Shown: piece after piece, positions 1 to 62,980 of the stretch
Layout: the number at the start of each line of letters is the position of its first letter
How positions within the stretch are numbered: the stretch's first letter is position 1
Assembly (NCBI GenBank): GCA_021772015.1
Contig: JAETNS010000014.1
Coordinates: 1-62,980 of the forward strand
DNA from: Prevotellaceae bacterium
GTDB taxonomy: Bacteria; Bacteroidota; Bacteroidia; Bacteroidales; Muribaculaceae
DNA length: 62,980 nt
Direction: 5' to 3'
Program-made: the position numbers and the translations under genes
The notes under the pieces: generated by a model
Told to the model about the DNA's origin: nothing
What the model saw: the letters and a program-made list of their open reading frames with translations, nothing else
Databases searched by the model: none

Positions 1-137
1 GAATGGTTCAGATGGTAGGAGCCTGGGGGTGAGGGTGAAGGGAGTTGACTAAGGTCAATGACCGAACCCGAATCCCACAGGCGACGACCCAGATGAGCCA
101 TTATGACACGCCCTCGTTTATCATTGCCAGCTGATTA

Positions 138-2690
138 TCAGCGGACAAGAATCTTGTGTCCGCCGACTATATAAACGCCGGGGGATAGATTGCGCAGTGC
201 GGCTTCCGGCACCTTGCGTCCATCAACAGTGTATATCTCCTGATTGTCAGTCGATTCTGCAGACGGGATTTCGCCATCATCCGTAACCGTATCCAATCCG
301 CTCGACATGGCTGTTTTCAGCACCACACGACCGGAGGGAAGACTGCGGCGCGCGCCACTGCGACCTGTGACCATATAACAATAACGGCTATCATTGTCAA
401 GGCCATCGACAACAACAGATGTGACATCGCCGACCATGCGGGCGTTCCATCCATCCACCGCCGTCAAACCTGTCTTGCCGAGAAACAAGGTCACGTCATC
501 CACCGAGAGGACAGTGTTGCCGGTTTTGCTGAAACAGAAATTCAGCCCCTTCATTCCCATCGGCAACTCCTCGCAGACAAATGTATAGCCTGTAGGGGAA
601 AGCGGACATTCGCCGATCTCAATTTTTTCACCATCGACGGTTATCCCGTGCACTGTCAGCGCGCTCCCATCGGCAAGGGAGGATGCCCGCAGGAAGAGAC
701 TGAATCCGATCACATCCTCCTCATAAACCGAAGTGGTCAGCGATGAGCCATCGGCAGCCATCCTCAACGAAGGAGCCGCCGCTCCGTAATATCCGGCGAC
801 ACTACCCCATGCCGTCGCGTCGGTTATCCACCCTGTAGGGAGTGACTTGCCGTCAAATCCACATGACTGCTGTCCTGTCTCCTCGACCGTAAGTTTCTCC
901 ACTGTCAGCTCGTAGCCGTCAGCTTCCTCCAACGGACTCCACGACGCGGTGAAGCTGTCGCCGGAGATTCCTGTGGCCTCAAACGCCTCCACCCGGCGGT
1001 ATTCAAAGGTTGCCTCAGGCATGACTATGGTGATCAGGCCCGGCTCGCCCGACTCATAACGGTCTCTTCCGCAGACCTCCGCAACATAGCGGTTCCCCGG
1101 CCAAAGGCCATCGACATCAGTCGTGGTCGCCGCTGTCACGGTTTCCTTTATCAGCGATCCACCGTCATCACGAATCGTCACAAGATAGTCGTCAGCCATG
1201 ACTGCGGCAGACCATTCGAGGCGGCAACTCTCCATCCCGGTCTCCGTGACCCGCAGATTGCTGACCGCTCCGACCGGCACCTTGCCGCCGCATGCGTCAA
1301 AAGAGACAATCCCGTCGGCAGATTCAGTGATCCCGGTCAGCGGCACATCGACAGCTGTTCCGCTCCAGCTTACAAGCGCCGGACGCGTCGAGGAGGTCAA
1401 AGAGGTGACCCGCGAACTACCCGGAAAGGTAAAGCCCGCATCCTGGGAGTGGGAAACGGCGTTGTTGGCCTCCACGATATCGACATACTGATGGGAGGCA
1501 TTGTTGTTGACAACATTCCTGTCCCATATGTCAGGATTGTAGTCTATGTGCCACACCAGCATCCCGTGTCCGGGCAGGGAGGAGTCCCAGCCCGACTGCT
1601 GACGGTTCTCCAGAAGGAAATACTCGTTCTGACGCTCCGTAGAGATCTTACAGGCGAAATTGGATTCACCCAATGGAGACATACTGACCGTCAGCGGATA
1701 AGACAGAACCTTGGGTTCAATCCATCCAAGTTCAAGGCGCTCGTAAGCCGAAAAGCCGGGAGGGGTGCGCCCGTCGTCATTGTAATTTCCGCTTGCCATC
1801 AGCGACCATGTAGCCGGATGCAAAGCCCCGGAATATGAGGAGGCATACAGGTCAGGCAGACCAAGCACATGGGCGAACTCATGGCAGAATGTGCCTATGC
1901 CGTTGGGCTTGTCCGAACCGTCAAGTTCGGGTGAACAGGCGTACGCGTCTATGGCCACCCCGTCAAGGGTGAGTTCTCGCCCCTGGTCAGACAGATTCCA
2001 TGAATGCGGCCAGATGGTTCCGGGGTCTCCCCCGTCGGCCTCCCCTTTTCCGGCATAATAGAAATAGATGTTGTCGACCCGGCCATCCCCGTCGAGGTCG
2101 TAGCGGCTGAAATCAACACAGCCGTCTATCGCCCGGCAAGCCTCGACAACCATCAGTCCGGCTGCGGAGTCACCCGATCCGCCTCCGTAGTAGGAATATT
2201 CACGGCTAAGCCTGACCGGTCCGACTGTCTCGAAGACCGGGCGGAACATCCCGGCGGAATTGTCTCGGTAATAATCGGCGACAGATCCCTTGCCATTGTA
2301 TCGGGAATATCCCTCCTGATTGAGCAACGCGTCAAACTCCTCCTGCGGGTCAGCGAAAGAGAAGCTCTTGTTGGCGAATTCCACCAGCACGACAAGAAAC
2401 GGGAGGTCTCCTTTGGTGGGGAATGTCGAGACCCGCTGTAGGCCGTCAGCCTGTCGGCGGCTTTTCATCGCGGGGGTGGCTTTAGGACTTGCGACCCTCG
2501 GCAGCCAGCCGGCATCGCTGCCGTCGAGGTTGACAAACCAATGGTCATGCTCATCTCCCATGGCGACAACCTCAGTCAGCTTGCCGTCAGGGCCGACGAC
2601 TTCGACAGGCCGCATACGCGAAGGTGCCCCCTCCGCGCATGTGGCTGTTGCCGAAATCATCGCGCATAGCAATAATTTCCTGTATTTCAT
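138..2690 (-). CDS. Secreted M6-family metalloprotease with Fn3 domains and T9SS sorting domain
   Basis: 850-residue secreted zinc protease. A signal peptide (residues 1 to about 20) precedes an M6 (immune inhibitor A-like) domain at about 90-400, with the zinc motif HEFAHVLGLPD at 270-280 (H270, E271, H274, D280 in HExxHxxGxxD). Fibronectin III-like modules follow from about 475, with a choice-of-anchor J-like segment near 605-740. The C-terminal 34 residues (IYTVDGRKV, then SPGVYIV and KILVR) fit a type A T9SS sorting domain. It is the last gene of a three-gene operon, 19 bp after its neighbour. The protein should be exported, cleaved of its sorting signal and surface-attached or released. 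Its substrate cannot be read from sequence. The 137 bases beyond its stop show no gene. Confidence 0.88.
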   Translation of the reverse strand: MKYRKLLLCAMISATATCAEGAPSRMRPVEVVGPDGKLTEVVAMGDEHDHWFVNLDGSDAGWLPRVASPKATPAMKSRRQADGLQRVSTFPTKGDLPFLVVLVEFANKSFSFADPQEEFDALLNQEGYSRYNGKGSVADYYRDNSAGMFRPVFETVGPVRLSREYSYYGGGSGDSAAGLMVVEACRAIDGCVDFSRYDLDGDGRVDNIYFYYAGKGEADGGDPGTIWPHSWNLSDQGRELTLDGVAIDAYACSPELDGSDKPNGIGTFCHEFAHVLGLPDLYASSYSGALHPATWSLMASGNYNDDGRTPPGFSAYERLELGWIEPKVLSYPLTVSMSPLGESNFACKISTERQNEYFLLENRQQSGWDSSLPGHGMLVWHIDYNPDIWDRNVVNNNASHQYVDIVEANNAVSHSQDAGFTFPGSSRVTSLTSSTRPALVSWSGTAVDVPLTGITESADGIVSFDACGGKVPVGAVSNLRVTETGMESCRLEWSAAVMADDYLVTIRDDGGSLIKETVTAATTTDVDGLWPGNRYVAEVCGRDRYESGEPGLITIVMPEATFEYRRVEAFEATGISGDSFTASWSPLEEADGYELTVEKLTVEETGQQSCGFDGKSLPTGWITDATAWGSVAGYYGAAAPSLRMAADGSSLTTSVYEEDVIGFSLFLRASSLADGSALTVHGITVDGEKIEIGECPLSPTGYTFVCEELPMGMKGLNFCFSKTGNTVLSVDDVTLFLGKTGLTAVDGWNARMVGDVTSVVVDGLDNDSRYCYMVTGRSGARRSLPSGRVVLKTAMSSGLDTVTDDGEIPSAESTDNQEIYTVDGRKVPEAALRNLSPGVYIVGGHKILVR

Positions 2691-2709
2691 ATCAATCGTG
2701 ATATCCGGT

Positions 2710-5700
2710 TTATTTGACCAACGCTTTCAGAGAGGTCGAACCATGACGGACTACATAAGTGCCGGAAGCGAGGGAAAATGTCAGATTGCCGACAACCTGC
2801 TCACGGGCGACAAGCCGTCCATCGATAGAGTAAACCTCAACAAGACCGTGGCAGCCGTCAACCTCAAGACACCCGACATGGCCGCGGGCCACGAAGGCAC
2901 TCGCCGCATCGGCGTTGCCGACAATGATGCCCGACGTTCCGGACCTGAAACGAGGCGAGGGGGAGGACTCCCCTTCGGGATACAGTGCGGTGACATAATA
3001 CTCATGAGCCTCGCCAATGACAGGAGTATCACTATAGGATGGTTCGCCAAGAGGTTCCGCATTGATCTTCACACCGTCGCGATAGACATTGTAACCCATG
3101 AAATCCAGACTAAGCTCACCGCTTGAAGCCGGAGTATAGGTGACATCGTCGACCATGAGACCGAACGCGTCGGCCGATATGCAATGTATTGCGAAATAAC
3201 GCGCGCCCTCCGGAAGGGTTACGGTAAACTTGCGCCAGTAGCTCGCCGGGGTATAATAATTGGCTTCGGCCACCTTCACGAAGTCAGAGGTCGATTTGGA
3301 ATCCATCGAATACAATACCCTGAACCGTTCGGGATAGGCCATAGTGATACTTTTGATATAGAATGTCACCTTCTGCGCCTCCCCTGACAGTTCCGGCGAA
3401 ATCAGCCAGTCGTCATTGGCGGTAACGCCCGTCGACACATCCGCGCCCCAGCACACCAGGCTCTGCGAACCGGAATGGCTGACCCAGCGGCGGTTGAAGT
3501 TCAGCTCCGTGTCTATCCCGGCCTTGGCCGCGTCAAACACCTGCCATGCCATCGCCGATCCGGCGTTGGGATAGCCTGTGATCCCGGATACGGTGTAAGT
3601 CTTGGCAGCCTTGTCATTGTCTACGAGGGTGTAATTACCGATGCCGGAGATCGAGAATGTCTCATATCCCTCCATATTGTCGGTGACGCTCGGACGGACC
3701 CCGGTCATTTCCGGTTCCTCCCATGACAATGTCACTACTCCGTCGGCCACAGCTCCGTCAAGAGCCTCCACGCGGGGAAGATCAGAGCCTGGCACTACGA
3801 GAGTCATCGTCTCCGACCGGTTGTTGGCCACACACTCATCCGCGCCGTAGCTTACCTCGGCCCGGAGGGAATGCTCCGCGCCGCTGTGGGTATGGTCGGG
3901 GGTGAACTCAAGGGTCACGGTCTTCTCACCGCCGTTGGCGAAGATTGCCGCTCCCTGGCCTTTTTTGGAATCGACTTTCACATCATCCACATATAGGTCT
4001 ACGGTATAATCCTTGGTAGATGAGCTACCATTGTTGACGATGTTCGCGATATACTGCGCTTTCTCGCCGACATTGACCTGAGACGGACCGAGAAGCCCCG
4101 TCAGTTCAAGGTCATTGTCGTAAGTGTCAGTCACAAGGAATTGGTCAACGCAGATATTACCGCCGCCGTCGGCACTTCCCACCAGAGCCACAGACACTTT
4201 CTTTGACGATCTGTAGGCATCAAGCGGGAAAGTGTAGCGGGTCCAGCCTGAATTGTCCTTTGCGAGCAGGATCTCGCTGTCAGGCACATCCTGGTAATCC
4301 CCGTTGTCAAGGGCCACCTGCAGGTGGAGCTTGTCATTGTACTTTGTCTGGACTGTCACATATTCCTCTTTCTCCTGATCATATTCCTGAGATGTTACAG
4401 TAGTGTCGTAATGGAAGAGATAAAACGAGACAAAAGGATGGGAGGTCCCGGACAAGTCTATGACGGGGGTGGCGAGACGGATCACATTCCCGGCATATAG
4501 ATTGAACCCGCTGACCTTTGAGACAAATTCCAGCATGCCGTCATCGCCATCGATAGGCGGACAGGCGGGATAAGCCCCCATGGGAGTGGTGCGCCACTGA
4601 GTGGGAAGCAACCCGGCGTTGATAAACGACATCACCCACGGAGCTGTGGCAAGGGAACAATAGGAGAAATCCTCACTGAACGGCACCGTGTAGGCCGGTC
4701 CGACGAAAAGGGAGTTGCTTTCCACCGCATCCGCTGACCCCGTCGAAGTGAACGCCTCGACTGAATAATATACATGGTTCTGCACCGACAGGTCGACATT
4801 CCCGTCTGTGAAAGCAGTCCCTTCCCAATTGTTGTCGACCACAACATCACCGGCAGCTTCAATTCTGACGATCCTGTAACGGATGACATCGCTGCCGACA
4901 TAACCGCCGTTGACCCCGGCGGGAGCATCCCATGACAGGCTTACCGAGGTGGAGCCTTCCGCAGCCTGCAGGTTAGTGACAGGCATGGGAGTGTCGATGC
5001 CGACAAACAGCTTGACTTCGGCTTTTGCCCCTTCAAGGCCGGAAGCTGTGGCCACCGCCTTGTAGAGATGCAAACCGTTGTCTACCGAAGTGTCATCATA
5101 GCTCAGGGCCTCCCCTTTCGCCGGAGACTCGAAAGTATGAATCAGGGTCTCGTCGCGATAAAGCTTCACATCGTCGAGCGAGGAGATCGGGCCGCCTTCT
5201 GCCGTCACCTCCGGGGCCTTCATTGAGATACGGGCAGTCAGAGCACCTTTCTCTCCGGCAACCGCCGTGAGATCGGAGACCGGCGCGGGAGCAGCATATG
5301 AACCGTTCTGCTCGACCTTTATGTCATCGAGGTAGAGGCTGTATCCGTTATACGGGGATCCGCAATGGAAGCCGAAATAATAAGCTCCATCCTCCTCCAC
5401 GGGGAGAGTCAGCGTGACCGTCTCCATGCTCCCGTTCCAGAAATTCTGGATATCGTCGCGAGAGAAGAGCACTGTCGTGTGGTGGGTGGCATACTCGCTG
5501 GTACCCATCGTGACAGTAAGTTTCTCCGGGGCGAAACGCGATCCCTGCGAGCCGAACGAGAAGGTCAGGGTATAGATGTCATCCTTGCCAAGATTGATGG
5601 CCGGCGTGATCAGCCAGTCGTCATTGCTGTCAACCCCGGAGGGAAACGAACATCTGACAAGTCCCCAGCTTTCCTTGTACTCCCAGGAGTTGCCGTCGTT

Positions 5701-5967
5701 GTTGACATCCTGTATCCCCCAGTCGCCGAGATTGTCGGGAGTGGAGAAATCCTCGATGAAGGGCACATCCATCGCTTTTGCCCGACCGGGGACCTGCCGC
5801 CCGATCCTGACCGCAGGCTTGTCTGTCGCCTGACCGGTTTTCTTTACTATGAACGGTGTTTCCGTCACTTCCGCCGGAGCTACAGACGGCGTTTTGCCTG
5901 ACCGGAGGACAGCTCCCGCGCTCGCTACTATCAGAGCCGAGGCTATCGCAACTGTTGTCTTTTTCAT
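2710..5967 (-). CDS. Large secreted adhesin-like protein (choice-of-anchor J, Fn3, CARDB, T9SS sorting domain)
   Basis: 1085 residues with signal peptide MKKTTVAIASALIVASAG. Three beta-jelly-roll modules of the cleaved-adhesin/choice-of-anchor J type lie near 70-225, 430-620 and 775-955. Each shows the family's NDDWLI(T/S)P or equivalent and a late LDDI/VDDV strand. Fn3-like modules separate them and a CARDB-like module occupies about 625-735. The C-terminus (VYSIDGRLV ... GTYVV ... LKALVK) is a T9SS type A sorting domain. Related modules form the haemagglutinin regions of gingipains, so binding to host or glycan ligands is a fair guess. No catalytic motif was seen. It is the middle gene of the operon, with 18-19 bp gaps on both sides. 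Confidence 0.8.
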   Translation of the reverse strand: MKKTTVAIASALIVASAGAVLRSGKTPSVAPAEVTETPFIVKKTGQATDKPAVRIGRQVPGRAKAMDVPFIEDFSTPDNLGDWGIQDVNNDGNSWEYKESWGLVRCSFPSGVDSNDDWLITPAINLGKDDIYTLTFSFGSQGSRFAPEKLTVTMGTSEYATHHTTVLFSRDDIQNFWNGSMETVTLTLPVEEDGAYYFGFHCGSPYNGYSLYLDDIKVEQNGSYAAPAPVSDLTAVAGEKGALTARISMKAPEVTAEGGPISSLDDVKLYRDETLIHTFESPAKGEALSYDDTSVDNGLHLYKAVATASGLEGAKAEVKLFVGIDTPMPVTNLQAAEGSTSVSLSWDAPAGVNGGYVGSDVIRYRIVRIEAAGDVVVDNNWEGTAFTDGNVDLSVQNHVYYSVEAFTSTGSADAVESNSLFVGPAYTVPFSEDFSYCSLATAPWVMSFINAGLLPTQWRTTPMGAYPACPPIDGDDGMLEFVSKVSGFNLYAGNVIRLATPVIDLSGTSHPFVSFYLFHYDTTVTSQEYDQEKEEYVTVQTKYNDKLHLQVALDNGDYQDVPDSEILLAKDNSGWTRYTFPLDAYRSSKKVSVALVGSADGGGNICVDQFLVTDTYDNDLELTGLLGPSQVNVGEKAQYIANIVNNGSSSTKDYTVDLYVDDVKVDSKKGQGAAIFANGGEKTVTLEFTPDHTHSGAEHSLRAEVSYGADECVANNRSETMTLVVPGSDLPRVEALDGAVADGVVTLSWEEPEMTGVRPSVTDNMEGYETFSISGIGNYTLVDNDKAAKTYTVSGITGYPNAGSAMAWQVFDAAKAGIDTELNFNRRWVSHSGSQSLVCWGADVSTGVTANDDWLISPELSGEAQKVTFYIKSITMAYPERFRVLYSMDSKSTSDFVKVAEANYYTPASYWRKFTVTLPEGARYFAIHCISADAFGLMVDDVTYTPASSGELSLDFMGYNVYRDGVKINAEPLGEPSYSDTPVIGEAHEYYVTALYPEGESSPSPRFRSGTSGIIVGNADAASAFVARGHVGCLEVDGCHGLVEVYSIDGRLVAREQVVGNLTFSLASGTYVVRHGSTSLKALVK

Positions 5968-5985
5968 TGGTTGCTTGATTGTGGA

Positions 5986-8900
5986 TTATCGTTTGATGTA
6001 TTTGGTAGCATTTATTTTGTTTCCGTCGGTAACGCGGATGACATACAGGCCTGAGGCCAGAGTGGCGGCATTCAGGGAGCCTCGCGATGCAGCCACCCTT
6101 TGACCGGAGAGATCGAAGACTTCAAGCAGGGCTGTTTCGGAAGAGGCAGTGATCATGTCGCCGCTGATCATTATCGCGGTGTCACCGTCGTCAGCCACAT
6201 CCGCGATCGCCGATATAGGCTTGTCGCTTTGGAATTTTATCGACCTGACGGTAACTTCGGGATAACTGTAATTACCCAGTCCGAAATGGAGTCCGACAAA
6301 TTTATTGGTTTTGACAACATTGTCGGGCGTTGGATCCTCATCCTCGTCTGCCGACTCGGCACGAGCGGCGACCGCAGAGAGAGTGAAGTCATGTGAATAG
6401 GCCTGGAACTCACCTGTCAGCTTTGGGGCAGTCCCCTCTGTGATCTTCTGTCCGGCGAGGAGGCTCGCTGACGTAGGCTCATCTCCCACATATATGTTAT
6501 AGGATGGCATGTTATATGCGCTCGATCCCGAAGCGCTTTTACCTTCAAACTTGACGGTATAAGTCACCCCCTCCTCCAGAATGAAGAGCGGAGACACGAT
6601 CCAGTCGTTGAGGTTGGAGCCGGAAGAGGTCGCCGACGTGCCGTCGAGAAGATATAGGCAGTTGTCTTCATTGAATCCGAATGTCTGCCCCTTGGTGCGG
6701 CTCTCGTCAAGGAACGTCCATCCGCTGCGGCCTTCATCGGTCGTGAAGTCAGGCTCATAAGGCAACTCGCGGGCAGCGGCGTGATAGTCGCTGACCACAG
6801 CGATAGGCTCCGATTCACCTCCGGCAAGTTCACCGTCGCCGGGGTTTGAGATAACGAGCAGATATGCGTTCAAGCCCTCCTGTGGGGTCTCGTCAGCCCA
6901 GCTGCATTTCTCTCCGGGCATCATTTCGAGGGAGACCAAGGGTTCAGATTCGTCGGAAACCTCAGTGCCACGATACAGGCTCGCCTTAAGCTTGGCCGTG
7001 AGTGCGGCACCTTCCGCCGTGGTTGTCGGCATAGTCCAGCTGACATCCACGCGGCCATTGGGGAAGTCGGATTTCGCTCTGAGATCTGCCGGAGCAGCGG
7101 GAACCAAAGGCGCGTCCGTGATGCTGAATCCGCTTACCACATATTCATATTCGGAATAGCCGGATGTCAAGGCTTTGGCTATGACCGCAGGGAAGTATTC
7201 GCCGCTTTCAGCGACAGCGAACCTGACGGTCGTGGTGCCTTTCTTGAAATTGGAAGTGCCGACCACCGATTCCTGATCCAAAGGATTGGCACGTGTCGAC
7301 AAGGCGATATCGAAATCTATGTCATAATAGCCCGTATGGGATGTCTCGACGGTCATCTCATAGACATGGCCGGCCTGCAAATCCATCAGAGGCATCAGCA
7401 GCGCGTCGGAGATCTCCTTGGGATTCTCTTTGAGGACAAATTTTCCGTCACTGTAAACGAACATCTTGCCGTTGGCCTTGTCGGGATCCGGCTCTACAGC
7501 ACGAAACATCCGATGGTCGGTAGCCATATCGGCGGTGTAGTCGGGATGTATCCCTTTTCCCACATAATCAGTGGAAACTTCGATGGGAGCTTCCCCGGTA
7601 TGGCCTGCGGCATTGTCGATGATGACTTTATAGGTATGGTATCCCGATGTCAACCCCTTCGTAGCGTCATCTGTGAACTCTCCGGCAACGCCGGCTGTCG
7701 TCCCGACAGTCTCGACCAGATCGCCGTCACGATATACCGACGCGGTTATCTCCCCGACCGGAAGTCCTGTCTCGCTGACCGCCGGATTCATCCATGTCAG
7801 TTTTACAGAGAGATTCCCTTCGATGTCGGCCAAGGCAGAAAGTCCTGTCGCGCAGACAGGCACGACCGGGATCTCCGTGACCGAGACCTCGCTGACACGG
7901 AATGTATTGTTGTAATACGATGAACTTAGTTTGGGGAGGTCTGCCGCCCAACAGAACCGGGCGTTGCCCGAATTGGCGGGAGTGAATATCAATTCTACGG
8001 TCTCGTTGGTATTGTTGGCCGATGGCATAAACGGGTTCTCATTCAACAATTCCGACCTCCAGGAAGCGGACTCATCAGTTCCCTCCACCGACAAAGTGTA
8101 ACTGAATTCATTCAGCCTGTTGGTACATTGCGCCTTGTAGGAGATTTTGTATGCCTTTTGGCTGTCTAAGGAAAATTCAGGGCTGAACGCCTTGGAATCA
8201 GTGGCCTTGTAGCCGTCGCGCAGACATTCGAGGTAGTCAATGCCACTTGTCTTTTTGAAGCCCCAGCCGTTGGCGGCTTCGGCTGTCTCTATCGTCCAGA
8301 AACTATTGGCTGTTTCATCCGAAAAATCAAAAGCATGGGGGGGGTAAATTGCGTCCGGTTTTCCAACAAAAGGAGTTTTGACTATGCATTTATCACTTTC
8401 TTTCCCATCAGCGTCAACAACCGACAACTCATATTCATAAATGCCTGAAGTTTCGGGGGTATCGGTCCAGGCAACTTCTGCTCCTGGTGGAACCATTGTC
8501 GGATCAGTCAGAGTTGTCAACAGCGATCCGTTACGGGTCACTTTGATCCCCTCGATGGTCAGATCCTCACCTGTAAGATAGCTTGTCGGGTTTTTCCAGG
8601 CCAATGTTACTTCACGGGTGGAATTGTCAATATTTCTCACCTCCAGATCCTCCACAGGCAGAGGCTTTCTGACCAGCTCTACCTCCTCCACCGTGAAGCT
8701 ATGGAATACCATTGTACGGACAGCTGAATTATCGGTCGTTATGTCAAGCATGAAATAAAGGTCTTGACCTTCAGACGGCTCGTATGTGAAACTCCCGCTA
8801 TGAGTCCCGGAGGCAGTTGTGGATATTTCATCTCCTGTGGCCACTATTTTGTCAGCCGCAGTAGAAATCACAGATGTGAAAACCTCATTGACCAGATACG

Positions 8901-9237
8901 GGGTGACTGTCAACGCCCTATTGGGATTAATCGCTGAAACAGAGAAAGCGACCGTGTAACGGTGGCCCGGTTTCATTGTCAATGCCGGACTGAACAGACG
9001 GCAACGAGCCGTGCGACCATTGTTAAGCTCGATCCTGACAGGTTGGGACGCGCTATAATCGAGTGTGATTTTCCATTGGTTATTGTTGGATGACTTACCC
9101 TGCCATCCATCGGTTGCATATTTTCCATATGACGCTGTATAAGGATACTCGGTCACTGGAGCGGCGTTGGCTATCTGGCTGGAAGCGATAGTAATAATCG
9201 CTGCCCAAACCAGACATAATCGTAAGCATTGTTTCAT
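5986..9237 (-). CDS. Large secreted protein with alternating jelly-roll and Fn3 modules, T9SS sorting domain
   Basis: 1083 residues with signal peptide MKQCLRLCLVWAAIITIASS. Four lectin-like/choice-of-anchor J modules (about 25-190, 300-455, 560-705, 825-1000) alternate with Fn3-like modules that recur as VxVSWxxP/LTWMNP segments. The protein ends in VFDLSGQRV ... ASGLYVIRV ... KYIKR, a T9SS type A sorting domain. It is the first gene of the protease operon and sits behind the strong promoter at 9343-9373. It is probably an extracellular binding protein that works with the M6 protease; this is inferred from operon context. No enzyme motif was found. Confidence 0.78.
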   Translation of the reverse strand: MKQCLRLCLVWAAIITIASSQIANAAPVTEYPYTASYGKYATDGWQGKSSNNNQWKITLDYSASQPVRIELNNGRTARCRLFSPALTMKPGHRYTVAFSVSAINPNRALTVTPYLVNEVFTSVISTAADKIVATGDEISTTASGTHSGSFTYEPSEGQDLYFMLDITTDNSAVRTMVFHSFTVEEVELVRKPLPVEDLEVRNIDNSTREVTLAWKNPTSYLTGEDLTIEGIKVTRNGSLLTTLTDPTMVPPGAEVAWTDTPETSGIYEYELSVVDADGKESDKCIVKTPFVGKPDAIYPPHAFDFSDETANSFWTIETAEAANGWGFKKTSGIDYLECLRDGYKATDSKAFSPEFSLDSQKAYKISYKAQCTNRLNEFSYTLSVEGTDESASWRSELLNENPFMPSANNTNETVELIFTPANSGNARFCWAADLPKLSSSYYNNTFRVSEVSVTEIPVVPVCATGLSALADIEGNLSVKLTWMNPAVSETGLPVGEITASVYRDGDLVETVGTTAGVAGEFTDDATKGLTSGYHTYKVIIDNAAGHTGEAPIEVSTDYVGKGIHPDYTADMATDHRMFRAVEPDPDKANGKMFVYSDGKFVLKENPKEISDALLMPLMDLQAGHVYEMTVETSHTGYYDIDFDIALSTRANPLDQESVVGTSNFKKGTTTVRFAVAESGEYFPAVIAKALTSGYSEYEYVVSGFSITDAPLVPAAPADLRAKSDFPNGRVDVSWTMPTTTAEGAALTAKLKASLYRGTEVSDESEPLVSLEMMPGEKCSWADETPQEGLNAYLLVISNPGDGELAGGESEPIAVVSDYHAAARELPYEPDFTTDEGRSGWTFLDESRTKGQTFGFNEDNCLYLLDGTSATSSGSNLNDWIVSPLFILEEGVTYTVKFEGKSASGSSAYNMPSYNIYVGDEPTSASLLAGQKITEGTAPKLTGEFQAYSHDFTLSAVAARAESADEDEDPTPDNVVKTNKFVGLHFGLGNYSYPEVTVRSIKFQSDKPISAIADVADDGDTAIMISGDMITASSETALLEVFDLSGQRVAASRGSLNAATLASGLYVIRVTDGNKINATKYIKR

Positions 9238-9342
9238 AAGCGGTGAATATATTAAATGATTAGTGAAATTATATTAAAAACAATGAATGCCTCACACAGT
9301 CAATCATATAGCTATTTGCTTGAATTATCACTATTAATGTCG

Positions 9343-9373
9343 CAAATGTACAATTAAAATCATAAAACGCAAA
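9343..9373 (-). promoter_or_regulatory. Bacteroidetes -33/-7 promoter for the protease operon
   Basis: Read on the minus strand: TTTG (9373-9370), 19-bp spacer, TACATTTG (9350-9343), a perfect TTTG-N19-TAnnTTTG match. It leaves a leader of roughly 100 nt before the start at 9237. The rest of the 9238-9628 gap is AT-rich and shows only this promoter and the KilA-N one. Confidence 0.75.
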
Positions 9374-9566
9374 CACTTTTCTATAAAAATCCACTTTTAA
9401 TCTACATTAATCTATTACAACTCTTATAAGACTCGGTTAAAAATTAGTTACATATCCTGCCACCACTATATAATATCTCCTAACATATCACATGAAGCCC
9501 ATTCTATTGATAAATATCTTGCCGAACAAAAATTATCTCAATTTAATCTGATATTGCAAACGTCAA

Positions 9567-9598
9567 TTCTAACACTCAATAAAAATTGATTATATTTG
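9567..9598 (+). promoter_or_regulatory. Promoter of the KilA-N gene
   Basis: TATATTTG at 9591-9598 matches the Bacteroidetes -7 box. The -33 position (TTCT, 9567-9570, 20-bp spacer) is a poor match. The in-frame ATG at 9596 lies inside this box, so translation must start downstream, at 9629. Confidence 0.55.
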
Positions 9599-9628
9599 CA
9601 TATTTTAGACAACTTCATATCTACATCA

Positions 9629-10447
9629 ATGCCTAAGATAATCGTTCAAAATACACCTGTCACAATTCTATCAATAGAGCAGCAGGATTATATATCACTT
9701 ACTGACATGGCTACGGCCAAAGATGGACACAACCGTTCCGCCGACATAATAAAGAATTGGCTTAGGAATCGTTACACGATCGAATTTCTCGGCACATGGG
9801 AGGTTATTCATAACCCTGATTTCAAAGTGGTCGAATTTGACCACTTTAGAATGAGTGCCGGGATGCCTTCATTTGTATTGAGTGCATCTGAATGGATTGA
9901 ACGGACTAATGCGATCGGCATAATGGTAAAGAAAGGTCGTTACGGTGGCACATATGCTCACAAGGATATAGCATTTGAATTTGGTTCGGCAATAAGTGTG
10001 CCCTTCAAGATCTATTTGATTGAGGAATTCCAACGACTTAAAGCGGACGAACAGCGACTATTGGGATGGTCTGCAAAACGAGAATTGTCAAAAATCAACT
10101 ACCGTATACACACTGATGCCATAAAACAGAACCTGATACCCGAGCAAATTACAACAGCCCAGGCAAGTATGATTTACGCCAATGAAGCAGATGTCCTTAA
10201 CGTAGCAATGTTCGGACAAACTGCAAAACAATGGAGGGACGCTCATCCCGATTTAAAAGGAAATATTCGCGACTATGCCTCAATAAACGAACTCATATGC
10301 CTGTCAAACATGGAAAATATCAATGCAGTTTTCATCGGACAGAATATGCCTCAAAATGAAAGGCTCGTCAAACTGAACCAAATTGCGATTCATCAGATGG
10401 GCGTATTGGAAAGCGACATCACAGACCAAAGGAAGCTCCTCAAATAG
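9629..10447 (+). CDS. KilA-N domain DNA-binding protein
   Basis: 272 residues starting MPKIIVQNTPVTI. The N-terminal ~110 residues form a KilA-N domain (YISLTDMA ... NWLRNRYTIEFLGTWE ... KGRYGGTYAHKDIAFEFGSAIS), a DNA-binding fold found in phages and in stand-alone Bacteroidetes proteins. The C-terminal half (QITTAQASMIYANEADVLN ...) is the usual partner region of the stand-alone form. I chose the start at 9629 because the earlier ATG (9596) overlaps the -7 promoter box. The gene is clearly more AT-rich than its neighbours and is monocistronic, which suggests transfer. No phage structural genes are nearby, so its target is unknown. Confidence 0.85.
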   Translation: MPKIIVQNTPVTILSIEQQDYISLTDMATAKDGHNRSADIIKNWLRNRYTIEFLGTWEVIHNPDFKVVEFDHFRMSAGMPSFVLSASEWIERTNAIGIMVKKGRYGGTYAHKDIAFEFGSAISVPFKIYLIEEFQRLKADEQRLLGWSAKRELSKINYRIHTDAIKQNLIPEQITTAQASMIYANEADVLNVAMFGQTAKQWRDAHPDLKGNIRDYASINELICLSNMENINAVFIGQNMPQNERLVKLNQIAIHQMGVLESDITDQRKLLK

Positions 10448-10540
10448 ATTCTATCAGAACAATATTTCTTTATAAATGAGATTTCCTGATCAATCGTTCA
10501 CGCGCAGTGATTACCGTGGCGGATATTCGGAAAAAAACAC

Positions 10541-10548
10541 TAACTTTG
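10541..10548 (+). promoter_or_regulatory. -7 box upstream of the divIC/ftsB-like gene
   Basis: TAACTTTG lies 25 bp before the start codon. No good TTTG was seen at -33. It is probably the promoter for the ftsB-like gene, the membrane protein gene and dapB. Confidence 0.5.
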
Positions 10549-10573
10549 TGTTCTTAAAATCCAAACCGCGCGA

Positions 10574-10876
10574 ATGAAAGAATTTCTCTCCGGAGCCTGG
10601 CGATGGACCAGGCGATACATCACCCTGCCGCTGCTGATCGCCGTGGCATATATCGTGTTCGTGTTGTTCTTCAACGAGAACTCCTACTTCAAGAGCATGG
10701 AGTATCAGGCTGAAATCGACCGTCTCGAGGCTGAAATCAAGGAGAACAACGACACTATGGTCTACTATCACCGTCTGAACGCATCCTTGTCGTCAAGCCC
10801 CGAGGAGCTTGAACGGATCGTCCGCGAGGAGTACCACATGCAACGCCCCAACGAGGATGTATATGTGATCGAATAA
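10574..10876 (+). CDS. FtsB/DivIC-family septum formation initiator
   Basis: 100-residue bitopic membrane protein of the cell-division FtsB/DivIC family. It has a short cytoplasmic N-terminus, one transmembrane helix at about 14-33 (ITLPLLIAVAYIVFVLFF), then a coiled coil (YQAEIDRLEAEIKENN) and the family's C-terminal block LERIVREEYHMQRPNEDVYVIE, seen here in full. In this family it bridges early and late divisome proteins (FtsL/FtsQ partners). It is the first gene of a probable operon with the next membrane protein gene and dapB. Length is normal for Bacteroidetes. Confidence 0.88.
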   Translation: MKEFLSGAWRWTRRYITLPLLIAVAYIVFVLFFNENSYFKSMEYQAEIDRLEAEIKENNDTMVYYHRLNASLSSSPEELERIVREEYHMQRPNEDVYVIE

Positions 10877-10927
10877 ATGATATTGATGCCCGTTACTCCT
10901 CCGCCAAACACAAAAACAACCGCAACT

Positions 10928-11365
10928 ATGGCAAAAAATCAAAAGGAACAACCTTCATACACCCTTGACGAGCTGCAGGGAAAGGCTCCATCCACGGCAA
11001 TGGTCATTCTCGCGACAGTCGGATTGCTCACGATCGCCGTGGGAACTTTGCTCCCGATCTTCGCCGTGAAGTTTGGCCCGCAGGCTGTCGGATGGTGGAA
11101 ATATGTCTATGCCGCCGGAGCATTGTGTTTCCTTGTCGGCAAGATCTTCTCTCCCTACACCGGGACTCATCCACGCATAAAGCGGCTTTACCGCATCGAG
11201 TCCTGGAGCGCGGTATTTTTCTGCGTGGCCGCTTTCTTCCTTTTCTGGAGCAATGACTCCATGCGCGATGTCTGGGCCTTCACCCTCGCCGGAGGCGCGT
11301 TGCTGATCTTCACCACGATCGCCATCCCCCGCGTGATCAAGAAAGAGCTTAAGCGGAGATCCTGA
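10928..11365 (+). CDS. Conserved four-helix membrane protein, function unknown
   Basis: 145 residues (MAKNQKEQPSYTLDELQGK ...) with a polar N-terminus and four hydrophobic helices near residues 24-46, 55-72, 88-105 and 110-128, then a basic tail. An in-frame ATG at 10877, directly after the stop of the division gene, would add 17 residues rich in Pro and Thr. I prefer 10928 because the polar family-like N-terminus begins there. The pairing with the ftsB-like gene and dapB points to co-transcription only, not to a function. No catalytic motif was seen. Confidence 0.72.
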   Translation: MAKNQKEQPSYTLDELQGKAPSTAMVILATVGLLTIAVGTLLPIFAVKFGPQAVGWWKYVYAAGALCFLVGKIFSPYTGTHPRIKRLYRIESWSAVFFCVAAFFLFWSNDSMRDVWAFTLAGGALLIFTTIAIPRVIKKELKRRS

Positions 11366-11398
11366 TCCCAGTCATTCTATCCTCATTCCTGCAAAACG

Positions 11399-12130
11399 AT
11401 GAAAATAGCCCTTATCGGATACGGCAAAATGGGCCATGCCGTCGAGAAAATCGCCCTGTCACGCGGCCATGAGATCACCTGCGTCATAGACGCGGGGGAA
11501 GAGGAGAAATTCTCCTCACCCCGGTTTCTTGCTGCGGATGTCGCTATAGAGTTCACCACCCCCGCGACAGCCGTTGACAACTTCCGTCGCGTGCTGCAGG
11601 CAGGGATTCCCCTTGTCTCCGGCACCACCGCGTGGCTCGACCGTATGGATGAGGTCAAGAGAATGCTGGAGAAAGCTCCGCAGGGACTATTCTGGACATC
11701 GAATTTCTCCATCGGAGTAGCCTTGTTCAAAAAAATAATTTCCGAGGCAACCGCGCTCATCGACGATTATCCTGAATACCGGCCCGAAATGACGGAGATC
11801 CATCATATCCACAAGCTCGACCATCCGTCAGGGACAGCCGTCTCGACTGCCGATACGATGATCAGCTCCGGCAACCGCCTCAACAGCTGGACGGAGGACC
11901 CGACGCAAGCCGCCAATGATCCGGCGGCACTGCTGATCAACCATCGGCGCGAAGGGGAAGTACCGGGAACACATATCGTGACCTGGACCTCTCCCGTAGA
12001 CGCTATCACCATCGAACACCGCGCTTTTTCCCGCGAAGGATTCGCTTTCGGAGCTGTGAAAGCAGCCGAATGGATGGTTGCCAACCATCCCCGTGGCCTT
12101 CTCTCCATGAAAGACATGCTTGGCTTCTGA
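11399..12130 (+). CDS. dapB: 4-hydroxy-tetrahydrodipicolinate reductase
   Basis: 243 residues, short but normal for the Bacteroidetes form. DapB reduces hydroxy-tetrahydrodipicolinate with NAD(P)H in the lysine/diaminopimelate pathway that feeds peptidoglycan. The N-terminal Rossmann motif is GYGKMGHAVEK (residues 7-17). The substrate and catalytic motif E133-I-H-H-I-H-K139-L-D-H-P-S-G-T-A is complete, with the family's catalytic His and Lys. It is the third gene of the operon, 33 bp after the membrane protein gene. It is followed at once by a pair of competing hairpins (12133-12169). Confidence 0.95.
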   Translation: MKIALIGYGKMGHAVEKIALSRGHEITCVIDAGEEEKFSSPRFLAADVAIEFTTPATAVDNFRRVLQAGIPLVSGTTAWLDRMDEVKRMLEKAPQGLFWTSNFSIGVALFKKIISEATALIDDYPEYRPEMTEIHHIHKLDHPSGTAVSTADTMISSGNRLNSWTEDPTQAANDPAALLINHRREGEVPGTHIVTWTSPVDAITIEHRAFSREGFAFGAVKAAEWMVANHPRGLLSMKDMLGF

Positions 12131-12132
12131 CC

Positions 12133-12169
12133 ATTTCTCATTACAATTGACATGAGAAATCATGTCAAT
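12133..12169. promoter_or_regulatory. Two mutually exclusive hairpins between dapB and the next gene
   Basis: Hairpin A pairs ATTTCTCAT (12133-12141) with ATGAGAAAT (12152-12160). Hairpin B pairs ATTGACATGA (12146-12155) with TCATGTCAAT (12160-12169) around a GAAA tetraloop. Both stems are perfect and both use 12152-12155 and 12160, so they cannot coexist. There is no clear T-run after B. The site starts 3 bp after the dapB stop and ends 21 bp before the next ATG. Confidence 0.5.
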
Positions 12170-12190
12170 ATTTACCCCAAATAAGTGCTT

Positions 12191-14020
12191 ATGAAAAAAA
12201 TTTACCAGTCACTCGCATGCCTGCTCTTCGCAGGCACTTGCGCGGCACAATCTATGGTCTCGTTGCCCTCACTTAAGGTAGACAATGCGTCAGAAACCGA
12301 CAACGAAGGGACTGTGGTGATCAAGTTGCAGGAAGACTTCTCGCTGATGACCGCAGGAGAGGAGGGGAACCCCGCTCCGGAGGCCATCGAGGATGACAAC
12401 CTGTCAGTGCCACCCTCCAAGACCCATATGCCCGGCTGGCAGGGATATTACCTCCATGAGGCCGGAGGAATGCTTTATATAGGACTCGACGACTCGGAGA
12501 TAGAATCGGGGGCGTTGAACACCCCGCGCCTCAACCTTACCGAAGGTTCGGGGGCCTTCACCCTTAGATTCCGGGCCAAATCCGGAGTAGGAGCGGATGA
12601 CAAGATCTATGTCTACAGCAAGCCGTCACTCAATGAGCATGAGGATCGCGAGGTTAAAGTAACCGCCCAATGGCAGGATTATGAATTGAAATTCGAGAAT
12701 GGCGCGGAGCAATCATACATCATGTTCACCCCCTGGCTCGACGCGGTCTATATCGATGACATCGTGGTCGAGGTGATGATCCCTTATGTCGCCGCGCCCA
12801 AGAATCTGACATTCTGCAACTACACCGTCAACGGCTTCACAGCCGCATGGGCTCCCGTGGAAGAAGCGACCGGCTACATCCTGAATGTCTACACCAAGGA
12901 CGCGTCAGGCAACCGTGCTTATGCCATTGAGGAGATGCCTCTCGACGCCTCCACTACCTCATATGAGGTCACAGACCTCCCGGCCTCTGACTCTTTCTAT
13001 TTCTTCTCGGTCAAAGCCACAGACGGCACACATACTTCCCCTGAATCGGTGGAAATAGCCGTCGAGGGTCTGCTGCTTCCGGTGATCGAGGCCGAAACCG
13101 AGCTTTCCGAAAGAGGCTTCACCGCCAACTGGAAGGCTGTCGACCACGCGACATCATACAACTTCATCGCCACCCGCGAGCATACTGCTGCCGAAGCGGG
13201 GCCTTATGACATCCTCAAACAGGATTTCGAGGAAATAACCGGTGAGGAGGACTCAAGCTATGACTATACCTCGATTCCCCAGTTGCCGGGATGGACTATC
13301 GCCAGTCCGACATTCCTCCCCGGAGAGATCGGGGTGGTATCTGCAAACGGACAGTATGGTTCGGATGCATGGATCCAGTCTTCGGTCTATGACTTCTCCC
13401 ATAATGACGGAAAGGTCAACCTCAAGATGAACGTCTACGGCAACCATAAGAAGTACACCTCAGACATACTCGTCGGACTCTTTACTTATGACGAGACAAT
13501 CGACCGTTACAGGATGATGGACCGCCGGACGATCGAGGCGGTCGGAAAAGATGGGGCATTGATAGACCTCGAACTACAGGGAGGGGGCAAGCAGTCGATC
13601 ATCCAGATCGAGCCTGACGGCTATGCTAAAATGATGATCCGTGATATCCAGGTGTCACAAAACCTTAATGCGGGCGACAAACTGGAAGCAACCGTCGCCT
13701 CCCGCTCGACCTCCTCGACAAGCATCACCCTCTCCAACCTCGACATCCTCCCCGGCGACCGTGTGTATTATGTAGTGCGCGCCGTCGGACGCAACTCCGG
13801 CGACACCGGCAACATCTACTCTGACTACACCGACCCCAGATATGTCGAGCTTCCCACCTCGGGAATCACCGACATTCTCAACGACGAACCGGAATCAGAC
13901 CTTTTCACCGTCTACAACCTCCAGGGAATGCTGCTGATGAGAAATGTCTCCGCGACATATGTCTCCTCTCTTCCCGCCGGCCTCTACATCATCAACGGCC
14001 GGAAACGCATCATCCGCTAA
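12191..14020 (+). CDS. Secreted Fn3/jelly-roll protein with T9SS sorting domain
   Basis: 609 residues with signal peptide MKKIYQSLACLLFAGTCAA. A choice-of-anchor J-like jelly roll spans about 40-190. Two Fn3-like modules follow (PKNLTFCNYTVNGFTAAWAPV ... and a second near 300), then another jelly roll (about 340-500) and a sorting domain at about 575-609 (VYNLQGMLL ... LPAGLYIINGRKRIIR). ATG 12191 was preferred to the GTG two codons earlier because it gives a standard signal peptide. No enzyme motif was seen. Surface binding or structure is the likely role. Confidence 0.75.
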   Translation: MKKIYQSLACLLFAGTCAAQSMVSLPSLKVDNASETDNEGTVVIKLQEDFSLMTAGEEGNPAPEAIEDDNLSVPPSKTHMPGWQGYYLHEAGGMLYIGLDDSEIESGALNTPRLNLTEGSGAFTLRFRAKSGVGADDKIYVYSKPSLNEHEDREVKVTAQWQDYELKFENGAEQSYIMFTPWLDAVYIDDIVVEVMIPYVAAPKNLTFCNYTVNGFTAAWAPVEEATGYILNVYTKDASGNRAYAIEEMPLDASTTSYEVTDLPASDSFYFFSVKATDGTHTSPESVEIAVEGLLLPVIEAETELSERGFTANWKAVDHATSYNFIATREHTAAEAGPYDILKQDFEEITGEEDSSYDYTSIPQLPGWTIASPTFLPGEIGVVSANGQYGSDAWIQSSVYDFSHNDGKVNLKMNVYGNHKKYTSDILVGLFTYDETIDRYRMMDRRTIEAVGKDGALIDLELQGGGKQSIIQIEPDGYAKMMIRDIQVSQNLNAGDKLEATVASRSTSSTSITLSNLDILPGDRVYYVVRAVGRNSGDTGNIYSDYTDPRYVELPTSGITDILNDEPESDLFTVYNLQGMLLMRNVSATYVSSLPAGLYIINGRKRIIR

Positions 14021-14035
14021 CGGATCCGCTTTACC

Positions 14036-14227
14036 ACGGATTCCGCAGATAAGGAAAAGTCTCTCGCAGATAAAATAGCTCTCGTAGATAAAAAACTCTC
14101 GCAGATTACACGGATTACACAGATTAACCATCCGGATGGCCAATCTGTGTAATCCGTGTAATCTGCGAGAGTTTTTTATCGATCTTTATTACCAGCAGGA
14201 AATCCGCGTAATCTGCGAGAGATTTTG
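14036..14227. repeat. GATTAC palindrome element R1 (bidirectional terminator-like)
   Basis: A perfect 36-bp stem (14090-14125 with 14142-14177) surrounds the 12-bp palindrome CCATCCGGATGG (14128-14139). Each arm is built from 9-bp units of the type GATTACACG. The outer ends are AAAAAA and TTTTTT, so either strand would give a stem followed by U6. Decayed partial arms flank it (14056-14088, 14199-14221). This is the only one of seven copies at a tandem junction; it lies after the 12191 gene and before the gdhA promoter. Confidence 0.9.
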
Positions 14228-14246
14228 TGGAAAATTTAGCAATTTG

Positions 14247-14278
14247 TTTGGTCGTATGAGGTATTTATTGTAATTTTG
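14247..14278 (+). promoter_or_regulatory. gdhA promoter
   Basis: TTTG (14247-14250), 20-bp spacer, TAATTTTG (14271-14278): a full match to the Bacteroidetes consensus. It gives a leader of about 75 nt before gdhA and lies just outside repeat R1. Confidence 0.8.
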
Positions 14279-14358
14279 CCAGCGTTTTAGGAAACGGGTT
14301 GGCAAAATGACATACAACAGCCCGATATTGCAGTATCTTACAATTTCAAGGTCCAAAA

Positions 14359-15699
14359 ATGAAAGCTTCAGAACTGATGGCCGAGCTTGGCCGACGATTT
14401 CCCAACGAGCCGGAGTATCTACAGGCAGTCGAGGAGGTCGTGACCTCGATAGAGGATGTCTACAACGAGTATCCCGCATTCGAGCGATACAACCTAATGG
14501 AACGCCTTTGCATTCCCGACCGCATCGTCTCTTTCCGCGTAAGCTGGGTGGATGACCAAGGCCGCGTCCGCAACAACATGGGCTACCGCATCCAGCACAA
14601 CAACGCCATCGGCCCGTATAAGGGAGGGATCCGCTTCCATTCGTCGGTCAACCTCTCGATCCTGAAGTTCCTCGCTTTCGAGCAGACATTCAAGAACTCC
14701 CTGACCACTCTCGCGATGGGGGGCGCAAAGGGTGGATCGGATTTCTCTCCCCGTGGCAAAAGCGACATGGAGGTGATGCGTTTCTGTCAGGCATTCATCA
14801 CCGAACTTTACCGCAATCTCGGTCCCAATACCGATGTCCCGGCAGGAGACATTGGTGTCGGCGGACGTGAAGTCGGCTACATGTTCGGCTGGTACAAAAA
14901 GATGACCCGCGAGTTCACCGGCACATTCACCGGCAAGGGGATAGACTTCGGCGGCTCGCTGATGCGCCCCGAAGCCACCGGCTATGGCAACGTCTATTTC
15001 CTGCTCAACATGCTTGCCACCAAAGGAATCGATCTGAAAGGTAAGCGAGTGGCCATCTCCGGCTCAGGCAATGTGGCTCTCTATACCGCCAAGAAGCTCC
15101 TCGAACTCGGCGCAGTGCCCGTCTCCATGAGCGACTCCGACGGCTCGATCTACCTACCCGACGGCATGACCCGCGAGCAGTTTGACCGTATCTTCGAACT
15201 GAAGATGGCCTACCGCGGACGTATCCGCGAATTCGCCGACGAGACCGAAGGATGTCAGTATTTCCCCGGAGAAAGACCTTGGAAGCATGTGGAATGTGAT
15301 ATCGCCATGCCCTCCGCCACCCAGAACGAGATCGACGGCGACGATGCGCGCGCCCTGCTCGCCCAGGGATGCATAGCCGTCAGCGAAGGAGCCAACATGC
15401 CCTCCACCCGCGAAGCAGTCCATGAATTCCTCAAAGCCCGCATTCTCTACGCCCCCGGAAAGGCAGCCAACGCGGGAGGTGTCTCCGTCTCCGGACTCGA
15501 GATGGCCCAGAACGCCCAGATGCTTTCATGGACAGCCGAGGAGGTCGACAACAAACTCCGCCAAATCATGAAGGATATCCACACCCAATGCGAGACCTAC
15601 GGCAAGGAACCGGACGGCTACATCAACTACGTCAAAGGAGCCAACACCGCCGGCTTCATGAAAGTAGCCCGCGCAATGCTCGCCGAGGGCATCAACTGA
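14359..15699 (+). CDS. gdhA: Glutamate dehydrogenase, hexameric NADP-type
   Basis: 446 residues, the usual length for the bacterial hexameric enzyme, which interconverts 2-oxoglutarate plus ammonium and glutamate and is a main route of ammonium assimilation in Bacteroidales. The motifs GPYKGGIRFHSSVN, MGGAKGGSDF (with the catalytic-region Lys) and PAGDIGVGGREVGYM are intact. The Rossmann domain carries GSGNVA near residue 236. NADP preference is inferred from family resemblance. It has its own promoter (14247-14278) and a terminator-like repeat on both sides. Confidence 0.95.
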   Translation: MKASELMAELGRRFPNEPEYLQAVEEVVTSIEDVYNEYPAFERYNLMERLCIPDRIVSFRVSWVDDQGRVRNNMGYRIQHNNAIGPYKGGIRFHSSVNLSILKFLAFEQTFKNSLTTLAMGGAKGGSDFSPRGKSDMEVMRFCQAFITELYRNLGPNTDVPAGDIGVGGREVGYMFGWYKKMTREFTGTFTGKGIDFGGSLMRPEATGYGNVYFLLNMLATKGIDLKGKRVAISGSGNVALYTAKKLLELGAVPVSMSDSDGSIYLPDGMTREQFDRIFELKMAYRGRIREFADETEGCQYFPGERPWKHVECDIAMPSATQNEIDGDDARALLAQGCIAVSEGANMPSTREAVHEFLKARILYAPGKAANAGGVSVSGLEMAQNAQMLSWTAEEVDNKLRQIMKDIHTQCETYGKEPDGYINYVKGANTAGFMKVARAMLAEGIN

Positions 15700-15710
15700 T
15701 CGTTATCGCG

Positions 15711-15894
15711 GATAAAAAACTCTCGCAGATTACGCGGATTACGCAGATTAACCATCCGGATGGCTAATCTGCGTAATCCGCGTAATCTGCGAGAGTTTTT
15801 ATAGATCTTTATTATCTGCGGGTAATCTGCGTATCCGCGTGATCTGCGTGAGGAAACCTGCGGAGAGCGGAGCGAACCGCTTTCCGTGGAATCA
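15711..15894. repeat. GATTAC palindrome element R2 with side module
   Basis: A perfect 36-bp stem (15715-15750 with 15765-15800) around CCATCCGGATGG (15752-15763). The arms are the GCG variant (GATTACGCG units) and end in A5 and T5. A decayed second arm follows (15813-15849), then the side module CGGAGAGCGGAGCGAACCGC ... CCGTGGAATC (15861-15893) that recurs in R4-R7. It lies exactly between the convergent gdhA and yebC genes. Confidence 0.9.
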
Positions 15895-15912
15895 AAAAAA
15901 GACTCTGTGGGA

Positions 15913-16644
15913 TTATTCCTCTGTGTCCTCTTCCTTCATGTTGTGGAAGACCTGGGTGACATCGTCATCCTCTTCCAGCTTCTCCAGAAGTTTCTCGATC
16001 CCCTCGCGCTGATCGGCGGTAAGCTCCTTGAGGTCATTGGGGATGCGTACAAACTCGGTGGAGAGGATCTCGTAACCGTTCTCCTCCAGGTATTTCTGGA
16101 TATTGGCGTAATCCTCGAAAGCGCCGGTGAGCACGATTGCGCCCTCATCGTCAGCTTCAAGCTCCTCGACTCCGCAGTCGATAAGCTCCAGTTCGAGATC
16201 TTCAAGCGACACCTCCGGCTTTGCCTGGATTTTCAGCACCGCCTTGTGGTCGAAAAGGAAAGTCAGCGAACCCTGTGTGCCGAGGCTGCCGCCATGCTTG
16301 GTGAAGTAAGAACGGACATTGGCCACGGTACGGGTATTGTTGTCAGTCGCAGCCTCGACGAAAATGGCGATTCCGTGGGGGCCGTATCCCTCGTAAGTCA
16401 GCTCCTTGTAATCCTTGGCGTCCTTGTCGGTAGCCTTCTTGATGGCGCGCTCCACAGTGTCCTTGGGCATATTCTCGGAGCGGGCGTTCTGGAGGAGTGC
16501 GCGCAGACGGGGATTGTTGGCGGGATCAGGGCCGGAAGCCTTCACGGCGATAGTGATCTCCTTGCCTATGCGTGTGAATGTCTTTGACATGTTGCCCCAG
16601 CGTTTGAGCTTGCGGGCCTTGCGGTATTCAAATGCTCTTCCCAT
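15913..16644 (-). CDS. YebC/PmpR/TACO1-family protein
   Basis: 243 residues starting MGRAFEYRKARKLKRWGNMSKTFTRIGKEI, the invariant family N-terminus. The remaining signatures (NPRLRALLQNARSENMPKDTVERAIKKA; YEGYGPHGIAIFVEAATDN; FTKHGGSLGTQGSLTFLF) are all present. Members are known as DNA-binding regulators and, more recently, as factors that ease ribosome stalling. The sequence alone does not decide between these. It lies 125 bp downstream of pheT on the same strand and may be co-transcribed with it. It ends at the R2 terminator-like palindrome. Confidence 0.93.
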   Translation of the reverse strand: MGRAFEYRKARKLKRWGNMSKTFTRIGKEITIAVKASGPDPANNPRLRALLQNARSENMPKDTVERAIKKATDKDAKDYKELTYEGYGPHGIAIFVEAATDNNTRTVANVRSYFTKHGGSLGTQGSLTFLFDHKAVLKIQAKPEVSLEDLELELIDCGVEELEADDEGAIVLTGAFEDYANIQKYLEENGYEILSTEFVRIPNDLKELTADQREGIEKLLEKLEEDDDVTQVFHNMKEEDTEE

Positions 16645-16769
16645 TGTTATGTTGTTAAGCCATCCGGAAGTTAGGATAAGAAGTCTGAATAAAATTCAAA
16701 ACGACCTCTCATATAAATAAATGCCGGGGTAGGCGTGTCAATTATGAATTCTTAATTATGAATTGTGAA

Positions 16770-19289
16770 TTATCGCAGCTCCGCGCCGAGATTCTTCTTC
16801 AGCGCGTCGATAACGCGGTTCATCGAATTGTCGATCTGTTTGTCCTGAAGGGTCTTGTCGAAATCCTGCAAAGTGAGGGAGATAGCGTAGCTCTTCTTGC
16901 CTGCCGGGAGATTTTTCCCCTCGTAGACATCAAACAGCTCGACATCACGCAATAGTTTGCGCTCGGCCTGACGGACAGTCTCCTCAATTTTCGCCATTGT
17001 CACGGAAGTGTCGACCAGCAACGCCAGATCACGCTTGACCGGCTGGGTCTTCGGCAGCGGAGCAAACTCCACTTTCGCCTTGACGGCCATCTTCACCAGC
17101 TCTCCCCATTCCAGTTCGGCGTACACGACCTCCTGCTTGATATCGGAAGCGTTGAGGACCTTGCGTGAAAGGATACCCAGATGACCCAGCACTTTCCCGG
17201 AACGGGTCTTGACCTCCTGAGCGGCGGCGAAGATGTCGGGAACGGAAGCCGCGTCAAGGGTTTCGAGGCGGATATTGTCATTGGCGAGTCCGAGACGCAC
17301 AAGGATATTCGCCACACAAGCCTTAAGGTCGAAATATGTTGCCTCCTCAGCCTGACGCGCCCAATTGGCACGGCGCAGGTTGCCTGTCAGCCACAAGGCC
17401 AGACGGCTCTTCTCACTGAACGGAGCCAGAGGGGTCTCGGCTGTCGACTCTGCCTGCGGATTCAGGAAATAAACCTGGCCGAACTCATACATCGCAAGAT
17501 CGGCGGCACGGCGGTTGACATTATGGGCTATCGACTCCAGACCGCCGAACAGCAGTGTCTGGCGCATAACATCGAGGTCGGTGCTAAGCGGATTCAACAG
17601 CTTCACGCAATGGTCGAGGGGATAACACTCAAGCTCCGAGTAATAGTTCTCGGCAGTCAGGGAGTTGTTGAGTATCTCGTTGAAGCCAAGGGCGGTCAGT
17701 TGCTCGGAGACAAGGTGGCGCAGATCGTCGGCCTCGTCAGGCAGGCTCTTGAACTGGAGCGAGGAATGAACCGTCGTCGAATACTCCACATTGTTGTAGC
17801 CGTAGACGCGCAGAACCTCCTCCACGACATCACAAGGACGACGGACATCAAAACGGTAAGTCGGCACCTTCAAGGAGGCCGCTGTAGCGGTAGCCTCATC
17901 TGCTGTCGGCTGTCCCTCAGCGTCGGTCATGGCTGCCACCTCGATCTCCAATGAGCGTAGGATGGCGTTGATCTCGGCGTTGGTGATCTCCTTGCCGACC
18001 AGTCCGCGCAGATACGGATATGACAGTTCCACGGGGAAACTGTCGATAGGATCAGGGTAAACATCCACGAGTGGCCCGGTGATCTCCCCTCCGGCCAACT
18101 CCTTGACCATAAGGGCGGCAAGTTTCAGGCAATATATGGTCGCGTTTATATCGCAGCCGCGCTCATAACGGAATGACGCATCGGTCGACAGCCCGTGACG
18201 GCGCGCGGTCTTTCTCACTCGTGTGGGGTTGAAGCATGCGCTTTCCAGGAAAATGTCGGTGGTCTCGTCGGTGACACCCGAATCAAGCCCTCCGAAGACC
18301 CCGGCGATACACATCGGTTTCTCCGCGTCGCATATCATCAGGTCAGCCTCGTCAAGCTCCCTTTCCACACCGTCGAGGGTGGTGAATTTCGTCCCGGCGG
18401 GACAGGTCTTCACGATGATCCTGTTTCCATTTATCTTATTGAGGTCGAAACAGTGGAGCGGCTGCCCCATCCCGTGAAGTATGTAGTTAGTTATGTCGAC
18501 GACATTGTTGATAGGGTGCATCCCGATCGCGGTCAGTTTGTCGCGGAGCCACTGGGGAGACTCTGCCACCTTGACCCCTTTGATGGTAACGCCGGAGTAA
18601 CGCGGAGCCCCCTGCAGGTCATCGACCTCGACGGTGACACCACCATCGGCGTTCTCCACAGAAAACGACTCGACAGAGGGACGGCGCAGGTTGCCATCCT
18701 TGAGATGGCGCGCCAGGTATGCGTTAAGATCCCGGGCCACGCCGTAATGGCTGGCTCCGTCGATGCGGTTGGGGGTGAGGTCGACCTCAAGGACATAATC
18801 GCTTGTCAGACCATAGAACTCTGCGGCGGGGGTACCCGGTCTGACCTCCCGGTCGATGACGATGATCCCGTCATGCGATTCCCCGACACCGATCTCATCC
18901 TCGGCGCAGATCATCCCCAGGGATTCCACACCACGGATCTTTGATTTCTTGATCTGGAAGCCGTTTTCCTCCCCTGTCGGATAAAGGGTCGCCCCCACAG
19001 TGGCAACCACCACGGTCTGCCCGGCAGCCACATTGGGAGCGCCGCAGACGATCTGGACGGGAGCCTCCCCGCCGAGATCGACAGTGGTGATATGGAGATG
19101 GTCACTGTTGGGATGTTCCACGCAGGTCAGCACCTTGCCAATGACAATCCCGCGCAGACCGCCCCTGACCGACTCGACCTCCTCGTAGGTGTCACACTCC
19201 AGACCCAGCGAAGTCAGGGCCTGGGTCAATTCGGCCGGAGACAGGTCGAAATCGACATATTCTTTTAACCAGTTGTAAGAAATGTTCAT
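16770..19289 (-). CDS. pheT: Phenylalanine-tRNA ligase beta subunit
   Basis: 839 residues, normal for the beta subunit of the alpha2-beta2 synthetase that charges tRNA-Phe. The order is N-terminal MNISYNWLKEYVDFDLS, tRNA-binding EMAP-type domain at about 40-150 (GKVLTCVEHPNSDHLHI), B3/B4 editing domain at about 210-400, B5, and the C-terminal anticodon-binding FDX-ACB domain at about 745-839 (PKTQPVKRDLALLVD). An open frame continues upstream to 19481, but the promoter at 19314-19345 lies inside that extension, so the start is 19289. pheS is not in the window; split pheS/pheT loci are common in Bacteroidetes. Confidence 0.96.
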   Translation of the reverse strand: MNISYNWLKEYVDFDLSPAELTQALTSLGLECDTYEEVESVRGGLRGIVIGKVLTCVEHPNSDHLHITTVDLGGEAPVQIVCGAPNVAAGQTVVVATVGATLYPTGEENGFQIKKSKIRGVESLGMICAEDEIGVGESHDGIIVIDREVRPGTPAAEFYGLTSDYVLEVDLTPNRIDGASHYGVARDLNAYLARHLKDGNLRRPSVESFSVENADGGVTVEVDDLQGAPRYSGVTIKGVKVAESPQWLRDKLTAIGMHPINNVVDITNYILHGMGQPLHCFDLNKINGNRIIVKTCPAGTKFTTLDGVERELDEADLMICDAEKPMCIAGVFGGLDSGVTDETTDIFLESACFNPTRVRKTARRHGLSTDASFRYERGCDINATIYCLKLAALMVKELAGGEITGPLVDVYPDPIDSFPVELSYPYLRGLVGKEITNAEINAILRSLEIEVAAMTDAEGQPTADEATATAASLKVPTYRFDVRRPCDVVEEVLRVYGYNNVEYSTTVHSSLQFKSLPDEADDLRHLVSEQLTALGFNEILNNSLTAENYYSELECYPLDHCVKLLNPLSTDLDVMRQTLLFGGLESIAHNVNRRAADLAMYEFGQVYFLNPQAESTAETPLAPFSEKSRLALWLTGNLRRANWARQAEEATYFDLKACVANILVRLGLANDNIRLETLDAASVPDIFAAAQEVKTRSGKVLGHLGILSRKVLNASDIKQEVVYAELEWGELVKMAVKAKVEFAPLPKTQPVKRDLALLVDTSVTMAKIEETVRQAERKLLRDVELFDVYEGKNLPAGKKSYAISLTLQDFDKTLQDKQIDNSMNRVIDALKKNLGAELR

Positions 19290-19313
19290 GGTCGGAATGA
19301 CAATATTTGGTTG

Positions 19314-19345
19314 CAAAGTTACGCAAATCCCCACAAACCACCAAA
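19314..19345 (-). promoter_or_regulatory. pheT promoter
   Basis: Minus strand: TTTG (19345-19342), 20-bp spacer, TAACTTTG (19321-19314). A short leader of about 20 nt leads to the pheT start at 19289. It shares the 365-bp gap with the divergent promoter at 19446. Confidence 0.8.
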
Positions 19346-19445
19346 AAGACAACATATCATAATTCACCATAAACCACCACATATGACCCTCGGAAGGCCC
19401 ACACTCATAGGGCTGACCATTAAGACTGTTAATACTCCGGAAAAA

Positions 19446-19477
19446 TTTGGCGATATGGCAAAGAAATTGTAATTTTG
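19446..19477 (+). promoter_or_regulatory. Promoter of the GLUG-repeat protein gene
   Basis: TTTG (19446-19449), 20-bp spacer, TAATTTTG (19470-19477). It predicts an unusually long leader of about 170 nt before ATG 19655. I see no obvious hairpin in that leader. Confidence 0.75.
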
Positions 19478-19654
19478 CCATAAATTGGGTAATAAATCAA
19501 TCTTGCTTTTGGCCTGAAAAAATCATTGTCACCGTTAGGCAAAGCCAAATTTCTCATACCCCACAAGCTGTCATCCGACATTATGATCACCGCGAGTCCC
19601 CCCTGCTCGCATGTCAAATTATACGAAATCACATTTCACTTTAATAAAATCTTT

Positions 19655-22600
19655 ATGAACAAAATCCTTATTGCAGCCGTATGTGCCTCAATGGCACTTC
19701 CTGCAGTGGCCAAGCCGACTCCCCGGCTGAACGCCACCACCCAAGGAGCCGACCTGCAGCCTTTCCTGCCTAAAGCGAAGGCTGAGCAGCAGCACGCGCA
19801 TCCCGGGACCCATGCCATCGTCAATTTCAACGACAATGGCACGGCCGTAACCAAAACCGATGTTTTCAGGAGCCTCGCCCAGAACAGTCTCCCCTCGGCA
19901 AGCCTTATCGGCTATCTCGACAGCCCCAAAAACGAGATCTGGTATTACACCGGCGATTATATCTATACGGATAACGCAATCACCGGTTTCCAGTTTGACA
20001 TCTATGATGCTTCGTTCCAGAAGATCGGCTCGGTAAGGGACAACATCGAGTTGAAGGAGAATGAGACCCGCGTGGCCCAGGTGAGCGTCGGAGCCGCCGT
20101 CACCCAGAAATTCTTCAACTTCGACAACAACTATGAGGTGATGGTCAGTGTGTCAATGAACACCACCGAATATGTCAACACCAACACCACCCGCGTCTAC
20201 TCCCTCACTTCCCTCGCCGAAGGGGCCAACTCCGAATGCCTGCAGGTCATAGACGGCTACTATGTCTCGGCTATCAATGCTGCCAAAGACAGCTGGAGCG
20301 AGGATTTCTACATCACTTTCATGACAGAAGAGGATACCGAGACCCCGATGGTCGGAGAGGTGATGAATTTCGCCGATTACCATTTCGTGACATACAAGAA
20401 GGCCGGATATTCAGGCGGCATAAACAAGGTGCTTGAAAACCGCATACCTCTCGTTACGACAGCCGGCGCGGATGCCATTCCTTTCCTGGCGACAGTGAAG
20501 GACGGTGTGCCTTACTTCTCGACCAACCATCTGAAATACAGCTGGTACCTGAATCCGTATGACTACGAGGAGAATGCACCCACCCCCGACAACGAACTGA
20601 TAGTCGACATTTACGCTCCCGCAAACGCCTGGGCTTCGACTGCCGAACACTACAGCACTACCCGTCTGCCGTTGGGAGCCACCGAGGATGACCTCTTTTT
20701 CCTCTATGTCGGCACATTCAGCTATGACGGCGACATCGACATGAACCGGAACGCCGACGGCACTCCGACCCTCTACGTTACCCGCGCCCACTCCCAGCAA
20801 GGAGGCGACTCATATCTTTATGACTATGAGGTTTACGACGGCGCGAAAAAGGGAGAGGATGTCGTGGCTACGAAAAAATATGACATAGCCACCGGCACCG
20901 AGGGAGGCTACTTCATGAGCGACATCGCCGGCTTTGATCCCCAGGTGATGTTCATCTATCAGAATGCCGACGAGTACAGCTTCAATTTCGTCAACATCCT
21001 TGACGGCTCTGTGGAGCACTCGATCCCCTACGCTTTCAACGAAGGAAGCAATCTCTACAACATGAACTCGCTTGTAGACCGTATCCCCTCGGGCGACTCA
21101 TATAATTATGTCATTCCCCAGACAAAGGGAGCATCCGATGCCAACGGAGACTGCCATGCAGCTGTGGTATTCGCTTCCCCCGATGGAGACATAGTGAAAG
21201 TCGATGACATAAACATGGGTCAGAATGTCGACTACGCGACTATATATTCCGGTACGGAAGCCTATAATCCATATCTCTTCAATCTCGACTCCGACCGCGA
21301 GTATATGGTAATTATGAAACGTCGCAACGACAACGGCACTGGAAACCATGAGGAATTCTCGGTGATCAGCTCCAATGAGGCAAAGGGCACTCTCCTCAAC
21401 CTCGGTCCGGATGAAGAAAAAGGACAGCTGATCACAGTGTCGCTGGTCAACACCGAGACCGACTACCCCAAACTCTTGGTGGTATATGTCGACCGTCAGC
21501 CGGGCAACTGGACATACTCGAGTTTATACTATGATCTCCCCCTGACTCTCTTCGAAGCCGGTGACGGCACCCTGGAGAATCCCTACGAGATCAGCACCGT
21601 CGGCGGTCTGATGCAGATCAAATCAGCACCATCGGCATATTACGCTGTCGTGGCCGACATCGATGCTGACGGCGTTGTAGTCAGCAGCCCCGACTTCAAT
21701 TTCACCGGAGCCCTTGACGGCCGCGGCCATCTTATCAGCAATCTTACCCTCGAAGGACGCGCCCTGTTCCCCAGTGTATCAGGCGAGCTTGCCGAAACTG
21801 ACGATGACGGCAATGTTTCCGCTGTCGATGGCAGCAAGGGTGTCATCCGTGATCTGAAATTCTACAATGCCCGACTGACAACAACTGTAGACGGACAGGG
21901 TCTCCTCGCAGGCAGACTCTCGTCAGGCGCGGTCAACAACGTACATTTCTATAACTCAAACGTGACTTCGACCGAAAACGTCGGCGGTATCATCGGTAAC
22001 GCCGTGTTGAGCAGTACCGTCAGCGAGTGCTCCTTTGACGGCGAGATCGTCTCTCCGGAAGGCAGTGTAGGCGGTATCGTCTGCGCCACAGCCACAAGCG
22101 CATCAATCTCATCCTGCGCTTTCAGCGGATCGATACTCGGCGGCTCTGAAGTCGGGGGTATCCTCGGATCTGTCGGCAACTATGGCGGCGGTGTGACCAA
22201 TTGCCATGTCAACGCTGACATCACCGCCAAGAACACCCTCGGCGGTATTGTCGGTACAGCGGCTGCCGTGACCTTCGCCCACAACCATGTTGAAGGCACC
22301 CTCACCGCCACCGAGAATCTCCGTTGGGGAGGCGGCGCGAAAGTCGGCGGTATCGCCGGAGCATATCCCAGCTTCTCTGCTGACGAAGGTGAGGATGTCA
22401 CCCCGGTGATACATGACAACTTCGTAAACCTCTCCTCCATCACGGCTCCCGAAGCAACACAGGGCGCTTATCCGGCAGAGAACAACACCGTACACCGCGT
22501 GGTAGGCTATACACGCGCCAACTACGCCGAGGAGGTTGATTACGACCCGACGACATATGAGCCCATCTACGGCGATCCTCTCCCCGCCGAAAGCTCCATC

Positions 22601-23296
22601 AGCAACAACTATGTGATCTCTACGCTTCCCATCGTTGAGAGCGCGATCGCCGACGATGCCAACTCAACGGAAGGTAAATCCATCGATGCTTCCGAACTCA
22701 ACAGGAGCTTCTTCGAAGATCAGTTAGGCTTCGCCTACGGCTATGACGCAGAATCTCCCTGGGCATTGTCATCCGACGAGTCCGCTCCACGTCTCTATTT
22801 CGAGAATGTATTGCTGCTCATCGACCCCCTGACCGCAACCATAGCTGTTGACGAGGAGATCGGCATAACTGTCACCATCTACGGCGAAGAGATCACAGAA
22901 AGCCTCTTCGAGGACTTCACCTGCGATTACGACGAGTCCGTGATTGAAATGACCGACATGTTCCTCTCTGAAAACGGTATACTTCTTACCGTTAACGGCC
23001 TCGCCAAGGGTGAGACTGACCTCACCATCAGCATCAAGGGCCAGACCGTCAAGTCTCACATAACCGTGACCGAGAAGAGCGGTGTCGACAATGTAGCCGC
23101 AACCGAGGTCGCCCTCACATTCGACGGGACGAACCTCCGCGCCGCAGGGGCAGCGATAGAAGTGTTCAACATCTCCGGCATGAAGGTCCTCTCCGGCCGT
23201 GACAACGTGAACACCGCCAACCTCGCCTCCGGCGTTTACATCGCAGTGGCCAAATCTGCCAACGGCAAATCAGCCCTCAAGATCCATGTGAAATAA
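19655..23296 (+). CDS. Secreted GLUG-repeat, Ig-like protein with T9SS sorting domain
   Basis: 1213 residues with signal peptide MNKILIAAVCASMALPAVA; this supports the start at 19655, although the frame is open from 19526. The first ~600 residues resemble nothing I can name. Residues about 770-910 hold a run of GLUG-type repeats (VGGIIGNAV, VGGIVCATA, VGGILGSVG, LGGIVGTAA, VGGIAGAYP), which usually form a beta-helix in adhesins. An Ig-like (Big2-type) module lies at about 1060-1140. A T9SS sorting domain (VFNISGMKV ... LASGVYIAV ... LKIHVK) ends the protein. Cell-surface adhesion or matrix binding is the likely role. It is monocistronic. Confidence 0.78.
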   Translation: MNKILIAAVCASMALPAVAKPTPRLNATTQGADLQPFLPKAKAEQQHAHPGTHAIVNFNDNGTAVTKTDVFRSLAQNSLPSASLIGYLDSPKNEIWYYTGDYIYTDNAITGFQFDIYDASFQKIGSVRDNIELKENETRVAQVSVGAAVTQKFFNFDNNYEVMVSVSMNTTEYVNTNTTRVYSLTSLAEGANSECLQVIDGYYVSAINAAKDSWSEDFYITFMTEEDTETPMVGEVMNFADYHFVTYKKAGYSGGINKVLENRIPLVTTAGADAIPFLATVKDGVPYFSTNHLKYSWYLNPYDYEENAPTPDNELIVDIYAPANAWASTAEHYSTTRLPLGATEDDLFFLYVGTFSYDGDIDMNRNADGTPTLYVTRAHSQQGGDSYLYDYEVYDGAKKGEDVVATKKYDIATGTEGGYFMSDIAGFDPQVMFIYQNADEYSFNFVNILDGSVEHSIPYAFNEGSNLYNMNSLVDRIPSGDSYNYVIPQTKGASDANGDCHAAVVFASPDGDIVKVDDINMGQNVDYATIYSGTEAYNPYLFNLDSDREYMVIMKRRNDNGTGNHEEFSVISSNEAKGTLLNLGPDEEKGQLITVSLVNTETDYPKLLVVYVDRQPGNWTYSSLYYDLPLTLFEAGDGTLENPYEISTVGGLMQIKSAPSAYYAVVADIDADGVVVSSPDFNFTGALDGRGHLISNLTLEGRALFPSVSGELAETDDDGNVSAVDGSKGVIRDLKFYNARLTTTVDGQGLLAGRLSSGAVNNVHFYNSNVTSTENVGGIIGNAVLSSTVSECSFDGEIVSPEGSVGGIVCATATSASISSCAFSGSILGGSEVGGILGSVGNYGGGVTNCHVNADITAKNTLGGIVGTAAAVTFAHNHVEGTLTATENLRWGGGAKVGGIAGAYPSFSADEGEDVTPVIHDNFVNLSSITAPEATQGAYPAENNTVHRVVGYTRANYAEEVDYDPTTYEPIYGDPLPAESSISNNYVISTLPIVESAIADDANSTEGKSIDASELNRSFFEDQLGFAYGYDAESPWALSSDESAPRLYFENVLLLIDPLTATIAVDEEIGITVTIYGEEITESLFEDFTCDYDESVIEMTDMFLSENGILLTVNGLAKGETDLTISIKGQTVKSHITVTEKSGVDNVAATEVALTFDGTNLRAAGAAIEVFNISGMKVLSGRDNVNTANLASGVYIAVAKSANGKSALKIHVK

Positions 23297-23317
23297 CATC
23301 CGAAGTTATAACCAACC

Positions 23318-23354
23318 ACAAAGGGGATGCGCCACGATGGCGCATCCCCTTTGT
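23318..23354. terminator. Hairpin terminator between convergent genes
   Basis: A perfect 17-bp stem: ACAAAGGGGATGCGCCA (23318-23334), loop CGA, TGGCGCATCCCCTTTGT (23338-23354). It lies 21 bp after the GLUG gene stop and 20 bp from the convergent lipoprotein stop. It is the only convergent junction in the window without a GATTAC palindrome. Confidence 0.8.
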
Positions 23355-23374
23355 ATATATAAAAGGCAATATTA

Positions 23375-23881
23375 TCAGCGGGCTATCTCGGCCTGCTCGG
23401 AATTGAGCGAACGGTCGCCCTGCGAGGAATCCTTGATACAGAGATACCAGTTACCGAGATAACGGACAGGTTTGAAGTACCAGTTGGTGGCGAACTTGTC
23501 GTTGATCGTCACGCGGCATCTGATCTCGTTCTGGTCAGGAGTCGAAAAGACATACTCGGCAATCTCATACCCGGTGACAGGCAGCGAAAGCATCCCGTCA
23601 AGATCAGCGATCTGCGCGTCTGTCAATGGATAAGGCTCACGATCAGCATCATCGAAATCCACCGTGTAAAGCATGGAGGCTGCCGACTTGACATCGCGCT
23701 CGACAAGACGATTCATGAAGTCGCCGACAAGGCCGAGAGTCACAGTTGTGTCCTGAGCCGACAAAGCCATTTTCCCCTCCACGGGGGCTGCTGTCTCGTT
23801 CTTGTCTTTAGAGCCACAAGAGGAGAGCGAGGCGAAAGCGAACAGACCTGTGGCCAAAGCGATTGAAAATAAAGATTTCAT
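23375..23881 (-). CDS. Hypothetical lipoprotein
   Basis: 168 residues. MKSLFSIALATGLFAFASLSSC is a lipoprotein signal with the lipidated Cys at 22, which sets the start at 23881 rather than at an upstream ATG. The mature part (DTTVTLGLVGDFMNRLVERDVKSA ... YEIAEYVFSTPDQNEIRCRVTIN) suggests a small soluble domain of the NTF2/DUF4878 style, but I cannot assign it. It lies 83 bp downstream of the large collagen-like lipoprotein gene on the same strand and may share its transcript. Confidence 0.75.
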   Translation of the reverse strand: MKSLFSIALATGLFAFASLSSCGSKDKNETAAPVEGKMALSAQDTTVTLGLVGDFMNRLVERDVKSAASMLYTVDFDDADREPYPLTDAQIADLDGMLSLPVTGYEIAEYVFSTPDQNEIRCRVTINDKFATNWYFKPVRYLGNWYLCIKDSSQGDRSLNSEQAEIAR

Positions 23882-23964
23882 AACTGTATAAAGCAAGGAC
23901 AGGGACGTATCACATACGCCCCTGCCCCATTGATTTATTGAATTAACAAGGGGATGTCATTCAT

Positions 23965-26900
23965 TTACTGACCGATGGTAGGATCGATCTTCACAGTCAG
24001 GAAGCACTCAACGAAGCCCCACTTGTAGGATACCACGAAGGGAACCTGGATGTCGAAAGCGTAACCGAGCACGTTACCTGCGTTGTAGTAGGTAAGAGTA
24101 CCGATGTTCGACAGGGAGATGGGGTTAGCCTGGTTGTATTCAAGCTTGATGTCGGGGAGGATGCTGCTGAGCTTGGTCTGGCCCAGAGTTCCGCCGTTGA
24201 GGTTGGTGGTCACATAGGAAGTGATGTCAGTTCCGGTAGCAACCTGTACAGTACCGTTGATAGGATCGAGTTCGCCTACAACCACACCGGTCACGCCGTA
24301 GTAGTTGAGATACTTGTTCTGATCTGTGAAGGCGATGTTACGCCAATCCTTGAAGTTGAGGTAGTTTGCAACCTGCATCGAGGAACCGTTGTCCACACCG
24401 TCTTTGAGAGCGGGGTTGCCCTTCATGTCGACAGTCACAGGACGGAGGAAGCGTACATTGTACTTCTCGTTGCTGAGAACAAGGGGTTTGTCGCAGTCAT
24501 TGGTAGCAGAGATACCGATGGTAGCGGAAAGGGTCTCGCCCTGGAGGAGCTGCTGTGCGCCACGGTAGTTGAGGACATCCTTTGCGAACACACCTTCCTG
24601 GTAGGTAACAGTGTGGGCGGCATTGTCGATGATAGCGATAGTCTCAACCTTTGCGCCGAGCTGTGCCTTGAGTTCGTTACCTGCGGCAACGAGGGTATAG
24701 GTTGCGCCCGACATACCCTTGACCTGCTTGGGAGCGTTTTCAACGTTCACGAAAGCGAACTGGGTCTTGGTTGAAACATAAGCAGGATAGGTGGTAGCGT
24801 CGAGACCGGTCATACCGACCTTGTTGCCAACGAACGGATAGAGCAGGTTGTTGACGAAGGTGCAGGCAGCCGCGGTAAGGTTGTTGTTGGGAACAGCGAC
24901 GTTGAGGTGAGTCTCCTGCTTGAGGCCACCGTTGGCAGCGGATGTCGGGGAGTTGTAGGTGAACCACAGCTCGGCGATCTTGCTGTTGTCGTCAACAGAA
25001 GCGGTCGGGTTTACATTGAGAGGCGAAGGAGTCCACTTGAGAGTGATGGCAACGTGGTTGTTGGCGTAAGCGGTACCGGGCTTACCATCGTAAACAACTA
25101 CTACGCTCATGCTGGTCGGATGGGTAGTGCTGGTGAAGTAGTTGTAAACATCGTTTGCGGTAAGAGTCCAGGCAACAACCTCTGTACCCTGGGGCAGAGT
25201 GGGATCCGGCTTCTTGGTTACAATACCATACTTAACGGTAGCGTTGGAGATGGTCTTGTCAGAAGCGATGTTGACCTGCTGGGCGATACCGTTGGTGGCA
25301 TCCTCCATGCGGAGATCGTAGTTGCGCTCGAAAGTAGCCTTCGACATGTTGAGAGCGGCGAGGATCTTGGCCTCGATCTGAGCCCATGTAAGGGTGAATA
25401 CCTTGTCTGCGGTCGAGCAGCTTACGGTGTAACCGTCACCGAAACCGAAGTCAACGGGAGTGATGGCATCCTCGGGAGCCACGGCACCGGGTTCAACGAT
25501 CTCAAGTTTCACGTAAGCGACGGCTGCAACAGGACGGCTGGCGGTAACGGTGTCTACGAGGCAGACACGTACCAGCGGCATACGGCCGAGAGTAGCCTTG
25601 TTCTGGGCTGCACCCCAAGCCTGAGCCTTACCCTGCTCTGTAGGCATCTGTGCGCGCACGATAGCGTTGTTGGCGGGGTTGAGGGCTGCGTGGGCAGACT
25701 GGGAAGTGTTGTTGTTACCGTCTACATAGCCTACGAGAGCATACTCATACTTGAAGCCGTACTCATTGACAGGCTTGGCCCAAGCGATGTGGTTGCCCTT
25801 TGAGTTGGTGTAGTCAGCCTGGATATACTTGGAGATATCAAGACCGTCGGCGTTGTTCCATGCGATCTGGAGAGCCGGGGCAGCTGCGATAGCCTCTGCA
25901 GCGGTTGTCCACCAGTGGTTGGGCTTAGCGGCATTGTTGAGGACAACACCGGGAACGTTGGCGGGAACAGCCAGGTCGATATCGGTGTAGTAGGAAGCCT
26001 TGACAGCAGCGTAATCAGAGGTGATCACGGTGTCGGTAGCGGCAGCCTTCTCGTTGAGACGAGCCTGGAGAGCCAGTACTGTAACCATATCATCCTCGGC
26101 GATAGCCTTGATGTCGCCCTGGAGGTTGGCCTTGACTGTCAGGATACCATCCTTGGCAGAGCGGTCAAAGATCTTGGCGGTCACTGAAGAAGCGCCACGG
26201 GTGTATTCGAGATCCTCGGTGATGAAGCTGAGGTCGAAGATGTTGTCGATGTTAGCGCTGGAGGGGTTGAGGTAGTAGTTGGCCACCAGAGCGGGGGTCA
26301 TGCTTACCTCGTTGCCGATGCTCGGCTTGTCGGTGCTGAAGTTGCCGTCAGCGTTGACTTTATTTACACCAAGAGCATTGAACTTGAAGGTGGCGGCATC
26401 CATTGCCTCGATACCCTGATAGTAGAAGTCGGGCTTGAACACCAGAGAGCGGAGCGCGCCGGTCTTGGCCAGCACGATGACACCCTCGCTGCCCTCTACA
26501 CCATACAGGAACACGTCGTTAGCTGTAACGACAGCGGTAACGTGGTCGTTGGCGGTAGCGTAGGGGATGGCATTCTTCTCTTTCAGGATATATTCACCCT
26601 TGGCAGGATCCCAGGTATAGAGGTCGAAGTAACCTTCAGCATTGGGCTTGTAGTAGTCGCCGGGGTTGCCGGTAGCGCCGGGCTTGCCATCCTGACCGGG
26701 AGTTCCGGGAGCTCCGGGAGTACCGGGTGCGCCGTCCTGGCCGATAGCCTTGTAAGAGGTGCGGACACCGTTCTCACACCAGTAGCCTTCAGAGTCGATG
26801 GTCCAGACGGTAGCGTCCTTGCCATTCTCGCCGTTCTTGATGGTAAACTGTTCGGTCTGACCGTTCTTGTCAACGGTGATGACAATACCTTTGCCATCAG

Positions 26901-27096
26901 CTGAGGGAACGACAGACGTAATCACACCACCCTGAGAAACCTTCTGCGAAATATTGTCGATCGCAGATTTGTTCTCGGCAACTTCTCTGTTGAGGCGATC
27001 GATGTCGTCGTCATAGTCCTTACAGGACGTGAACACGGCGGGCATCGAAGCACACACAACTGACAGAAGTGCGATTTTCAATAAACCTTTGTTCAT
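23965..27096 (-). CDS. Large surface lipoprotein with collagen-like stretch
   Basis: 1043 residues. The lipoprotein signal MNKGLLKIALLSVVC ends at lipobox FTSC (Cys25), followed by KDYDDDI, a start common in Bacteroidales surface lipoproteins (some annotated as PL29 N-terminal-like). A short coiled coil spans about 33-57. About nine Gly-X-Y triplets (GAPGTPGAPGTPGQDGK region, residues about 118-146) form a collagen-like stretch. The remaining ~880 residues look like repeated beta domains that I cannot name. Codon choice (AAG, AAC, GGT/GGC, CTC preferred) looks more biased than in neighbours, which suggests high expression. Possible roles are an S-layer or stalk-like surface protein; this is inference. 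Confidence 0.8.
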   Translation of the reverse strand: MNKGLLKIALLSVVCASMPAVFTSCKDYDDDIDRLNREVAENKSAIDNISQKVSQGGVITSVVPSADGKGIVITVDKNGQTEQFTIKNGENGKDATVWTIDSEGYWCENGVRTSYKAIGQDGAPGTPGAPGTPGQDGKPGATGNPGDYYKPNAEGYFDLYTWDPAKGEYILKEKNAIPYATANDHVTAVVTANDVFLYGVEGSEGVIVLAKTGALRSLVFKPDFYYQGIEAMDAATFKFNALGVNKVNADGNFSTDKPSIGNEVSMTPALVANYYLNPSSANIDNIFDLSFITEDLEYTRGASSVTAKIFDRSAKDGILTVKANLQGDIKAIAEDDMVTVLALQARLNEKAAATDTVITSDYAAVKASYYTDIDLAVPANVPGVVLNNAAKPNHWWTTAAEAIAAAPALQIAWNNADGLDISKYIQADYTNSKGNHIAWAKPVNEYGFKYEYALVGYVDGNNNTSQSAHAALNPANNAIVRAQMPTEQGKAQAWGAAQNKATLGRMPLVRVCLVDTVTASRPVAAVAYVKLEIVEPGAVAPEDAITPVDFGFGDGYTVSCSTADKVFTLTWAQIEAKILAALNMSKATFERNYDLRMEDATNGIAQQVNIASDKTISNATVKYGIVTKKPDPTLPQGTEVVAWTLTANDVYNYFTSTTHPTSMSVVVVYDGKPGTAYANNHVAITLKWTPSPLNVNPTASVDDNSKIAELWFTYNSPTSAANGGLKQETHLNVAVPNNNLTAAACTFVNNLLYPFVGNKVGMTGLDATTYPAYVSTKTQFAFVNVENAPKQVKGMSGATYTLVAAGNELKAQLGAKVETIAIIDNAAHTVTYQEGVFAKDVLNYRGAQQLLQGETLSATIGISATNDCDKPLVLSNEKYNVRFLRPVTVDMKGNPALKDGVDNGSSMQVANYLNFKDWRNIAFTDQNKYLNYYGVTGVVVGELDPINGTVQVATGTDITSYVTTNLNGGTLGQTKLSSILPDIKLEYNQANPISLSNIGTLTYYNAGNVLGYAFDIQVPFVVSYKWGFVECFLTVKIDPTIGQ

Positions 27097-27183
27097 AAAT
27101 CTGTATTATAAAATTATTAATGTGGATTGATGTTTTTTGTGGATAATAATAAGCCAGCAAACACAGACGAAATTATATCAGGA

Positions 27184-27191
27184 CAAAGTTA
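27184..27191 (-). promoter_or_regulatory. -7 box for the collagen-like lipoprotein gene
   Basis: TAACTTTG on the minus strand, 88 bp before the start at 27096. I find no TTTG at the right distance. It lies 53 bp downstream of the stop of the small HTH gene. Confidence 0.5.
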
Positions 27192-27243
27192 CGGCAAAAG
27201 TTTTTCACCTAACGGCCTGATGTGTAGCATTCTTGACACGCTG

Positions 27244-27465
27244 TTATTGCGAATCGCGCCTCTTCTGGATATTGTCGGAAAGCATCAGGAAAAAATCTTT
27301 GTTCAACACCAGTGAAATGCGCATCAGAAGCGAGGTGTCGATACTGTTTTTCTGGAATAGACGGTAGACATTCGAGCGGTCGATACACAGTTTGCGTGCA
27401 AACCAGGAGACAGAGCGCTCCTGAGCTGTGAGTTCATCTTTTATTAGCTGTCCGATTGGTTCCAT
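27244..27465 (-). CDS. Small helix-turn-helix (XRE-like) protein
   Basis: 73 residues. RSVSWFARKLCIDRSNVYRLF is a Cro/C1-type helix-turn-helix, with the recognition helix at DRSNVYRLF and a downstream helix SIDTSLLMRISLVLNKDFF. It has no added sensor domain, so it would act as a simple DNA-binding regulator. It has its own -7 box (TAACTTTG, 27516-27509) and lies directly upstream of the highly biased lipoprotein gene, in the same direction, with 147 bp between. It may control that gene or itself. The length and domain limits are typical of many Bacteroidales orphans. Confidence 0.82.
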   Translation of the reverse strand: MEPIGQLIKDELTAQERSVSWFARKLCIDRSNVYRLFQKNSIDTSLLMRISLVLNKDFFLMLSDNIQKRRDSQ

Positions 27466-27508
27466 ATGTTATGAGGACGTGTGTAATGATGTTAGAGGTT
27501 TGGCGTTG

Positions 27509-27516
27509 CAAAGTTA
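27509..27516 (-). promoter_or_regulatory. -7 box for the HTH gene
   Basis: TAACTTTG on the minus strand, 44 bp before the start at 27465. The best -33 candidate is TTTC at 27538-27535 with an 18-bp spacer, which is weak. Confidence 0.5.
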
Positions 27517-27636
27517 CTACATAATTATCTGACTGAAAGCCCGTAAGCGATGCGATTGACGCAATATGTTTGTCGCGAATAACACACATGCGGGAAATGC
27601 CGTTCCCGTGGTCCTCTTCCTCTTTTGCCTGATTCT

Positions 27637-27855
27637 TCAGAATCCCGCGATCTCCCCGGCCAGGTCGTTCATCAGCAGGCACTCTCTTCGCGAGAGAAGG
27701 CCTTTTACCGCTGCCGACGACTCACCGCCAGCCCTGCAAGATATAATCAGCAATCGCCCCTCGGCGCATAGGGCGAAATCATGGCCGGAGGGCTTGAACC
27801 GCTCCCCTATCGGCTCATTGGTTATGAGTATGATATTGCCGCCGCCAGCCTGTAG
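27637..27855 (-). pseudogene. Frameshifted C-terminal remnant of the REP-associated transposase
   Basis: On the minus strand, one base out of frame with the upstream transposase frame, there is an uninterrupted reading frame that overlaps its last codons. It includes GGGNIILITNEPIGERFKPSG and FALCAEGRLLIIS, and ends at a TGA at 27637-27639. From memory, full-length Bacteroidales members of this transposase family end in a domain with a similar ERFKPSG/CAEGRLL signature. The spacer that should join the two halves (about 80-100 residues) is missing. I read this as an internal deletion that also shifted the frame. Confidence 0.65.
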
Positions 27856-28364
27856 GGGTTATGTCTGATATACTTGAAAACCGCGTCGAGACTGCGGTGG
27901 GTGTAGATTATGCGGTCATTATAGCCCTCATCGAAAATCCTCATCTCCTGATCCCCTGTAAGTTCCCTCCATTTCCTCCCGATCCTCCCTGTGAGGTTCC
28001 CGATGACAAAACCCAACGGCTTCTCCATCCTGGTCTTGACATTCAACAAAATATGGATATGATCAGGCATGACAATATACTGATAGATCTCGATCTCCGG
28101 GGTATAGTTACGTATCGCCCTGATTTCCTTGGCTATAAGATTTCCCAGAGGGCTTAGGGCGACCTTTACGCAATCGGGGTTGCCTGTCTTCACCAGCAGG
28201 TCGCCGGTAAGCCGCCCGAACATCTGGCAGCCGGGAGCTTTGACGATGGTTATATGGTATTTCCAAGGCGCGCGGTAATCATGGCCCTTCTTGCGCCGGT
28301 GGCTATGGTGGCGAAAGGAAGCCGCCGGAGAGACCGAGTTTGAATCAGATTTTTTGATATCCAT
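27822..28364 (-). CDS. REP-associated tyrosine transposase (RAYT), catalytic part, truncated
   Basis: 180 residues of a Y1/HUH single-strand transposase. The pair of metal-binding histidines is in MPDHIHILLN (H102, H104) and the nucleophile is in the FKYIRHNPYR block (Y165), so the catalytic core is complete. The family start HDYRAPWKYHITIVKAPG is present. The frame stays open upstream to 28538, but that stretch runs through the REP-like inverted repeat, so I use ATG 28364. The C-terminal domain is cut off by a frameshift (see 27637-27855). RAYTs are domesticated relatives of IS200/IS605 enzymes that act on REP hairpins. Whether this short form is active is unknown. Confidence 0.82.
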   Translation of the reverse strand: MDIKKSDSNSVSPAASFRHHSHRRKKGHDYRAPWKYHITIVKAPGCQMFGRLTGDLLVKTGNPDCVKVALSPLGNLIAKEIRAIRNYTPEIEIYQYIVMPDHIHILLNVKTRMEKPLGFVIGNLTGRIGRKWRELTGDQEMRIFDEGYNDRIIYTHRSLDAVFKYIRHNPYRLAAAISYS

Positions 28365-28421
28365 GATATACGCAAAGCCAATCGGCTGATTCAGGGTTGA
28401 TTGTTTATTACTCTCTATCAA

Positions 28422-28546
28422 TTTCGGGCTTGCGCCCTCCCACCGCGCCAAAACCTCCCATCGGAAAGAAGAGGGAGAGGGGGAAAGAAGAGGAAAGAGG
28501 GGGAAACCGAAAGGCTTTGACGCGGTGGGAGGGCGCAAGCCCGAAA
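28422..28546. repeat. REP-like inverted pair next to the RAYT gene
   Basis: A perfect 26-bp inverted repeat (28422-28447 and 28521-28546) extends with mismatches by about ten more bases. Between the arms lies a purine-rich tract (about 28460-28510). Each arm contains its own small hairpin GGGC-GCAA-GCCC preceded by GGAG, when read as GGAGGGCGCAAGCCC. This is the head-plus-palindrome layout of REP elements paired as a BIME. It sits 58 bp upstream of the RAYT start. Confidence 0.7.
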
Positions 28547-28567
28547 GAAGAGAGAAGGAGGGAAAGC

Positions 28568-28586
28568 GGGCTTAAAGCTTAAGCCC
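28568..28586 (-). terminator. Short hairpin overlapping the comM stop codon
   Basis: GGGCTTAA (28568-28575), loop AGC, TTAAGCCC (28579-28586). It covers the stop codon of comM (28572-28574). No T-run follows, so it is a weak terminator or 3'-end stabiliser. Confidence 0.4.
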
Positions 28587-30116
28587 CCAGGAGGCGCGGT
28601 CGAGGTTGCGGTAGGAGACAGCCTCGCGCATATGGGAAGAGGTTATCGAGGAGGAGGCCTCGAGGTCGGCTATAGTCCGGGCTACCTTCAGGATACGGTC
28701 GTAGGCGCGGGCAGACATGTCGAAACGGGTCATCGTCTGCTCAAGGATCTTCATCGCCTCCTGATCAGGGGTCGCCCATTCGGCGATCATACGGGAATTC
28801 ATCTGGGCGTTGCAATGGACCCCGGGAAAATCTTTGTATCGCTCCTGCTGGATGGCGCGGGCCGCTACGACCCTGCGCCGGATCTCCGAGGAGCTTTCCC
28901 CGGAGGGCGCGTCACGCAGATCCTTGAAGGGCACGGGCTGGATCTCGACCTGCAGGTCTATACGGTCGAGCAACGGCCCGGAGATACGCCCCAGATATCG
29001 CTGTACCTGGGATGGAGAGCAGGTGCATTCCTTTGTCGGATGGGTGTAATAGCCGCAGGGACATGGATTCATCGACGCGACGAGCATGAAGCTCGCGGGG
29101 TATTGCAAAGTATATTTCGCCCGCGCGACAGTGATATTCCGGTCCTCAAGGGGCTGGCGCATCACCTCCAGGGCCGTCCGGCTGAATTCCGGAAACTCAT
29201 CAAGGAAAAGAACGCCGTTATGGGCCAGGGAGATCTCTCCCGGCATAGGGTTTGTCCCGCCTCCGACCAAAGCGACATTGGAAATCGTATGATGGGGCGC
29301 GCGAAACGGCCTGTGGCTCATCAGGCAGGAGCCACCCTTGAGGTTTCCTGCAACAGAATGAATCTTGGTTGTCTCCAGAGCCTCATGCAGGGTCAGCGGA
29401 GGCAAGATGGAGGGGAGCCGCTTGGCCATCATTGACTTGCCGGATCCGGGAGGGCCGACCAAAAGGATATTGTGACCTCCCGCGCAGGCTACCTCGAAAG
29501 CCCGCTTGACATTCTCCTGACCTTTCACCTCGGAGAAATCGAAAGGAAAATCCTCGATCGCCTTGCCGAATTCGGCGCGGGTATCGACAACTGTCGGCTG
29601 GATCGGGATGACACCTGACAGATGGTCAATAACTTCCCTCAAAGATCTCGCCCCATATACCTCAAGATTGTTGACCACAGCAGCCTCCGTGGCGTTCTCC
29701 GCCGGGAGAATGAATCCCCGCAACCCCATCTTGCGGGCAAGTATGGCCATAGGCAACACCCCCTTTATCGGCAACAACGAACCGTCAAGCGACAACTCCC
29801 CCATTATCATATATCCCTCCAGCCCCTCGGCCGGTATCTTACGGTCGGCGGCAAGTATGCCGACCGCGATCGGCAGGTCATAAGCCGCTCCCTCTTTCCT
29901 GACCTCTGCGGGAGCCATGTTGACGAGAATCTTGCGGCGCGGAAAATCAATCCCGCTGTGATTCACAGCCGATTCCACTCGCTGTATGCTCTCCTTGACC
30001 GCCTTGTCGGGCATACCTACAAGGGTTATGGAGAATCCCGGCTCCACAAGAGTCTCAATCGAAATCTTTATCGCGTCGATACCCTGCAGGGCAGCTCCGC
30101 AAACCTTTGCTAACAT
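28572..30116 (-). CDS. comM: YifB/ComM-family AAA+ ATPase (Mg chelatase-like)
   Basis: 514 residues, the normal length. It has an N-terminal Lon-like/ChlI domain (to about 190), an AAA+ domain with Walker A GPPGSGKS and Walker B LFLDEFPEF, and a C-terminal lid with the LEASSSITSSHMREAVSYR block. The cysteine pattern CPCGYYTHPTKECTCS between them is typical of the family. In other bacteria ComM is a hexameric branch-migration helicase that helps integrate donor DNA during transformation. It lies 65 bp after the lipoprotein gene on the same strand and ends at a small hairpin. Confidence 0.93.
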   Translation of the reverse strand: MLAKVCGAALQGIDAIKISIETLVEPGFSITLVGMPDKAVKESIQRVESAVNHSGIDFPRRKILVNMAPAEVRKEGAAYDLPIAVGILAADRKIPAEGLEGYMIMGELSLDGSLLPIKGVLPMAILARKMGLRGFILPAENATEAAVVNNLEVYGARSLREVIDHLSGVIPIQPTVVDTRAEFGKAIEDFPFDFSEVKGQENVKRAFEVACAGGHNILLVGPPGSGKSMMAKRLPSILPPLTLHEALETTKIHSVAGNLKGGSCLMSHRPFRAPHHTISNVALVGGGTNPMPGEISLAHNGVLFLDEFPEFSRTALEVMRQPLEDRNITVARAKYTLQYPASFMLVASMNPCPCGYYTHPTKECTCSPSQVQRYLGRISGPLLDRIDLQVEIQPVPFKDLRDAPSGESSSEIRRRVVAARAIQQERYKDFPGVHCNAQMNSRMIAEWATPDQEAMKILEQTMTRFDMSARAYDRILKVARTIADLEASSSITSSHMREAVSYRNLDRASWGLKL

Positions 30117-30181
30117 CGTTGTGTGTAATTTTGTGAGGGGGAGAGGGGGGAGTAAAGAGAAAGAAAACAGGAATCAGACTT

Positions 30182-31234
30182 TTACCGTTTTCTTACAATT
30201 CTTCCGTAGGCGGCGCGTGTGGCCGAGGCTGACGGACCACGGTAAAGCAGCTTGCCCGTCGAGTCTGTCATTATGAAATAGGGGATGGTGGTCGGAGCCG
30301 CGAGGGCTATACCCTCGGCAGCCATTCCCGCGTTGAGCCACAGACGGGTGACATCTTTGGGATAATCCTCCGGCAGTCCGCGCAAAGAGGAATGCCACAG
30401 GAGTGTGTCTCGGTCACATCCCAGATCAACGATCCGGAGGGAATCGACCGCCGGCGAACCGGCGCGCAACGCCCCTAACATAGTTTTTAGGGAATCTGCT
30501 CCCCGCGAGTCATTGTCTGTAAGCATCAACAGGTTGATCCTCGTCCCCGAGGGGATGAACGTTAAAGCGGTGTCTTTCACTGAAAACGCGCGGATCTCCT
30601 TGATGGCCAATGTGTCGGAAGCGAGGGAGGCATTGAGCATCTGCTCGAACCCCTCCGTGAAGTTGCCTCTACGGTATTTTTCGGGAATGAGCTGTATCAA
30701 TTCGAGGACCTTGTCCTCGTAGCCTTCGACTGTATAGTAGCGGGTCAGCAACACCGTGGCCACAAACCTCTTGGGATCCTCCCTGACAAATTCCTCTACA
30801 GCCCTGTTCAGTCCGTCGAAATCATTTTCCGCCACAAGTTTGCGGTTCTTTTCCAGAAACTCAGCCAGTTTTTCAGCATCGTCGTTTCCTTTTATCGATA
30901 TGTTTTCGGGATTCAATGCCGAGAAACGCGCCTCGATATGGTCTCCTCCCTCGACAATGAACTCCCCAAGGAGCGATCCGCTTCCGGTATATACCTCGAC
31001 ATATGTCGGAGCCGACAATGAGCCGGTGACAGAAAATTGACCGTCGATAGCCGGGACAGACTCTACATGATACGAACCGTCGGTGTAATAGATCAGGGTG
31101 ACATTCTGGGTACCGATATCGTCGGATGCCGCGTCGAGACGGAACTCCCTCGATCCGGAACAAGCCACCGCCAGCACTGACGGCAGCAGCAATAGCAATA
31201 TCTTGCGCAAAAGTTTCATCATCGTAAGAGACAT
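30182..31234 (-). CDS. DUF4369 / thioredoxin-like lipoprotein
   Basis: 350 residues with a lipoprotein signal ending at VLAVAC; the alternative start at 31222 (MMKLLRKILLLLL) is equally good. The N-terminal ~110 residues resemble DUF4369 (beta-rich; VTLIYYTDGSYHVESVPAIDGQFSVTG region). A helical linker follows, then a C-terminal thioredoxin-fold segment (TLLWHSSLRGLPEDYPKDVTRLWLNAG, TTIPYFIMTDSTGKLLYRGP). The CxxC redox motif is missing, so it is unlikely to be an active disulfide enzyme. It is probably periplasmic or outer-membrane anchored. It reads into comM. Confidence 0.75.
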   Translation of the reverse strand: MSLTMMKLLRKILLLLLPSVLAVACSGSREFRLDAASDDIGTQNVTLIYYTDGSYHVESVPAIDGQFSVTGSLSAPTYVEVYTGSGSLLGEFIVEGGDHIEARFSALNPENISIKGNDDAEKLAEFLEKNRKLVAENDFDGLNRAVEEFVREDPKRFVATVLLTRYYTVEGYEDKVLELIQLIPEKYRRGNFTEGFEQMLNASLASDTLAIKEIRAFSVKDTALTFIPSGTRINLLMLTDNDSRGADSLKTMLGALRAGSPAVDSLRIVDLGCDRDTLLWHSSLRGLPEDYPKDVTRLWLNAGMAAEGIALAAPTTIPYFIMTDSTGKLLYRGPSASATRAAYGRIVRKR

Positions 31235-31248
31235 TCCGCAGAAATAAT

Positions 31249-31296
31249 AAAAAAAGAAGGAGCAATGCAGCCCCTAAGGGCGAACACTACTCCTTC
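31249..31296 (-). terminator. Terminator after tRNA-Asp
   Basis: The outer stem GAAGGAG (31256-31262) pairs with CTCCTTC (31290-31296), with an inner CCC-TAA-GGG hairpin. On the minus strand a seven-T run follows (complement of 31249-31255). It lies 15 bp beyond the tRNA and just upstream of the lipoprotein gene start. Confidence 0.7.
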
Positions 31297-31310
31297 TCCT
31301 CTCTCTCCAG

Positions 31311-31384
31311 CGGTGCGGACGAGACTCGAACTCGCGACCCCCTGCGTGACAGGCAGGTATTCTAACCAGCTGAACTACCGCACC
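31311..31384 (-). tRNA. tRNA-Asp (anticodon GTC)
   Basis: 74 nt on the minus strand. The acceptor stem is GGTGCGG/CCGCACC with discriminator G. The D arm is GTTCAGCTGGTTAGAAT. The anticodon arm is CCTGC-CTGTCAC-GCAGG with anticodon GTC. The T arm contains GTTCGAGTC (GTTCGANTC type). CCA is not encoded. Confidence 0.95.
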
Positions 31385-31468
31385 AATTTTTGGATCAATA
31401 GATCTGAGAGAATTTCAGTGAACTATTCTTGCAAGCTTCAGAGGATTGTTCCTTGTCGTTTGCGAGTG

Positions 31469-31500
31469 CAAAGTTACGTCGAGTTTTTCAATCCACCAAA
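31469..31500 (-). promoter_or_regulatory. tRNA-Asp promoter
   Basis: Minus strand: TTTG (31500-31497), 20-bp spacer, TAACTTTG (31476-31469). It gives a precursor leader of about 80 nt. Confidence 0.78.
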
Positions 31501-31584
31501 TTTTTTCGCAAGAAATTTTAAAAATCTTTCAAAAAAGATGTTTTTGGGCCGCTCATCCCCCCATCTCTCCCAATGCTCCCGGTC

Positions 31585-33618
31585 CTACGGCCGATATTGA
31601 TCGAGCAGACAGATGATGTTGCGCAGCGAGCCGGTGAAGGTCACCACGCGGCGGTGGAGCATAGCCAGGAATCGGTTGGAGGCAAGAGAGCCTCTGACCC
31701 GCTCGAAATCATCAAGCAATTCCCGTCGGCTGTCGCCGGTATCGATACCGAAACCGAGCGAGGCGCGCTCCGGGTCTAACTCCTTGGCCGCGTCGTCGAC
31801 AAAAACACCCTCCAGCTCATTGGCTGCATCGATCCCCTCTGAAAGGATAGATGACAGCTCCGCCGGCGTAAGCCGAGAGAAATCGAGGCCGAGAGCAGAT
31901 GACAGGTTGTGCCATGCCCAATCCCAGGAATATGAGGAGTAACGATCATGAATCTCCGCCAGATATGAATTTACATCCTGCAGGGTCATCGCCGTATCGG
32001 AGGCTATCTTCTCTTCAAGGATCTCCACCGCCCGGCGCGGCGCAAGCAGTCCGCAGAGGTCCACCCATTGACCCGAACCACCCTCCTCCGGCTCCTGCCT
32101 GAGTCTTTCAAGCAACACGTCGGGGATGATCTCGGGATTTGTGGCGATCAAGGCCAAGATCTTACGGTGGAAAATTCCGGCGGCATAGAGTCTGATCAGC
32201 AGCCGGTAACGGCTGACAGCCTTCGACAAAGAACGGCGCGCGACAACGAAGCCCTCCATCCTGATATATTTCTCCCCCTCCCCGACAGTTTGCAACGCCT
32301 CCAGTTCAGGCAGCGACCTTATAATCTCTCCTATAGTCAAAGGGGAGAGCCAATTGAAATTGACAAGGTCTCCATCGGCTGCGCCTCCTATCCTCGACGG
32401 CCATTTCTCGACATCGCGGGCCAGCCCGACAGAACCGACTGCCGCGGCAGGTATCAGCACCGAAATGTCACCCGCGCTCCCGTCACAGCCGTTTACAAGA
32501 TATGAGAACGGAAAACGGCGGGTATCAGGATGGGAATAATGACGGCCAGTCACAGTGGTATACGCTCCCACGGCCGCCGGCCACATCAAGTAACTGTCAC
32601 TGCCCGTACGGCATCCACGGGCAAGAATCCCCTGGTGGATGGGGCCGAGTTTGTACATATGGTTGCTCTGGTTCGTTCCCGAACCGGCGTTGAAGAATGA
32701 GAACAATCCCCCTATGAGCAGCGTCGACTTATGCATCGATGTCGTGAACGGCCCGCAGAAAGCGACAGCCGACTCCCCGTTTTCCAAACGGCTGCTGGTG
32801 AACACCAAAGTGTCATGGGCTGAAAATCCTCCCGATACCTCAGCGCAATGCCCCACGAGACATCCGTGAAGCCTCGCGGCAGAGTCGACTTTCGCGCCAT
32901 CCAGGATTATGAAATCCTCGGCTATCACCCCCGATCCCACAAAAGCCTGGCAGACAGTCCCGTTCACCAGTCTCGCGGCTCCACGGATCACAGCGTCATC
33001 TCTGACATCGACATTTATCAGCTCTCCGCAGCCGACAATCTCGGAGTCAGCCCCGATTCGTCCCCGACATGAACGTTTTTTATCCACGAAACTTTCCATC
33101 ATCCGGGAAAAAGCCTTGGAAAGCGAAGCGTTATGGCGATGGAAAGCAACCATATAGGCCAACGGGGCAGTCATGATGGTGCTTGCCGTCACTTCCCGGC
33201 CTCCCGTCTCACTCATGACATTGATGACGACATCATTGCCGAAACCCGTATCCCCCTCGCAGCGGATGGAATATACCGAATCGATGGCCGCTCCCTCCTT
33301 TATGTCGAGATTCGACAGACCTCCTTTCACATTGGATATGAAAACATTCCGCCCGACGGAACAATCCGCCACGACAGAGTCATAGATACCACAATGTCGC
33401 GGAATTCCGGCTATTTTCCTCTCAGCACCATCTCCATCCACCGCGCCGAGGGTGACTTTCCCTGAAAAGAAGACATTCAGGTAACAATCCACCGCGAAAG
33501 GCTCCTCCACCGCTACCAGACTCCAGTCACGGCAACGGCAACCCTGATTTTCAAGGCGGGAGATCTCATCAGAGCGGAGCGCACGGAAAACCGTATTGTT
33601 TGAGGGAACGGGGATCAT
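31585..33618 (-). CDS. DUF4954-family protein (left-handed beta-helix-like)
   Basis: 677 residues, no signal peptide, cytosolic. The central region (about 40-330) has the spaced hydrophobic hexad pattern of a left-handed beta-helix (VGRNVFISNVKGGLSNLDIKEG; DDAVIRGAARLVNGTVCQAFVGSGV). This matches the Bacteroidetes DUF4954 family, which is related to GlmU-type acyltransferases and nucleotidyltransferases. The C-terminal ~250 residues are helical. The substrate is not known. It lies 83 bp after rfbC on the same strand, and a GlmU-like gene lies divergently beyond rfbC, so a nucleotide-sugar role is plausible. Confidence 0.82.
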   Translation of the reverse strand: MIPVPSNNTVFRALRSDEISRLENQGCRCRDWSLVAVEEPFAVDCYLNVFFSGKVTLGAVDGDGAERKIAGIPRHCGIYDSVVADCSVGRNVFISNVKGGLSNLDIKEGAAIDSVYSIRCEGDTGFGNDVVINVMSETGGREVTASTIMTAPLAYMVAFHRHNASLSKAFSRMMESFVDKKRSCRGRIGADSEIVGCGELINVDVRDDAVIRGAARLVNGTVCQAFVGSGVIAEDFIILDGAKVDSAARLHGCLVGHCAEVSGGFSAHDTLVFTSSRLENGESAVAFCGPFTTSMHKSTLLIGGLFSFFNAGSGTNQSNHMYKLGPIHQGILARGCRTGSDSYLMWPAAVGAYTTVTGRHYSHPDTRRFPFSYLVNGCDGSAGDISVLIPAAAVGSVGLARDVEKWPSRIGGAADGDLVNFNWLSPLTIGEIIRSLPELEALQTVGEGEKYIRMEGFVVARRSLSKAVSRYRLLIRLYAAGIFHRKILALIATNPEIIPDVLLERLRQEPEEGGSGQWVDLCGLLAPRRAVEILEEKIASDTAMTLQDVNSYLAEIHDRYSSYSWDWAWHNLSSALGLDFSRLTPAELSSILSEGIDAANELEGVFVDDAAKELDPERASLGFGIDTGDSRRELLDDFERVRGSLASNRFLAMLHRRVVTFTGSLRNIICLLDQYRP

Positions 33619-33701
33619 GAGTAAGAAGATATTGTGAACCGCGACGGCGGCCAGACGTTATCAGATCAGATGGATACCACACCGACATCTATTCCAACCC
33701 C

Positions 33702-34253
33702 TCAGAGGAGGGCGCGTACATCGGCCAGCGACATACCACGCAGGTCTTTTTCCGAAAGACAAAGCTCGGATGGCGGCAAAGGCCATTCTATGGCCAGCTC
33801 CGGATCATCGAAACGGAGAGTAGCCTCCGACTGCGGGGCATAAATGTTGTCGACCATGTACTGGAACTGGGCCGTATCGGAGATCACGATGAAACCGTGG
33901 GCGAAATGGCGCGGTATATAGAGCATACGGGCGTTTTCGGCAGAAAGCTCTACGGCGACATGACGGCCGAATGTAGGTGAACCTTTGCGGATGTCGACGG
34001 CGACATCTATGACGGTGCCTTGCGACACCCTGACGAGCTTTGCCTGGGAATACTCCCCTTTCTGGAAATGGAGACCGCGCAAAACCCCTCTGGAAGACAT
34101 GGATTCATTACACTGCACAAACTCCACCCCCGGGTCGACATTGGCCCGGAACTCGGCCAGTTTGAATGTCTCCATAAAATATCCTCTTGCATCGCCAAAA
34201 CGTTTCGGCTCAATGATATATACTCCTTCAATGGAGGTGGGCAGGTAATTCAT
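33702..34253 (-). CDS. rfbC: dTDP-4-dehydrorhamnose 3,5-epimerase
   Basis: 183 residues, full length. This cupin-fold enzyme converts dTDP-4-keto-6-deoxyglucose to dTDP-4-keto-rhamnose on the way to dTDP-L-rhamnose for surface polysaccharide. Signatures are FGDARGYFMETF at the start, the catalytic His in GVLRGLHFQ, VRVSQGTVIDVAVDIRKGSPTFG, and FAHGFIVISDTAQFQYMVDNIY. rfbA, rfbB and rfbD are not in the window. It shares the palindromic divergent promoter region at 34264-34308 with the GlmU-like gene. Confidence 0.95.
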   Translation of the reverse strand: MNYLPTSIEGVYIIEPKRFGDARGYFMETFKLAEFRANVDPGVEFVQCNESMSSRGVLRGLHFQKGEYSQAKLVRVSQGTVIDVAVDIRKGSPTFGRHVAVELSAENARMLYIPRHFAHGFIVISDTAQFQYMVDNIYAPQSEATLRFDDPELAIEWPLPPSELCLSEKDLRGMSLADVRALL

Positions 34254-34263
34254 CGGTCTAAAA

Positions 34264-34308
34264 TTTGCTTTTCAGTTGCAAAAGTAATACTTTTGCTCAA
34301 AATATAAA
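34264..34308. promoter_or_regulatory. Divergent promoters with palindromic -7 boxes (rfbC / GlmU-like)
   Basis: The 19-bp perfect palindrome GCAAAAGTAATACTTTTGC (34278-34296) holds two TACTTTTG boxes facing away from each other (minus 34286-34279, plus 34288-34295) with one base between them. The plus promoter has a perfect TTTG at 34264-34267 with a 20-bp spacer. The minus promoter has only TTTA (34308-34305) with an 18-bp spacer, so it should be weaker. Confidence 0.75.
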
Positions 34309-34332
34309 GAACCCTTCACACAATAATCAGCC

Positions 34333-35517
34333 ATGACAATGCGTAAGATAATCCTCCGAGATACCCCTGAAAACCATGTGAACCTACTTCCGCTCACTTA
34401 CACACGGCCTGTGGCCGATCTGCTCGTTGGAATAAACACGATACGCCAGAAATGGGAGATGTATCTTCCGGGCGACTACCATTACCACACGGAAGAATAC
34501 CTCCGCGAGAAGTTCCCTGTCGTGGAGACATCCGAGGGTGACATCATAGTGACATCCAATGTCGTGCCTGAGGAGCAGCTCGCTAAAGTTGTCGGGGAGT
34601 TGCAACCGGGGGAATCGCTTGTCGCCACATCCAACCACGGAGAGGAGGTGACCGTCGCCGCCTGTCGTGGTGAAGGGCCGCTCACCACCGTGAAAAAATA
34701 TGAATCGAAAGTCGACACGATCGACTTCCTGTATGACATATTCCTGCTCAACTCCCGCAAGATAGAGGAGGACTTCGAGTTTCTCACACGCGGACGGGAA
34801 GGGCAGTCGATACCGAGGAGCAACACTGTGATCGGCGACCATGACCTGATATACATCGAGAGCGGGGCGATCGTCGAGGGAGTTGTCCTCAACGCATCCC
34901 ACGGCCCGATATATGTCGGTCGCGACGTGGAGATAATGGAGGGTTCCTGCCTGCGCGGACCGATCGCGCTGGGAGAACACTCGACGGTCAACATGGGCTC
35001 GAAGATCTATCCGGGCACGACGCTCGGACCGTGGTGCAAGGTCGGAGGGGAGCTGAACAATGTCGTCATGCTCGGCTACTCCAACAAGGCCCACGACGGA
35101 TTTCTGGGGAACGCCGTGATCGGCGAATGGTGTAACCTCGGAGCGGGTTGCGTGGCCTCGAACCTCAAGAACGACTACACGGAGATCAAACTCTGGAACT
35201 ATCCGCGCCACCGTTTCCTCAAGACAGGACTGCAGTTCTGCGGACTGATCATGGGTGACCACTCCAAGGCCGGGATAAACACGATGTTCAACACCGCCAC
35301 CGTGGTCGGGGTAGGCGTAAACATCCACGGATCCGGCTTCCCCCGCAACTTCATCGCCTCTTTCAGCGAGGGTGGAGCGCAAGGATTCACCGACCTGCCG
35401 ATGGAGAAATTCCTCGACATAGCCTCACGGATGATGGCTCGCCGTCACCGCGCCCTGACCGATGTCGATGTGCGCCTGTTCGAGTCTATCCGCCAACAGG
35501 CCGAAAACTACAAGTGA
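34333..35517 (+). CDS. GlmU-family sugar nucleotidyltransferase-like protein
   Basis: 394 residues. The N-terminal part (MRKIILRDTPENHVNLLPLTYTRPVADLLVG) is the Bacteroidetes GlmU-like start, and residues about 165-310 are a left-handed beta-helix of hexapeptide repeats (IVEGVVLNASHGPIYVGRDVEI; NLGAGCVASNLKNDYTEIKLW). It should use a sugar phosphate and a nucleotide, but the classic GxGTRM loop of nucleotidyltransferases is not seen at the N-terminus, so the exact reaction is uncertain. ATG 34339 is an alternative start. It is driven by the plus side of the palindromic promoter and ends at repeat R3. Confidence 0.85.
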   Translation: MTMRKIILRDTPENHVNLLPLTYTRPVADLLVGINTIRQKWEMYLPGDYHYHTEEYLREKFPVVETSEGDIIVTSNVVPEEQLAKVVGELQPGESLVATSNHGEEVTVAACRGEGPLTTVKKYESKVDTIDFLYDIFLLNSRKIEEDFEFLTRGREGQSIPRSNTVIGDHDLIYIESGAIVEGVVLNASHGPIYVGRDVEIMEGSCLRGPIALGEHSTVNMGSKIYPGTTLGPWCKVGGELNNVVMLGYSNKAHDGFLGNAVIGEWCNLGAGCVASNLKNDYTEIKLWNYPRHRFLKTGLQFCGLIMGDHSKAGINTMFNTATVVGVGVNIHGSGFPRNFIASFSEGGAQGFTDLPMEKFLDIASRMMARRHRALTDVDVRLFESIRQQAENYK

Positions 35518-35550
35518 CCCCTCTTCGAACGCCTCTTCGCGGACAATATA

Positions 35551-35655
35551 ATAAAAAAGTCTCGCAGATTACGCGGATTACGCAGAAGCCATACGGTTTA
35601 GAACCCAAATGGTATAATCTGCGTAATCCGCGTAATCTGCGAGACTTTTTATTAT
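35551..35655. repeat. GATTAC palindrome element R3, variant core
   Basis: A perfect 33-bp stem (35554-35586 with 35618-35650) of the GCG variant, with A and T tracts at its ends. Unlike the other six copies the centre is not CCATCCGGATGG. CCAT and ATGG are kept but separated by 15 bases. No side module. It lies between the convergent GlmU-like and SGNH-hydrolase genes. Confidence 0.88.
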
Positions 35656-35677
35656 GACTTCTGTGAGGGAAGGGGGA

Positions 35678-38431
35678 TCAGCGGACGGCAACCTTGACGT
35701 TGTTGACCAGGTAGATTCCGGCGGGGAGGGGGAAGTCGGCGGTGATCTCCACCGTGTGGTCATAGATGACACGACCTTCGATCGAGCAGACACGGACCTC
35801 AACAGGCGCGGAGGCGATCACCTTCGCGCGGCCTTCAAGGCCGATCACCTTAAAAGGGACGGCAGCCTCCTCCGGGGAGACAACCTCTATGCCGGAGGTT
35901 ATACCTGTGGAGACAGTAGCCTCGGTCATTGACTGCGCGTGGTTCTTGTCAAGATCGGAAGCCCCATCGAAGGGGAGATACATCTCAAGGCTTGACTTGA
36001 TCATCGTACCCTCATTAAGCGCCTTCACCTCATCGGCGTTGAGGGCGGAGCGATAGAACATCACCTCTCCGAGATCGAGCTTTTTGTCTGACGCGGGGGC
36101 GACAGTCACTTTTTCGGGAGCAACCTTTTCCGACAGTTCGCCAAGGAGGCGGTCGCCGGCAAAGAGCAATGTGCGTCCCTGGGCATGGTAATGGGAAAGA
36201 GTGACAGTCACGGGAGTCTTGTGAGCTTCCTCCCCGGCAACCGCCGCCGGCTCATCGACTGTCCCGGAGATTGTCTCCCCACCGACAGAGGTATAGGTCA
36301 AGATTTTACCCGACATTGAGAGAGAAGCGTCGCCGTTGGCCGTAGCTATCGATGCGAAATCACCTTCGGGGATATCATTGAAGCTGACAACCAATGCAAA
36401 AGGATGTACGACATCTTCCGGAGTAAACTCGACTTTACCCTCCTTTTCAATAATGACGGAATTGCCGGTCATCCTGACAGGCTGCGGTTTTCCGGCCTTC
36501 AGCGCGTCAAAGAGTGAAGGAGGAATGGCATGGAAGAACTCGGCATGGCCGTCGGTATTGGGGTGATATATGTCATCACCGTTCTGGAAGCCGTCGGCCC
36601 AGTTGCCACGGCCATTGTCGATCGCCCCGAGAAGATTCACCGAGGGGACATCCCAGCTGTTGATCTGCAGATTCATGCGGCGCACATATTCATAATCAGA
36701 GTCGCCGAAGTCGCCTCGGGTGTAGTTGTTCATCACCACCGGGATCTTGCCATCCTCGCGGGCTTTGGAGATTAGCAGCTGCATGTTGCGGCTGAACTGG
36801 TCGTATACCGCCTGCTGATCGGCAGCCCCGTGGATCCCCTCGTTGCCGAGAGACACCCCGAAGATGACATACCGGCCGAAGTCATGAATCAAGTCATTGT
36901 AGCGGTCAAGCAGGTTGACCGTCGAATTGCCGTTTACGGAAATCCCGGAGGTGTGGAGAGGATATTCCGACAGGCCGTCGGCATGGCGCGACTCCAGAAG
37001 CTGACCGTACATGTAGGCATACCCGTGGTTGTCGGCCGCTCCCTGGCCGTTGGCAACCGATGATCCCATCACCGAGACACGGTTCTCATTGATACCGTCG
37101 GGAGACTCTATGTAATAGACGAAATCATTGAAGTCAAGGGTAACGGTGTATGTCCCGTGGTTGATACGGATGTCATCGAGCGCGAAACCGTCTGAGGCGA
37201 AACCAACCGACCTCTCCGATCCTTTTACACGCTTCATCTGCCAATCCCAGGTCTTGTTCATCACGAAGATGAAACGCTCCGGATCGCTGACCGTCGACAC
37301 TTTGCTCATCTCAACAGTCGAACGCCAGACTCCGTCGCCCTGATATTCGATCTCCGGGTTGTTGCTGAAACCCCAACCGCCGGGGACAACGCTTCCCACA
37401 AGAGTCCAGGAGGTTATCGGCACAATCTGCATTGTCTGGCTTGAGAAATCGACCCTGACCATCGAAAGCTGTTCGGACTCGACAACGTATGACTCCTCAG
37501 AGTCAGGCGACAGTTTGCCGTCAGAGTCAACACCCCATTCAAGCGGAGCATCCTTTGCCGACATCCCCTCAAAACGGAAGCTGCCCGGTCGGAGCATAGT
37601 GAAACACTCGAACACTCCGTTGTTCTTACCATCGGGGGAAATCATATGCATGGCGACCGACTCGCCGTTCTCGGCGGCAGTCCCCACCAACGAGGCCGAG
37701 ACGACCACGGGTGCGCCTTCAGGTCGCCGGCCGCCAACCATCTCCTCTATTTTCAAGGCATTGAGGGCGATATATGCCCCGGTCTTGCGCGAGACGGTGA
37801 AGAGGATGTTACCCTCGTCATCGGGATATACAAGCTCCGATACGAGTATGTTGGCGATATTCTGGTTGATCCCGTCACCGCCAAGATTGGTTCCCGCAAG
37901 CTGCAGTTCGCCGGAAAACTTGTTTATCCCCTCCATGCGGTATACGCCGGTACGGGTGTCACCGGCTTTGCGCGAGGCAAAGACATGGAATCTGTAGCCT
38001 TTCTGCGGATCCAGACCCGAGATCGTGAAATTGCTGTTGTCCTCCGAAGACTCTATGAAGAAATAATCTTCAGTGGCGGAGGCCACCGCCATGTCACCCA
38101 GCAGGTCGGCATCAGGGTTCAGAAGGCCACCTCCCCCCGATTTTCCATTGGTCGAGAAGCGGGAATTGAGAATGATCTTGAAGCCGGTCTCCGCGTTATC
38201 GGAATTGACCAGCCCCTCATAGACAGTGCCTTTGGAGGCATACTTGTTGCCGGAGGTGTTGTTGGTGATGTTGTTCCAGTAATGGCCGTTCGCGTCAGCC
38301 CCTTCGGTGATTGTTCCCTGCGAAGGGGTCACAGTACCGAAATCAAAATAAAGGGTCTGTGACAGCTCCTGAGCGAAGCCACCGCAGACCACTCCTCCTG
38401 CAAGCAGGACAGTCATCAGTAGTTTTTTCAT
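35678..38431 (-). CDS. Secreted SGNH/GDSL-type hydrolase with LamG-like and T9SS sorting domains
   Basis: 917 residues with signal peptide MKKLLMTVLLAGGVVCGGFAQ. A beta-rich N-terminal half (to about 440) is followed by an SGNH hydrolase domain. Its nucleophile block is VSVMGSSVANGQG near residue 450 (the Ser in GSS), with ISVNGNS, FGVSLGNEG and the catalytic HPNTDGH near 623. Members remove acyl groups from glycans or lipids. A LamG/concanavalin-like module covers about 650-860 and a sorting domain (VCSIEGRVI ... LPAGIYLVNNVKVAVR) ends the protein. It follows two secreted carbohydrate-related genes on the same strand. Confidence 0.8.
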   Translation of the reverse strand: MKKLLMTVLLAGGVVCGGFAQELSQTLYFDFGTVTPSQGTITEGADANGHYWNNITNNTSGNKYASKGTVYEGLVNSDNAETGFKIILNSRFSTNGKSGGGGLLNPDADLLGDMAVASATEDYFFIESSEDNSNFTISGLDPQKGYRFHVFASRKAGDTRTGVYRMEGINKFSGELQLAGTNLGGDGINQNIANILVSELVYPDDEGNILFTVSRKTGAYIALNALKIEEMVGGRRPEGAPVVVSASLVGTAAENGESVAMHMISPDGKNNGVFECFTMLRPGSFRFEGMSAKDAPLEWGVDSDGKLSPDSEESYVVESEQLSMVRVDFSSQTMQIVPITSWTLVGSVVPGGWGFSNNPEIEYQGDGVWRSTVEMSKVSTVSDPERFIFVMNKTWDWQMKRVKGSERSVGFASDGFALDDIRINHGTYTVTLDFNDFVYYIESPDGINENRVSVMGSSVANGQGAADNHGYAYMYGQLLESRHADGLSEYPLHTSGISVNGNSTVNLLDRYNDLIHDFGRYVIFGVSLGNEGIHGAADQQAVYDQFSRNMQLLISKAREDGKIPVVMNNYTRGDFGDSDYEYVRRMNLQINSWDVPSVNLLGAIDNGRGNWADGFQNGDDIYHPNTDGHAEFFHAIPPSLFDALKAGKPQPVRMTGNSVIIEKEGKVEFTPEDVVHPFALVVSFNDIPEGDFASIATANGDASLSMSGKILTYTSVGGETISGTVDEPAAVAGEEAHKTPVTVTLSHYHAQGRTLLFAGDRLLGELSEKVAPEKVTVAPASDKKLDLGEVMFYRSALNADEVKALNEGTMIKSSLEMYLPFDGASDLDKNHAQSMTEATVSTGITSGIEVVSPEEAAVPFKVIGLEGRAKVIASAPVEVRVCSIEGRVIYDHTVEITADFPLPAGIYLVNNVKVAVR

Positions 38432-38511
38432 GATTTTAATTTAGATTTGTCAGTCAGTATTTCTTATTGTGCTTATTTAAATCGGCAGACAAACATAGAG
38501 ATTCAAAGATT

Positions 38512-38622
38512 AAAAAATGGGCGGGAGGCAGGAAATCCCCTTGGATCGGCTGACCTGTCGGGGAGACCCATAAAAACCTGCTCCCCGCCCATGACCGGTT
38601 GCCTGTCTCCACAGGGCCGGTC
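38512..38622 (-). terminator. Structured intercistronic RNA ending in a terminator
   Basis: Read on the minus strand there is first a hairpin, GACCGG/CCGGTC with inner CCTGT/ACAGG (38622-38593). A long-range stem follows, ATGGGCGGGGAGCAGG with CCTGCCTCCCGCCCAT (38592-38577 with 38532-38517, one-position mismatch), closed by six Ts. The ~44-nt loop has its own CCCC/GGGG pairing. It lies 39 bp after the stop of the 38662 gene and about 80 bp before the SGNH gene. It matches no riboswitch I recognise. Confidence 0.6.
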
Positions 38623-38661
38623 AAACCTAACTAATCTCTAAATTATCTCTTACTTAATTTC

Positions 38662-41600
38662 TCAGAAGATACGGATTTTCTCCGTCTTGTTTCCCTGACG
38701 GCGGAGATACACGCCGTTGGACGGATTCTCGACTTTTATGCCCTGGAGGTTGAAATACTCCACCGGAGCGTCATCGTTATCGAAGGACACACTCTCCACT
38801 CCGGAGACTTTCGCCTCATCGAACAAAGAGGTCGCATAGGCATGGTCGGTCAGTTCATCCCCGTGGGAGGCAACGAACTTTGAATTGAATCCTTCGGGAA
38901 GTTCGGCATAGCTCATCGCCGCCCTCATTGAGTTTCTATATACACCCGATGCGGGAACCGCGTAATTATAGACGGCGCGGGCACGGTAGCCGATAGTGAC
39001 AGTCTTCTTTCCATTGATATCCTCACCTTGGTTGAGAGGTGTGGCCTCCGTGATGGTCGCCGAAGGGAAAGTATATGTCATCATCTCGCCGGAATTCTCC
39101 ACCTTTGAAGCATCGTGACGTATCCGGTCGGAGTCACCGTCGGTGAGCTTTCCGGGAGCGGACGGCATATGACCCTCCTTGTCGGAGACACCGGTCAGGT
39201 CATACTGCCAGACCTCATAATGACGGGGATAGTCGGTATTGTCGGTGCTCCATGAGAGAGCGGAGGTGTATGTCGTTCCCCAGGCATATTCCACGGGCAG
39301 TTCGGGATGGGCGCTGAAATTCTCAAGAGCAGGGACAACATACTCCAGGTTGGTCTCGGCGACCGCACTTTTCACATAGGCCGCCGCGCCGTCGCCGCTA
39401 TCGGATACAGGGATATAGCGGGCTGTTCCCCTGACGGAGGCTACACGGTCCGGATTCACGAAATATTTGCCAAGTTCCACCTCCACGGCTGTCTCGCCGG
39501 GAGCATAGAATGCCTCTATGTCGGGAAGGACAACACCCTGGGGCAGAGTAGAGAAGGTCATATTTTCGGTGGCGTTGACGCTGCCGTCCTCTCCGAGGAA
39601 ATCAAGGGTGTAGTCTATCGTGTAGCCGTTGCGCCATACCATGATGGTCGACAGATCAGCCACGGGATATATCAGATTGTCATTCAGGTCATGCCCCTCG
39701 GCGGTCACCGGACTGTAGTCCATCTCGGGATGGGAAAGAAGGGATATGTCGTCAGACATTATCTGTAAACGCACCTGGTCGGGATTGGTGGCCAGAACTA
39801 CCTTGTAATACTCGGCGTTTGGCCGTTGCACATTCAGGGAGCGGTCTTTGGAGAAATATCCCGAATAATAGTTGCTCCACTTGTTGGCCCGCAGCTCGTC
39901 ATCGCTGCCGGGAGCGCTCCAACGCTGTGAGCCGGTCACACTGACAAACTCAAGGGCCTGCTTGTTGCCCGGCCAGAGTTTCAGGGCCGGACTTTCGAGC
40001 ACATAATTGAGGTCGTTGTTGTCGAAACGGATGTCAGACAGGTAGAGATGATAGTAGCGGTCTGACGGGGAGAGGCCGGGATCATTGTAAGCACTTCCTG
40101 TCATCGGTTTGAATTCCTTAAGCTCGGTGTCGGAATACACCAAGGTCGATCCGTCGCCGGCGGCATTGTCGAACTCCTCGGAATTCTCTTTGACCACCGC
40201 GTCTTTCACACGCAGCAGGATCGGAGAACTCTTCTCGGCGAGGGCCAGAGCGCGGGCGGAAGGATCGGCAGGCGCGTCGGCGGGTGGAGGGGTGGTATGG
40301 ACATAGAGGTAGTCGAGGTTGCTGTAACGCTCCCCTTCGGTGTAGACCGAGAACACCCGGCCTATGATCTTGAAGAGGGTTATACCATAGATAGTAATCT
40401 CATCCTGGCCTTCGGGAAGATTGAAGGAAAGATCGACACGCGACGGCAGCTCGGGGACCGCCTTGAAATGTCTTCCGAGATATTCGCGCGGACCGTTCTC
40501 GTCAAGAAGATTGGGGTTGGCACACCACCAGTTGTCGGGATAAATGTACTGCGCCCCGCTATATGGATTGGATATATCATAGCCGGTATGGTCGATGATG
40601 TTGAACTGGTCATGCTTGTTCTGCTCCCACGCCGCCCGGTGGATTGTAACGCCGCCCGGAAACTCCAGATAGTAAAGGTTGGTCGATGACTGGCCATCCC
40701 TCCCCTTGACGGGAGTGAACTCGTAATATTTGATCGTGCCCTCCGTATGGGTAGGCTTGATGTTGTCATTGTTGTAAAGTGACGACCAGCTCGCGTCATT
40801 GTTGGCCCATACCTTCAGCTGAGGAGCGGCGTTGTGAGCCTCATATCCTTCAGGCACCTCCCCGCCATGAGACAGGTAGAGAGCGTATTGGTCGTAATCA
40901 CGACCGGAAACCATCAGTATTATACGGTCGAATGTCAGTCCTTCGGCAAAACGGCTCTCGCTGCCTGAGGAAACGAGCGTGTTGACCGCTTTCATGTCGA
41001 AAGCGGCGTTGGCCGGACGACCGTTTACGTTGAGTCTGAATCTTTCAGCCTCGGCGGTCGTTATGTCGCGTCCGAGATTTATCACATAGCCCCATTCGGC
41101 AGAGCTGTGGCGCACGAACTGCACTTCTATCTCCCCTTGGCGCGTACGGCGCAAGGACTCATAGACAGATCCGTCAGACAGGGTAAGGGAATAGAGGTCG
41201 GAGTTGAGAGGACGCTGTTCGGGAGCATCATAGCCGACATCTCCTGTCGAGGAGAAAAGCAAGTCTACAGGAACTTCCTCCGAGCCTGTCGCCGACAGGT
41301 CGTAACGCAGATAGATCGCCTTCACTTTCATTCCTACCTCCATACGGGAGTTGTCACACCAGAATTCCTTTTTCAAGGGGACGAACACATCGGAGGTATG
41401 CACATCAAAATAATATGTGTCAAGATTACCGCCGTTACCGATAGCCGAGGTCTCACGCCTCCAGACACCATCCTCTCCACGTGTAATAAAGTCATAGGAA
41501 GCACGGCCTCCTACCCAGCACTGGCTGACGTAGGTTATGGGATCATTGTTGGCCGACACGTCGATCTTGTAGTAGAGGTAGTTATCGCGTCTGCCGACAA

Positions 41601-42456
41601 ACTCAAAACCAACGTCATTTGCCTGCTCGTTTTCGCCGCGCAAAGCCTCGTTGATCGGGCCTTCCCAGAAACTCATCCTGAAATCGGTGTCCTCAGCCTT
41701 GTAGTCATCACCGGGAGATAGTGTGACGGTCTTTTCAGGGAATTTGACCGTCACGTCGTAAACACCACGGCTGACGCGGAAACCGTTCTCGGCCCCGCTG
41801 TTCACAAAGCTGATGAGATTTCCAGCTTTCCCGTCATTGACATCCTCATTCTCCTTGGAAGCCACCCAGCGGGTCGACCAGTCGCGAGACGTGAGGAAAT
41901 GGAAAGTCGCGTACTTCTCATTTGGATACTGGTTATGCCACATGACGACATTCTTAAGCGTGTATGTGCCTGTGGCGGTCTCCTCCATCTCCAATGCCGC
42001 ATTCGGATTCCACGGATTGTCAAGTGTCTGCCCTACAAGATAAAGTCTGACACGTGAAAGGGTTACGGTCATCGTCTCAAGATCGACATCCATGTCATAT
42101 ACTCCGCGACGAGCCATAAAGTTGTTCTCGGCCACACCTTCCGCGAGGGTAACAAGGTTTCCGGCAGTGCCGCCATTCACATCCTCATCCTTCACAGATG
42201 CGACATATCGGGTACTTTCCCAATTTTTCTCTGTCAGGAACTGGAAGTAGACGTTCTCATCATCATTGTCATTCCACAATATGACATTCTTAAGGGAGTA
42301 TTTCCCGTCAGCGGTCTTCTCGAATTCCGGGGGATTAACCTCATCCCACTGGTGGTTGTGAATATTTCCCACAAGATATAGGCTGGCGGTATTCTGGGCG
42401 TAAGCCGTAGAAAAAGCCAGTGAAAGGAATGCCAGGATCAGGTAGAAATGTTTCAT
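38662..42456 (-). CDS. Large secreted protein with SusE/F-like repeats and short T9SS sorting domain
   Basis: 1264 residues with signal peptide MKHFYLILAFLSLAFSTAYA. Two tandem ~110-residue repeats start LYLVGNIHNHQW and LYLVGQTLDNPWNPN. They resemble the outer starch-binding modules of SusE/SusF-type proteins and recur with GAENGF.VSRGVYDV-like ends. The long central part has no motif I can name. The C-terminus YFNLQGIKVENPSNGVYL is a short-type sorting domain. The protein is 38 bp downstream of the GH30 gene, so binding of the glycan attacked by GH30 is a reasonable inference. Confidence 0.75.
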   Translation of the reverse strand: MKHFYLILAFLSLAFSTAYAQNTASLYLVGNIHNHQWDEVNPPEFEKTADGKYSLKNVILWNDNDDENVYFQFLTEKNWESTRYVASVKDEDVNGGTAGNLVTLAEGVAENNFMARRGVYDMDVDLETMTVTLSRVRLYLVGQTLDNPWNPNAALEMEETATGTYTLKNVVMWHNQYPNEKYATFHFLTSRDWSTRWVASKENEDVNDGKAGNLISFVNSGAENGFRVSRGVYDVTVKFPEKTVTLSPGDDYKAEDTDFRMSFWEGPINEALRGENEQANDVGFEFVGRRDNYLYYKIDVSANNDPITYVSQCWVGGRASYDFITRGEDGVWRRETSAIGNGGNLDTYYFDVHTSDVFVPLKKEFWCDNSRMEVGMKVKAIYLRYDLSATGSEEVPVDLLFSSTGDVGYDAPEQRPLNSDLYSLTLSDGSVYESLRRTRQGEIEVQFVRHSSAEWGYVINLGRDITTAEAERFRLNVNGRPANAAFDMKAVNTLVSSGSESRFAEGLTFDRIILMVSGRDYDQYALYLSHGGEVPEGYEAHNAAPQLKVWANNDASWSSLYNNDNIKPTHTEGTIKYYEFTPVKGRDGQSSTNLYYLEFPGGVTIHRAAWEQNKHDQFNIIDHTGYDISNPYSGAQYIYPDNWWCANPNLLDENGPREYLGRHFKAVPELPSRVDLSFNLPEGQDEITIYGITLFKIIGRVFSVYTEGERYSNLDYLYVHTTPPPADAPADPSARALALAEKSSPILLRVKDAVVKENSEEFDNAAGDGSTLVYSDTELKEFKPMTGSAYNDPGLSPSDRYYHLYLSDIRFDNNDLNYVLESPALKLWPGNKQALEFVSVTGSQRWSAPGSDDELRANKWSNYYSGYFSKDRSLNVQRPNAEYYKVVLATNPDQVRLQIMSDDISLLSHPEMDYSPVTAEGHDLNDNLIYPVADLSTIMVWRNGYTIDYTLDFLGEDGSVNATENMTFSTLPQGVVLPDIEAFYAPGETAVEVELGKYFVNPDRVASVRGTARYIPVSDSGDGAAAYVKSAVAETNLEYVVPALENFSAHPELPVEYAWGTTYTSALSWSTDNTDYPRHYEVWQYDLTGVSDKEGHMPSAPGKLTDGDSDRIRHDASKVENSGEMMTYTFPSATITEATPLNQGEDINGKKTVTIGYRARAVYNYAVPASGVYRNSMRAAMSYAELPEGFNSKFVASHGDELTDHAYATSLFDEAKVSGVESVSFDNDDAPVEYFNLQGIKVENPSNGVYLRRQGNKTEKIRIF

Positions 42457-42494
42457 GTAAAGTTATTGTTAGGTTGTTTGATTGTCAGGTTTAT

Positions 42495-44144
42495 TCAGTA
42501 TTTGATTTTGTCACCGGAGGATGTGACATAAATCTCTCCCGGACAAGGATCTGTCACACGCCGCCCATTGAGATCATGAAAAATCCCATTCACGTCACGG
42601 CCATTGTCATCCGCCACCTCGATATTTGATACTGCCGATGTCGGGAAATCCATCCGGGCCGAAACCACCCCCTTGCGTGGCACTTTCATCAGGTATGTGT
42701 TACCGTTGGAATGGACTTTCACGTCGAGGTCTGTGTCGCCTTGATTGGAAAGCAGTATCGCCGTGGTGTTGTCGGGATTGAGGAAAGCGGCATAGCTGAG
42801 ATTGTTGGCCCACCACCCCTCGGTGTCGATACGTTTTGCTCCGGGCTTCACAGCGTCGGAGGCATGAGCCATTATGTAATAATGGGAATTCAGGGTATAG
42901 TCAGATGGATCCGACGCGTTGAGGTCGACAGCCCCGTAGCAGGTAGAGCATCCTTTCGGACGATAGGGAGACTTGTTTGTGTCGAGCATGAAGTTCCATA
43001 CCAGCGATGCCTTGAAACGGTTGAGGAGGGTCGAGATCACCAGTTCGTCCATCTCATATGACAACCGCGCCCATAGGTTTCGCCCGTCGTTCCACTCCCC
43101 TATCGATGCCTCCGAGAAGATCAGCTCCTTGTCCTGACGGTCTCCCCAGATTACATCCTCCTTGATGTCGTCGAGTTTGCCGCCGTAGTTGTGGTAGCAT
43201 GCACCGGCCACAAGCTCCTCACCCTCGAATCCGGAGCCCATTCTCTGATATATCTTCAACGGATATTGCTCCTGACCGAGTCCTTTGCTCGCGTCATAGT
43301 CATAATTATGGTCATAGACGTAAATCCTCGTTTTCAACCCGGCGCGTTTCAGGGCCGGGGCAAGTCCTTGGCTTACAAAGTCGGCCATATCGGTCCAGGG
43401 CATGTAACATGAGGCGGAGTTGTCCCAGTTGAGAGGCTCGTTCTGTGGAGAAATGGCGTATATCGTTATTCCGTTCCCCTCCATCGCCTTGACGAACTTC
43501 ACGAAATATTCTCCGTAGACAGAGTAATATTTGGGGCGCAGACGGCCACCCGTCCAGTCTCCCGTGGAGTCCCCATCGGGGCTTTCTCCTCTCTCCTCAT
43601 GGTATTTCATCCAGCGGGGAGGGGTCCAGGGGGCGGCGATTATCTTTAATGAAGGATTAAATTCGAGAATCTCCTTCAATATCGGAATCACATAGCGGAT
43701 CTCGTCGGAGTGGAGCGAGAAATGGCGCAGATGGTCGGAAGAGTCGTGATTGTCGCAAAGAGTGTACTCGTCGCTCGAGAAGTCATTGCAACCCACCGAG
43801 ATCCTCACATAAGAGACTCCGTGACCGTCAGTCGGGGAGAAAGTCTTACGTAAAAGATCTTTCCTTACATTCTCCGGCATTTTCAACAGATTGTAACATG
43901 AGGCATAGGTAATGGCATAGCCGAATCCATCGATCTCCTGGTTGGTCCGGGATGGTCGCAATATGATCGCGTCGTCTGTCGAATTGCCGTAGGCCTTCAT
44001 GGTGGTGGCTTCAAGCGACTGTGTCCTGTCGCCGGAAGTAGTAAGCACCCGCGCGTATTGCGCGGACAATACAAAGCCGCCTCCCCACATAATGAGGAGG
44101 GCGGCTGATAATCGTGACAAAAAGATTTGCAAGGTCAGGTTCAT
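42495..44144 (-). CDS. Secreted GH30-family glycoside hydrolase
   Basis: 549 residues from ATG 44144, which gives the signal peptide MNLTLQIFLSRLSAALLIMW; the frame is open to 44270 but upstream of 44144 it crosses the promoter. GH30 retaining enzyme: the acid/base Glu is E236 in SPQNEPLNWD and the nucleophile E345 in FSEASIGEW. GFGYAITYASCYNLL and WTPPRWMKYH are also typical of the glucosylceramidase/endo-beta-1,6-glucanase branch. Substrate is not certain. The tail FHDLNGRRVTDPCPGEIYV is a short T9SS-like sorting domain. It is the first gene of a probable operon with the SusE/F-like protein and perhaps the SGNH hydrolase. Confidence 0.9.
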   Translation of the reverse strand: MNLTLQIFLSRLSAALLIMWGGGFVLSAQYARVLTTSGDRTQSLEATTMKAYGNSTDDAIILRPSRTNQEIDGFGYAITYASCYNLLKMPENVRKDLLRKTFSPTDGHGVSYVRISVGCNDFSSDEYTLCDNHDSSDHLRHFSLHSDEIRYVIPILKEILEFNPSLKIIAAPWTPPRWMKYHEERGESPDGDSTGDWTGGRLRPKYYSVYGEYFVKFVKAMEGNGITIYAISPQNEPLNWDNSASCYMPWTDMADFVSQGLAPALKRAGLKTRIYVYDHNYDYDASKGLGQEQYPLKIYQRMGSGFEGEELVAGACYHNYGGKLDDIKEDVIWGDRQDKELIFSEASIGEWNDGRNLWARLSYEMDELVISTLLNRFKASLVWNFMLDTNKSPYRPKGCSTCYGAVDLNASDPSDYTLNSHYYIMAHASDAVKPGAKRIDTEGWWANNLSYAAFLNPDNTTAILLSNQGDTDLDVKVHSNGNTYLMKVPRKGVVSARMDFPTSAVSNIEVADDNGRDVNGIFHDLNGRRVTDPCPGEIYVTSSGDKIKY

Positions 44145-44197
44145 GATTAGTTTTAAGGGCAAGAATATAACGCCATTTCCCGGCGTGAAAACATTTG

Positions 44198-44229
44198 CAA
44201 AATTATCCCTCATATAGGCTGATTGCAAT
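44198..44229 (-). promoter_or_regulatory. GH30 gene promoter
   Basis: Minus strand: ATTG (44229-44226), 20-bp spacer, TAATTTTG (44205-44198), 54 bp before the start at 44144. It is a near-perfect consensus. Confidence 0.7.
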
Positions 44230-44258
44230 ACCGGGTAAAAAAACAGGTAAATATAACA

Positions 44259-44295
44259 AAGTCCCAACACGCTTTAAAACAGCGTGTTGGGACTT
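44259..44295 (-). terminator. Terminator after the U32 peptidase gene
   Basis: A perfect 15-bp stem AAGTCCCAACACGCT / AGCGTGTTGGGACTT (44259-44273 with 44281-44295) with a 7-nt loop, followed on the minus strand by TTGTTATATTT. The right arm overlaps a separate 22-bp perfect AT-rich palindrome (44291-44312). Confidence 0.8.
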
Positions 44296-44331
44296 ATATT
44301 ATAATATAAGTCGGTAAATATCCGAAATCGG

Positions 44332-45573
44332 TCAATCCAGTGGCCGCCAGAAATAGAGTTTGTCTGACGGGCGGATCTTGGAGGGGACGGCGATAGAGAA
44401 CGACTGCCCCTTACGGACAGTGTCTACAGGCTTGAGATCCACGCGGATCTCGTCGAGGGTAAGGATTATGGTCCCTGTTGTCGGGCCGGTGATGACAACC
44501 TCATCGCCGGGATGAAGCTCTCCGGCCTCCATGTAGAACTCCGCCACTCCGAGTTTTGAAAAATATCTCACCCCTTTCGCACGGTACTCCTTGACGCGCG
44601 TCGCTGACGAGCCGTATTTGCTTGACCATTCGCCGAGACGCTGGCCGAGATAGTAGCCGTCCCAGAATCCCCGGTTGAAGATCTTGGCCAGCTGCTCCTC
44701 CCAGACGGCAATGCGCTCTTCAGTGTACGAACCGTCACAGAGAGCCTGCAACGCCTCGCTATAGCAGCGGACGGCGATATCGACATACTCCGGTCCCCGG
44801 GCACGTCCCTCGATCTTGAACACCCTCACTCCCGCATCGGCCATTTTGTTGAGGAAATGGATCGTACGCAGGTCTTTGGGCGACATTATGTATTTGTTCT
44901 CGATATCGAGCTGGTCACCGGTCTCCCGGTCGGTGACGGTGTAGCCGCGCCGGCAGATCTGGGTGCATGCCCCCCGGTTGGCGGAGGAGTTCATCTGATG
45001 GAGACTCAGGTAGCATTTGCCGGAAACGGCCATGCACAATGCCCCGTGGCAGAACATCTCGATCCTGACAAGCTCTCCATGCGGCCCGCGTATATCGTCA
45101 CGTATTATCACCTCATGAATAGCCCTGACCTGATCGAGATTCAGTTCGCGGGCAAGCACCACCACGTCGGCATAACGGGCGTAATAGCGCAATGTCTCGG
45201 TGTTGGAGACACTCAGCTGGGTAGAGATATGCACCTCAACCCCCTTGGAGCGGGCATACAGTATGGCGGCCATGTCGGAGGCTATGATCGCCGAGATCCC
45301 GGAGACAGCCACCGCGTCGATGATCGACCGCATCTTGGCCATGTCTTCGTCATATATTATGGTGTTGACCGTAAGATATGACTTCACTCCGTTCTCGTCA
45401 CAAATCGCGGCGATGCGCCGCAGGTCGTCGAGGGTGAAGTTGACGCTCGAACGAGAGCGCATGTTCAACCCCTCGACACCGAAATATACCGCGTCGGCTC
45501 CGGCGTTGATCGCCGACCGAAGGCTCTCGTAGCTCCCCACGGGAGCCATTATCTCGAAATCTTTCCTATCCAT
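44332..45573 (-). CDS. U32-family peptidase
   Basis: 413 residues, cytosolic, of the U32 collagenase-like family (now linked to RNA and cofactor hydroxylation in relatives such as RlhA, TrhP and UbiU/V). The N-terminal TIM-barrel (APVGSYESLRSAINAGADAVYFG) is complete. The conserved cysteines lie in MFCHGALCMAVSGKCYLS and GACTQICRRGY and probably bind a metal cluster. A C-terminal beta domain (GDEVVITGPTTG) closes it. True peptidase activity should not be assumed. It starts 3 bp after the secreted endonuclease gene, so the two are co-transcribed. Confidence 0.88.
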   Translation of the reverse strand: MDRKDFEIMAPVGSYESLRSAINAGADAVYFGVEGLNMRSRSSVNFTLDDLRRIAAICDENGVKSYLTVNTIIYDEDMAKMRSIIDAVAVSGISAIIASDMAAILYARSKGVEVHISTQLSVSNTETLRYYARYADVVVLARELNLDQVRAIHEVIIRDDIRGPHGELVRIEMFCHGALCMAVSGKCYLSLHQMNSSANRGACTQICRRGYTVTDRETGDQLDIENKYIMSPKDLRTIHFLNKMADAGVRVFKIEGRARGPEYVDIAVRCYSEALQALCDGSYTEERIAVWEEQLAKIFNRGFWDGYYLGQRLGEWSSKYGSSATRVKEYRAKGVRYFSKLGVAEFYMEAGELHPGDEVVITGPTTGTIILTLDEIRVDLKPVDTVRKGQSFSIAVPSKIRPSDKLYFWRPLD

Positions 45574-45576
45574 TAT

Positions 45577-48012
45577 TTATTTGACAAGCACGCGGCGCGA
45601 GAAATCGCATACATTCACGACATAGAGTCCGGCGGGGAGAGAGAGGGAGAGAGAGCCTGACATGATCTTTCCGACAAACACCTCGCGACCATCCATCGAG
45701 TAGACCGAGAAGATGTTGTCGCTGTCGGAGTTCTCGATAACGAGCTGCCTGTTGAGGCAGTACGCGTCCCAGGTATGATATGCATGACCTTCCGGGGTAA
45801 GCTGCACGGATGACTTGTGGTCGCTCACCGACAGGTCATCCAGCATGCACCGCGCGCCGGATGTCTGCTCGATCTTCAGCCTTGTAGCATCAGCGCGGTT
45901 GACCGACACCGAATACTCGGCGTAGACATTTTCAGCCCCGCCGTTCCCCTTGACGGTCACATCCCCTACTTTCTGCCAGGTCGCGCCATGATCGTTGGAG
46001 ACGGAGACGGCCAGCACGCAGTCGGCATTGTCCGCACGCCACAAACGTGCCCAGAAGCGGATCGTTCCCATACCGCCCTGCTTGTCTTTCAACATGGTCA
46101 GATAACGGTCGCCCGACTTGTTGAAGCGGACAGCCTGGTTGCCGGTGTGGGGGTATGAGTTTGAGCCGGCGTATTCGAAATAGACATTGTTGGTCGACCA
46201 TGTCGAGGCATTACCCTGATAGGTCAACGCCCCGTAGCCGTGGCTCTCCCCTTCAGGGATCTGCTTCTCGAAATCCTCAACAAACGACGCGCCGGCGGGA
46301 GTGACTGTCCCTTCCACCTCGACATCGTCATAGAAGAATCCGTCAGCCGCCGTAGCCACCAGAGAGGTGGTGAAGTGACCCTCATTTACGGAGTAGAGTC
46401 TCATATAGAACCTGTCGGCACCGGGAACGATCACGACGCTCTGTCCCCACTCCTGTTTGTTGAGCGACACTTGGAAAGGAGCCGTCACCGAGATTGTCAC
46501 GTCACCGGGGATGTTGTCGATCTCGACCAGCACCTCTGCTGCTTCCGACGGTTCGCCGGGCAGCGCGGAGAATACCAGCTCGTCATCGTAGAGGAATGTG
46601 ACTGAGGGGATCGGGGCGGCTGTCCTGACGGTCACTGCATCGGAGGTGAGGGAGGTGTTGGAGACTGTGTAGGTGTAGGTTGTCTCCGGCTCAAGCCCTT
46701 CCACGCGGTAATTTCCGGCAGAAGCATCCACCTTGCGGGGATATCCTTCGATAGAAGCGTTGTCGCGGCGCACATCAAGGGTGTATTGAGTCCCTGCGGC
46801 ATCGATATTTACCCAGTTGGCTGTGAACGCGTCGGAAGAGACATATGTCGCAGGCAGCACAGGCAGCCCGTTTACGCTCTCGGCCAAGAGGTTGAGGGTC
46901 ACTGTCGCGTCACCTGAAGTGATTACGATCTTGCCGTTGGCCTTTACAGCTGAGGCATTGAGATATTTCACCGACAGCGCGGCTCCCTGGCCGTTGATAT
47001 CGGCGGCACTAAGAGAGAGGGGTGTGGCCGAAAAACCGGTGCCGCTCACAGTGACAGTCGCGTCGGAGGTCAGGTTGACACCGGTGACGGTGAGGGTCGA
47101 GGTGGCAGCGACATTCACGGCTGTGAGGCCGAGATCGAGGGTGGTGTTGTCTACCGGAGTGATGAACTTCGGCTCGGAGCCGATCGACAGGCTCCAGGGC
47201 TGCCCTACCTTGTCGCCCCAGATATATTCGACAAGTTCGGGATGGTCGATGAAAGGATTCCGGTTGTGCTGGTGGCGGGATACGGCATCATTGCGCACGG
47301 TCTCCTTGTCGCTTACAGGATCCTGTCGGTGCCATTTCAGCAATAGATTGACAGCCCAGGTTGAAAAACACGGGTAGTTGTTGCCCGCGAGCATGGGACT
47401 GTTCCATCCGGCGATGTTGCTGTTATAACGCGCGGCCATATAGAAATATGAGCGGGCGAAGTCACCTTTGTATTCATTGTCAGGCTCGAAGACAGTGCCG
47501 GAATATCCCGCGAATGTCGACGAACCGAGTTTCCCCAACGGCTTTATATCACCCCTTGAAGGGAGATATGTGCCGTTGGCGCATTCCCCGTAAGGGAAAT
47601 TGCTGCGCTGTCCGTTGACCTTCCCGTCGGTGGGATAGATATGGAAAGCGTCAGACATCATCGGCGAGCGGTCATCGAACCAGCTCTTCGGAAATGAATG
47701 CTCCTTGTTGATACAGTCGCCGATCACCGAATAGTTGCCGCATTTCACCGAACCGAAACTCTTGCCCCAGTTCTTGGTGGAATACATGTCCCAGATGGTG
47801 CCGTCGGGATGACGGTCTGAATCGTCATACACGTCATACAGGTTTTTGTAACCGATGACGGTATGATCGTCGATGACTGTCTGCAACTGCTGGAGAAGAG
47901 CCTTTCCGGTCTTCCCCTCACATGATGAGTAGTATCCCGACGGCTCCGATGCCGACAGGGTCGCGGCGGCCAGCGTAGCCCCCGCCATAATGGTGATTTT
48001 GTGGAAATTCAT
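45577..48012 (-). CDS. Secreted endonuclease I-family nuclease with T9SS sorting domain
   Basis: 811 residues with signal peptide MNFHKITIMAGATLAAATLSA from ATG 48012; a TTG two codons upstream is less likely. The nuclease domain (about 20-290) belongs to the endonuclease I (EndA/NucM) family with NKEHSFPKSWF and DAFHIYPTDGKVNGQRSN, including the family His and Asn of its metal site. It should cut extracellular DNA. A repeat beta domain (LTVTGVNLTSDATVTVSG), an Fn3-like domain and a jelly-roll follow, and VYSMDGREV ... LPAGLYVVNV ... RRVLVK is the sorting domain. It is first in an operon with the U32 gene. Confidence 0.88.
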   Translation of the reverse strand: MNFHKITIMAGATLAAATLSASEPSGYYSSCEGKTGKALLQQLQTVIDDHTVIGYKNLYDVYDDSDRHPDGTIWDMYSTKNWGKSFGSVKCGNYSVIGDCINKEHSFPKSWFDDRSPMMSDAFHIYPTDGKVNGQRSNFPYGECANGTYLPSRGDIKPLGKLGSSTFAGYSGTVFEPDNEYKGDFARSYFYMAARYNSNIAGWNSPMLAGNNYPCFSTWAVNLLLKWHRQDPVSDKETVRNDAVSRHQHNRNPFIDHPELVEYIWGDKVGQPWSLSIGSEPKFITPVDNTTLDLGLTAVNVAATSTLTVTGVNLTSDATVTVSGTGFSATPLSLSAADINGQGAALSVKYLNASAVKANGKIVITSGDATVTLNLLAESVNGLPVLPATYVSSDAFTANWVNIDAAGTQYTLDVRRDNASIEGYPRKVDASAGNYRVEGLEPETTYTYTVSNTSLTSDAVTVRTAAPIPSVTFLYDDELVFSALPGEPSEAAEVLVEIDNIPGDVTISVTAPFQVSLNKQEWGQSVVIVPGADRFYMRLYSVNEGHFTTSLVATAADGFFYDDVEVEGTVTPAGASFVEDFEKQIPEGESHGYGALTYQGNASTWSTNNVYFEYAGSNSYPHTGNQAVRFNKSGDRYLTMLKDKQGGMGTIRFWARLWRADNADCVLAVSVSNDHGATWQKVGDVTVKGNGGAENVYAEYSVSVNRADATRLKIEQTSGARCMLDDLSVSDHKSSVQLTPEGHAYHTWDAYCLNRQLVIENSDSDNIFSVYSMDGREVFVGKIMSGSLSLSLPAGLYVVNVCDFSRRVLVK

Positions 48013-48170
48013 GGTCAAAACTCTTTTTGCGCCTACCGTGGAGGCGCTTGCGGTTGATTGAAGCCTGTAAAATTACTGTTTTTTTTCTTACCTGCAAAAT
48101 TTCAGAGGAGAGGGTAAACTTTTTCTGGGAAGGATTGTTTTCCCTAATGAAATCTTAAACACCCATAGCT

Positions 48171-49169
48171 ATGGAATTTATTACTGATGAAAAGCTCGTC
48201 ATTGTCGGCGCTGCCGGTATGATCGGCTCGAATATGGCCCAGACAGCCGCCATGATGCGTCTTACCCCCAATATCTGTCTTTATGACACATATGCCCCCG
48301 GACTGGAGGGTGTGGCCGAGGAGATCGCCCATTGCGGATTCAAGGGCCTCAACCTTACATACACCTCCGACGTGAAGGAGGCTTTCACTGACGCGAAATA
48401 TATCGTTTCATCCGGTGGCGCGGCCCGCAAGGCCGGCATGACCCGCGAGGATCTGCTTCGCGGCAACTCGGAGATCGCCGAACAGCTCGGCAAGGACATC
48501 AAGACTTATTGCCCCGACGTGAAGCATGTGGTGGTGGTGTTCAACCCGGCCGACATCACGGGCCTGGTGACCCTGATCTACTCTGGTCTGAAACCTTCTC
48601 AGGTCTCCACCCTCGCGGCTCTCGACTCGACCCGTCTGCGCTCTGAACTGGCGAAGTATTTCCACATCCCCGCCGACCAGATCCAGAACTCCCGCACTTA
48701 CGGTGGTCACGGCGAGCAGATGGCGGTCTTCGCCTCCACCACGACAGTGGCCGGCCAGCCCCTATCGCAGATAATCGGCACGGAGGCTCTGCCCCGGCAG
48801 GAATGGGAAGAGATCAAGCAGCGCGTGATCCAGGGTGGAAAGAACATCATCGACCTTCGCGGCCGTTCCTCATTCCAGAGTCCGGCTTACCTGTCGATCG
48901 AGATGATCGCCGCCGCTATGGGTGGACCGGCCTTCACATGGCCTGTCGGCACTTATGTCAACAATGGTGAGTACAACCATATCATGATGGCGATGGAGAC
49001 AACGGTAGACCGCAACGGTGTGACCATCCAGCCAGTAAAGGGCACTCCCGAGGAGCACAAGGAACTCGACCAGAGCTATCACCACCTCTGCAAGCTCCGT
49101 GACGAGGTCATCTCGCTTGGCATCATCCCGCCCATCTCACAGTGGCACGACCTCAACCCCAACCTCTGA
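48171..49169 (+). CDS. mdh: Malate dehydrogenase
   Basis: 332 residues of the LDH/MDH superfamily, cytosolic, converting malate and oxaloacetate with NAD(H). The Rossmann motif is VGAAGMIGSN (near residues 13-22). The catalytic His is H180 in SRTYGGHGEQM, and substrate arginines lie in GAARKAGMTREDLLRGN. The Bacteroidetes branch is marked by VVVVFNPADITGLVTLIYSGL. In anaerobic gut Bacteroidales it runs in the reductive direction toward fumarate and succinate. It is monocistronic, faces the ECF sigma gene, and ends at repeat R4. Confidence 0.93.
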   Translation: MEFITDEKLVIVGAAGMIGSNMAQTAAMMRLTPNICLYDTYAPGLEGVAEEIAHCGFKGLNLTYTSDVKEAFTDAKYIVSSGGAARKAGMTREDLLRGNSEIAEQLGKDIKTYCPDVKHVVVVFNPADITGLVTLIYSGLKPSQVSTLAALDSTRLRSELAKYFHIPADQIQNSRTYGGHGEQMAVFASTTTVAGQPLSQIIGTEALPRQEWEEIKQRVIQGGKNIIDLRGRSSFQSPAYLSIEMIAAAMGGPAFTWPVGTYVNNGEYNHIMMAMETTVDRNGVTIQPVKGTPEEHKELDQSYHHLCKLRDEVISLGIIPPISQWHDLNPNL

Positions 49170-49248
49170 ATACCTTTATTCTGAATCTCCAATCATACTT
49201 CGCGGACTACGCAGCTTTCATCGAAAAGCGCATGGTCCGCATTTTTTA

Positions 49249-49482
49249 CCCACAGATTTCGCAGATAGGAAGAGATCTCACAAATTAAAGATAAAAAGCT
49301 CTCACAGATTACACGGATTACACAGAAAACCATCCGGATGGTCTCTGTGTAATCCGTGTAATCTGTGAGAGCTTTTCCTATCCGTGTAATCTGTGAGAAC
49401 CTTCCTATCTGCGTAATCCGCGTAATCTGCGAGACAAAATACACTCGGAGAGCGACAGCGAACCGCCGGATTCTGTGGAATC
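49249..49482. repeat. GATTAC palindrome element R4, nested, with side module
   Basis: The inner stem of the ACA variant (49293-49327 with 49343-49376) surrounds CCATCCGGATGG (49330-49341). Further right-hand arms of both ACA and GCG variants follow (49379-49400, 49405-49435), with decayed left partners (49251-49290). The side module ACTCGGAGAGCGACAGCG ... GTGGAATC lies at 49442-49482. It is between convergent mdh and the ECF sigma gene. Confidence 0.87.
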
Positions 49483-49487
49483 GGCAT

Positions 49488-49521
49488 AAAAAAGCGGCGT
49501 TTCCCGGAAAGGAACGCCGCT
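49488..49521 (-). terminator. Terminator for the ECF sigma gene
   Basis: AGCGGCGTTTCC pairs with GGAACGCCGCT (49493-49521). On the minus strand it is followed by six Ts (complement of 49488-49493). It lies 118 bp past the sigma gene stop. Confidence 0.7.
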
Positions 49522-49638
49522 GTGAGTCTATTACATTATAAGCTCTTGGTACAGACAAAAAACAGATGTCTGCGGATATGATTTATTAGAGCAGAGTAAA
49601 TCTATGAGTTTTGGCTTTTGAGGGGAGCCGTGGGGTAA

Positions 49639-50139
49639 TCACCTGTAGTCTTTGAGCATCTTCTGGAGACGCTGGCGGGCGAAAAAGATACGGCTCTTTA
49701 CGGTGCCGAGGGGAAGATTCATCTTCTCGGCGATCTCGTTGTACTTGTAACCGGCGACATGCATCGTGAAAGGAATGCGGTAGTCGTCAGAGAAGGAATT
49801 GATGGCTGCAGAGATCTCACCGGCAGCTACAGTGCCTTCGGGTGTGTCGAGACCTGACTCCTGGGGAAGGTTGAGGTGGTAGAGATCCTCGGTCTGGTCG
49901 ATGATCGTTGCCGAACGGACAACCTTGCGGTAGTTGTTGATGAAGATGTTGCGCATGATGGTGAACACCCATCCCTTGAAATTTACATTCTCTACATATT
50001 TGTCCTCGTTGTCGAGAGCCTTGAGGGTCGTGTCCTGCAAAAGATCATACGCGTCGTCGCGGTTGGAGGTAAGCAGATAAGCGAAGTTCAGAAGATTGCT
50101 CTGAAGGTCTAAAAGCTTTGTTTGGAAATTCTGGCTCAT
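49639..50139 (-). CDS. ECF (group 4) RNA polymerase sigma factor
   Basis: 166 residues with only sigma regions 2 and 4. Region 2 spans about 12-80 (NLLNFAYLLTSNRDDAYDLLQDTTLKAL ... NFKGWVFTIMRNIFINNYRK). Region 4 is at about 110-160 (YNEIAEKMNLPLGTVKSRIFFARQRLQKML). It is a transcription initiation factor. No anti-sigma factor or sensor gene adjoins it, unlike most ECF loci. It resembles the conserved stand-alone Bacteroidales ECF factors, but I cannot tell which one. It has a strong promoter (50208-50238) and a perfect TTTGTAACA inverted repeat about 390-410 bp upstream of its start. Confidence 0.92.
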   Translation of the reverse strand: MSQNFQTKLLDLQSNLLNFAYLLTSNRDDAYDLLQDTTLKALDNEDKYVENVNFKGWVFTIMRNIFINNYRKVVRSATIIDQTEDLYHLNLPQESGLDTPEGTVAAGEISAAINSFSDDYRIPFTMHVAGYKYNEIAEKMNLPLGTVKSRIFFARQRLQKMLKDYR

Positions 50140-50207
50140 AATTGTAATAGTTGAAGGTTTGTGTTTGAAGTTTGAGATGTTTTTGTAACAACTTTGTGAC
50201 TACGACG

Positions 50208-50238
50208 CAAAGGTACACACAATTTTTGAATCTCCAAA
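50208..50238 (-). promoter_or_regulatory. ECF sigma gene promoter
   Basis: Minus strand: TTTG (50238-50235), 19-bp spacer, TACCTTTG (50215-50208), a full housekeeping-consensus match 69 bp before the start at 50139. Confidence 0.78.
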
Positions 50239-50656
50239 TTTTTTCGCAACTTTTTTTCATATTTTTGAAAAAATATTTTTATAAAAATACAACTATCTAT
50301 CATTCAATATATTATATAAGATAATCAATTTTACATTACTGTTACATATTACTTTCATCACGAGTAACATCTTTACATATTACCATTAACATTCTAATAA
50401 TAAGGATATTACAGAATTACACGCCTCATTATATACAATCATATTTCTACAACAAATAAATCATTTCCGCCATCAAGCAAAAATAATTTATATTTAAACA
50501 CCCAAACATTATGTTTTTAAGCACATCTTTGTAACACAGATGTTACAAACACCGTAACAACACAAAATTCAACCTTGTTACAAAATTATCTCAACAAAAA
50601 CCGTGAACAATCTCCGTCGTGGCGGCAATGTCGACAAAACGAAAACTCAAGGTTTA
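50239..50656. promoter_or_regulatory. AT-rich intergenic region with GTTAC/GTAAC motifs
   Basis: This ~420-bp gap is very AT-rich and codes for no convincing protein. It holds a perfect inverted repeat TTTGTAACA-CAGA-TGTTACAAA (50528-50549) and further GTAAC/GTTAC words near 50341, 50364, 50554 and 50578, plus one within the sigma leader (50186). It is likely an operator region for the sigma gene, but no experiment is implied. Confidence 0.4.
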
Positions 50657-51529
50657 TCAGAACTCGGAGAAAAGTGTCGGTTTTATCACGATTCCGACAC
50701 GTATATGTGAAGAATAAGTCTTGTAAGCCAGAAGACCTTCACCATACCCATTGTAAAACTGCATGAAAAGATACTGGTTTGACTTGGTAGACCATCGCCA
50801 GGCCGCTTCAATACATGTGTTATAATTGAAAAGCCCCTTGGCACGGCGGGTCAGCGTCACACCAAGCGACAATTTGCGGTTGGATGACTGAAACTGCCAT
50901 CCGAATTGATATATGCCGCAGTATTTAAGTATGTCCTTATTGTTGACCCCGTCGATGATAGGTATCCAGAATTTTCCGGACACAACAAAGTTGGGATCCA
51001 CCATAATGCTGCCGCCGAAACTCACCTTGTTCCATGAGCGGCTTTCGTCGCCGTCTCGACCATTGCTCTCATGCTCGAGGATGAGATTGATTTTGCCGAT
51101 GAAACGGTCCTTGACAAACAATGGCTTTGTCAGGCCGATACCGGGATTGAAGTTGAGATCGGTCATCGGCATGGAATTCTCCAGCACATTCCAGAAAACC
51201 TTCTGAGTATAAAACAGATAGAGATACGTCCCCCAAGGGAGAGTGGACTTGGTCAGCTTCTGGGCAATCGAGATCTGAAACTTTATGTTGGTGTTGTGTT
51301 TGTCAGGCTTCTTGTTTACCGGAGGGCCGAAGATGAAGTAATTGTCTTTGTAGAGACCGAAATAATAATGCTGGTCGGCAAAAGCCCGCTTAAGGGAGTC
51401 AGTGTTCAGACGTTGTTCGGAGGGAATCTCAAGAATCTGCGCATCCATGCGCTGACCGAAAGCCAGCCACACAAGCAGGAAAACCAGGAGCAGGGCCGCT
51501 CCGCGCAGTCTCGTCATCTTCTCTCTCAT
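50657..51529 (-). CDS. pldA: Outer-membrane phospholipase A
   Basis: 290 residues with an N-terminal signal (ALLLVFLLVWLAFG) and a beta-barrel rich in aromatic amphipathic strands ending in Phe. The catalytic region HESNGRDGDESRSWNK carries the family His-x-Ser and Asn/Ser-Arg-Ser-Trp signature of OMPLA. It hydrolyses phospholipids that reach the outer leaflet. The barrel length is close to the usual ~270-290. It is monocistronic with a -7 box at 51603-51596 on the minus strand (TAATTTTG). Confidence 0.9.
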   Translation of the reverse strand: MREKMTRLRGAALLLVFLLVWLAFGQRMDAQILEIPSEQRLNTDSLKRAFADQHYYFGLYKDNYFIFGPPVNKKPDKHNTNIKFQISIAQKLTKSTLPWGTYLYLFYTQKVFWNVLENSMPMTDLNFNPGIGLTKPLFVKDRFIGKINLILEHESNGRDGDESRSWNKVSFGGSIMVDPNFVVSGKFWIPIIDGVNNKDILKYCGIYQFGWQFQSSNRKLSLGVTLTRRAKGLFNYNTCIEAAWRWSTKSNQYLFMQFYNGYGEGLLAYKTYSSHIRVGIVIKPTLFSEF

Positions 51530-51595
51530 ATATTATATAGCGGTTGAAACTGAAAGTCTAACATCCCGGAGGGGACTGAGGTTTTGTTTCGGGTG

Positions 51596-51627
51596 CAAAA
51601 TTAATCAAATTCCCCCTCCGTAGCAAC
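51596..51627 (-). promoter_or_regulatory. pldA promoter
   Basis: Minus strand: GTTG (51627-51624), 20-bp spacer, TAATTTTG (51603-51596). The -33 is imperfect. The 344-bp gap (51530-51873) also holds a repeated ATATTGGCC word (51634, 51654) and, for the plus-strand gene, only a weak TAATTTTA at 51776. Confidence 0.6.
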
Positions 51628-51873
51628 AATCCATATTGGCCATAAAAGCCAAAATATTGGCCTTATAGGCTTCCGAAAGGCTTCCCGTGCAAAAAACGAC
51701 CCATAAAACAACAATTTAATTAAAAACATGTTGTTAAACACCCGCTCCACGCAATGCCATGTTAAAAAATAATAGTAATTTTACCGTCCATTTCAGGGCT
51801 TGGATCGATCGCGGTTCTTAAAACCCTGAAAATCCAATCTCGATTAATCTTAAACTTAACAAATCCAAACCTT

Positions 51874-53049
51874 ATGAAGAAACTTTTACTCTCTGCCCTT
51901 TGCTTCGCGGGAGCGGTTTCGATGGCCACCGCCGCAGACACCGTCCTCGATGTCAACAACGCATCAAACTTCGACGGAACTCTCATTGAGGAAAAACCCG
52001 CAGAAGGCAGCAGCAATGGGGAAGCCAAACATTATTCCCCCATCAACTCCCTTGAAATCGACGGTTACAAGTTCTCATTCACCAAAGGAGGAGCCGGTTC
52101 CAACCCTGCATATTACTGGTCGATGTCAACATCGGCGACCCAGCAGCAGACTATCCGCGTCTATGGCAAAGCTGACAAAGATGGCAATACAATGACCATC
52201 ACAGCCCCCGAAGGTGTTACGTTCGGCACCATCGAGTTCACAGGTTCAAACGGAGCTGCCAATGGCGTTGTCAATGCATCTGTGGGTGCTTGCGAAATGA
52301 CCTCTAAGACTGAAATGACATGGAAAAACGAAACCGCAGTCAACACTGTCACACTGACATTCAAGCAGAACTTCCGCATCACCAAGATGACCGTCAAGAG
52401 TGAAGGCGGCGTAGTTACCCCCCCCGAAGAACCCGAAACAATCAAGTTCGTCAAGGCTACCACCATCGAAAACGGTCTCTATGTTTTCGTTGTCAATGAA
52501 GAAGGCACCCAGAAACTTGCCCGTCCTTATATAGGAACCCAGGCTTACGGCCGTATGAACCTCACTGACGCTACTTTTGAAGGTGAAGATGTAGTTACCG
52601 AAGAGGAAAACGCATTCGAGTTGGCAGTTGCTGACGGCAAAGTCACCATCAAGAACGGTACCAACTACTACTCGATGGACAACAGCCACTTCACCTCGTT
52701 CCAGTTCTATGCTGATCCCACCGAAGGAAGCTACTGGACATATGAGTTCGTGAATGGCGAAGTTAAGTTCACCAACGTCCTCAACCCGACCTGCATCATC
52801 GGCCAGAGCAAGGGCAACCAGGGAACATGGTACACCAACGTCGCTCCCGCCAATGCTCCCGAGGAATACAACCTCCCGGCCCTCTACAAGAAAGCAGGTA
52901 GCTCTGCCATCGCAGCTGTCGAGGCTGACGTTGATGCCAACGCTCCCGTGGTTTACTACAACCTCCAGGGCCAGCGCATAGCCAACCCCGAAAACGGCCT
53001 CTACATCCGTGTTCAGGGCAGCAAGGTAGAGAAAGTAGCCATCCGCTGA
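51874..53049 (+). CDS. Secreted protein of unknown function with short T9SS sorting domain
   Basis: 391 residues with signal peptide MKKLLLSALCFAGAVSMATA. A beta-sandwich-like first half (about 25-180; VTFGTIEFTGSNGAANGVVNA) and a second module (about 190-345, with KNGTNYYSMDN) carry no enzyme motif that I recognise. The end VVYYNLQGQRIANPENGLYI is a short-type sorting domain like that of the 38662 protein. Codons look like those of well-expressed genes. It ends before a good hairpin terminator and repeat R5. Confidence 0.75.
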   Translation: MKKLLLSALCFAGAVSMATAADTVLDVNNASNFDGTLIEEKPAEGSSNGEAKHYSPINSLEIDGYKFSFTKGGAGSNPAYYWSMSTSATQQQTIRVYGKADKDGNTMTITAPEGVTFGTIEFTGSNGAANGVVNASVGACEMTSKTEMTWKNETAVNTVTLTFKQNFRITKMTVKSEGGVVTPPEEPETIKFVKATTIENGLYVFVVNEEGTQKLARPYIGTQAYGRMNLTDATFEGEDVVTEEENAFELAVADGKVTIKNGTNYYSMDNSHFTSFQFYADPTEGSYWTYEFVNGEVKFTNVLNPTCIIGQSKGNQGTWYTNVAPANAPEEYNLPALYKKAGSSAIAAVEADVDANAPVVYYNLQGQRIANPENGLYIRVQGSKVEKVAIR

Positions 53050-53138
53050 CAAACCCACATTCACACGGTTTCGGACGTGTGATACCACCATCTTGTAAAG
53101 CACTCGTTAAATAATAAACGACAACTTTACTTTGCTCG

Positions 53139-53176
53139 CAGTGGCGCAGACGATCGTCTGTGCCACTGTTTCATTT
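53139..53176 (+). terminator. Terminator of the 51874 gene
   Basis: Stem CAGTGGCGCAGACGA / TCGTCTGTGCCACTG (53139-53168), loop-less 15-bp palindrome with one wobble pair, followed by TTTCATTT. It lies 89 bp after the stop. Confidence 0.75.
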
Positions 53177-53178
53177 CC

Positions 53179-53495
53179 ACCCACGCAGATCTCGCAAAGA
53201 GTGTCTTAGTCTTTAGAAGAAGCTCTCGCAGATTACGCGGATTACGCAGATTAAAATAACCTCTCGCAGATTATATAAATTCGAAAGCCTCTCACAGATT
53301 ACACGGATTACACAGATACCATCCGGATGGCTATCTGTGTAATCCGTGTAATCTGTGAGAAACTTTCTAATCTGTGAGAGGCTTTCTAATTCATGTAATC
53401 TGTGAGAGGTTATTTTAATCTGCGTAATCCGCGTAATCTGCGAGACAAAAAAGACACTCGGAGAGCGAAGCGAACCGCAAGCTTCGTAGGATTCA
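53179..53495. repeat. GATTAC palindrome element R5, three nested layers, with side module
   Basis: CCATCCGGATGG (53319-53330) is the centre. The inner ACA-variant arms are 53288-53318 and 53331-53360. A middle, more decayed layer is 53261-53285 with 53367-53408. The outer GCG-variant arms are 53221-53257 and 53410-53445. The side module ACTCGGAGAGCGAAGCG ... GTAGGATTC is at 53456-53494. The whole palindrome is over 220 bp. It lies between the convergent 51874 and M48 genes. Confidence 0.88.
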
Positions 53496-53530
53496 TGAAA
53501 GCCACATGACGGTTCAATGGATCCGCGTGA

Positions 53531-53574
53531 GAAAAAGAGAAAGGCTTTCCCGCGACGAGACGGGGAAGCCTTTC
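53531..53574 (-). terminator. Terminator of the M48 gene
   Basis: GAAAGGCTTTCCCG pairs with CGGGGAAGCCTTTC (53539-53552 with 53561-53574; one wobble). On the minus strand CTCTTTTTC follows. It begins 26 bp past the M48 gene stop. Confidence 0.75.
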
Positions 53575-53599
53575 ATCTATTTATTTCTATAAGAGCGGG

Positions 53600-54394
53600 T
53601 TACTCGGGACGGGCTATGCCGTCTTTCTGGGCGCGCTCCGAGAGGCGTTTGATTCGGTCCTTGGTTTCAGGATGGGAGGAGAACATCTTCTGATAATAGC
53701 TGCTGTTGCTGCCGGAGTTTCCTTCAAGCTCAAGGAACTTCTCGAACGACATCACCATTCCCCAAGGATTCTTGCCGTGGCTTTTGAGGAACTCATAACC
53801 GTAATCGTCTGCTTCCTTCTCCTGCTTCTGGGAGTATTTCGCGCCGATAAGGGCCTGCCCCATGTCGCCGAGCACAGACTCGCTGAGAGCCTGGGCGGTG
53901 CCACCGGTCGACGCGATACCATCTTTCAAAGCCCCGGTCAGAAGTTCGGTCTTGAAAGCTTTCTTGGAATGACGCTTGGCGACATGGCCGATCTCATGGC
54001 CGATGATACCTAACAGTTCATCGTCACTCATGATATCCATCAGCGAGGAGAAAACCCTGACACTGCCGTCGGGACATGCGAACGCGTTGACATCAATGAC
54101 ATCGTATACCTTGAAATTCAAGGGGATACCGTCAACCTCGGTCAAACCTTCGGTCAGGCGGCGAAGACGCTGGGTATAAGGATCATCCTCTCCGGGGACA
54201 GGATTGTGCTTGTCCATCCAGTCGACCGACTCCTTGACATAAGCGGCCATCTGCTCGTCGGTGAGGGTTGCAGCCTGCACACCCTTCTTAGCCGCGTCAA
54301 GGGCCTTGCCGAGCTTGAACTGGGCCTGAACCTGCTGACCACCGACAAGGGCCATCAAAGCGATTGAAAGTGTAAGGAAAATCTTTTTCATCAT
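53600..54394 (-). CDS. Secreted M48-family metalloprotease
   Basis: 264 residues from ATG 54394 (MMKKIFLTLSIALMALVGG), a clear Sec signal; the frame is open to 54427. The zinc motif is GIIGHEIGHVAKRHSKKA (HEIGH) with a downstream EADDYGYEFL supplying the third ligand Glu. No transmembrane helices follow, so it is a periplasmic or lipoprotein-like relative of BepA/LoiP proteases that act in envelope quality control. It is divergent from the 54510 gene across a palindromic promoter and ends at a terminator plus R5. Confidence 0.9.
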   Translation of the reverse strand: MMKKIFLTLSIALMALVGGQQVQAQFKLGKALDAAKKGVQAATLTDEQMAAYVKESVDWMDKHNPVPGEDDPYTQRLRRLTEGLTEVDGIPLNFKVYDVIDVNAFACPDGSVRVFSSLMDIMSDDELLGIIGHEIGHVAKRHSKKAFKTELLTGALKDGIASTGGTAQALSESVLGDMGQALIGAKYSQKQEKEADDYGYEFLKSHGKNPWGMVMSFEKFLELEGNSGSNSSYYQKMFSSHPETKDRIKRLSERAQKDGIARPE

Positions 54395-54470
54395 GTTTGA
54401 ATATTGATATAATGATTGATTATACATGAATGTAAGTCGGAAGAGTCCCGAAAGACCTCCGTTAAGTCAT

Positions 54471-54489
54471 GCAAAATTACTAATTTTGC
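54471..54489. promoter_or_regulatory. Divergent promoters with palindromic -7 boxes (M48 / membrane protein)
   Basis: The 19-bp perfect palindrome GCAAAATTACTAATTTTGC contains TAATTTTG in both directions (minus 54479-54472, plus 54481-54488), one base apart. The layout is the same as at 34278-34296. Neither side has a good TTTG at -33. The plus gene would start about 20 bp later, at ATG 54510. Confidence 0.7.
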
Positions 54490-54509
54490 GTGGTAAAACC
54501 TCAACATCA

Positions 54510-55145
54510 ATGGCAAAATCAAATACAAAAACCGTCTGGAAATGGCTGCTCTTCGGGTTTGGGGTAGCTATATTGCTGTTCCTGATAGGTGGAATCTTCT
54601 ACATCCTTGACTCGACAATCGTAAACCGATGGGTATTCTTCGGAATTGTGGCAGCTGTGGCCGCAGCCACCGGCACAGTCCTCCACAGCGCATGGGACAA
54701 GCTAACCGGATGGGGAAAGTTCTACCTCAACTACCCTCTTCACATCGTCGTCGCGTCGATCGTCTTGTCATCCGCATTCCTGATGGGAAATTATTTCGGC
54801 ACCGATTTCGAATCCCTGCCGGAGGAAAAGGTGATCATAGAGAAACGTTTCACCCAGACCCGCTATCACACAAAACGCGCCACTCGGCGCGTCTATACCC
54901 GAGGCGCGCCTTACAAGGTTTATTTTCTTGAGGTATCGCTGCCCGACGGTAAACGTACAGATGTCTTTGTCAAGAAGACGGTCTATGACAAGGCCCTCGC
55001 CGGGGACACCGCCACGGTACGTTTCGGACGTGGAGTCCTGTCTCTCCCGGTCCTCGATCCCCACTCCCTGACTCTCCTCCATCCCCATTCCAAATCCAAA
55101 AAGCACCGTTCACGCTGCAAGTTCTTCGGCACCACCCGCTCTTGA
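54510..55145 (+). CDS. Membrane protein of unknown function
   Basis: 211 residues (MAKSNTKTVWKWLLFGFG). Three transmembrane helices lie near residues 12-32, 40-58 and 72-92. A soluble domain follows (YKVYFLEVSLPDGKRTDVFVKKTVYDKALAGDTATVRFGRGVLSLPVLDPHSL), then a basic His/Lys/Arg-rich tail. The start at 54510 is set by the promoter at 54481-54488, which lies inside the longer open frame from 54426. I do not recognise the family. It ends upstream of repeat R6. Confidence 0.75.
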   Translation: MAKSNTKTVWKWLLFGFGVAILLFLIGGIFYILDSTIVNRWVFFGIVAAVAAATGTVLHSAWDKLTGWGKFYLNYPLHIVVASIVLSSAFLMGNYFGTDFESLPEEKVIIEKRFTQTRYHTKRATRRVYTRGAPYKVYFLEVSLPDGKRTDVFVKKTVYDKALAGDTATVRFGRGVLSLPVLDPHSLTLLHPHSKSKKHRSRCKFFGTTRS

Positions 55146-55152
55146 CCTCACT

Positions 55153-55415
55153 CCCACGGATTCCACTTAGTTTTCGTTTCTCTGCGCCCTCCGAGTGTCT
55201 TACCCACGCGGATTTTCAGTAAAAGCTCTCGCAGATTACGCGGATTACGCAGATTATAATAACCTCTCACAGATTACATAGATTAGAAGGCCTCTCACAG
55301 ATTACACGGATTACACAGATAGCCATCCGGATGGTTTCTGTGTAATCCGTGTAATCTGTGAGAGCTTGTTTTAATCTGCGAGAGGTTATTATAATCTGCG
55401 TAATCCGCGAGTCAA
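55153..55415. repeat. GATTAC palindrome element R6, nested, side module on the left
   Basis: Centre CCATCCGGATGG (55323-55334) with inner ACA-variant arms 55291-55320 and 55337-55366. Outer GCG-variant arms are 55225-55256 and 55389-55412. A decayed middle layer lies between. The side module, here reverse-complemented (GGATTCCAC ... CTCCGAGTGTC), is at 55158-55200. It lies between the convergent membrane-protein and beta-barrel genes. Confidence 0.87.
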
Positions 55416-55418
55416 ATT

Positions 55419-56138
55419 TTACCACTCGAAGGAGAGGGAGGCACCGATCGCGCTTAGAGTCTGGTTGTTGTCGTAATACCAGTAATTGTTGTCGGAGGTG
55501 ATCAACAGGTAGGCCACGCCGATGTTGAGGGCCTGGCGGGGATTGCGGCTGTTGATGGGTATCCGCGCCCCGATAGCGGGACGGAAATAGAAGTTGGTGT
55601 TGTTTGACAGCCAGCCGTCATCAGTACGCATGTAGCGGCTTCCTACAAGCCATGTGGCTCCCAACCGCAGGTCTACAAAGAAAGAAGCCGATGTCGGGGA
55701 GTTTCCCGTCGGTATGTTGAACCGGAAATCGGTGAAGACCGGGATCATCACCCCCGTCTTCTTGTTGCCATATCGGGAGGAATTGCCCCAGCCGTTACCC
55801 CATCCGCTGTCATTCCAATCAACCGGGATATTGTCATCAACGGAGGATCTCACTATATCGACTCCGAGACCGGCCCCCATGTAGAACCAGTCGGTGTATT
55901 GATATCCCTGGGATGTCGAGATCTCCACATGATTGAGCTTCGAGGAGCCGACTCCGGCCACTCCCATCAACTCCACCGAACCTTTATACCGACCCGATCC
56001 CGACAATGCCGGGGAAATAAGGCTCTGCAACTGATTGGCGGCCTGCCAGTACTGGGCATCAGCCTGCGGAGCGAACGTGGCGGCCAGCGCGACGGCTGCC
56101 ATAGCGCCAATCATCTTTCTGGAAAATCTGACTCTCAT
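55419..56138 (-). CDS. Outer-membrane beta-barrel protein
   Basis: 239 residues with signal peptide ending near AAVALAATFAPQADAQ. Alternating amphipathic strands (YTDWFYMGAGLGVDIVRSS; SASFFVDLRLGATWLVGSRY; GVAYLLITSDNNYWYYDNN) and a terminal SLSFEW with a C-terminal aromatic residue fit a small 8-10 strand barrel. No specific family signature was seen. Its role (porin-like, adhesion or structural) cannot be stated. It directly adjoins the R6 palindrome. Confidence 0.8.
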   Translation of the reverse strand: MRVRFSRKMIGAMAAVALAATFAPQADAQYWQAANQLQSLISPALSGSGRYKGSVELMGVAGVGSSKLNHVEISTSQGYQYTDWFYMGAGLGVDIVRSSVDDNIPVDWNDSGWGNGWGNSSRYGNKKTGVMIPVFTDFRFNIPTGNSPTSASFFVDLRLGATWLVGSRYMRTDDGWLSNNTNFYFRPAIGARIPINSRNPRQALNIGVAYLLITSDNNYWYYDNNQTLSAIGASLSFEW

Positions 56139-56213
56139 GATCCGGATTCTTTAAGTAATTTTGACCAGTTAATTCTCTGCAAATATAATCGATTTCAGCG
56201 GCTTAAAGTTCAT

Positions 56214-56245
56214 TTTGGTAAAAAGGGACAGATTTGTTAACTTTG
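56214..56245 (+). promoter_or_regulatory. yfhO-like gene promoter
   Basis: TTTG (56214-56217), 20-bp spacer, TAACTTTG (56238-56245). ATG 56254 lies only 8 bp after the box, which would make the mRNA almost leaderless. The next in-frame ATG, 56296, would have a normal leader. Confidence 0.75.
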
Positions 56246-56253
56246 TGGCTATT

Positions 56254-58881
56254 ATGAAGACCGAAAACCAGACAAGCCTCTCGAAGAGGTTGAAAATGAT
56301 ACCGCAGACCGCGGCCGATTACCTTAAAAAGCCGCAAGTATGGGGATTTTTCGTCTCCCTCGCTGTCATAGCCCTGCTGTCAGTGGCGTTTTTCCATCCT
56401 GACGCGTCGGAAGGGAACCAGCTCCGACAGCATGACATGCAACAGGGGGCTGCCATCGGACAGGAGGTGAAGGCATACCTGGAGGAAAATCCCGGCGCGG
56501 AGGAACCGCGATGGACCAACTCGCTGTTCTCCGGCATGCCGACATTTCAGATCTCCCCCTCTTACCCATCAGACTCGCTGTTCAGCTGGATAACGACGCT
56601 GTATGGGGCGGGACTCCCCTCCCCCTCAAATCTCCTGTTCATGATGATGACGGGAATGCTGATCATGCTGCTGGCGATGAAAGTCAGATGGTATTACGCC
56701 TTGATAGGAGCTGTCGCCTGGGGCTTCTCATCCTACTTCATAATAATAATCGGCGCGGGCCACATATGGAAATTCGTCACTCTGGCCTACATCCCGCCGA
56801 CCATCGGGGGAATTGTGATGGCCTATCGCGGACGCTGGCTTGTCGGTAGCGCTCTGGCCGCGCTCTTCGCCATGATGCAGATACAGAGCAACCACGTCCA
56901 GATGACCTATTATTTCCTGTTCGTGATCCTCGCACTGATAATCTGCTACGCCGTCGACGCTGTCCGCCGCAAGAAATACACCCGCTTCGCCAAGGCAACC
57001 GGGGCATTGGCCGTGGCCGCTGTCCTGGCCGTATGCGCCAATCTGCCAAGCCTTTACAACACATGGAAATACTCTAAAGAGTCGATGCGCGGCAGCCATA
57101 CCGAACTGACCGTTGAGGGAGCGGAGAAACAGAAGACCGCCGGACTCGACCGCGATTATATCACCCAATACAGCTATGGCCGCGCGGAGTCATTCTCTCT
57201 GCTGATACCCAACATAAAGGGAGGCGCGTCGGCCCGGCCCGTCAGCGGCAGGATGATACCTACTTCCGTAATGGAGGTTGACGGAGCCGACGAAAAAGCC
57301 GTCAGCCTCAACGAAGCCGAACGGCAGTATGTCACCGACTACGCAGGGCAATATTTCGGCGAGCCGGAAGGCACCAACGGCCCGGTTTATGTCGGGGCGG
57401 TGATCTTCGTGCTGTTCCTGTTGGGATGCTTCATAGTACGCGGGCCGCTCAAATGGGCATTGCTGGCGATGACCCTCCTGTCGGTGCTGCTTGCCTTAGG
57501 CCGCAACCTGCAATGGCTGACAGACTGGTTCATCGACTATATACCGATGTACAGCCGTTTCCGCACCGTCGAGAGCATCCTGGTCATCGCTGAATTCACC
57601 ATGCCGGTGCTCGCCATCCTCGCCCTCCAGAAACTTCTGACCACCCCCAAGGCGTTCGACCGTTATTTCAAGCCTATATGTGTGGCCTTCGGAATCGTCG
57701 CCCTGTTGTGTCTGGCCGGATGGGCTATGCCGTCAATCTACGGACCGGCCATCTCCGAGAGCGACATACAGATCTCCGACATGATAGCCCAGCAGCTGCG
57801 GATGGCCGGATATCCCCCGGAAGCCACATCGGTCTTCTCGATCAACAACCCCGCTATCGCGCAGTTTGTCTCCGATGTCCGCTACGACATGGTTTCCGCC
57901 GACTCCCTGCGGTCGCTGATATTCGTGTTGCTGACTTTCGGTGTCCTCTGGCTCTGTCTGAAAGAGAAATGCAAGGCATGGCAGGGGGCTGTCATGGTCG
58001 GACTGCTTGTGGCCGTCGACCTCTACAGCGTCGACAAACGGTATCTCAACCACGACAGTTTCTGTCCGCCGGAGCTGTCGGCTTCCGATCCTTTCCCGTT
58101 AAGCGACAATGACCGGCAGATATTGGCAGACACGGCCATGAACTACCGCGTGATGGACATACCGCGTTTCTATGCCGCCGAACCTTCCTACCACCACAAG
58201 ATGATCGGGGGCTACCATGCCGCGAAACTCACCCGTTACCAGGATCTCATAGACCGGCATCTGGGTAATTTTGCCCGTGGAGGGGAGATCAGCCAGGCTG
58301 ATTTCAATATCCTCAACATGCTCAACGCCAAATATCTGATAACCGGCGACAATTCCCTGATGGTCAATCCCGAAGCGCTCGGAAACGCCTGGTTTGTAGA
58401 CCGCGTGGTGCCGGCTGACGGTGCTGATGCGGAGATGGCCGCTCTCGACACCATCAATCCGACCGTGACGGCAGTAGCCGACCGCAGATTCGCCGACATG
58501 CTGAAGAATGCCACCACCGGGAAAGTCGCCGGAGACACCATCTTCGAGACCTCATACGCTCCCGGCTACCTAACCTACTCCGCTTCCACCCGAAACGGCG
58601 GCGTGGCTGTCTTCTCCGAGGTATATTTCCCTTGGGGATGGGAGGCACAGATCGACGGCAAACCTGCGGAGATAGCCCGCGTGAACTACCTGCTTAGGGC
58701 ATTGGCCATCCCGGCAGGGCGGCATAAGATCGAGATGCGTTTCAACCCTCGCTCCGTGTCGGCTACCGTCGGAATAGCCAAGTGGTCCGTGATACTCATT
58801 TACGCCTCACTGGGAGCCGCGCTCCTGTGGCTGCTATTGTGTCCCGCAGTTGTAAACCGAAAACCGGAGCCAAGAAAATGA
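56254..58881 (+). CDS. YfhO-family multi-spanning membrane protein
   Basis: 875 residues from 56254 (or 861 from 56296; see promoter note). About a dozen hydrophobic helices from residue 25 to 600, followed by a soluble region with FNPRSVSATVG and one more helix near the end. The family signatures LYSVDKRYLNHDSFCP and NMLNAKYLITGDN are present. YfhO relatives are GT-C-like membrane glycosyltransferase homologues implicated in polymer or lipoteichoic decoration. In Bacteroidetes the substrate is unknown. The stop overlaps the start of the next gene (ATGA), which implies translational coupling. Confidence 0.88.
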   Translation: MKTENQTSLSKRLKMIPQTAADYLKKPQVWGFFVSLAVIALLSVAFFHPDASEGNQLRQHDMQQGAAIGQEVKAYLEENPGAEEPRWTNSLFSGMPTFQISPSYPSDSLFSWITTLYGAGLPSPSNLLFMMMTGMLIMLLAMKVRWYYALIGAVAWGFSSYFIIIIGAGHIWKFVTLAYIPPTIGGIVMAYRGRWLVGSALAALFAMMQIQSNHVQMTYYFLFVILALIICYAVDAVRRKKYTRFAKATGALAVAAVLAVCANLPSLYNTWKYSKESMRGSHTELTVEGAEKQKTAGLDRDYITQYSYGRAESFSLLIPNIKGGASARPVSGRMIPTSVMEVDGADEKAVSLNEAERQYVTDYAGQYFGEPEGTNGPVYVGAVIFVLFLLGCFIVRGPLKWALLAMTLLSVLLALGRNLQWLTDWFIDYIPMYSRFRTVESILVIAEFTMPVLAILALQKLLTTPKAFDRYFKPICVAFGIVALLCLAGWAMPSIYGPAISESDIQISDMIAQQLRMAGYPPEATSVFSINNPAIAQFVSDVRYDMVSADSLRSLIFVLLTFGVLWLCLKEKCKAWQGAVMVGLLVAVDLYSVDKRYLNHDSFCPPELSASDPFPLSDNDRQILADTAMNYRVMDIPRFYAAEPSYHHKMIGGYHAAKLTRYQDLIDRHLGNFARGGEISQADFNILNMLNAKYLITGDNSLMVNPEALGNAWFVDRVVPADGADAEMAALDTINPTVTAVADRRFADMLKNATTGKVAGDTIFETSYAPGYLTYSASTRNGGVAVFSEVYFPWGWEAQIDGKPAEIARVNYLLRALAIPAGRHKIEMRFNPRSVSATVGIAKWSVILIYASLGAALLWLLLCPAVVNRKPEPRK

Positions 58882-59528
58882 AACGACTGACCCGACGATT
58901 CAGCAATCTGGTGAAGTGGCCACGCCGCTATCGTACAAGCCGTGGTTTCGGAGTCCACTCCCCTTTCGCCTTTGAATTCATAACGAGAGTGTTGCGTGAC
59001 CGCGACGCTTACTATTACGCTTATCCGGAGATTGACTCCCTCTGCGGGAAGACCCACCGCGACACGTTACTTGACAACATGGTCTTCTCCGCCTCCGACT
59101 ACGAGCGGCAAGAGGCGAGGATGCTGTTCAGGATGCTCTGCCGTTTCAATCCCGACCTTGTCATCGAGATCGGCGGGGGCAATGAGGTCAGCCGCATAAT
59201 AATCGAGCGGGCTATACCCCACGCCAAACTACACCGCTGGTCAAGGGATAATCCTACAAAGATCGAGACCTCAAAGCCCTGTTTCATAATCGTAAATTAT
59301 ACCGTCGATATAAACTTCACTATTGTAAGGAGTTATCTTCTGGAAGCATTGAAGCATCCGCAAGGAGTCGTCATTTTCTTCCGCAACATGCACCTTCCCA
59401 TACTCCACCGCCTCTGGGACCAGATATCGTCAGTGGCACCTTTCGGCATGACTTTCCACGACGATGTGACGGGTGTCTATGTGGCTTTTCCGAAGCTGCC
59501 ACGAGAGGATTTCGACATCCATATCTGA
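58878..59528 (+). CDS. Class I SAM-dependent methyltransferase-like protein
   Basis: 216 residues (MKRLTRRFSNLVKWPRRYR). GFGVHSPFAFEFITRVLRD is the marker of a Bacteroidetes family annotated as class I methyltransferases, and VIEIGGGNEVSRIIIERA resembles the SAM-binding motif I. The acidic motif II is less clear, so activity is not certain. It overlaps the yfhO-like stop by 4 bases (ATGA) and is followed 24 bp later by xerD, so the three form an operon. The earlier start at 58782 lies inside yfhO and is not used. Confidence 0.78.
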   Translation: MKRLTRRFSNLVKWPRRYRTSRGFGVHSPFAFEFITRVLRDRDAYYYAYPEIDSLCGKTHRDTLLDNMVFSASDYERQEARMLFRMLCRFNPDLVIEIGGGNEVSRIIIERAIPHAKLHRWSRDNPTKIETSKPCFIIVNYTVDINFTIVRSYLLEALKHPQGVVIFFRNMHLPILHRLWDQISSVAPFGMTFHDDVTGVYVAFPKLPREDFDIHI

Positions 59529-59552
59529 TCACACACGACGGGAAGAGGAGAA

Positions 59553-60494
59553 ATGAGAGATATCGATGACATCCCGCGCATCAGGCGTTCATTCCTGGGA
59601 TATCTTACATTGCAACGCGGACTCTCGGAAAACACGCGCGAGGCTTACGGAATGGATATCGACAAGCTCTTCGCCTGGCTTTCGTCGGGAAGGGAGGACG
59701 GGGCAGTGAGGCTCCGAGATGTCGATTACAATATCCTTCAGGAATTCATGGCGGCTGTGCATGACATCGGAATAGCTTTACGCTCACAGGCACGGCTTGT
59801 AAGCGGGATAAAGCAGTTTTTCCACTTCCTGCGTATGGAGGGATACATCGATGTGGACCCTTCGGAGCTGCTGGAGATTCCGAAGATTGGCCGTCACCTG
59901 CCGGAAGTGCTGTCTGTCGAGGAGATCGACGCGATGATATCCGCCATTGACCTCTCCACTCCCGAAGGGATCCGCAACCGGGCGATCATCGAGACCCTGT
60001 ATGGATGCGGTCTGCGGGTCTCCGAGCTGGTCAACCTCGAGATCTCGAAAGTGTATCTCGACGAGCAATATCTGATTGTCGACGGGAAGGGTGACAAGCA
60101 ACGCCTCGTGCCGATGTCCGGGATATCGATCGACCGGATAATGGAATATATGGAGGAAGCCCGTTCAAAGACCGAAGTGAAACCGGGAGAGGAAAACATA
60201 CTGTTCCTCAACCGCCGTGGATCACGTCTGACGCGCCAGATGATATTCACTATCATACGCCGCCTGGCTCTGCAGGCCGACATCCGCAAGAAGATCTCCC
60301 CACACACACTGCGCCACAGTTTCGCCACCCACCTGCTCGAAGGGGGAGCAAACCTCCGCGCCATCCAGCAGATGCTCGGCCATGAGTCTATCTCCACAAC
60401 GGAGATCTACCTCCACCTCAACCCCACCCTCCTCCGCTCCCAGATCCTCCTCCACCATCCCCGCAACCATCCCTCCCACCCCGCTCTCACCTGA
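59553..60494 (+). CDS. xerD: Tyrosine recombinase XerD
   Basis: 313 residues, slightly longer than usual owing to a Pro/His tail. It has an N-terminal SAM-like core-binding domain (LSENTREAYGMDIDKLFAWL) and catalytic residues in order: Arg in LYGCGLRVSELVNL, Lys in GKGDKQRLVP, HTLRHSF, LGHESISTTEIYLHL with the Tyr nucleophile. Length, position and fit to XerD rather than phage integrases support the chromosome-dimer-resolution role at dif; I saw no dif site in the window. It is last in the yfhO operon and faces repeat R7. Confidence 0.93.
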   Translation: MRDIDDIPRIRRSFLGYLTLQRGLSENTREAYGMDIDKLFAWLSSGREDGAVRLRDVDYNILQEFMAAVHDIGIALRSQARLVSGIKQFFHFLRMEGYIDVDPSELLEIPKIGRHLPEVLSVEEIDAMISAIDLSTPEGIRNRAIIETLYGCGLRVSELVNLEISKVYLDEQYLIVDGKGDKQRLVPMSGISIDRIMEYMEEARSKTEVKPGEENILFLNRRGSRLTRQMIFTIIRRLALQADIRKKISPHTLRHSFATHLLEGGANLRAIQQMLGHESISTTEIYLHLNPTLLRSQILLHHPRNHPSHPALT

Positions 60495-60498
60495 TTAC

Positions 60499-60801
60499 AA
60501 GGAATGCTGTTCGCTGCGCTCTCCGAGTGTTTTGCTCTCGCAGATTTTTCAGTAAAAGCTCTCGCAGATTACGCGGATTACGCAGATTAAAATAACCTCT
60601 CACAGATTAAAAGACCCCTCATTAAAAGATCTCTCACAGATTACACGGATTACACAGATAGCCATCCGGATGGTTTCTGTGTAATCCGTGTAATCTGTGA
60701 GAGCCTATTTTAATCTGCGTAATCTGCGTAATCTGCGTAATCTGCGTAATCTGCGAGAACTTTTACTGAAAGCGCAGCGAACCACAAACTTCGTGGAATC
60801 C
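60499..60801. repeat. GATTAC palindrome element R7, largest copy, side module on both ends
   Basis: Centre CCATCCGGATGG (60662-60673), inner ACA arms 60629-60660 and 60676-60702. Outer GCG arms are 60558-60590 and 60709-60757; the right one has five tandem TAATCTGCG units. Beyond them TTTTTCAGTAAAAG pairs with CTTTTACTGAAAG, and GTTCGCTGCGCT (60510) pairs with AGCGCAGCGAAC (60771). The whole palindrome is about 300 bp. It lies between convergent xerD and a lipoprotein gene. Confidence 0.88.
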
Positions 60802-60814
60802 TTACCGGCAAAGG

Positions 60815-61597
60815 TTATCGGGGACAGACTGGACGGATGGAGCAGCCACAATAACGGGGAACCGGGAATACGGAAATATCGAAAGCCGGAGTCTCATTCA
60901 TATCTGACAGGGTAATATTCATCGATATAGTGGCAGTGGAGGACCAATACCGGCCCGTGACACCCGGATCCAAAAGATCATAGACGCTTGAACCTGTAAG
61001 CAGATCGCAGTATCCGGCAGCCGGGAGGAATATAGAGGCACCGTTATCAGCAGTCAACCGGCATCCGCCATATTCCCGCGTAATCTCGCAAGCCGATAGC
61101 AGCTCGTTTATCTCGTCGGATGTAGGGATCCGCCAAGGCGCACCCCAGAGCGCCGCAGCCGCGTCGTTACCGCTTCCGGCAATGTCAACCATATCTCCTG
61201 TGTCAGGAAAGCTTGTAGCGACTCCAGACGAGCTTACAGGGGCAATCGCTCCCCACTTGAAAAGGCTGCCCGGCGATTGAGGTTTTCCATCCTTTGCCGG
61301 ATTTGACGCGTCAAGATTGGCTGTCGCCCATCTGACACTCAATCCCATATCGACATAACCATGCCCATTGATTCTATATTGATCTCCTTCTGCCGGGCCA
61401 TTGTTATCATTACCACTCCCCTCTTTATTCTCCTCATTACCTTCATTATCATCCGGCGACGTATCATCCTTGTTTTGTTCATTCTTATTTCCCCCGGACA
61501 CTTCCCGTTCCGACGCAGGAATATAATTAGGTTCACTATCACAACCCACCAATAGTACAACCATCATAATAATACTCAGCCACTTTATCCACAGCAT
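60815..61597 (-). CDS. Lipoprotein with FISUMP/DUF1566-like domain
   Basis: 260 residues from ATG 61597 (MLWIKWLSIIMMVVLLVGC, lipobox VGC at Cys19); a TTG four codons earlier is unlikely. A low-complexity Asp/Asn/Glu-rich linker (about 25-72) leads to a C-terminal domain with YVDMGLSVRWATANLDA, LFKWGAIAP, WRIPTSDEINELL and GRYWSS. This is the pattern of the FISUMP/DUF1566 family of surface proteins in Bacteroidetes. Its function is unknown. It is monocistronic. Confidence 0.8.
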   Translation of the reverse strand: MLWIKWLSIIMMVVLLVGCDSEPNYIPASEREVSGGNKNEQNKDDTSPDDNEGNEENKEGSGNDNNGPAEGDQYRINGHGYVDMGLSVRWATANLDASNPAKDGKPQSPGSLFKWGAIAPVSSSGVATSFPDTGDMVDIAGSGNDAAAALWGAPWRIPTSDEINELLSACEITREYGGCRLTADNGASIFLPAAGYCDLLTGSSVYDLLDPGVTGRYWSSTATISMNITLSDMNETPAFDISVFPVPRYCGCSIRPVCPR

Positions 61598-61649
61598 ATT
61601 TTCAACCAATTAGCAATTATAAAATATTTGTCAAATCCTATTACAAATA

Positions 61650-62216
61650 TCATTTATCTGAAATGTTAAACCCAATCTTAGGTCTTGAAATAACTTTTCT
61701 CTCTTGTAGTTTGGCTAAAGATTCATTAATTAGTAAAAGTTGCATTCTGGTATCTTCATTTATATCATTATAATCCGTGAAAATTTCTTCGAGATCCTGC
61801 TTCAATTCTTGAAAATCATGCTCTAAAGTAGAAAGTCTTTTGTCTACATTTGTTTCTGTCACAATTTTTCGCATCAAAACAAAAGCACGCATGATACCAA
61901 TATTTATCTGAATAGCCGTATTAGAAGATAAAACACTACTTAACATCGCAACCCCAAGTTCAGTGAAAGCATAAGGTTTTCGCCTTACACCCATTTTTAT
62001 AGAATTGGACATCACAATCTGTGATTTCCAATTTTCAACCTCCTCTGCTGTAAGTTGAAACATAAAGTCTTCCGGAAAACGTTCTATATTACGTTTCACC
62101 GCCTGATTGAGCAAACGTGTTTCAACTCCATACAATTCAGAAAGATCCCTATCAAGGATCACCTTTTGCCCACGAATTTCAAAAATTTTATTTTTTATAA
62201 GGGCCAATTGATTCAT
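61650..62216 (-). CDS. ORF6N-domain DNA-binding protein
   Basis: 188 residues. The N-terminal ~85 residues are an ORF6N domain (IFEIRGQKVILDRDLSELYGVETRLLNQAVKRN, then FPEDFMFQLT and FTELGVAMLSSVL), a phage-like DNA-binding domain also widespread as single genes in Bacteroidales. The C-terminus is a coiled-coil (STLEHDFQELKQDLEEIF). The gene is AT-rich compared with its neighbours, like the KilA-N gene at 9629. A -7 box (TAATTTTG, 62261-62254) with ATTG at 62286-62283 lies upstream. No prophage surrounds it. Confidence 0.88.
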   Translation of the reverse strand: MNQLALIKNKIFEIRGQKVILDRDLSELYGVETRLLNQAVKRNIERFPEDFMFQLTAEEVENWKSQIVMSNSIKMGVRRKPYAFTELGVAMLSSVLSSNTAIQINIGIMRAFVLMRKIVTETNVDKRLSTLEHDFQELKQDLEEIFTDYNDINEDTRMQLLLINESLAKLQERKVISRPKIGFNISDK

Positions 62217-62253
62217 TGTGTATAATTATTGGTCATTATTATTTCCTTGAGTG

Positions 62254-62286
62254 CAAAATTAATAATTTTATTTTTTAACTCGCAAT
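62254..62286 (-). promoter_or_regulatory. ORF6N gene promoter
   Basis: Minus strand: ATTG (62286-62283), 21-bp spacer, TAATTTTG (62261-62254), 38 bp before the start codon. Confidence 0.6.
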
Positions 62287-62293
62287 ATCAACA

Positions 62294-62336
62294 TTAAAAA
62301 ACGGTCGCGCCGGATATTAACCCGTGACGCGACCGT
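62294..62336 (-). terminator. Terminator of the truncated secreted-protein gene
   Basis: ACGGTCGCG (62301-62309) pairs with CGCGACCGT (62328-62336). On the minus strand six Ts follow. It lies 25 bp beyond the stop of the 62362 gene. Confidence 0.75.
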
Positions 62337-62361
62337 CTATTATTCATGTGTGTCTAAGGGA

Positions 62362-62980
62362 TCAGCGTACAAGGAGCTTATGGCCGGCGGCGATATAGTA
62401 GCCGGCGGGTAGATCTATGACTGTCTCGCCGGGATGGAGGTTGACAGCCTTGACCATAACTCCGGTGATGGAGTAGATAGGCATTGTCAACGCGGCAGAC
62501 GAGATCACTGTCACATTGCCTTGACCGGGAATGACACGCAGTGACTCTTCCGCAGAGGAATCGGCGGAGACATTCTCCACTCCGGCAGCGTCGATGGAGA
62601 ATGACAGGGTGCTGGCGTTGGAGTCGAACCTGACATTGACATCATTTGAAATGGTTCTCACATTCCATACTCCGGCACTGACAAGGTGGCCAAGCTCATT
62701 GCGGCTCCATGCCATCCGCTGGCAGGAAGCATTCTCCGACAACAGATCGATAGCATACATCGTATCGCTATATATCGGCAACGAGATACCGGGAGTAACG
62801 AGTGTCCAAGAAAAAACTCCTGACATGAAGCCCACACGATTAGACCTGTCACTGTCATTATTATCGTTGAAATGAATAATACCCTCGTAAACGCCCGGAG
62901 TGGAACTCTCGACAAGCATGCTTTGTTTAAGAGATTCCATGTTCTCCAGCGAGAATTTTTCCAAGTCATTGATTATGAAA
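62362..62980 (-). CDS. Secreted protein, 5' end outside the window, T9SS sorting domain
   Basis: The reading frame stays open to the window edge, so the N-terminus is missing; about 205 residues are visible. A beta-rich segment (GVYEGIIHFNDNN ... FDSNASTLSFSIDAAG) is followed by a sorting domain (IYSITGVMV ... LPAGYYIAAGHKLLVR). No enzyme motif lies in this part. Signal peptide and total length are unknown. Confidence 0.75.
   Translation of the reverse strand, partial: FIINDLEKFSLENMESLKQSMLVESSTPGVYEGIIHFNDNNDSDRSNRVGFMSGVFSWTLVTPGISLPIYSDTMYAIDLLSENASCQRMAWSRNELGHLVSAGVWNVRTISNDVNVRFDSNASTLSFSIDAAGVENVSADSSAEESLRVIPGQGNVTVISSAALTMPIYSITGVMVKAVNLHPGETVIDLPAGYYIAAGHKLLVR

Follow-up and report, generated by a model that had tools for sequence, protein, structure and literature searches.

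The window, a stretch of 62,980 nucleotides from a Prevotellaceae bacterium, contains seven GATTAC palindromes (R1 to R7), and all seven that had been described at the outset were found (Table 1). Their repeated unit is conspicuous against chance, as GATTACRCRGATTA at no more than two mismatches has 46 matches in the window compared with a mean of 1.18 over 100 shuffles, and CCATCCGGATGG, previously described as usual in the copies, is present in six of the seven, R3 being the exception. The start coordinates first assigned to the copies took in degenerate outer flanks. The perfect 36-bp stems attributed to R1 and R2 hold for the outer part but not further inward, where the R2 stem runs unbroken for 36 bp, then has one mismatch and a further 6 bp, and the R1 stem by hand count has 39 bp, two mismatches and 6 bp. 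R2 separates a 446-aa gene (14359-15699), which we take to be gdhA, from a YebC-family gene. According to a codon-model gene finder the window has seven junctions of convergent genes, of which six contain a copy as had been described, with R1 at a tandem junction; the seventh convergent junction (23297-23374) has an unrelated hairpin at 23318-23354, again in agreement with the initial account, and no copy lies inside a gene called by this model. An Rfam search of the window returned one tRNA and nothing else.

Table 1. Palindromes of the window and neighbouring hairpins.
Feature	Position	Strand	Description
R1, palindrome of CRCRGATTA words	14087..14180	.	47-nt arms, no spacer; tandem junction
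R2, palindrome	15715..15800	.	43-nt arms, no spacer; convergent junction
R3, palindrome	35554..35650	.	perfect arms of 33 nt, spacer 31 nt; convergent junction
R4, palindrome	49294..49435	.	perfect arms of 33 nt, additional arms at right; convergent junction
R5, palindrome	53224..53445	.	nested arms, outer 78 nt at 95%; convergent junction
R6, palindrome	55226..55411	.	nested arms; convergent junction
R7, palindrome	60559..60757	.	nested arms, outer 47 nt at 94%; convergent junction
Ordinary hairpin adjoining R4	49494..49521	-	context, identified by eye
Terminator-like hairpin, left side of R5	53138..53169	+	context
Terminator-like hairpin, right side of R5	53539..53574	.	context

The regularity of the repeat in one window had suggested many copies per genome, and genome-wide we counted 25 two-armed copies, exclusive of any lost at contig ends, together with one single-armed (C2:66292) and one diverged copy (C2:70858). 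Using the codon model, the one of our two gene callers (the other being longest-ORF) on which final junction counts are based, 12 of the two-armed copies are at convergent junctions, 11 at tandem, one at a divergent and one at an ambiguous junction, the callers disagreeing or the genes being weak at C13:34872, C13:99928, C21 and C27. The predicted preference for gene ends extends to the whole genome. Of the classified copies, 12 of 24 are at convergent junctions, a class that accounts for 22 of the 138 junctions in the retrieved stretches and for 10 of the 114 there without a copy, a background that is not a random sample because the stretches were picked around copies. Among tandem copies, the stop of the upstream gene is the closer end for 10 of 11. 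The seven palindromes belong to a repeat family that is better read as having landed at gene ends.

The preliminary description left undecided whether the copies were mobile repeats kept as terminators or had evolved as terminators, and proposed a search for empty sites. In sister species, as far as orthologous gene ends could be checked, there is no copy corresponding to R3, R4, R6 or R7. With gene order identical, the R6 junction is 273 bp here and 7-34 bp in three sister species, and the R7 junction is 38 bp in the sister species G012; flanks at these short junctions are too diverged for a target site duplication to be read. Not every site is recent, since sisters also have palindromes at the right-hand gene of R2, C2:72854 and C2:75262. 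The initial interpretation is partly supported. Of its two options, that of mobile repeats retained at gene ends fits better, given the absence of these four copies at orthologs and the ordinary hairpins adjoining R4 and R5; insertion is a better account of the copies than terminators evolving where they stand. That selection for good bidirectional intrinsic terminators made unrelated sites alike would agree with the bias toward gene ends and with the strong stems and flanking T-tracts of R1-R3, but near-identical sequence at mutually unrelated junctions, the empty sites, and the standard hairpins next to R4 and R5 weaken this reading, as does the count of copies with T-tracts beyond both cluster ends, 8 of 25 (R1-R3 among those in the window), and we consider it improbable. 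The stem length needed for termination is far below that of the palindromes here. A terminator scan of 49000-61000 gave 14 predictions compared with 11.8 in shuffles, which is no excess, with a tool that cannot score loopless stems. A terminator role fits R1-R3 best, and such copies may, once inserted, act as terminators in both directions. An even less probable explanation has the RAYT-like transposase of the window (27822-28364, minus strand) moving the palindromes as REPINs. This gene is the sole Y1_Tnp match of the genome and its contig has 7 of the 25 copies, but it lies 7 kb from the closest GATTAC copy, its matches are weak (Y1_Tnp 26.9 bits; REP_Tyr_transpos 42.7 bits, cut-off 80), and it is flanked by an unrelated inverted repeat of its own (28422-28456/28512-28546), where in a REPIN/RAYT system the dispersed palindrome itself would border the gene of the tyrosine transposase. 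That flanking repeat was not found elsewhere in the stretches of this genome that were examined.

A different gene adjoins such a palindrome on another contig (C2:72998-73375). It is the only GxxExxY gene of the genome (TIGR04256, 148.9 bits against a cut-off of 35; PF13366, PDDEXK_3, 143.2 against 22) and encodes a PD-(D/E)XK-like protein of about 125 residues, a family in which E27 (53/54), D67 (53/54), E77 (54/54) and K79 (52/54) are near-invariant and presumably catalytic. The gene stands beside a palindrome at the same locus in this genome and in G012, and G007 retains the palindrome at that locus and has no GxxExxY gene. In the two genomes with the gene it adjoins a whole palindrome rather than lying between two arms, and these loci score nothing in our flank test (L106, z 0.2; L109, z -0.2). 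An AlphaFold2 model built from four sequences has a mean pLDDT of 39, and a PDB search by sequence gave no match at E 1. In viral contigs, none of 22 stretches matching the GxxExxY pattern was confirmed and the exact GATTAC pattern had no match, and we found no papers in the open-access literature on GxxExxY function or DNA surroundings.

Across Bacteroidota, GxxExxY genes are bracketed by inverted arrays of 'CRCNNA' words, each 8-10 nt long. The words have the predicted orientation at 43 of 54 loci, the opposite at 6 and a zero score at 5 (54 of 57 loci were scored, L114, L122 and L184 being skipped), and among loci with flanks unseen when the motif was chosen the prediction holds for 27 of 29. 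An orientation score of at least 5 was reached by 22 of 54 GxxExxY genes, 1 of 184 control ORFs, 0 of 216 shifted pseudo-genes and 0 of the 24 PF05635 loci scored out of 30, and a score of -5 or lower by 10 control ORFs, 6 pseudo-genes and 1 GxxExxY gene. The flank test, covering 47 of 58 GxxExxY and 23 of 30 PF05635 loci (the others being near contig ends, too long, ORF-less or N-rich), is equally strong for PF05635 genes (13 of 23). When loci were found by the repeat alone, GxxExxY adjoins it in 5 of 45 (L056, L065, L070, L074 and L092). The gene is present in 186 of 395 sampled genomes, and against this base rate all nine further genomes with GATTAC arrays have it (p 0.001). CACAGAG arrays, a pattern taken from flanks in the same genome sample so that some matches are the genes' own flanks, occur in 87 of 186 genomes with the gene and in 11 of 209 without it (permutation within families, p 5e-5), with 642 of 672 arrays in gene-positive genomes. 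Similarity of proteins correlates with that of their words in a test of co-evolution (Mantel r 0.30, p 0.0015), mostly from near-identical pairs, and the word of one genome (G016) showed no dispersal, its three hits all being at its gene. Palindromes without the gene also occur in other genera. Lack of SbcD is linked to a possible tolerance of long palindromes; SbcD (TIGR00619) was above cut-off in none of 14 genus genomes, with sub-threshold matches in three, and this result does not separate genomes with palindromes from those without.

We lean toward a reading, based on sequence comparison, in which R1-R7 are gene-less copies of a hairpin element on which GxxExxY probably acts, helping it to spread. 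The element would have arms made of arrays of 8-10-nt words beginning with CRC (here CRCRGATTA); the protein would recognise words of this type as a hairpin and cut or process them, so that copies spread, and insertion directly after gene ends would be either tolerated there or targeted at terminator hairpins already standing. Protein and hairpins would then work in the manner of REPIN/RAYT, with a different protein. Alternatively, and on present evidence doubtfully, GxxExxY genes could be passengers that landed or survived in hairpins made and spread by another activity. Genomes with palindromes but no PF13366 match (G007, G431 with 16 array hits, and G216 with 5) would suit passengers, as would the PF05635 four-helix genes, which are likewise enclosed by inverted arrays, made of words of a different type, so that the habit is common to two unrelated genes. 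Passengers would not readily account for a word type that tracks the gene family in the orientation scores, for a tie between gene and arrays that holds within families, or for the conserved active site of GxxExxY. Somewhat less likely still is that these proteins serve as nucleases for a hairpin element of a new class, which inserts into the loops of hairpins already present, whether terminators or earlier copies, and so makes palindromes grow centrally in layers, with PF05635/IVS as a parallel second system. Nested layers in R5-R7 and copy-specific outer stems in the gene-less palindromes of G431 and G309 point this way, with outer-stem scores of at least 8 at 8 of 30 sites (G431 5 of 6, G309 3 of 5) compared with 0.9% of mismatched pairs, the scored sites having plus words ahead of minus words and one-armed, reversed and mixed arrays being left out. 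However, none of 19 sites in other genomes reaches 8, the signal is weak in the present genome (at least 6 in 8 of 25, compared with 8.2%) and absent from G012/G007 (2 of 17, compared with 21%), G431 itself has no PF13366 match, and copying of flanks by fold-back would give the same picture.

The link of the GxxExxY gene to palindromes and word arrays is new, and could not be seen from the window alone, the gene being on another contig. If the partnership we favour is correct, the same repeat is at six of seven convergent junctions of the window because it was inserted there, the REP/RAYT idea widens to a repeat whose partner protein is nuclease-like, GxxExxY gains a testable substrate, and the odd 'CACAGAG' and 'GATTACGCA' repeats of bacterial genomes may be explained.

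The repeats around GxxExxY genes across the phylum hint at a gene-and-repeat partnership akin to REP/RAYT, with a different protein. In REPIN/RAYT systems (PMC3116915), REP doublets go together with REP-associated tyrosine transposases, and a GTAG/CGTC-type tag at one end is reported (PMC3733652). The present palindromes resemble them in being dispersed, extragenic, hairpin-forming and tied to a particular gene, with many in one genome (25 two-armed copies), but the partner here is the PD-(D/E)XK-like GxxExxY rather than a tyrosine (HUH) transposase, and the arms are arrays of 8-10-nt words with a total length of up to about 220 nt. The intervening sequences (IVS) of 23S rRNA (PMC4990558) have an S23 ORF and occupy rRNA helices that formerly had a small tetraloop; they share with the present elements a small ORF within inverted repeats forming a long stem, but the present sites lie between genes, a different protein family is involved and most copies are ORF-less, and the PF05635 gene of this genome (at C36) has other words in its flanks. 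The BrickBuilt MITE of Porphyromonas gingivalis, with 19 copies, is likewise a species-restricted intergenic Bacteroidales element with tandem units and small inverted-repeat ends, and is distinguished by a 23-nt tandem unit, a leader and tail and promoter activity, its abstract naming no partner gene (PMC4596501). A MITE-type relation, of ORF-less elements to one with a gene between similar ends, may apply: the gene lies between inverted arms in many genomes and gene-less palindromes occur as well, and in the present genome the gene is beside a palindrome. Bidirectional intrinsic terminators are alike in location, and in the stem and A/T tracts of R1-R3; in contrast to these, the palindromes share one recurring sequence, are absent from orthologous junctions and have much greater length, and 8 of 25 have a T-tract at each side.

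The seven GATTAC palindromes announced in the preliminary description (R1-R7) are present in the window, where 46 unit matches occur against 1.18 expected, and the convergent junctions of the window, seven in number, do carry a copy in six cases, the remaining one bearing a hairpin of another kind. R1 lies between tandem genes. The perfect 36-bp stems attributed to both R1 and R2 were found as such in R2; the uninterrupted stem of R1 is longer, at 39 bp. R5-R7 have a nested architecture, with outer arms of CGC-type words, inner arms of CAC-type words and the centre CCATCCGGATGG. A second word block, GGTTCGCTCCGCTCTCCGAGTG or GATTCCACGGAA, recurs in either direction outside many copies. The anticipated abundance extends to the whole genome (G000; 2.86 Mb, 48 contigs), which holds 58 unit matches and 25 two-armed clusters, plus one single-armed cluster (C2:66292) and one diverged copy (C2:70858). 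Fourteen of the 25 copies lie in two stretches making up about 6% of the genome, seven in the 63-kb window contig and seven in C13:1-100100. Counted by junction type, as had been proposed, and with a codon-model gene finder, the 25 copies comprise 12 convergent, 11 tandem and 1 divergent, and C13:9543 is inside a called gene by this model and intergenic by the first caller; at C13:34872, C13:99928, C21 and C27 the two callers are discordant and the neighbours are weak gene calls. The background in the same stretches is 22 convergent junctions of 138 (Fisher p 1e-5, indicative since the stretches were picked around copies). Ten of the 11 tandem copies are closer to the upstream gene's stop than to the next gene's start, the sole exception being the copy that precedes a gene for GxxExxY (TIGR04256/PF13366), a PD-(D/E)XK-like protein of about 125 residues.

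Sister stretches syntenic to window positions 48171-61609 were retrieved by similarity to the window and not by repeats; those for the remaining copies had been picked for their repeats, so these copies were excluded from the insertion test. The suggested search for empty sites, made here in sister species (G007, G012 and G013), was informative at R6, where gene order is identical and the junction of 273 bp measures 16 bp in G012, 34 bp in G007 and 7 bp in G013. The R7 junction is 320 bp against 38 bp in G012, and no unit was found at the 3' end of its left gene in G007 or G013. At R4 the 3' ends of both genes, where found in the three sisters, lack units and carry ordinary hairpins (by eye); an ordinary hairpin also adjoins R4 itself. 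No copy was found at the R5 site in G007, the G012 site holds related arrays and contig ends, and R5 has terminator-like hairpins at both neighbours. The 3' end of the left gene at R3 is without a copy in G007. Other sites are shared: the right-hand gene at R2 (YebC family) has palindromes in both G012 and G007, with none at the left-hand gene, presumably gdhA, in either; at C2:72854 and at C2:75262 a palindrome is present in G007 too, and at C2:72854 in G012 as well; and the right-hand gene at C13:3393, which we take to be leuS, has one in G012 and none in G007. Among 13 congeners the strict GATTAC pattern matches in G007 and G012 only. Unit pairs are of CGG type in 44 of 51 cases in G000, and of CAG type in 21/21 in G012 and 11/13 in G007, counts that include duplicates from overlapping stretches. 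The C2:72854 copy is likewise CGG in G000 and CAG in both sisters, a pattern that homogenisation of copies within each genome would produce.

The only PF13366 gene of G000 encodes GxxExxY (148.9 bits, cut-off 35) and starts about 30 bp downstream of a palindrome. G012 has the gene at the same locus with 72% identity, the neighbours having 93-97%; G007 has the palindrome there and no GxxExxY gene. In G000 and G012 the gene adjoins a whole palindrome rather than sitting between two arms, only a degenerate arm being seen by eye 3' of the gene, and a comparison of the upstream with the reverse-complemented downstream 300 nt is flat (z 0.2 and -0.2). In G008, the third congener with the gene, strong inverted arms enclose it (z 47.5), and the strict GATTAC pattern finds no match.

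Across 395 sampled Bacteroidota genomes, the flanks of 28 GxxExxY genes (30 loci were taken, and at two of them no gene could be read) hold differing words of one style, with CRC-starting words of 8-10 nt 5' of most genes and the reverse complement 3'. The flank comparison exceeded z 5 at 16/47 GxxExxY genes, 13/23 PF05635 genes and 2/138 control ORFs of G000. When occurrences of C[AG]C[AGT][AGT]A were counted with a sign for their orientation relative to the gene, the sum was positive at 43 of 54 GxxExxY loci, negative at 6 and zero at 5; among 29 loci with flanks unseen at the time of motif choice, a few of them mutually close relatives, 27 were positive and 2 negative. Scores of 5 or more occurred at 22/54 loci, against 1/184 control ORFs, 0/216 shifted pseudo-genes and 0/24 PF05635 genes. 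GATTAC arrays are present in 10 of the 395 genomes including G000, and all nine others have GxxExxY (base rate 186/395, p 0.001). For arrays of another word pair, CACAGAG-CACAGAG, a pattern derived from flanks of the same sample and hitting in part the genes' own flanks, 642 of 672 hits fall in gene-positive genomes (reversed control pattern, 38 hits); such arrays occur in 87/186 gene-positive and 11/209 gene-negative genomes (p 4e-23), and at least 10 hits in 20/186 and 1/209, respectively. Within 24 informative families, gene and arrays coincide in 72 genomes against 55.7 expected (permutation p 5e-5). Among loci of other taxa that were retrieved through the repeat alone, GxxExxY stands next to the repeat in 5/45, one in a Cloacimonadota MAG. 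Genes of the PF05635 four-helix (IVS/S23) family likewise lie between inverted short-word arrays, of another word type such as AATTATGAATTATGAATT. The order-level relative G048 (4.6 Mb), with 12 PF13366 and 15 PF05635 matches (L105, L122, L130), is a good genome in which to study gene-word pairs.

Coordinates of the main features (window positions unless a contig of G000 is named)
Feature	Location	Remark
Second word block GGTTCGCTCCGCTCTCCGAGTG / GATTCCACGGAA	15866-15905, 49450-49485, 53458-53490, 60499-60530, 60770-60800	
Second word block GGTTCGCTCCGCTCTCCGAGTG / GATTCCACGGAA	C27:54000-54401	present twice
GxxExxY gene	C2:72998-73375	
RAYT-like (Y1_Tnp) gene	27822-28364 (-)	
Inverted repeat of RAYT-like gene	28422-28456/28512-28546	
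PF05635 genes with inverted arrays	L155 (G000:C36:44666-44980), L133-L162	13/23 scored z>5

The most likely link between gene and words is that GxxExxY would cut or process word hairpins, and that this processing would drive the spread of copies. E27, D67, E77, K79, Q91 and Y95 are conserved in 52-54 of 54 GxxExxY proteins, the first four presumably being the PD-(D/E)XK catalytic set, and a dN of 0.24 with saturated dS between G000 and G012 points to constraint. That GxxExxY is instead a passenger in hairpins spread by another activity seems to us possible, if doubtful; as exceptions to the tie between gene and arrays, no PF13366 match was found in G431 or in G216, which have 16 and 5 array hits, respectively, and dispersal of the word of another genome, G016, was not found. 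The RAYT-like transposase gene of the window is the only Y1_Tnp gene of G000. It is very improbable that it moves the palindromes as REPINs, as it has an inverted repeat of its own that is unrelated to GATTAC.

A more specific proposal is that GxxExxY proteins are nucleases of hairpin elements that insert into hairpin loops, palindromes growing centrally in layers, with PF05635/IVS as a parallel system. CACAGAG palindromes too short for a gene occur in G250, G309, G216, G431, G352, G439 and others, and in G431 and G309 a further inverted repeat, varying from copy to copy, lies outside the arms. Outer-stem scores of 8 or more were obtained at 8/30 palindromic sites, against 0.9% in mismatched pairs, these being 5/6 sites in G431, 3/5 in G309 and 0/19 in the remaining genomes; the sixth G431 site (L242) shows, by eye, outer pairing with an offset. 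The signal is weak in G000 (mean 4.1 vs 2.5; top scorers C2:70858 and R1) and absent in G012/G007 (3.35 vs 4.67). Copy-specific outer stems are what would remain if an element had inserted into the loop of a hairpin already present, with fold-back copying of flanks as an alternative source. Outer stems are shown by sites of G431 and G309 only, for which reason our estimate of the loop-insertion proposal is slightly lower than at first; we consider it unlikely. Reversed CACAGAG arrays, with minus words before plus, the opposite of the usual palindrome, were seen at L228, L253, L258, L259 and L276.

With hairpin processing by GxxExxY as the preferred reading, a terminator role is plausible as a by-product for R1-R3, since T-tracts lie on both strands of these clusters, as they do in 8/25 copies overall. 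In none of the 14 genomes of the genus does a match to SbcD (TIGR00619) exceed the cut-off, which may let long palindromes persist.

In the open-access literature we found no description of the words, of GxxExxY or PF13366/TIGR04256, or of such repeats; the name GxxExxY occurs in two papers, in one as a reverse transcriptase neighbour (PMC8934634; the other is PMC12085832), and a Bacteroides fragilis study (PMC3090145) used a PCR primer that includes a CACAGAG-type string. BrickBuilt is the nearest described Bacteroidales intergenic element that we encountered (PMC4596501). The IVSs of 23S rRNA, reported to replace small tetraloops (PMC4990558), offer a precedent for loop insertion. The working proposed here resembles that of REPIN/RAYT systems as outlined in PMC3116915, although the present palindromes do not have a RAYT-family partner.
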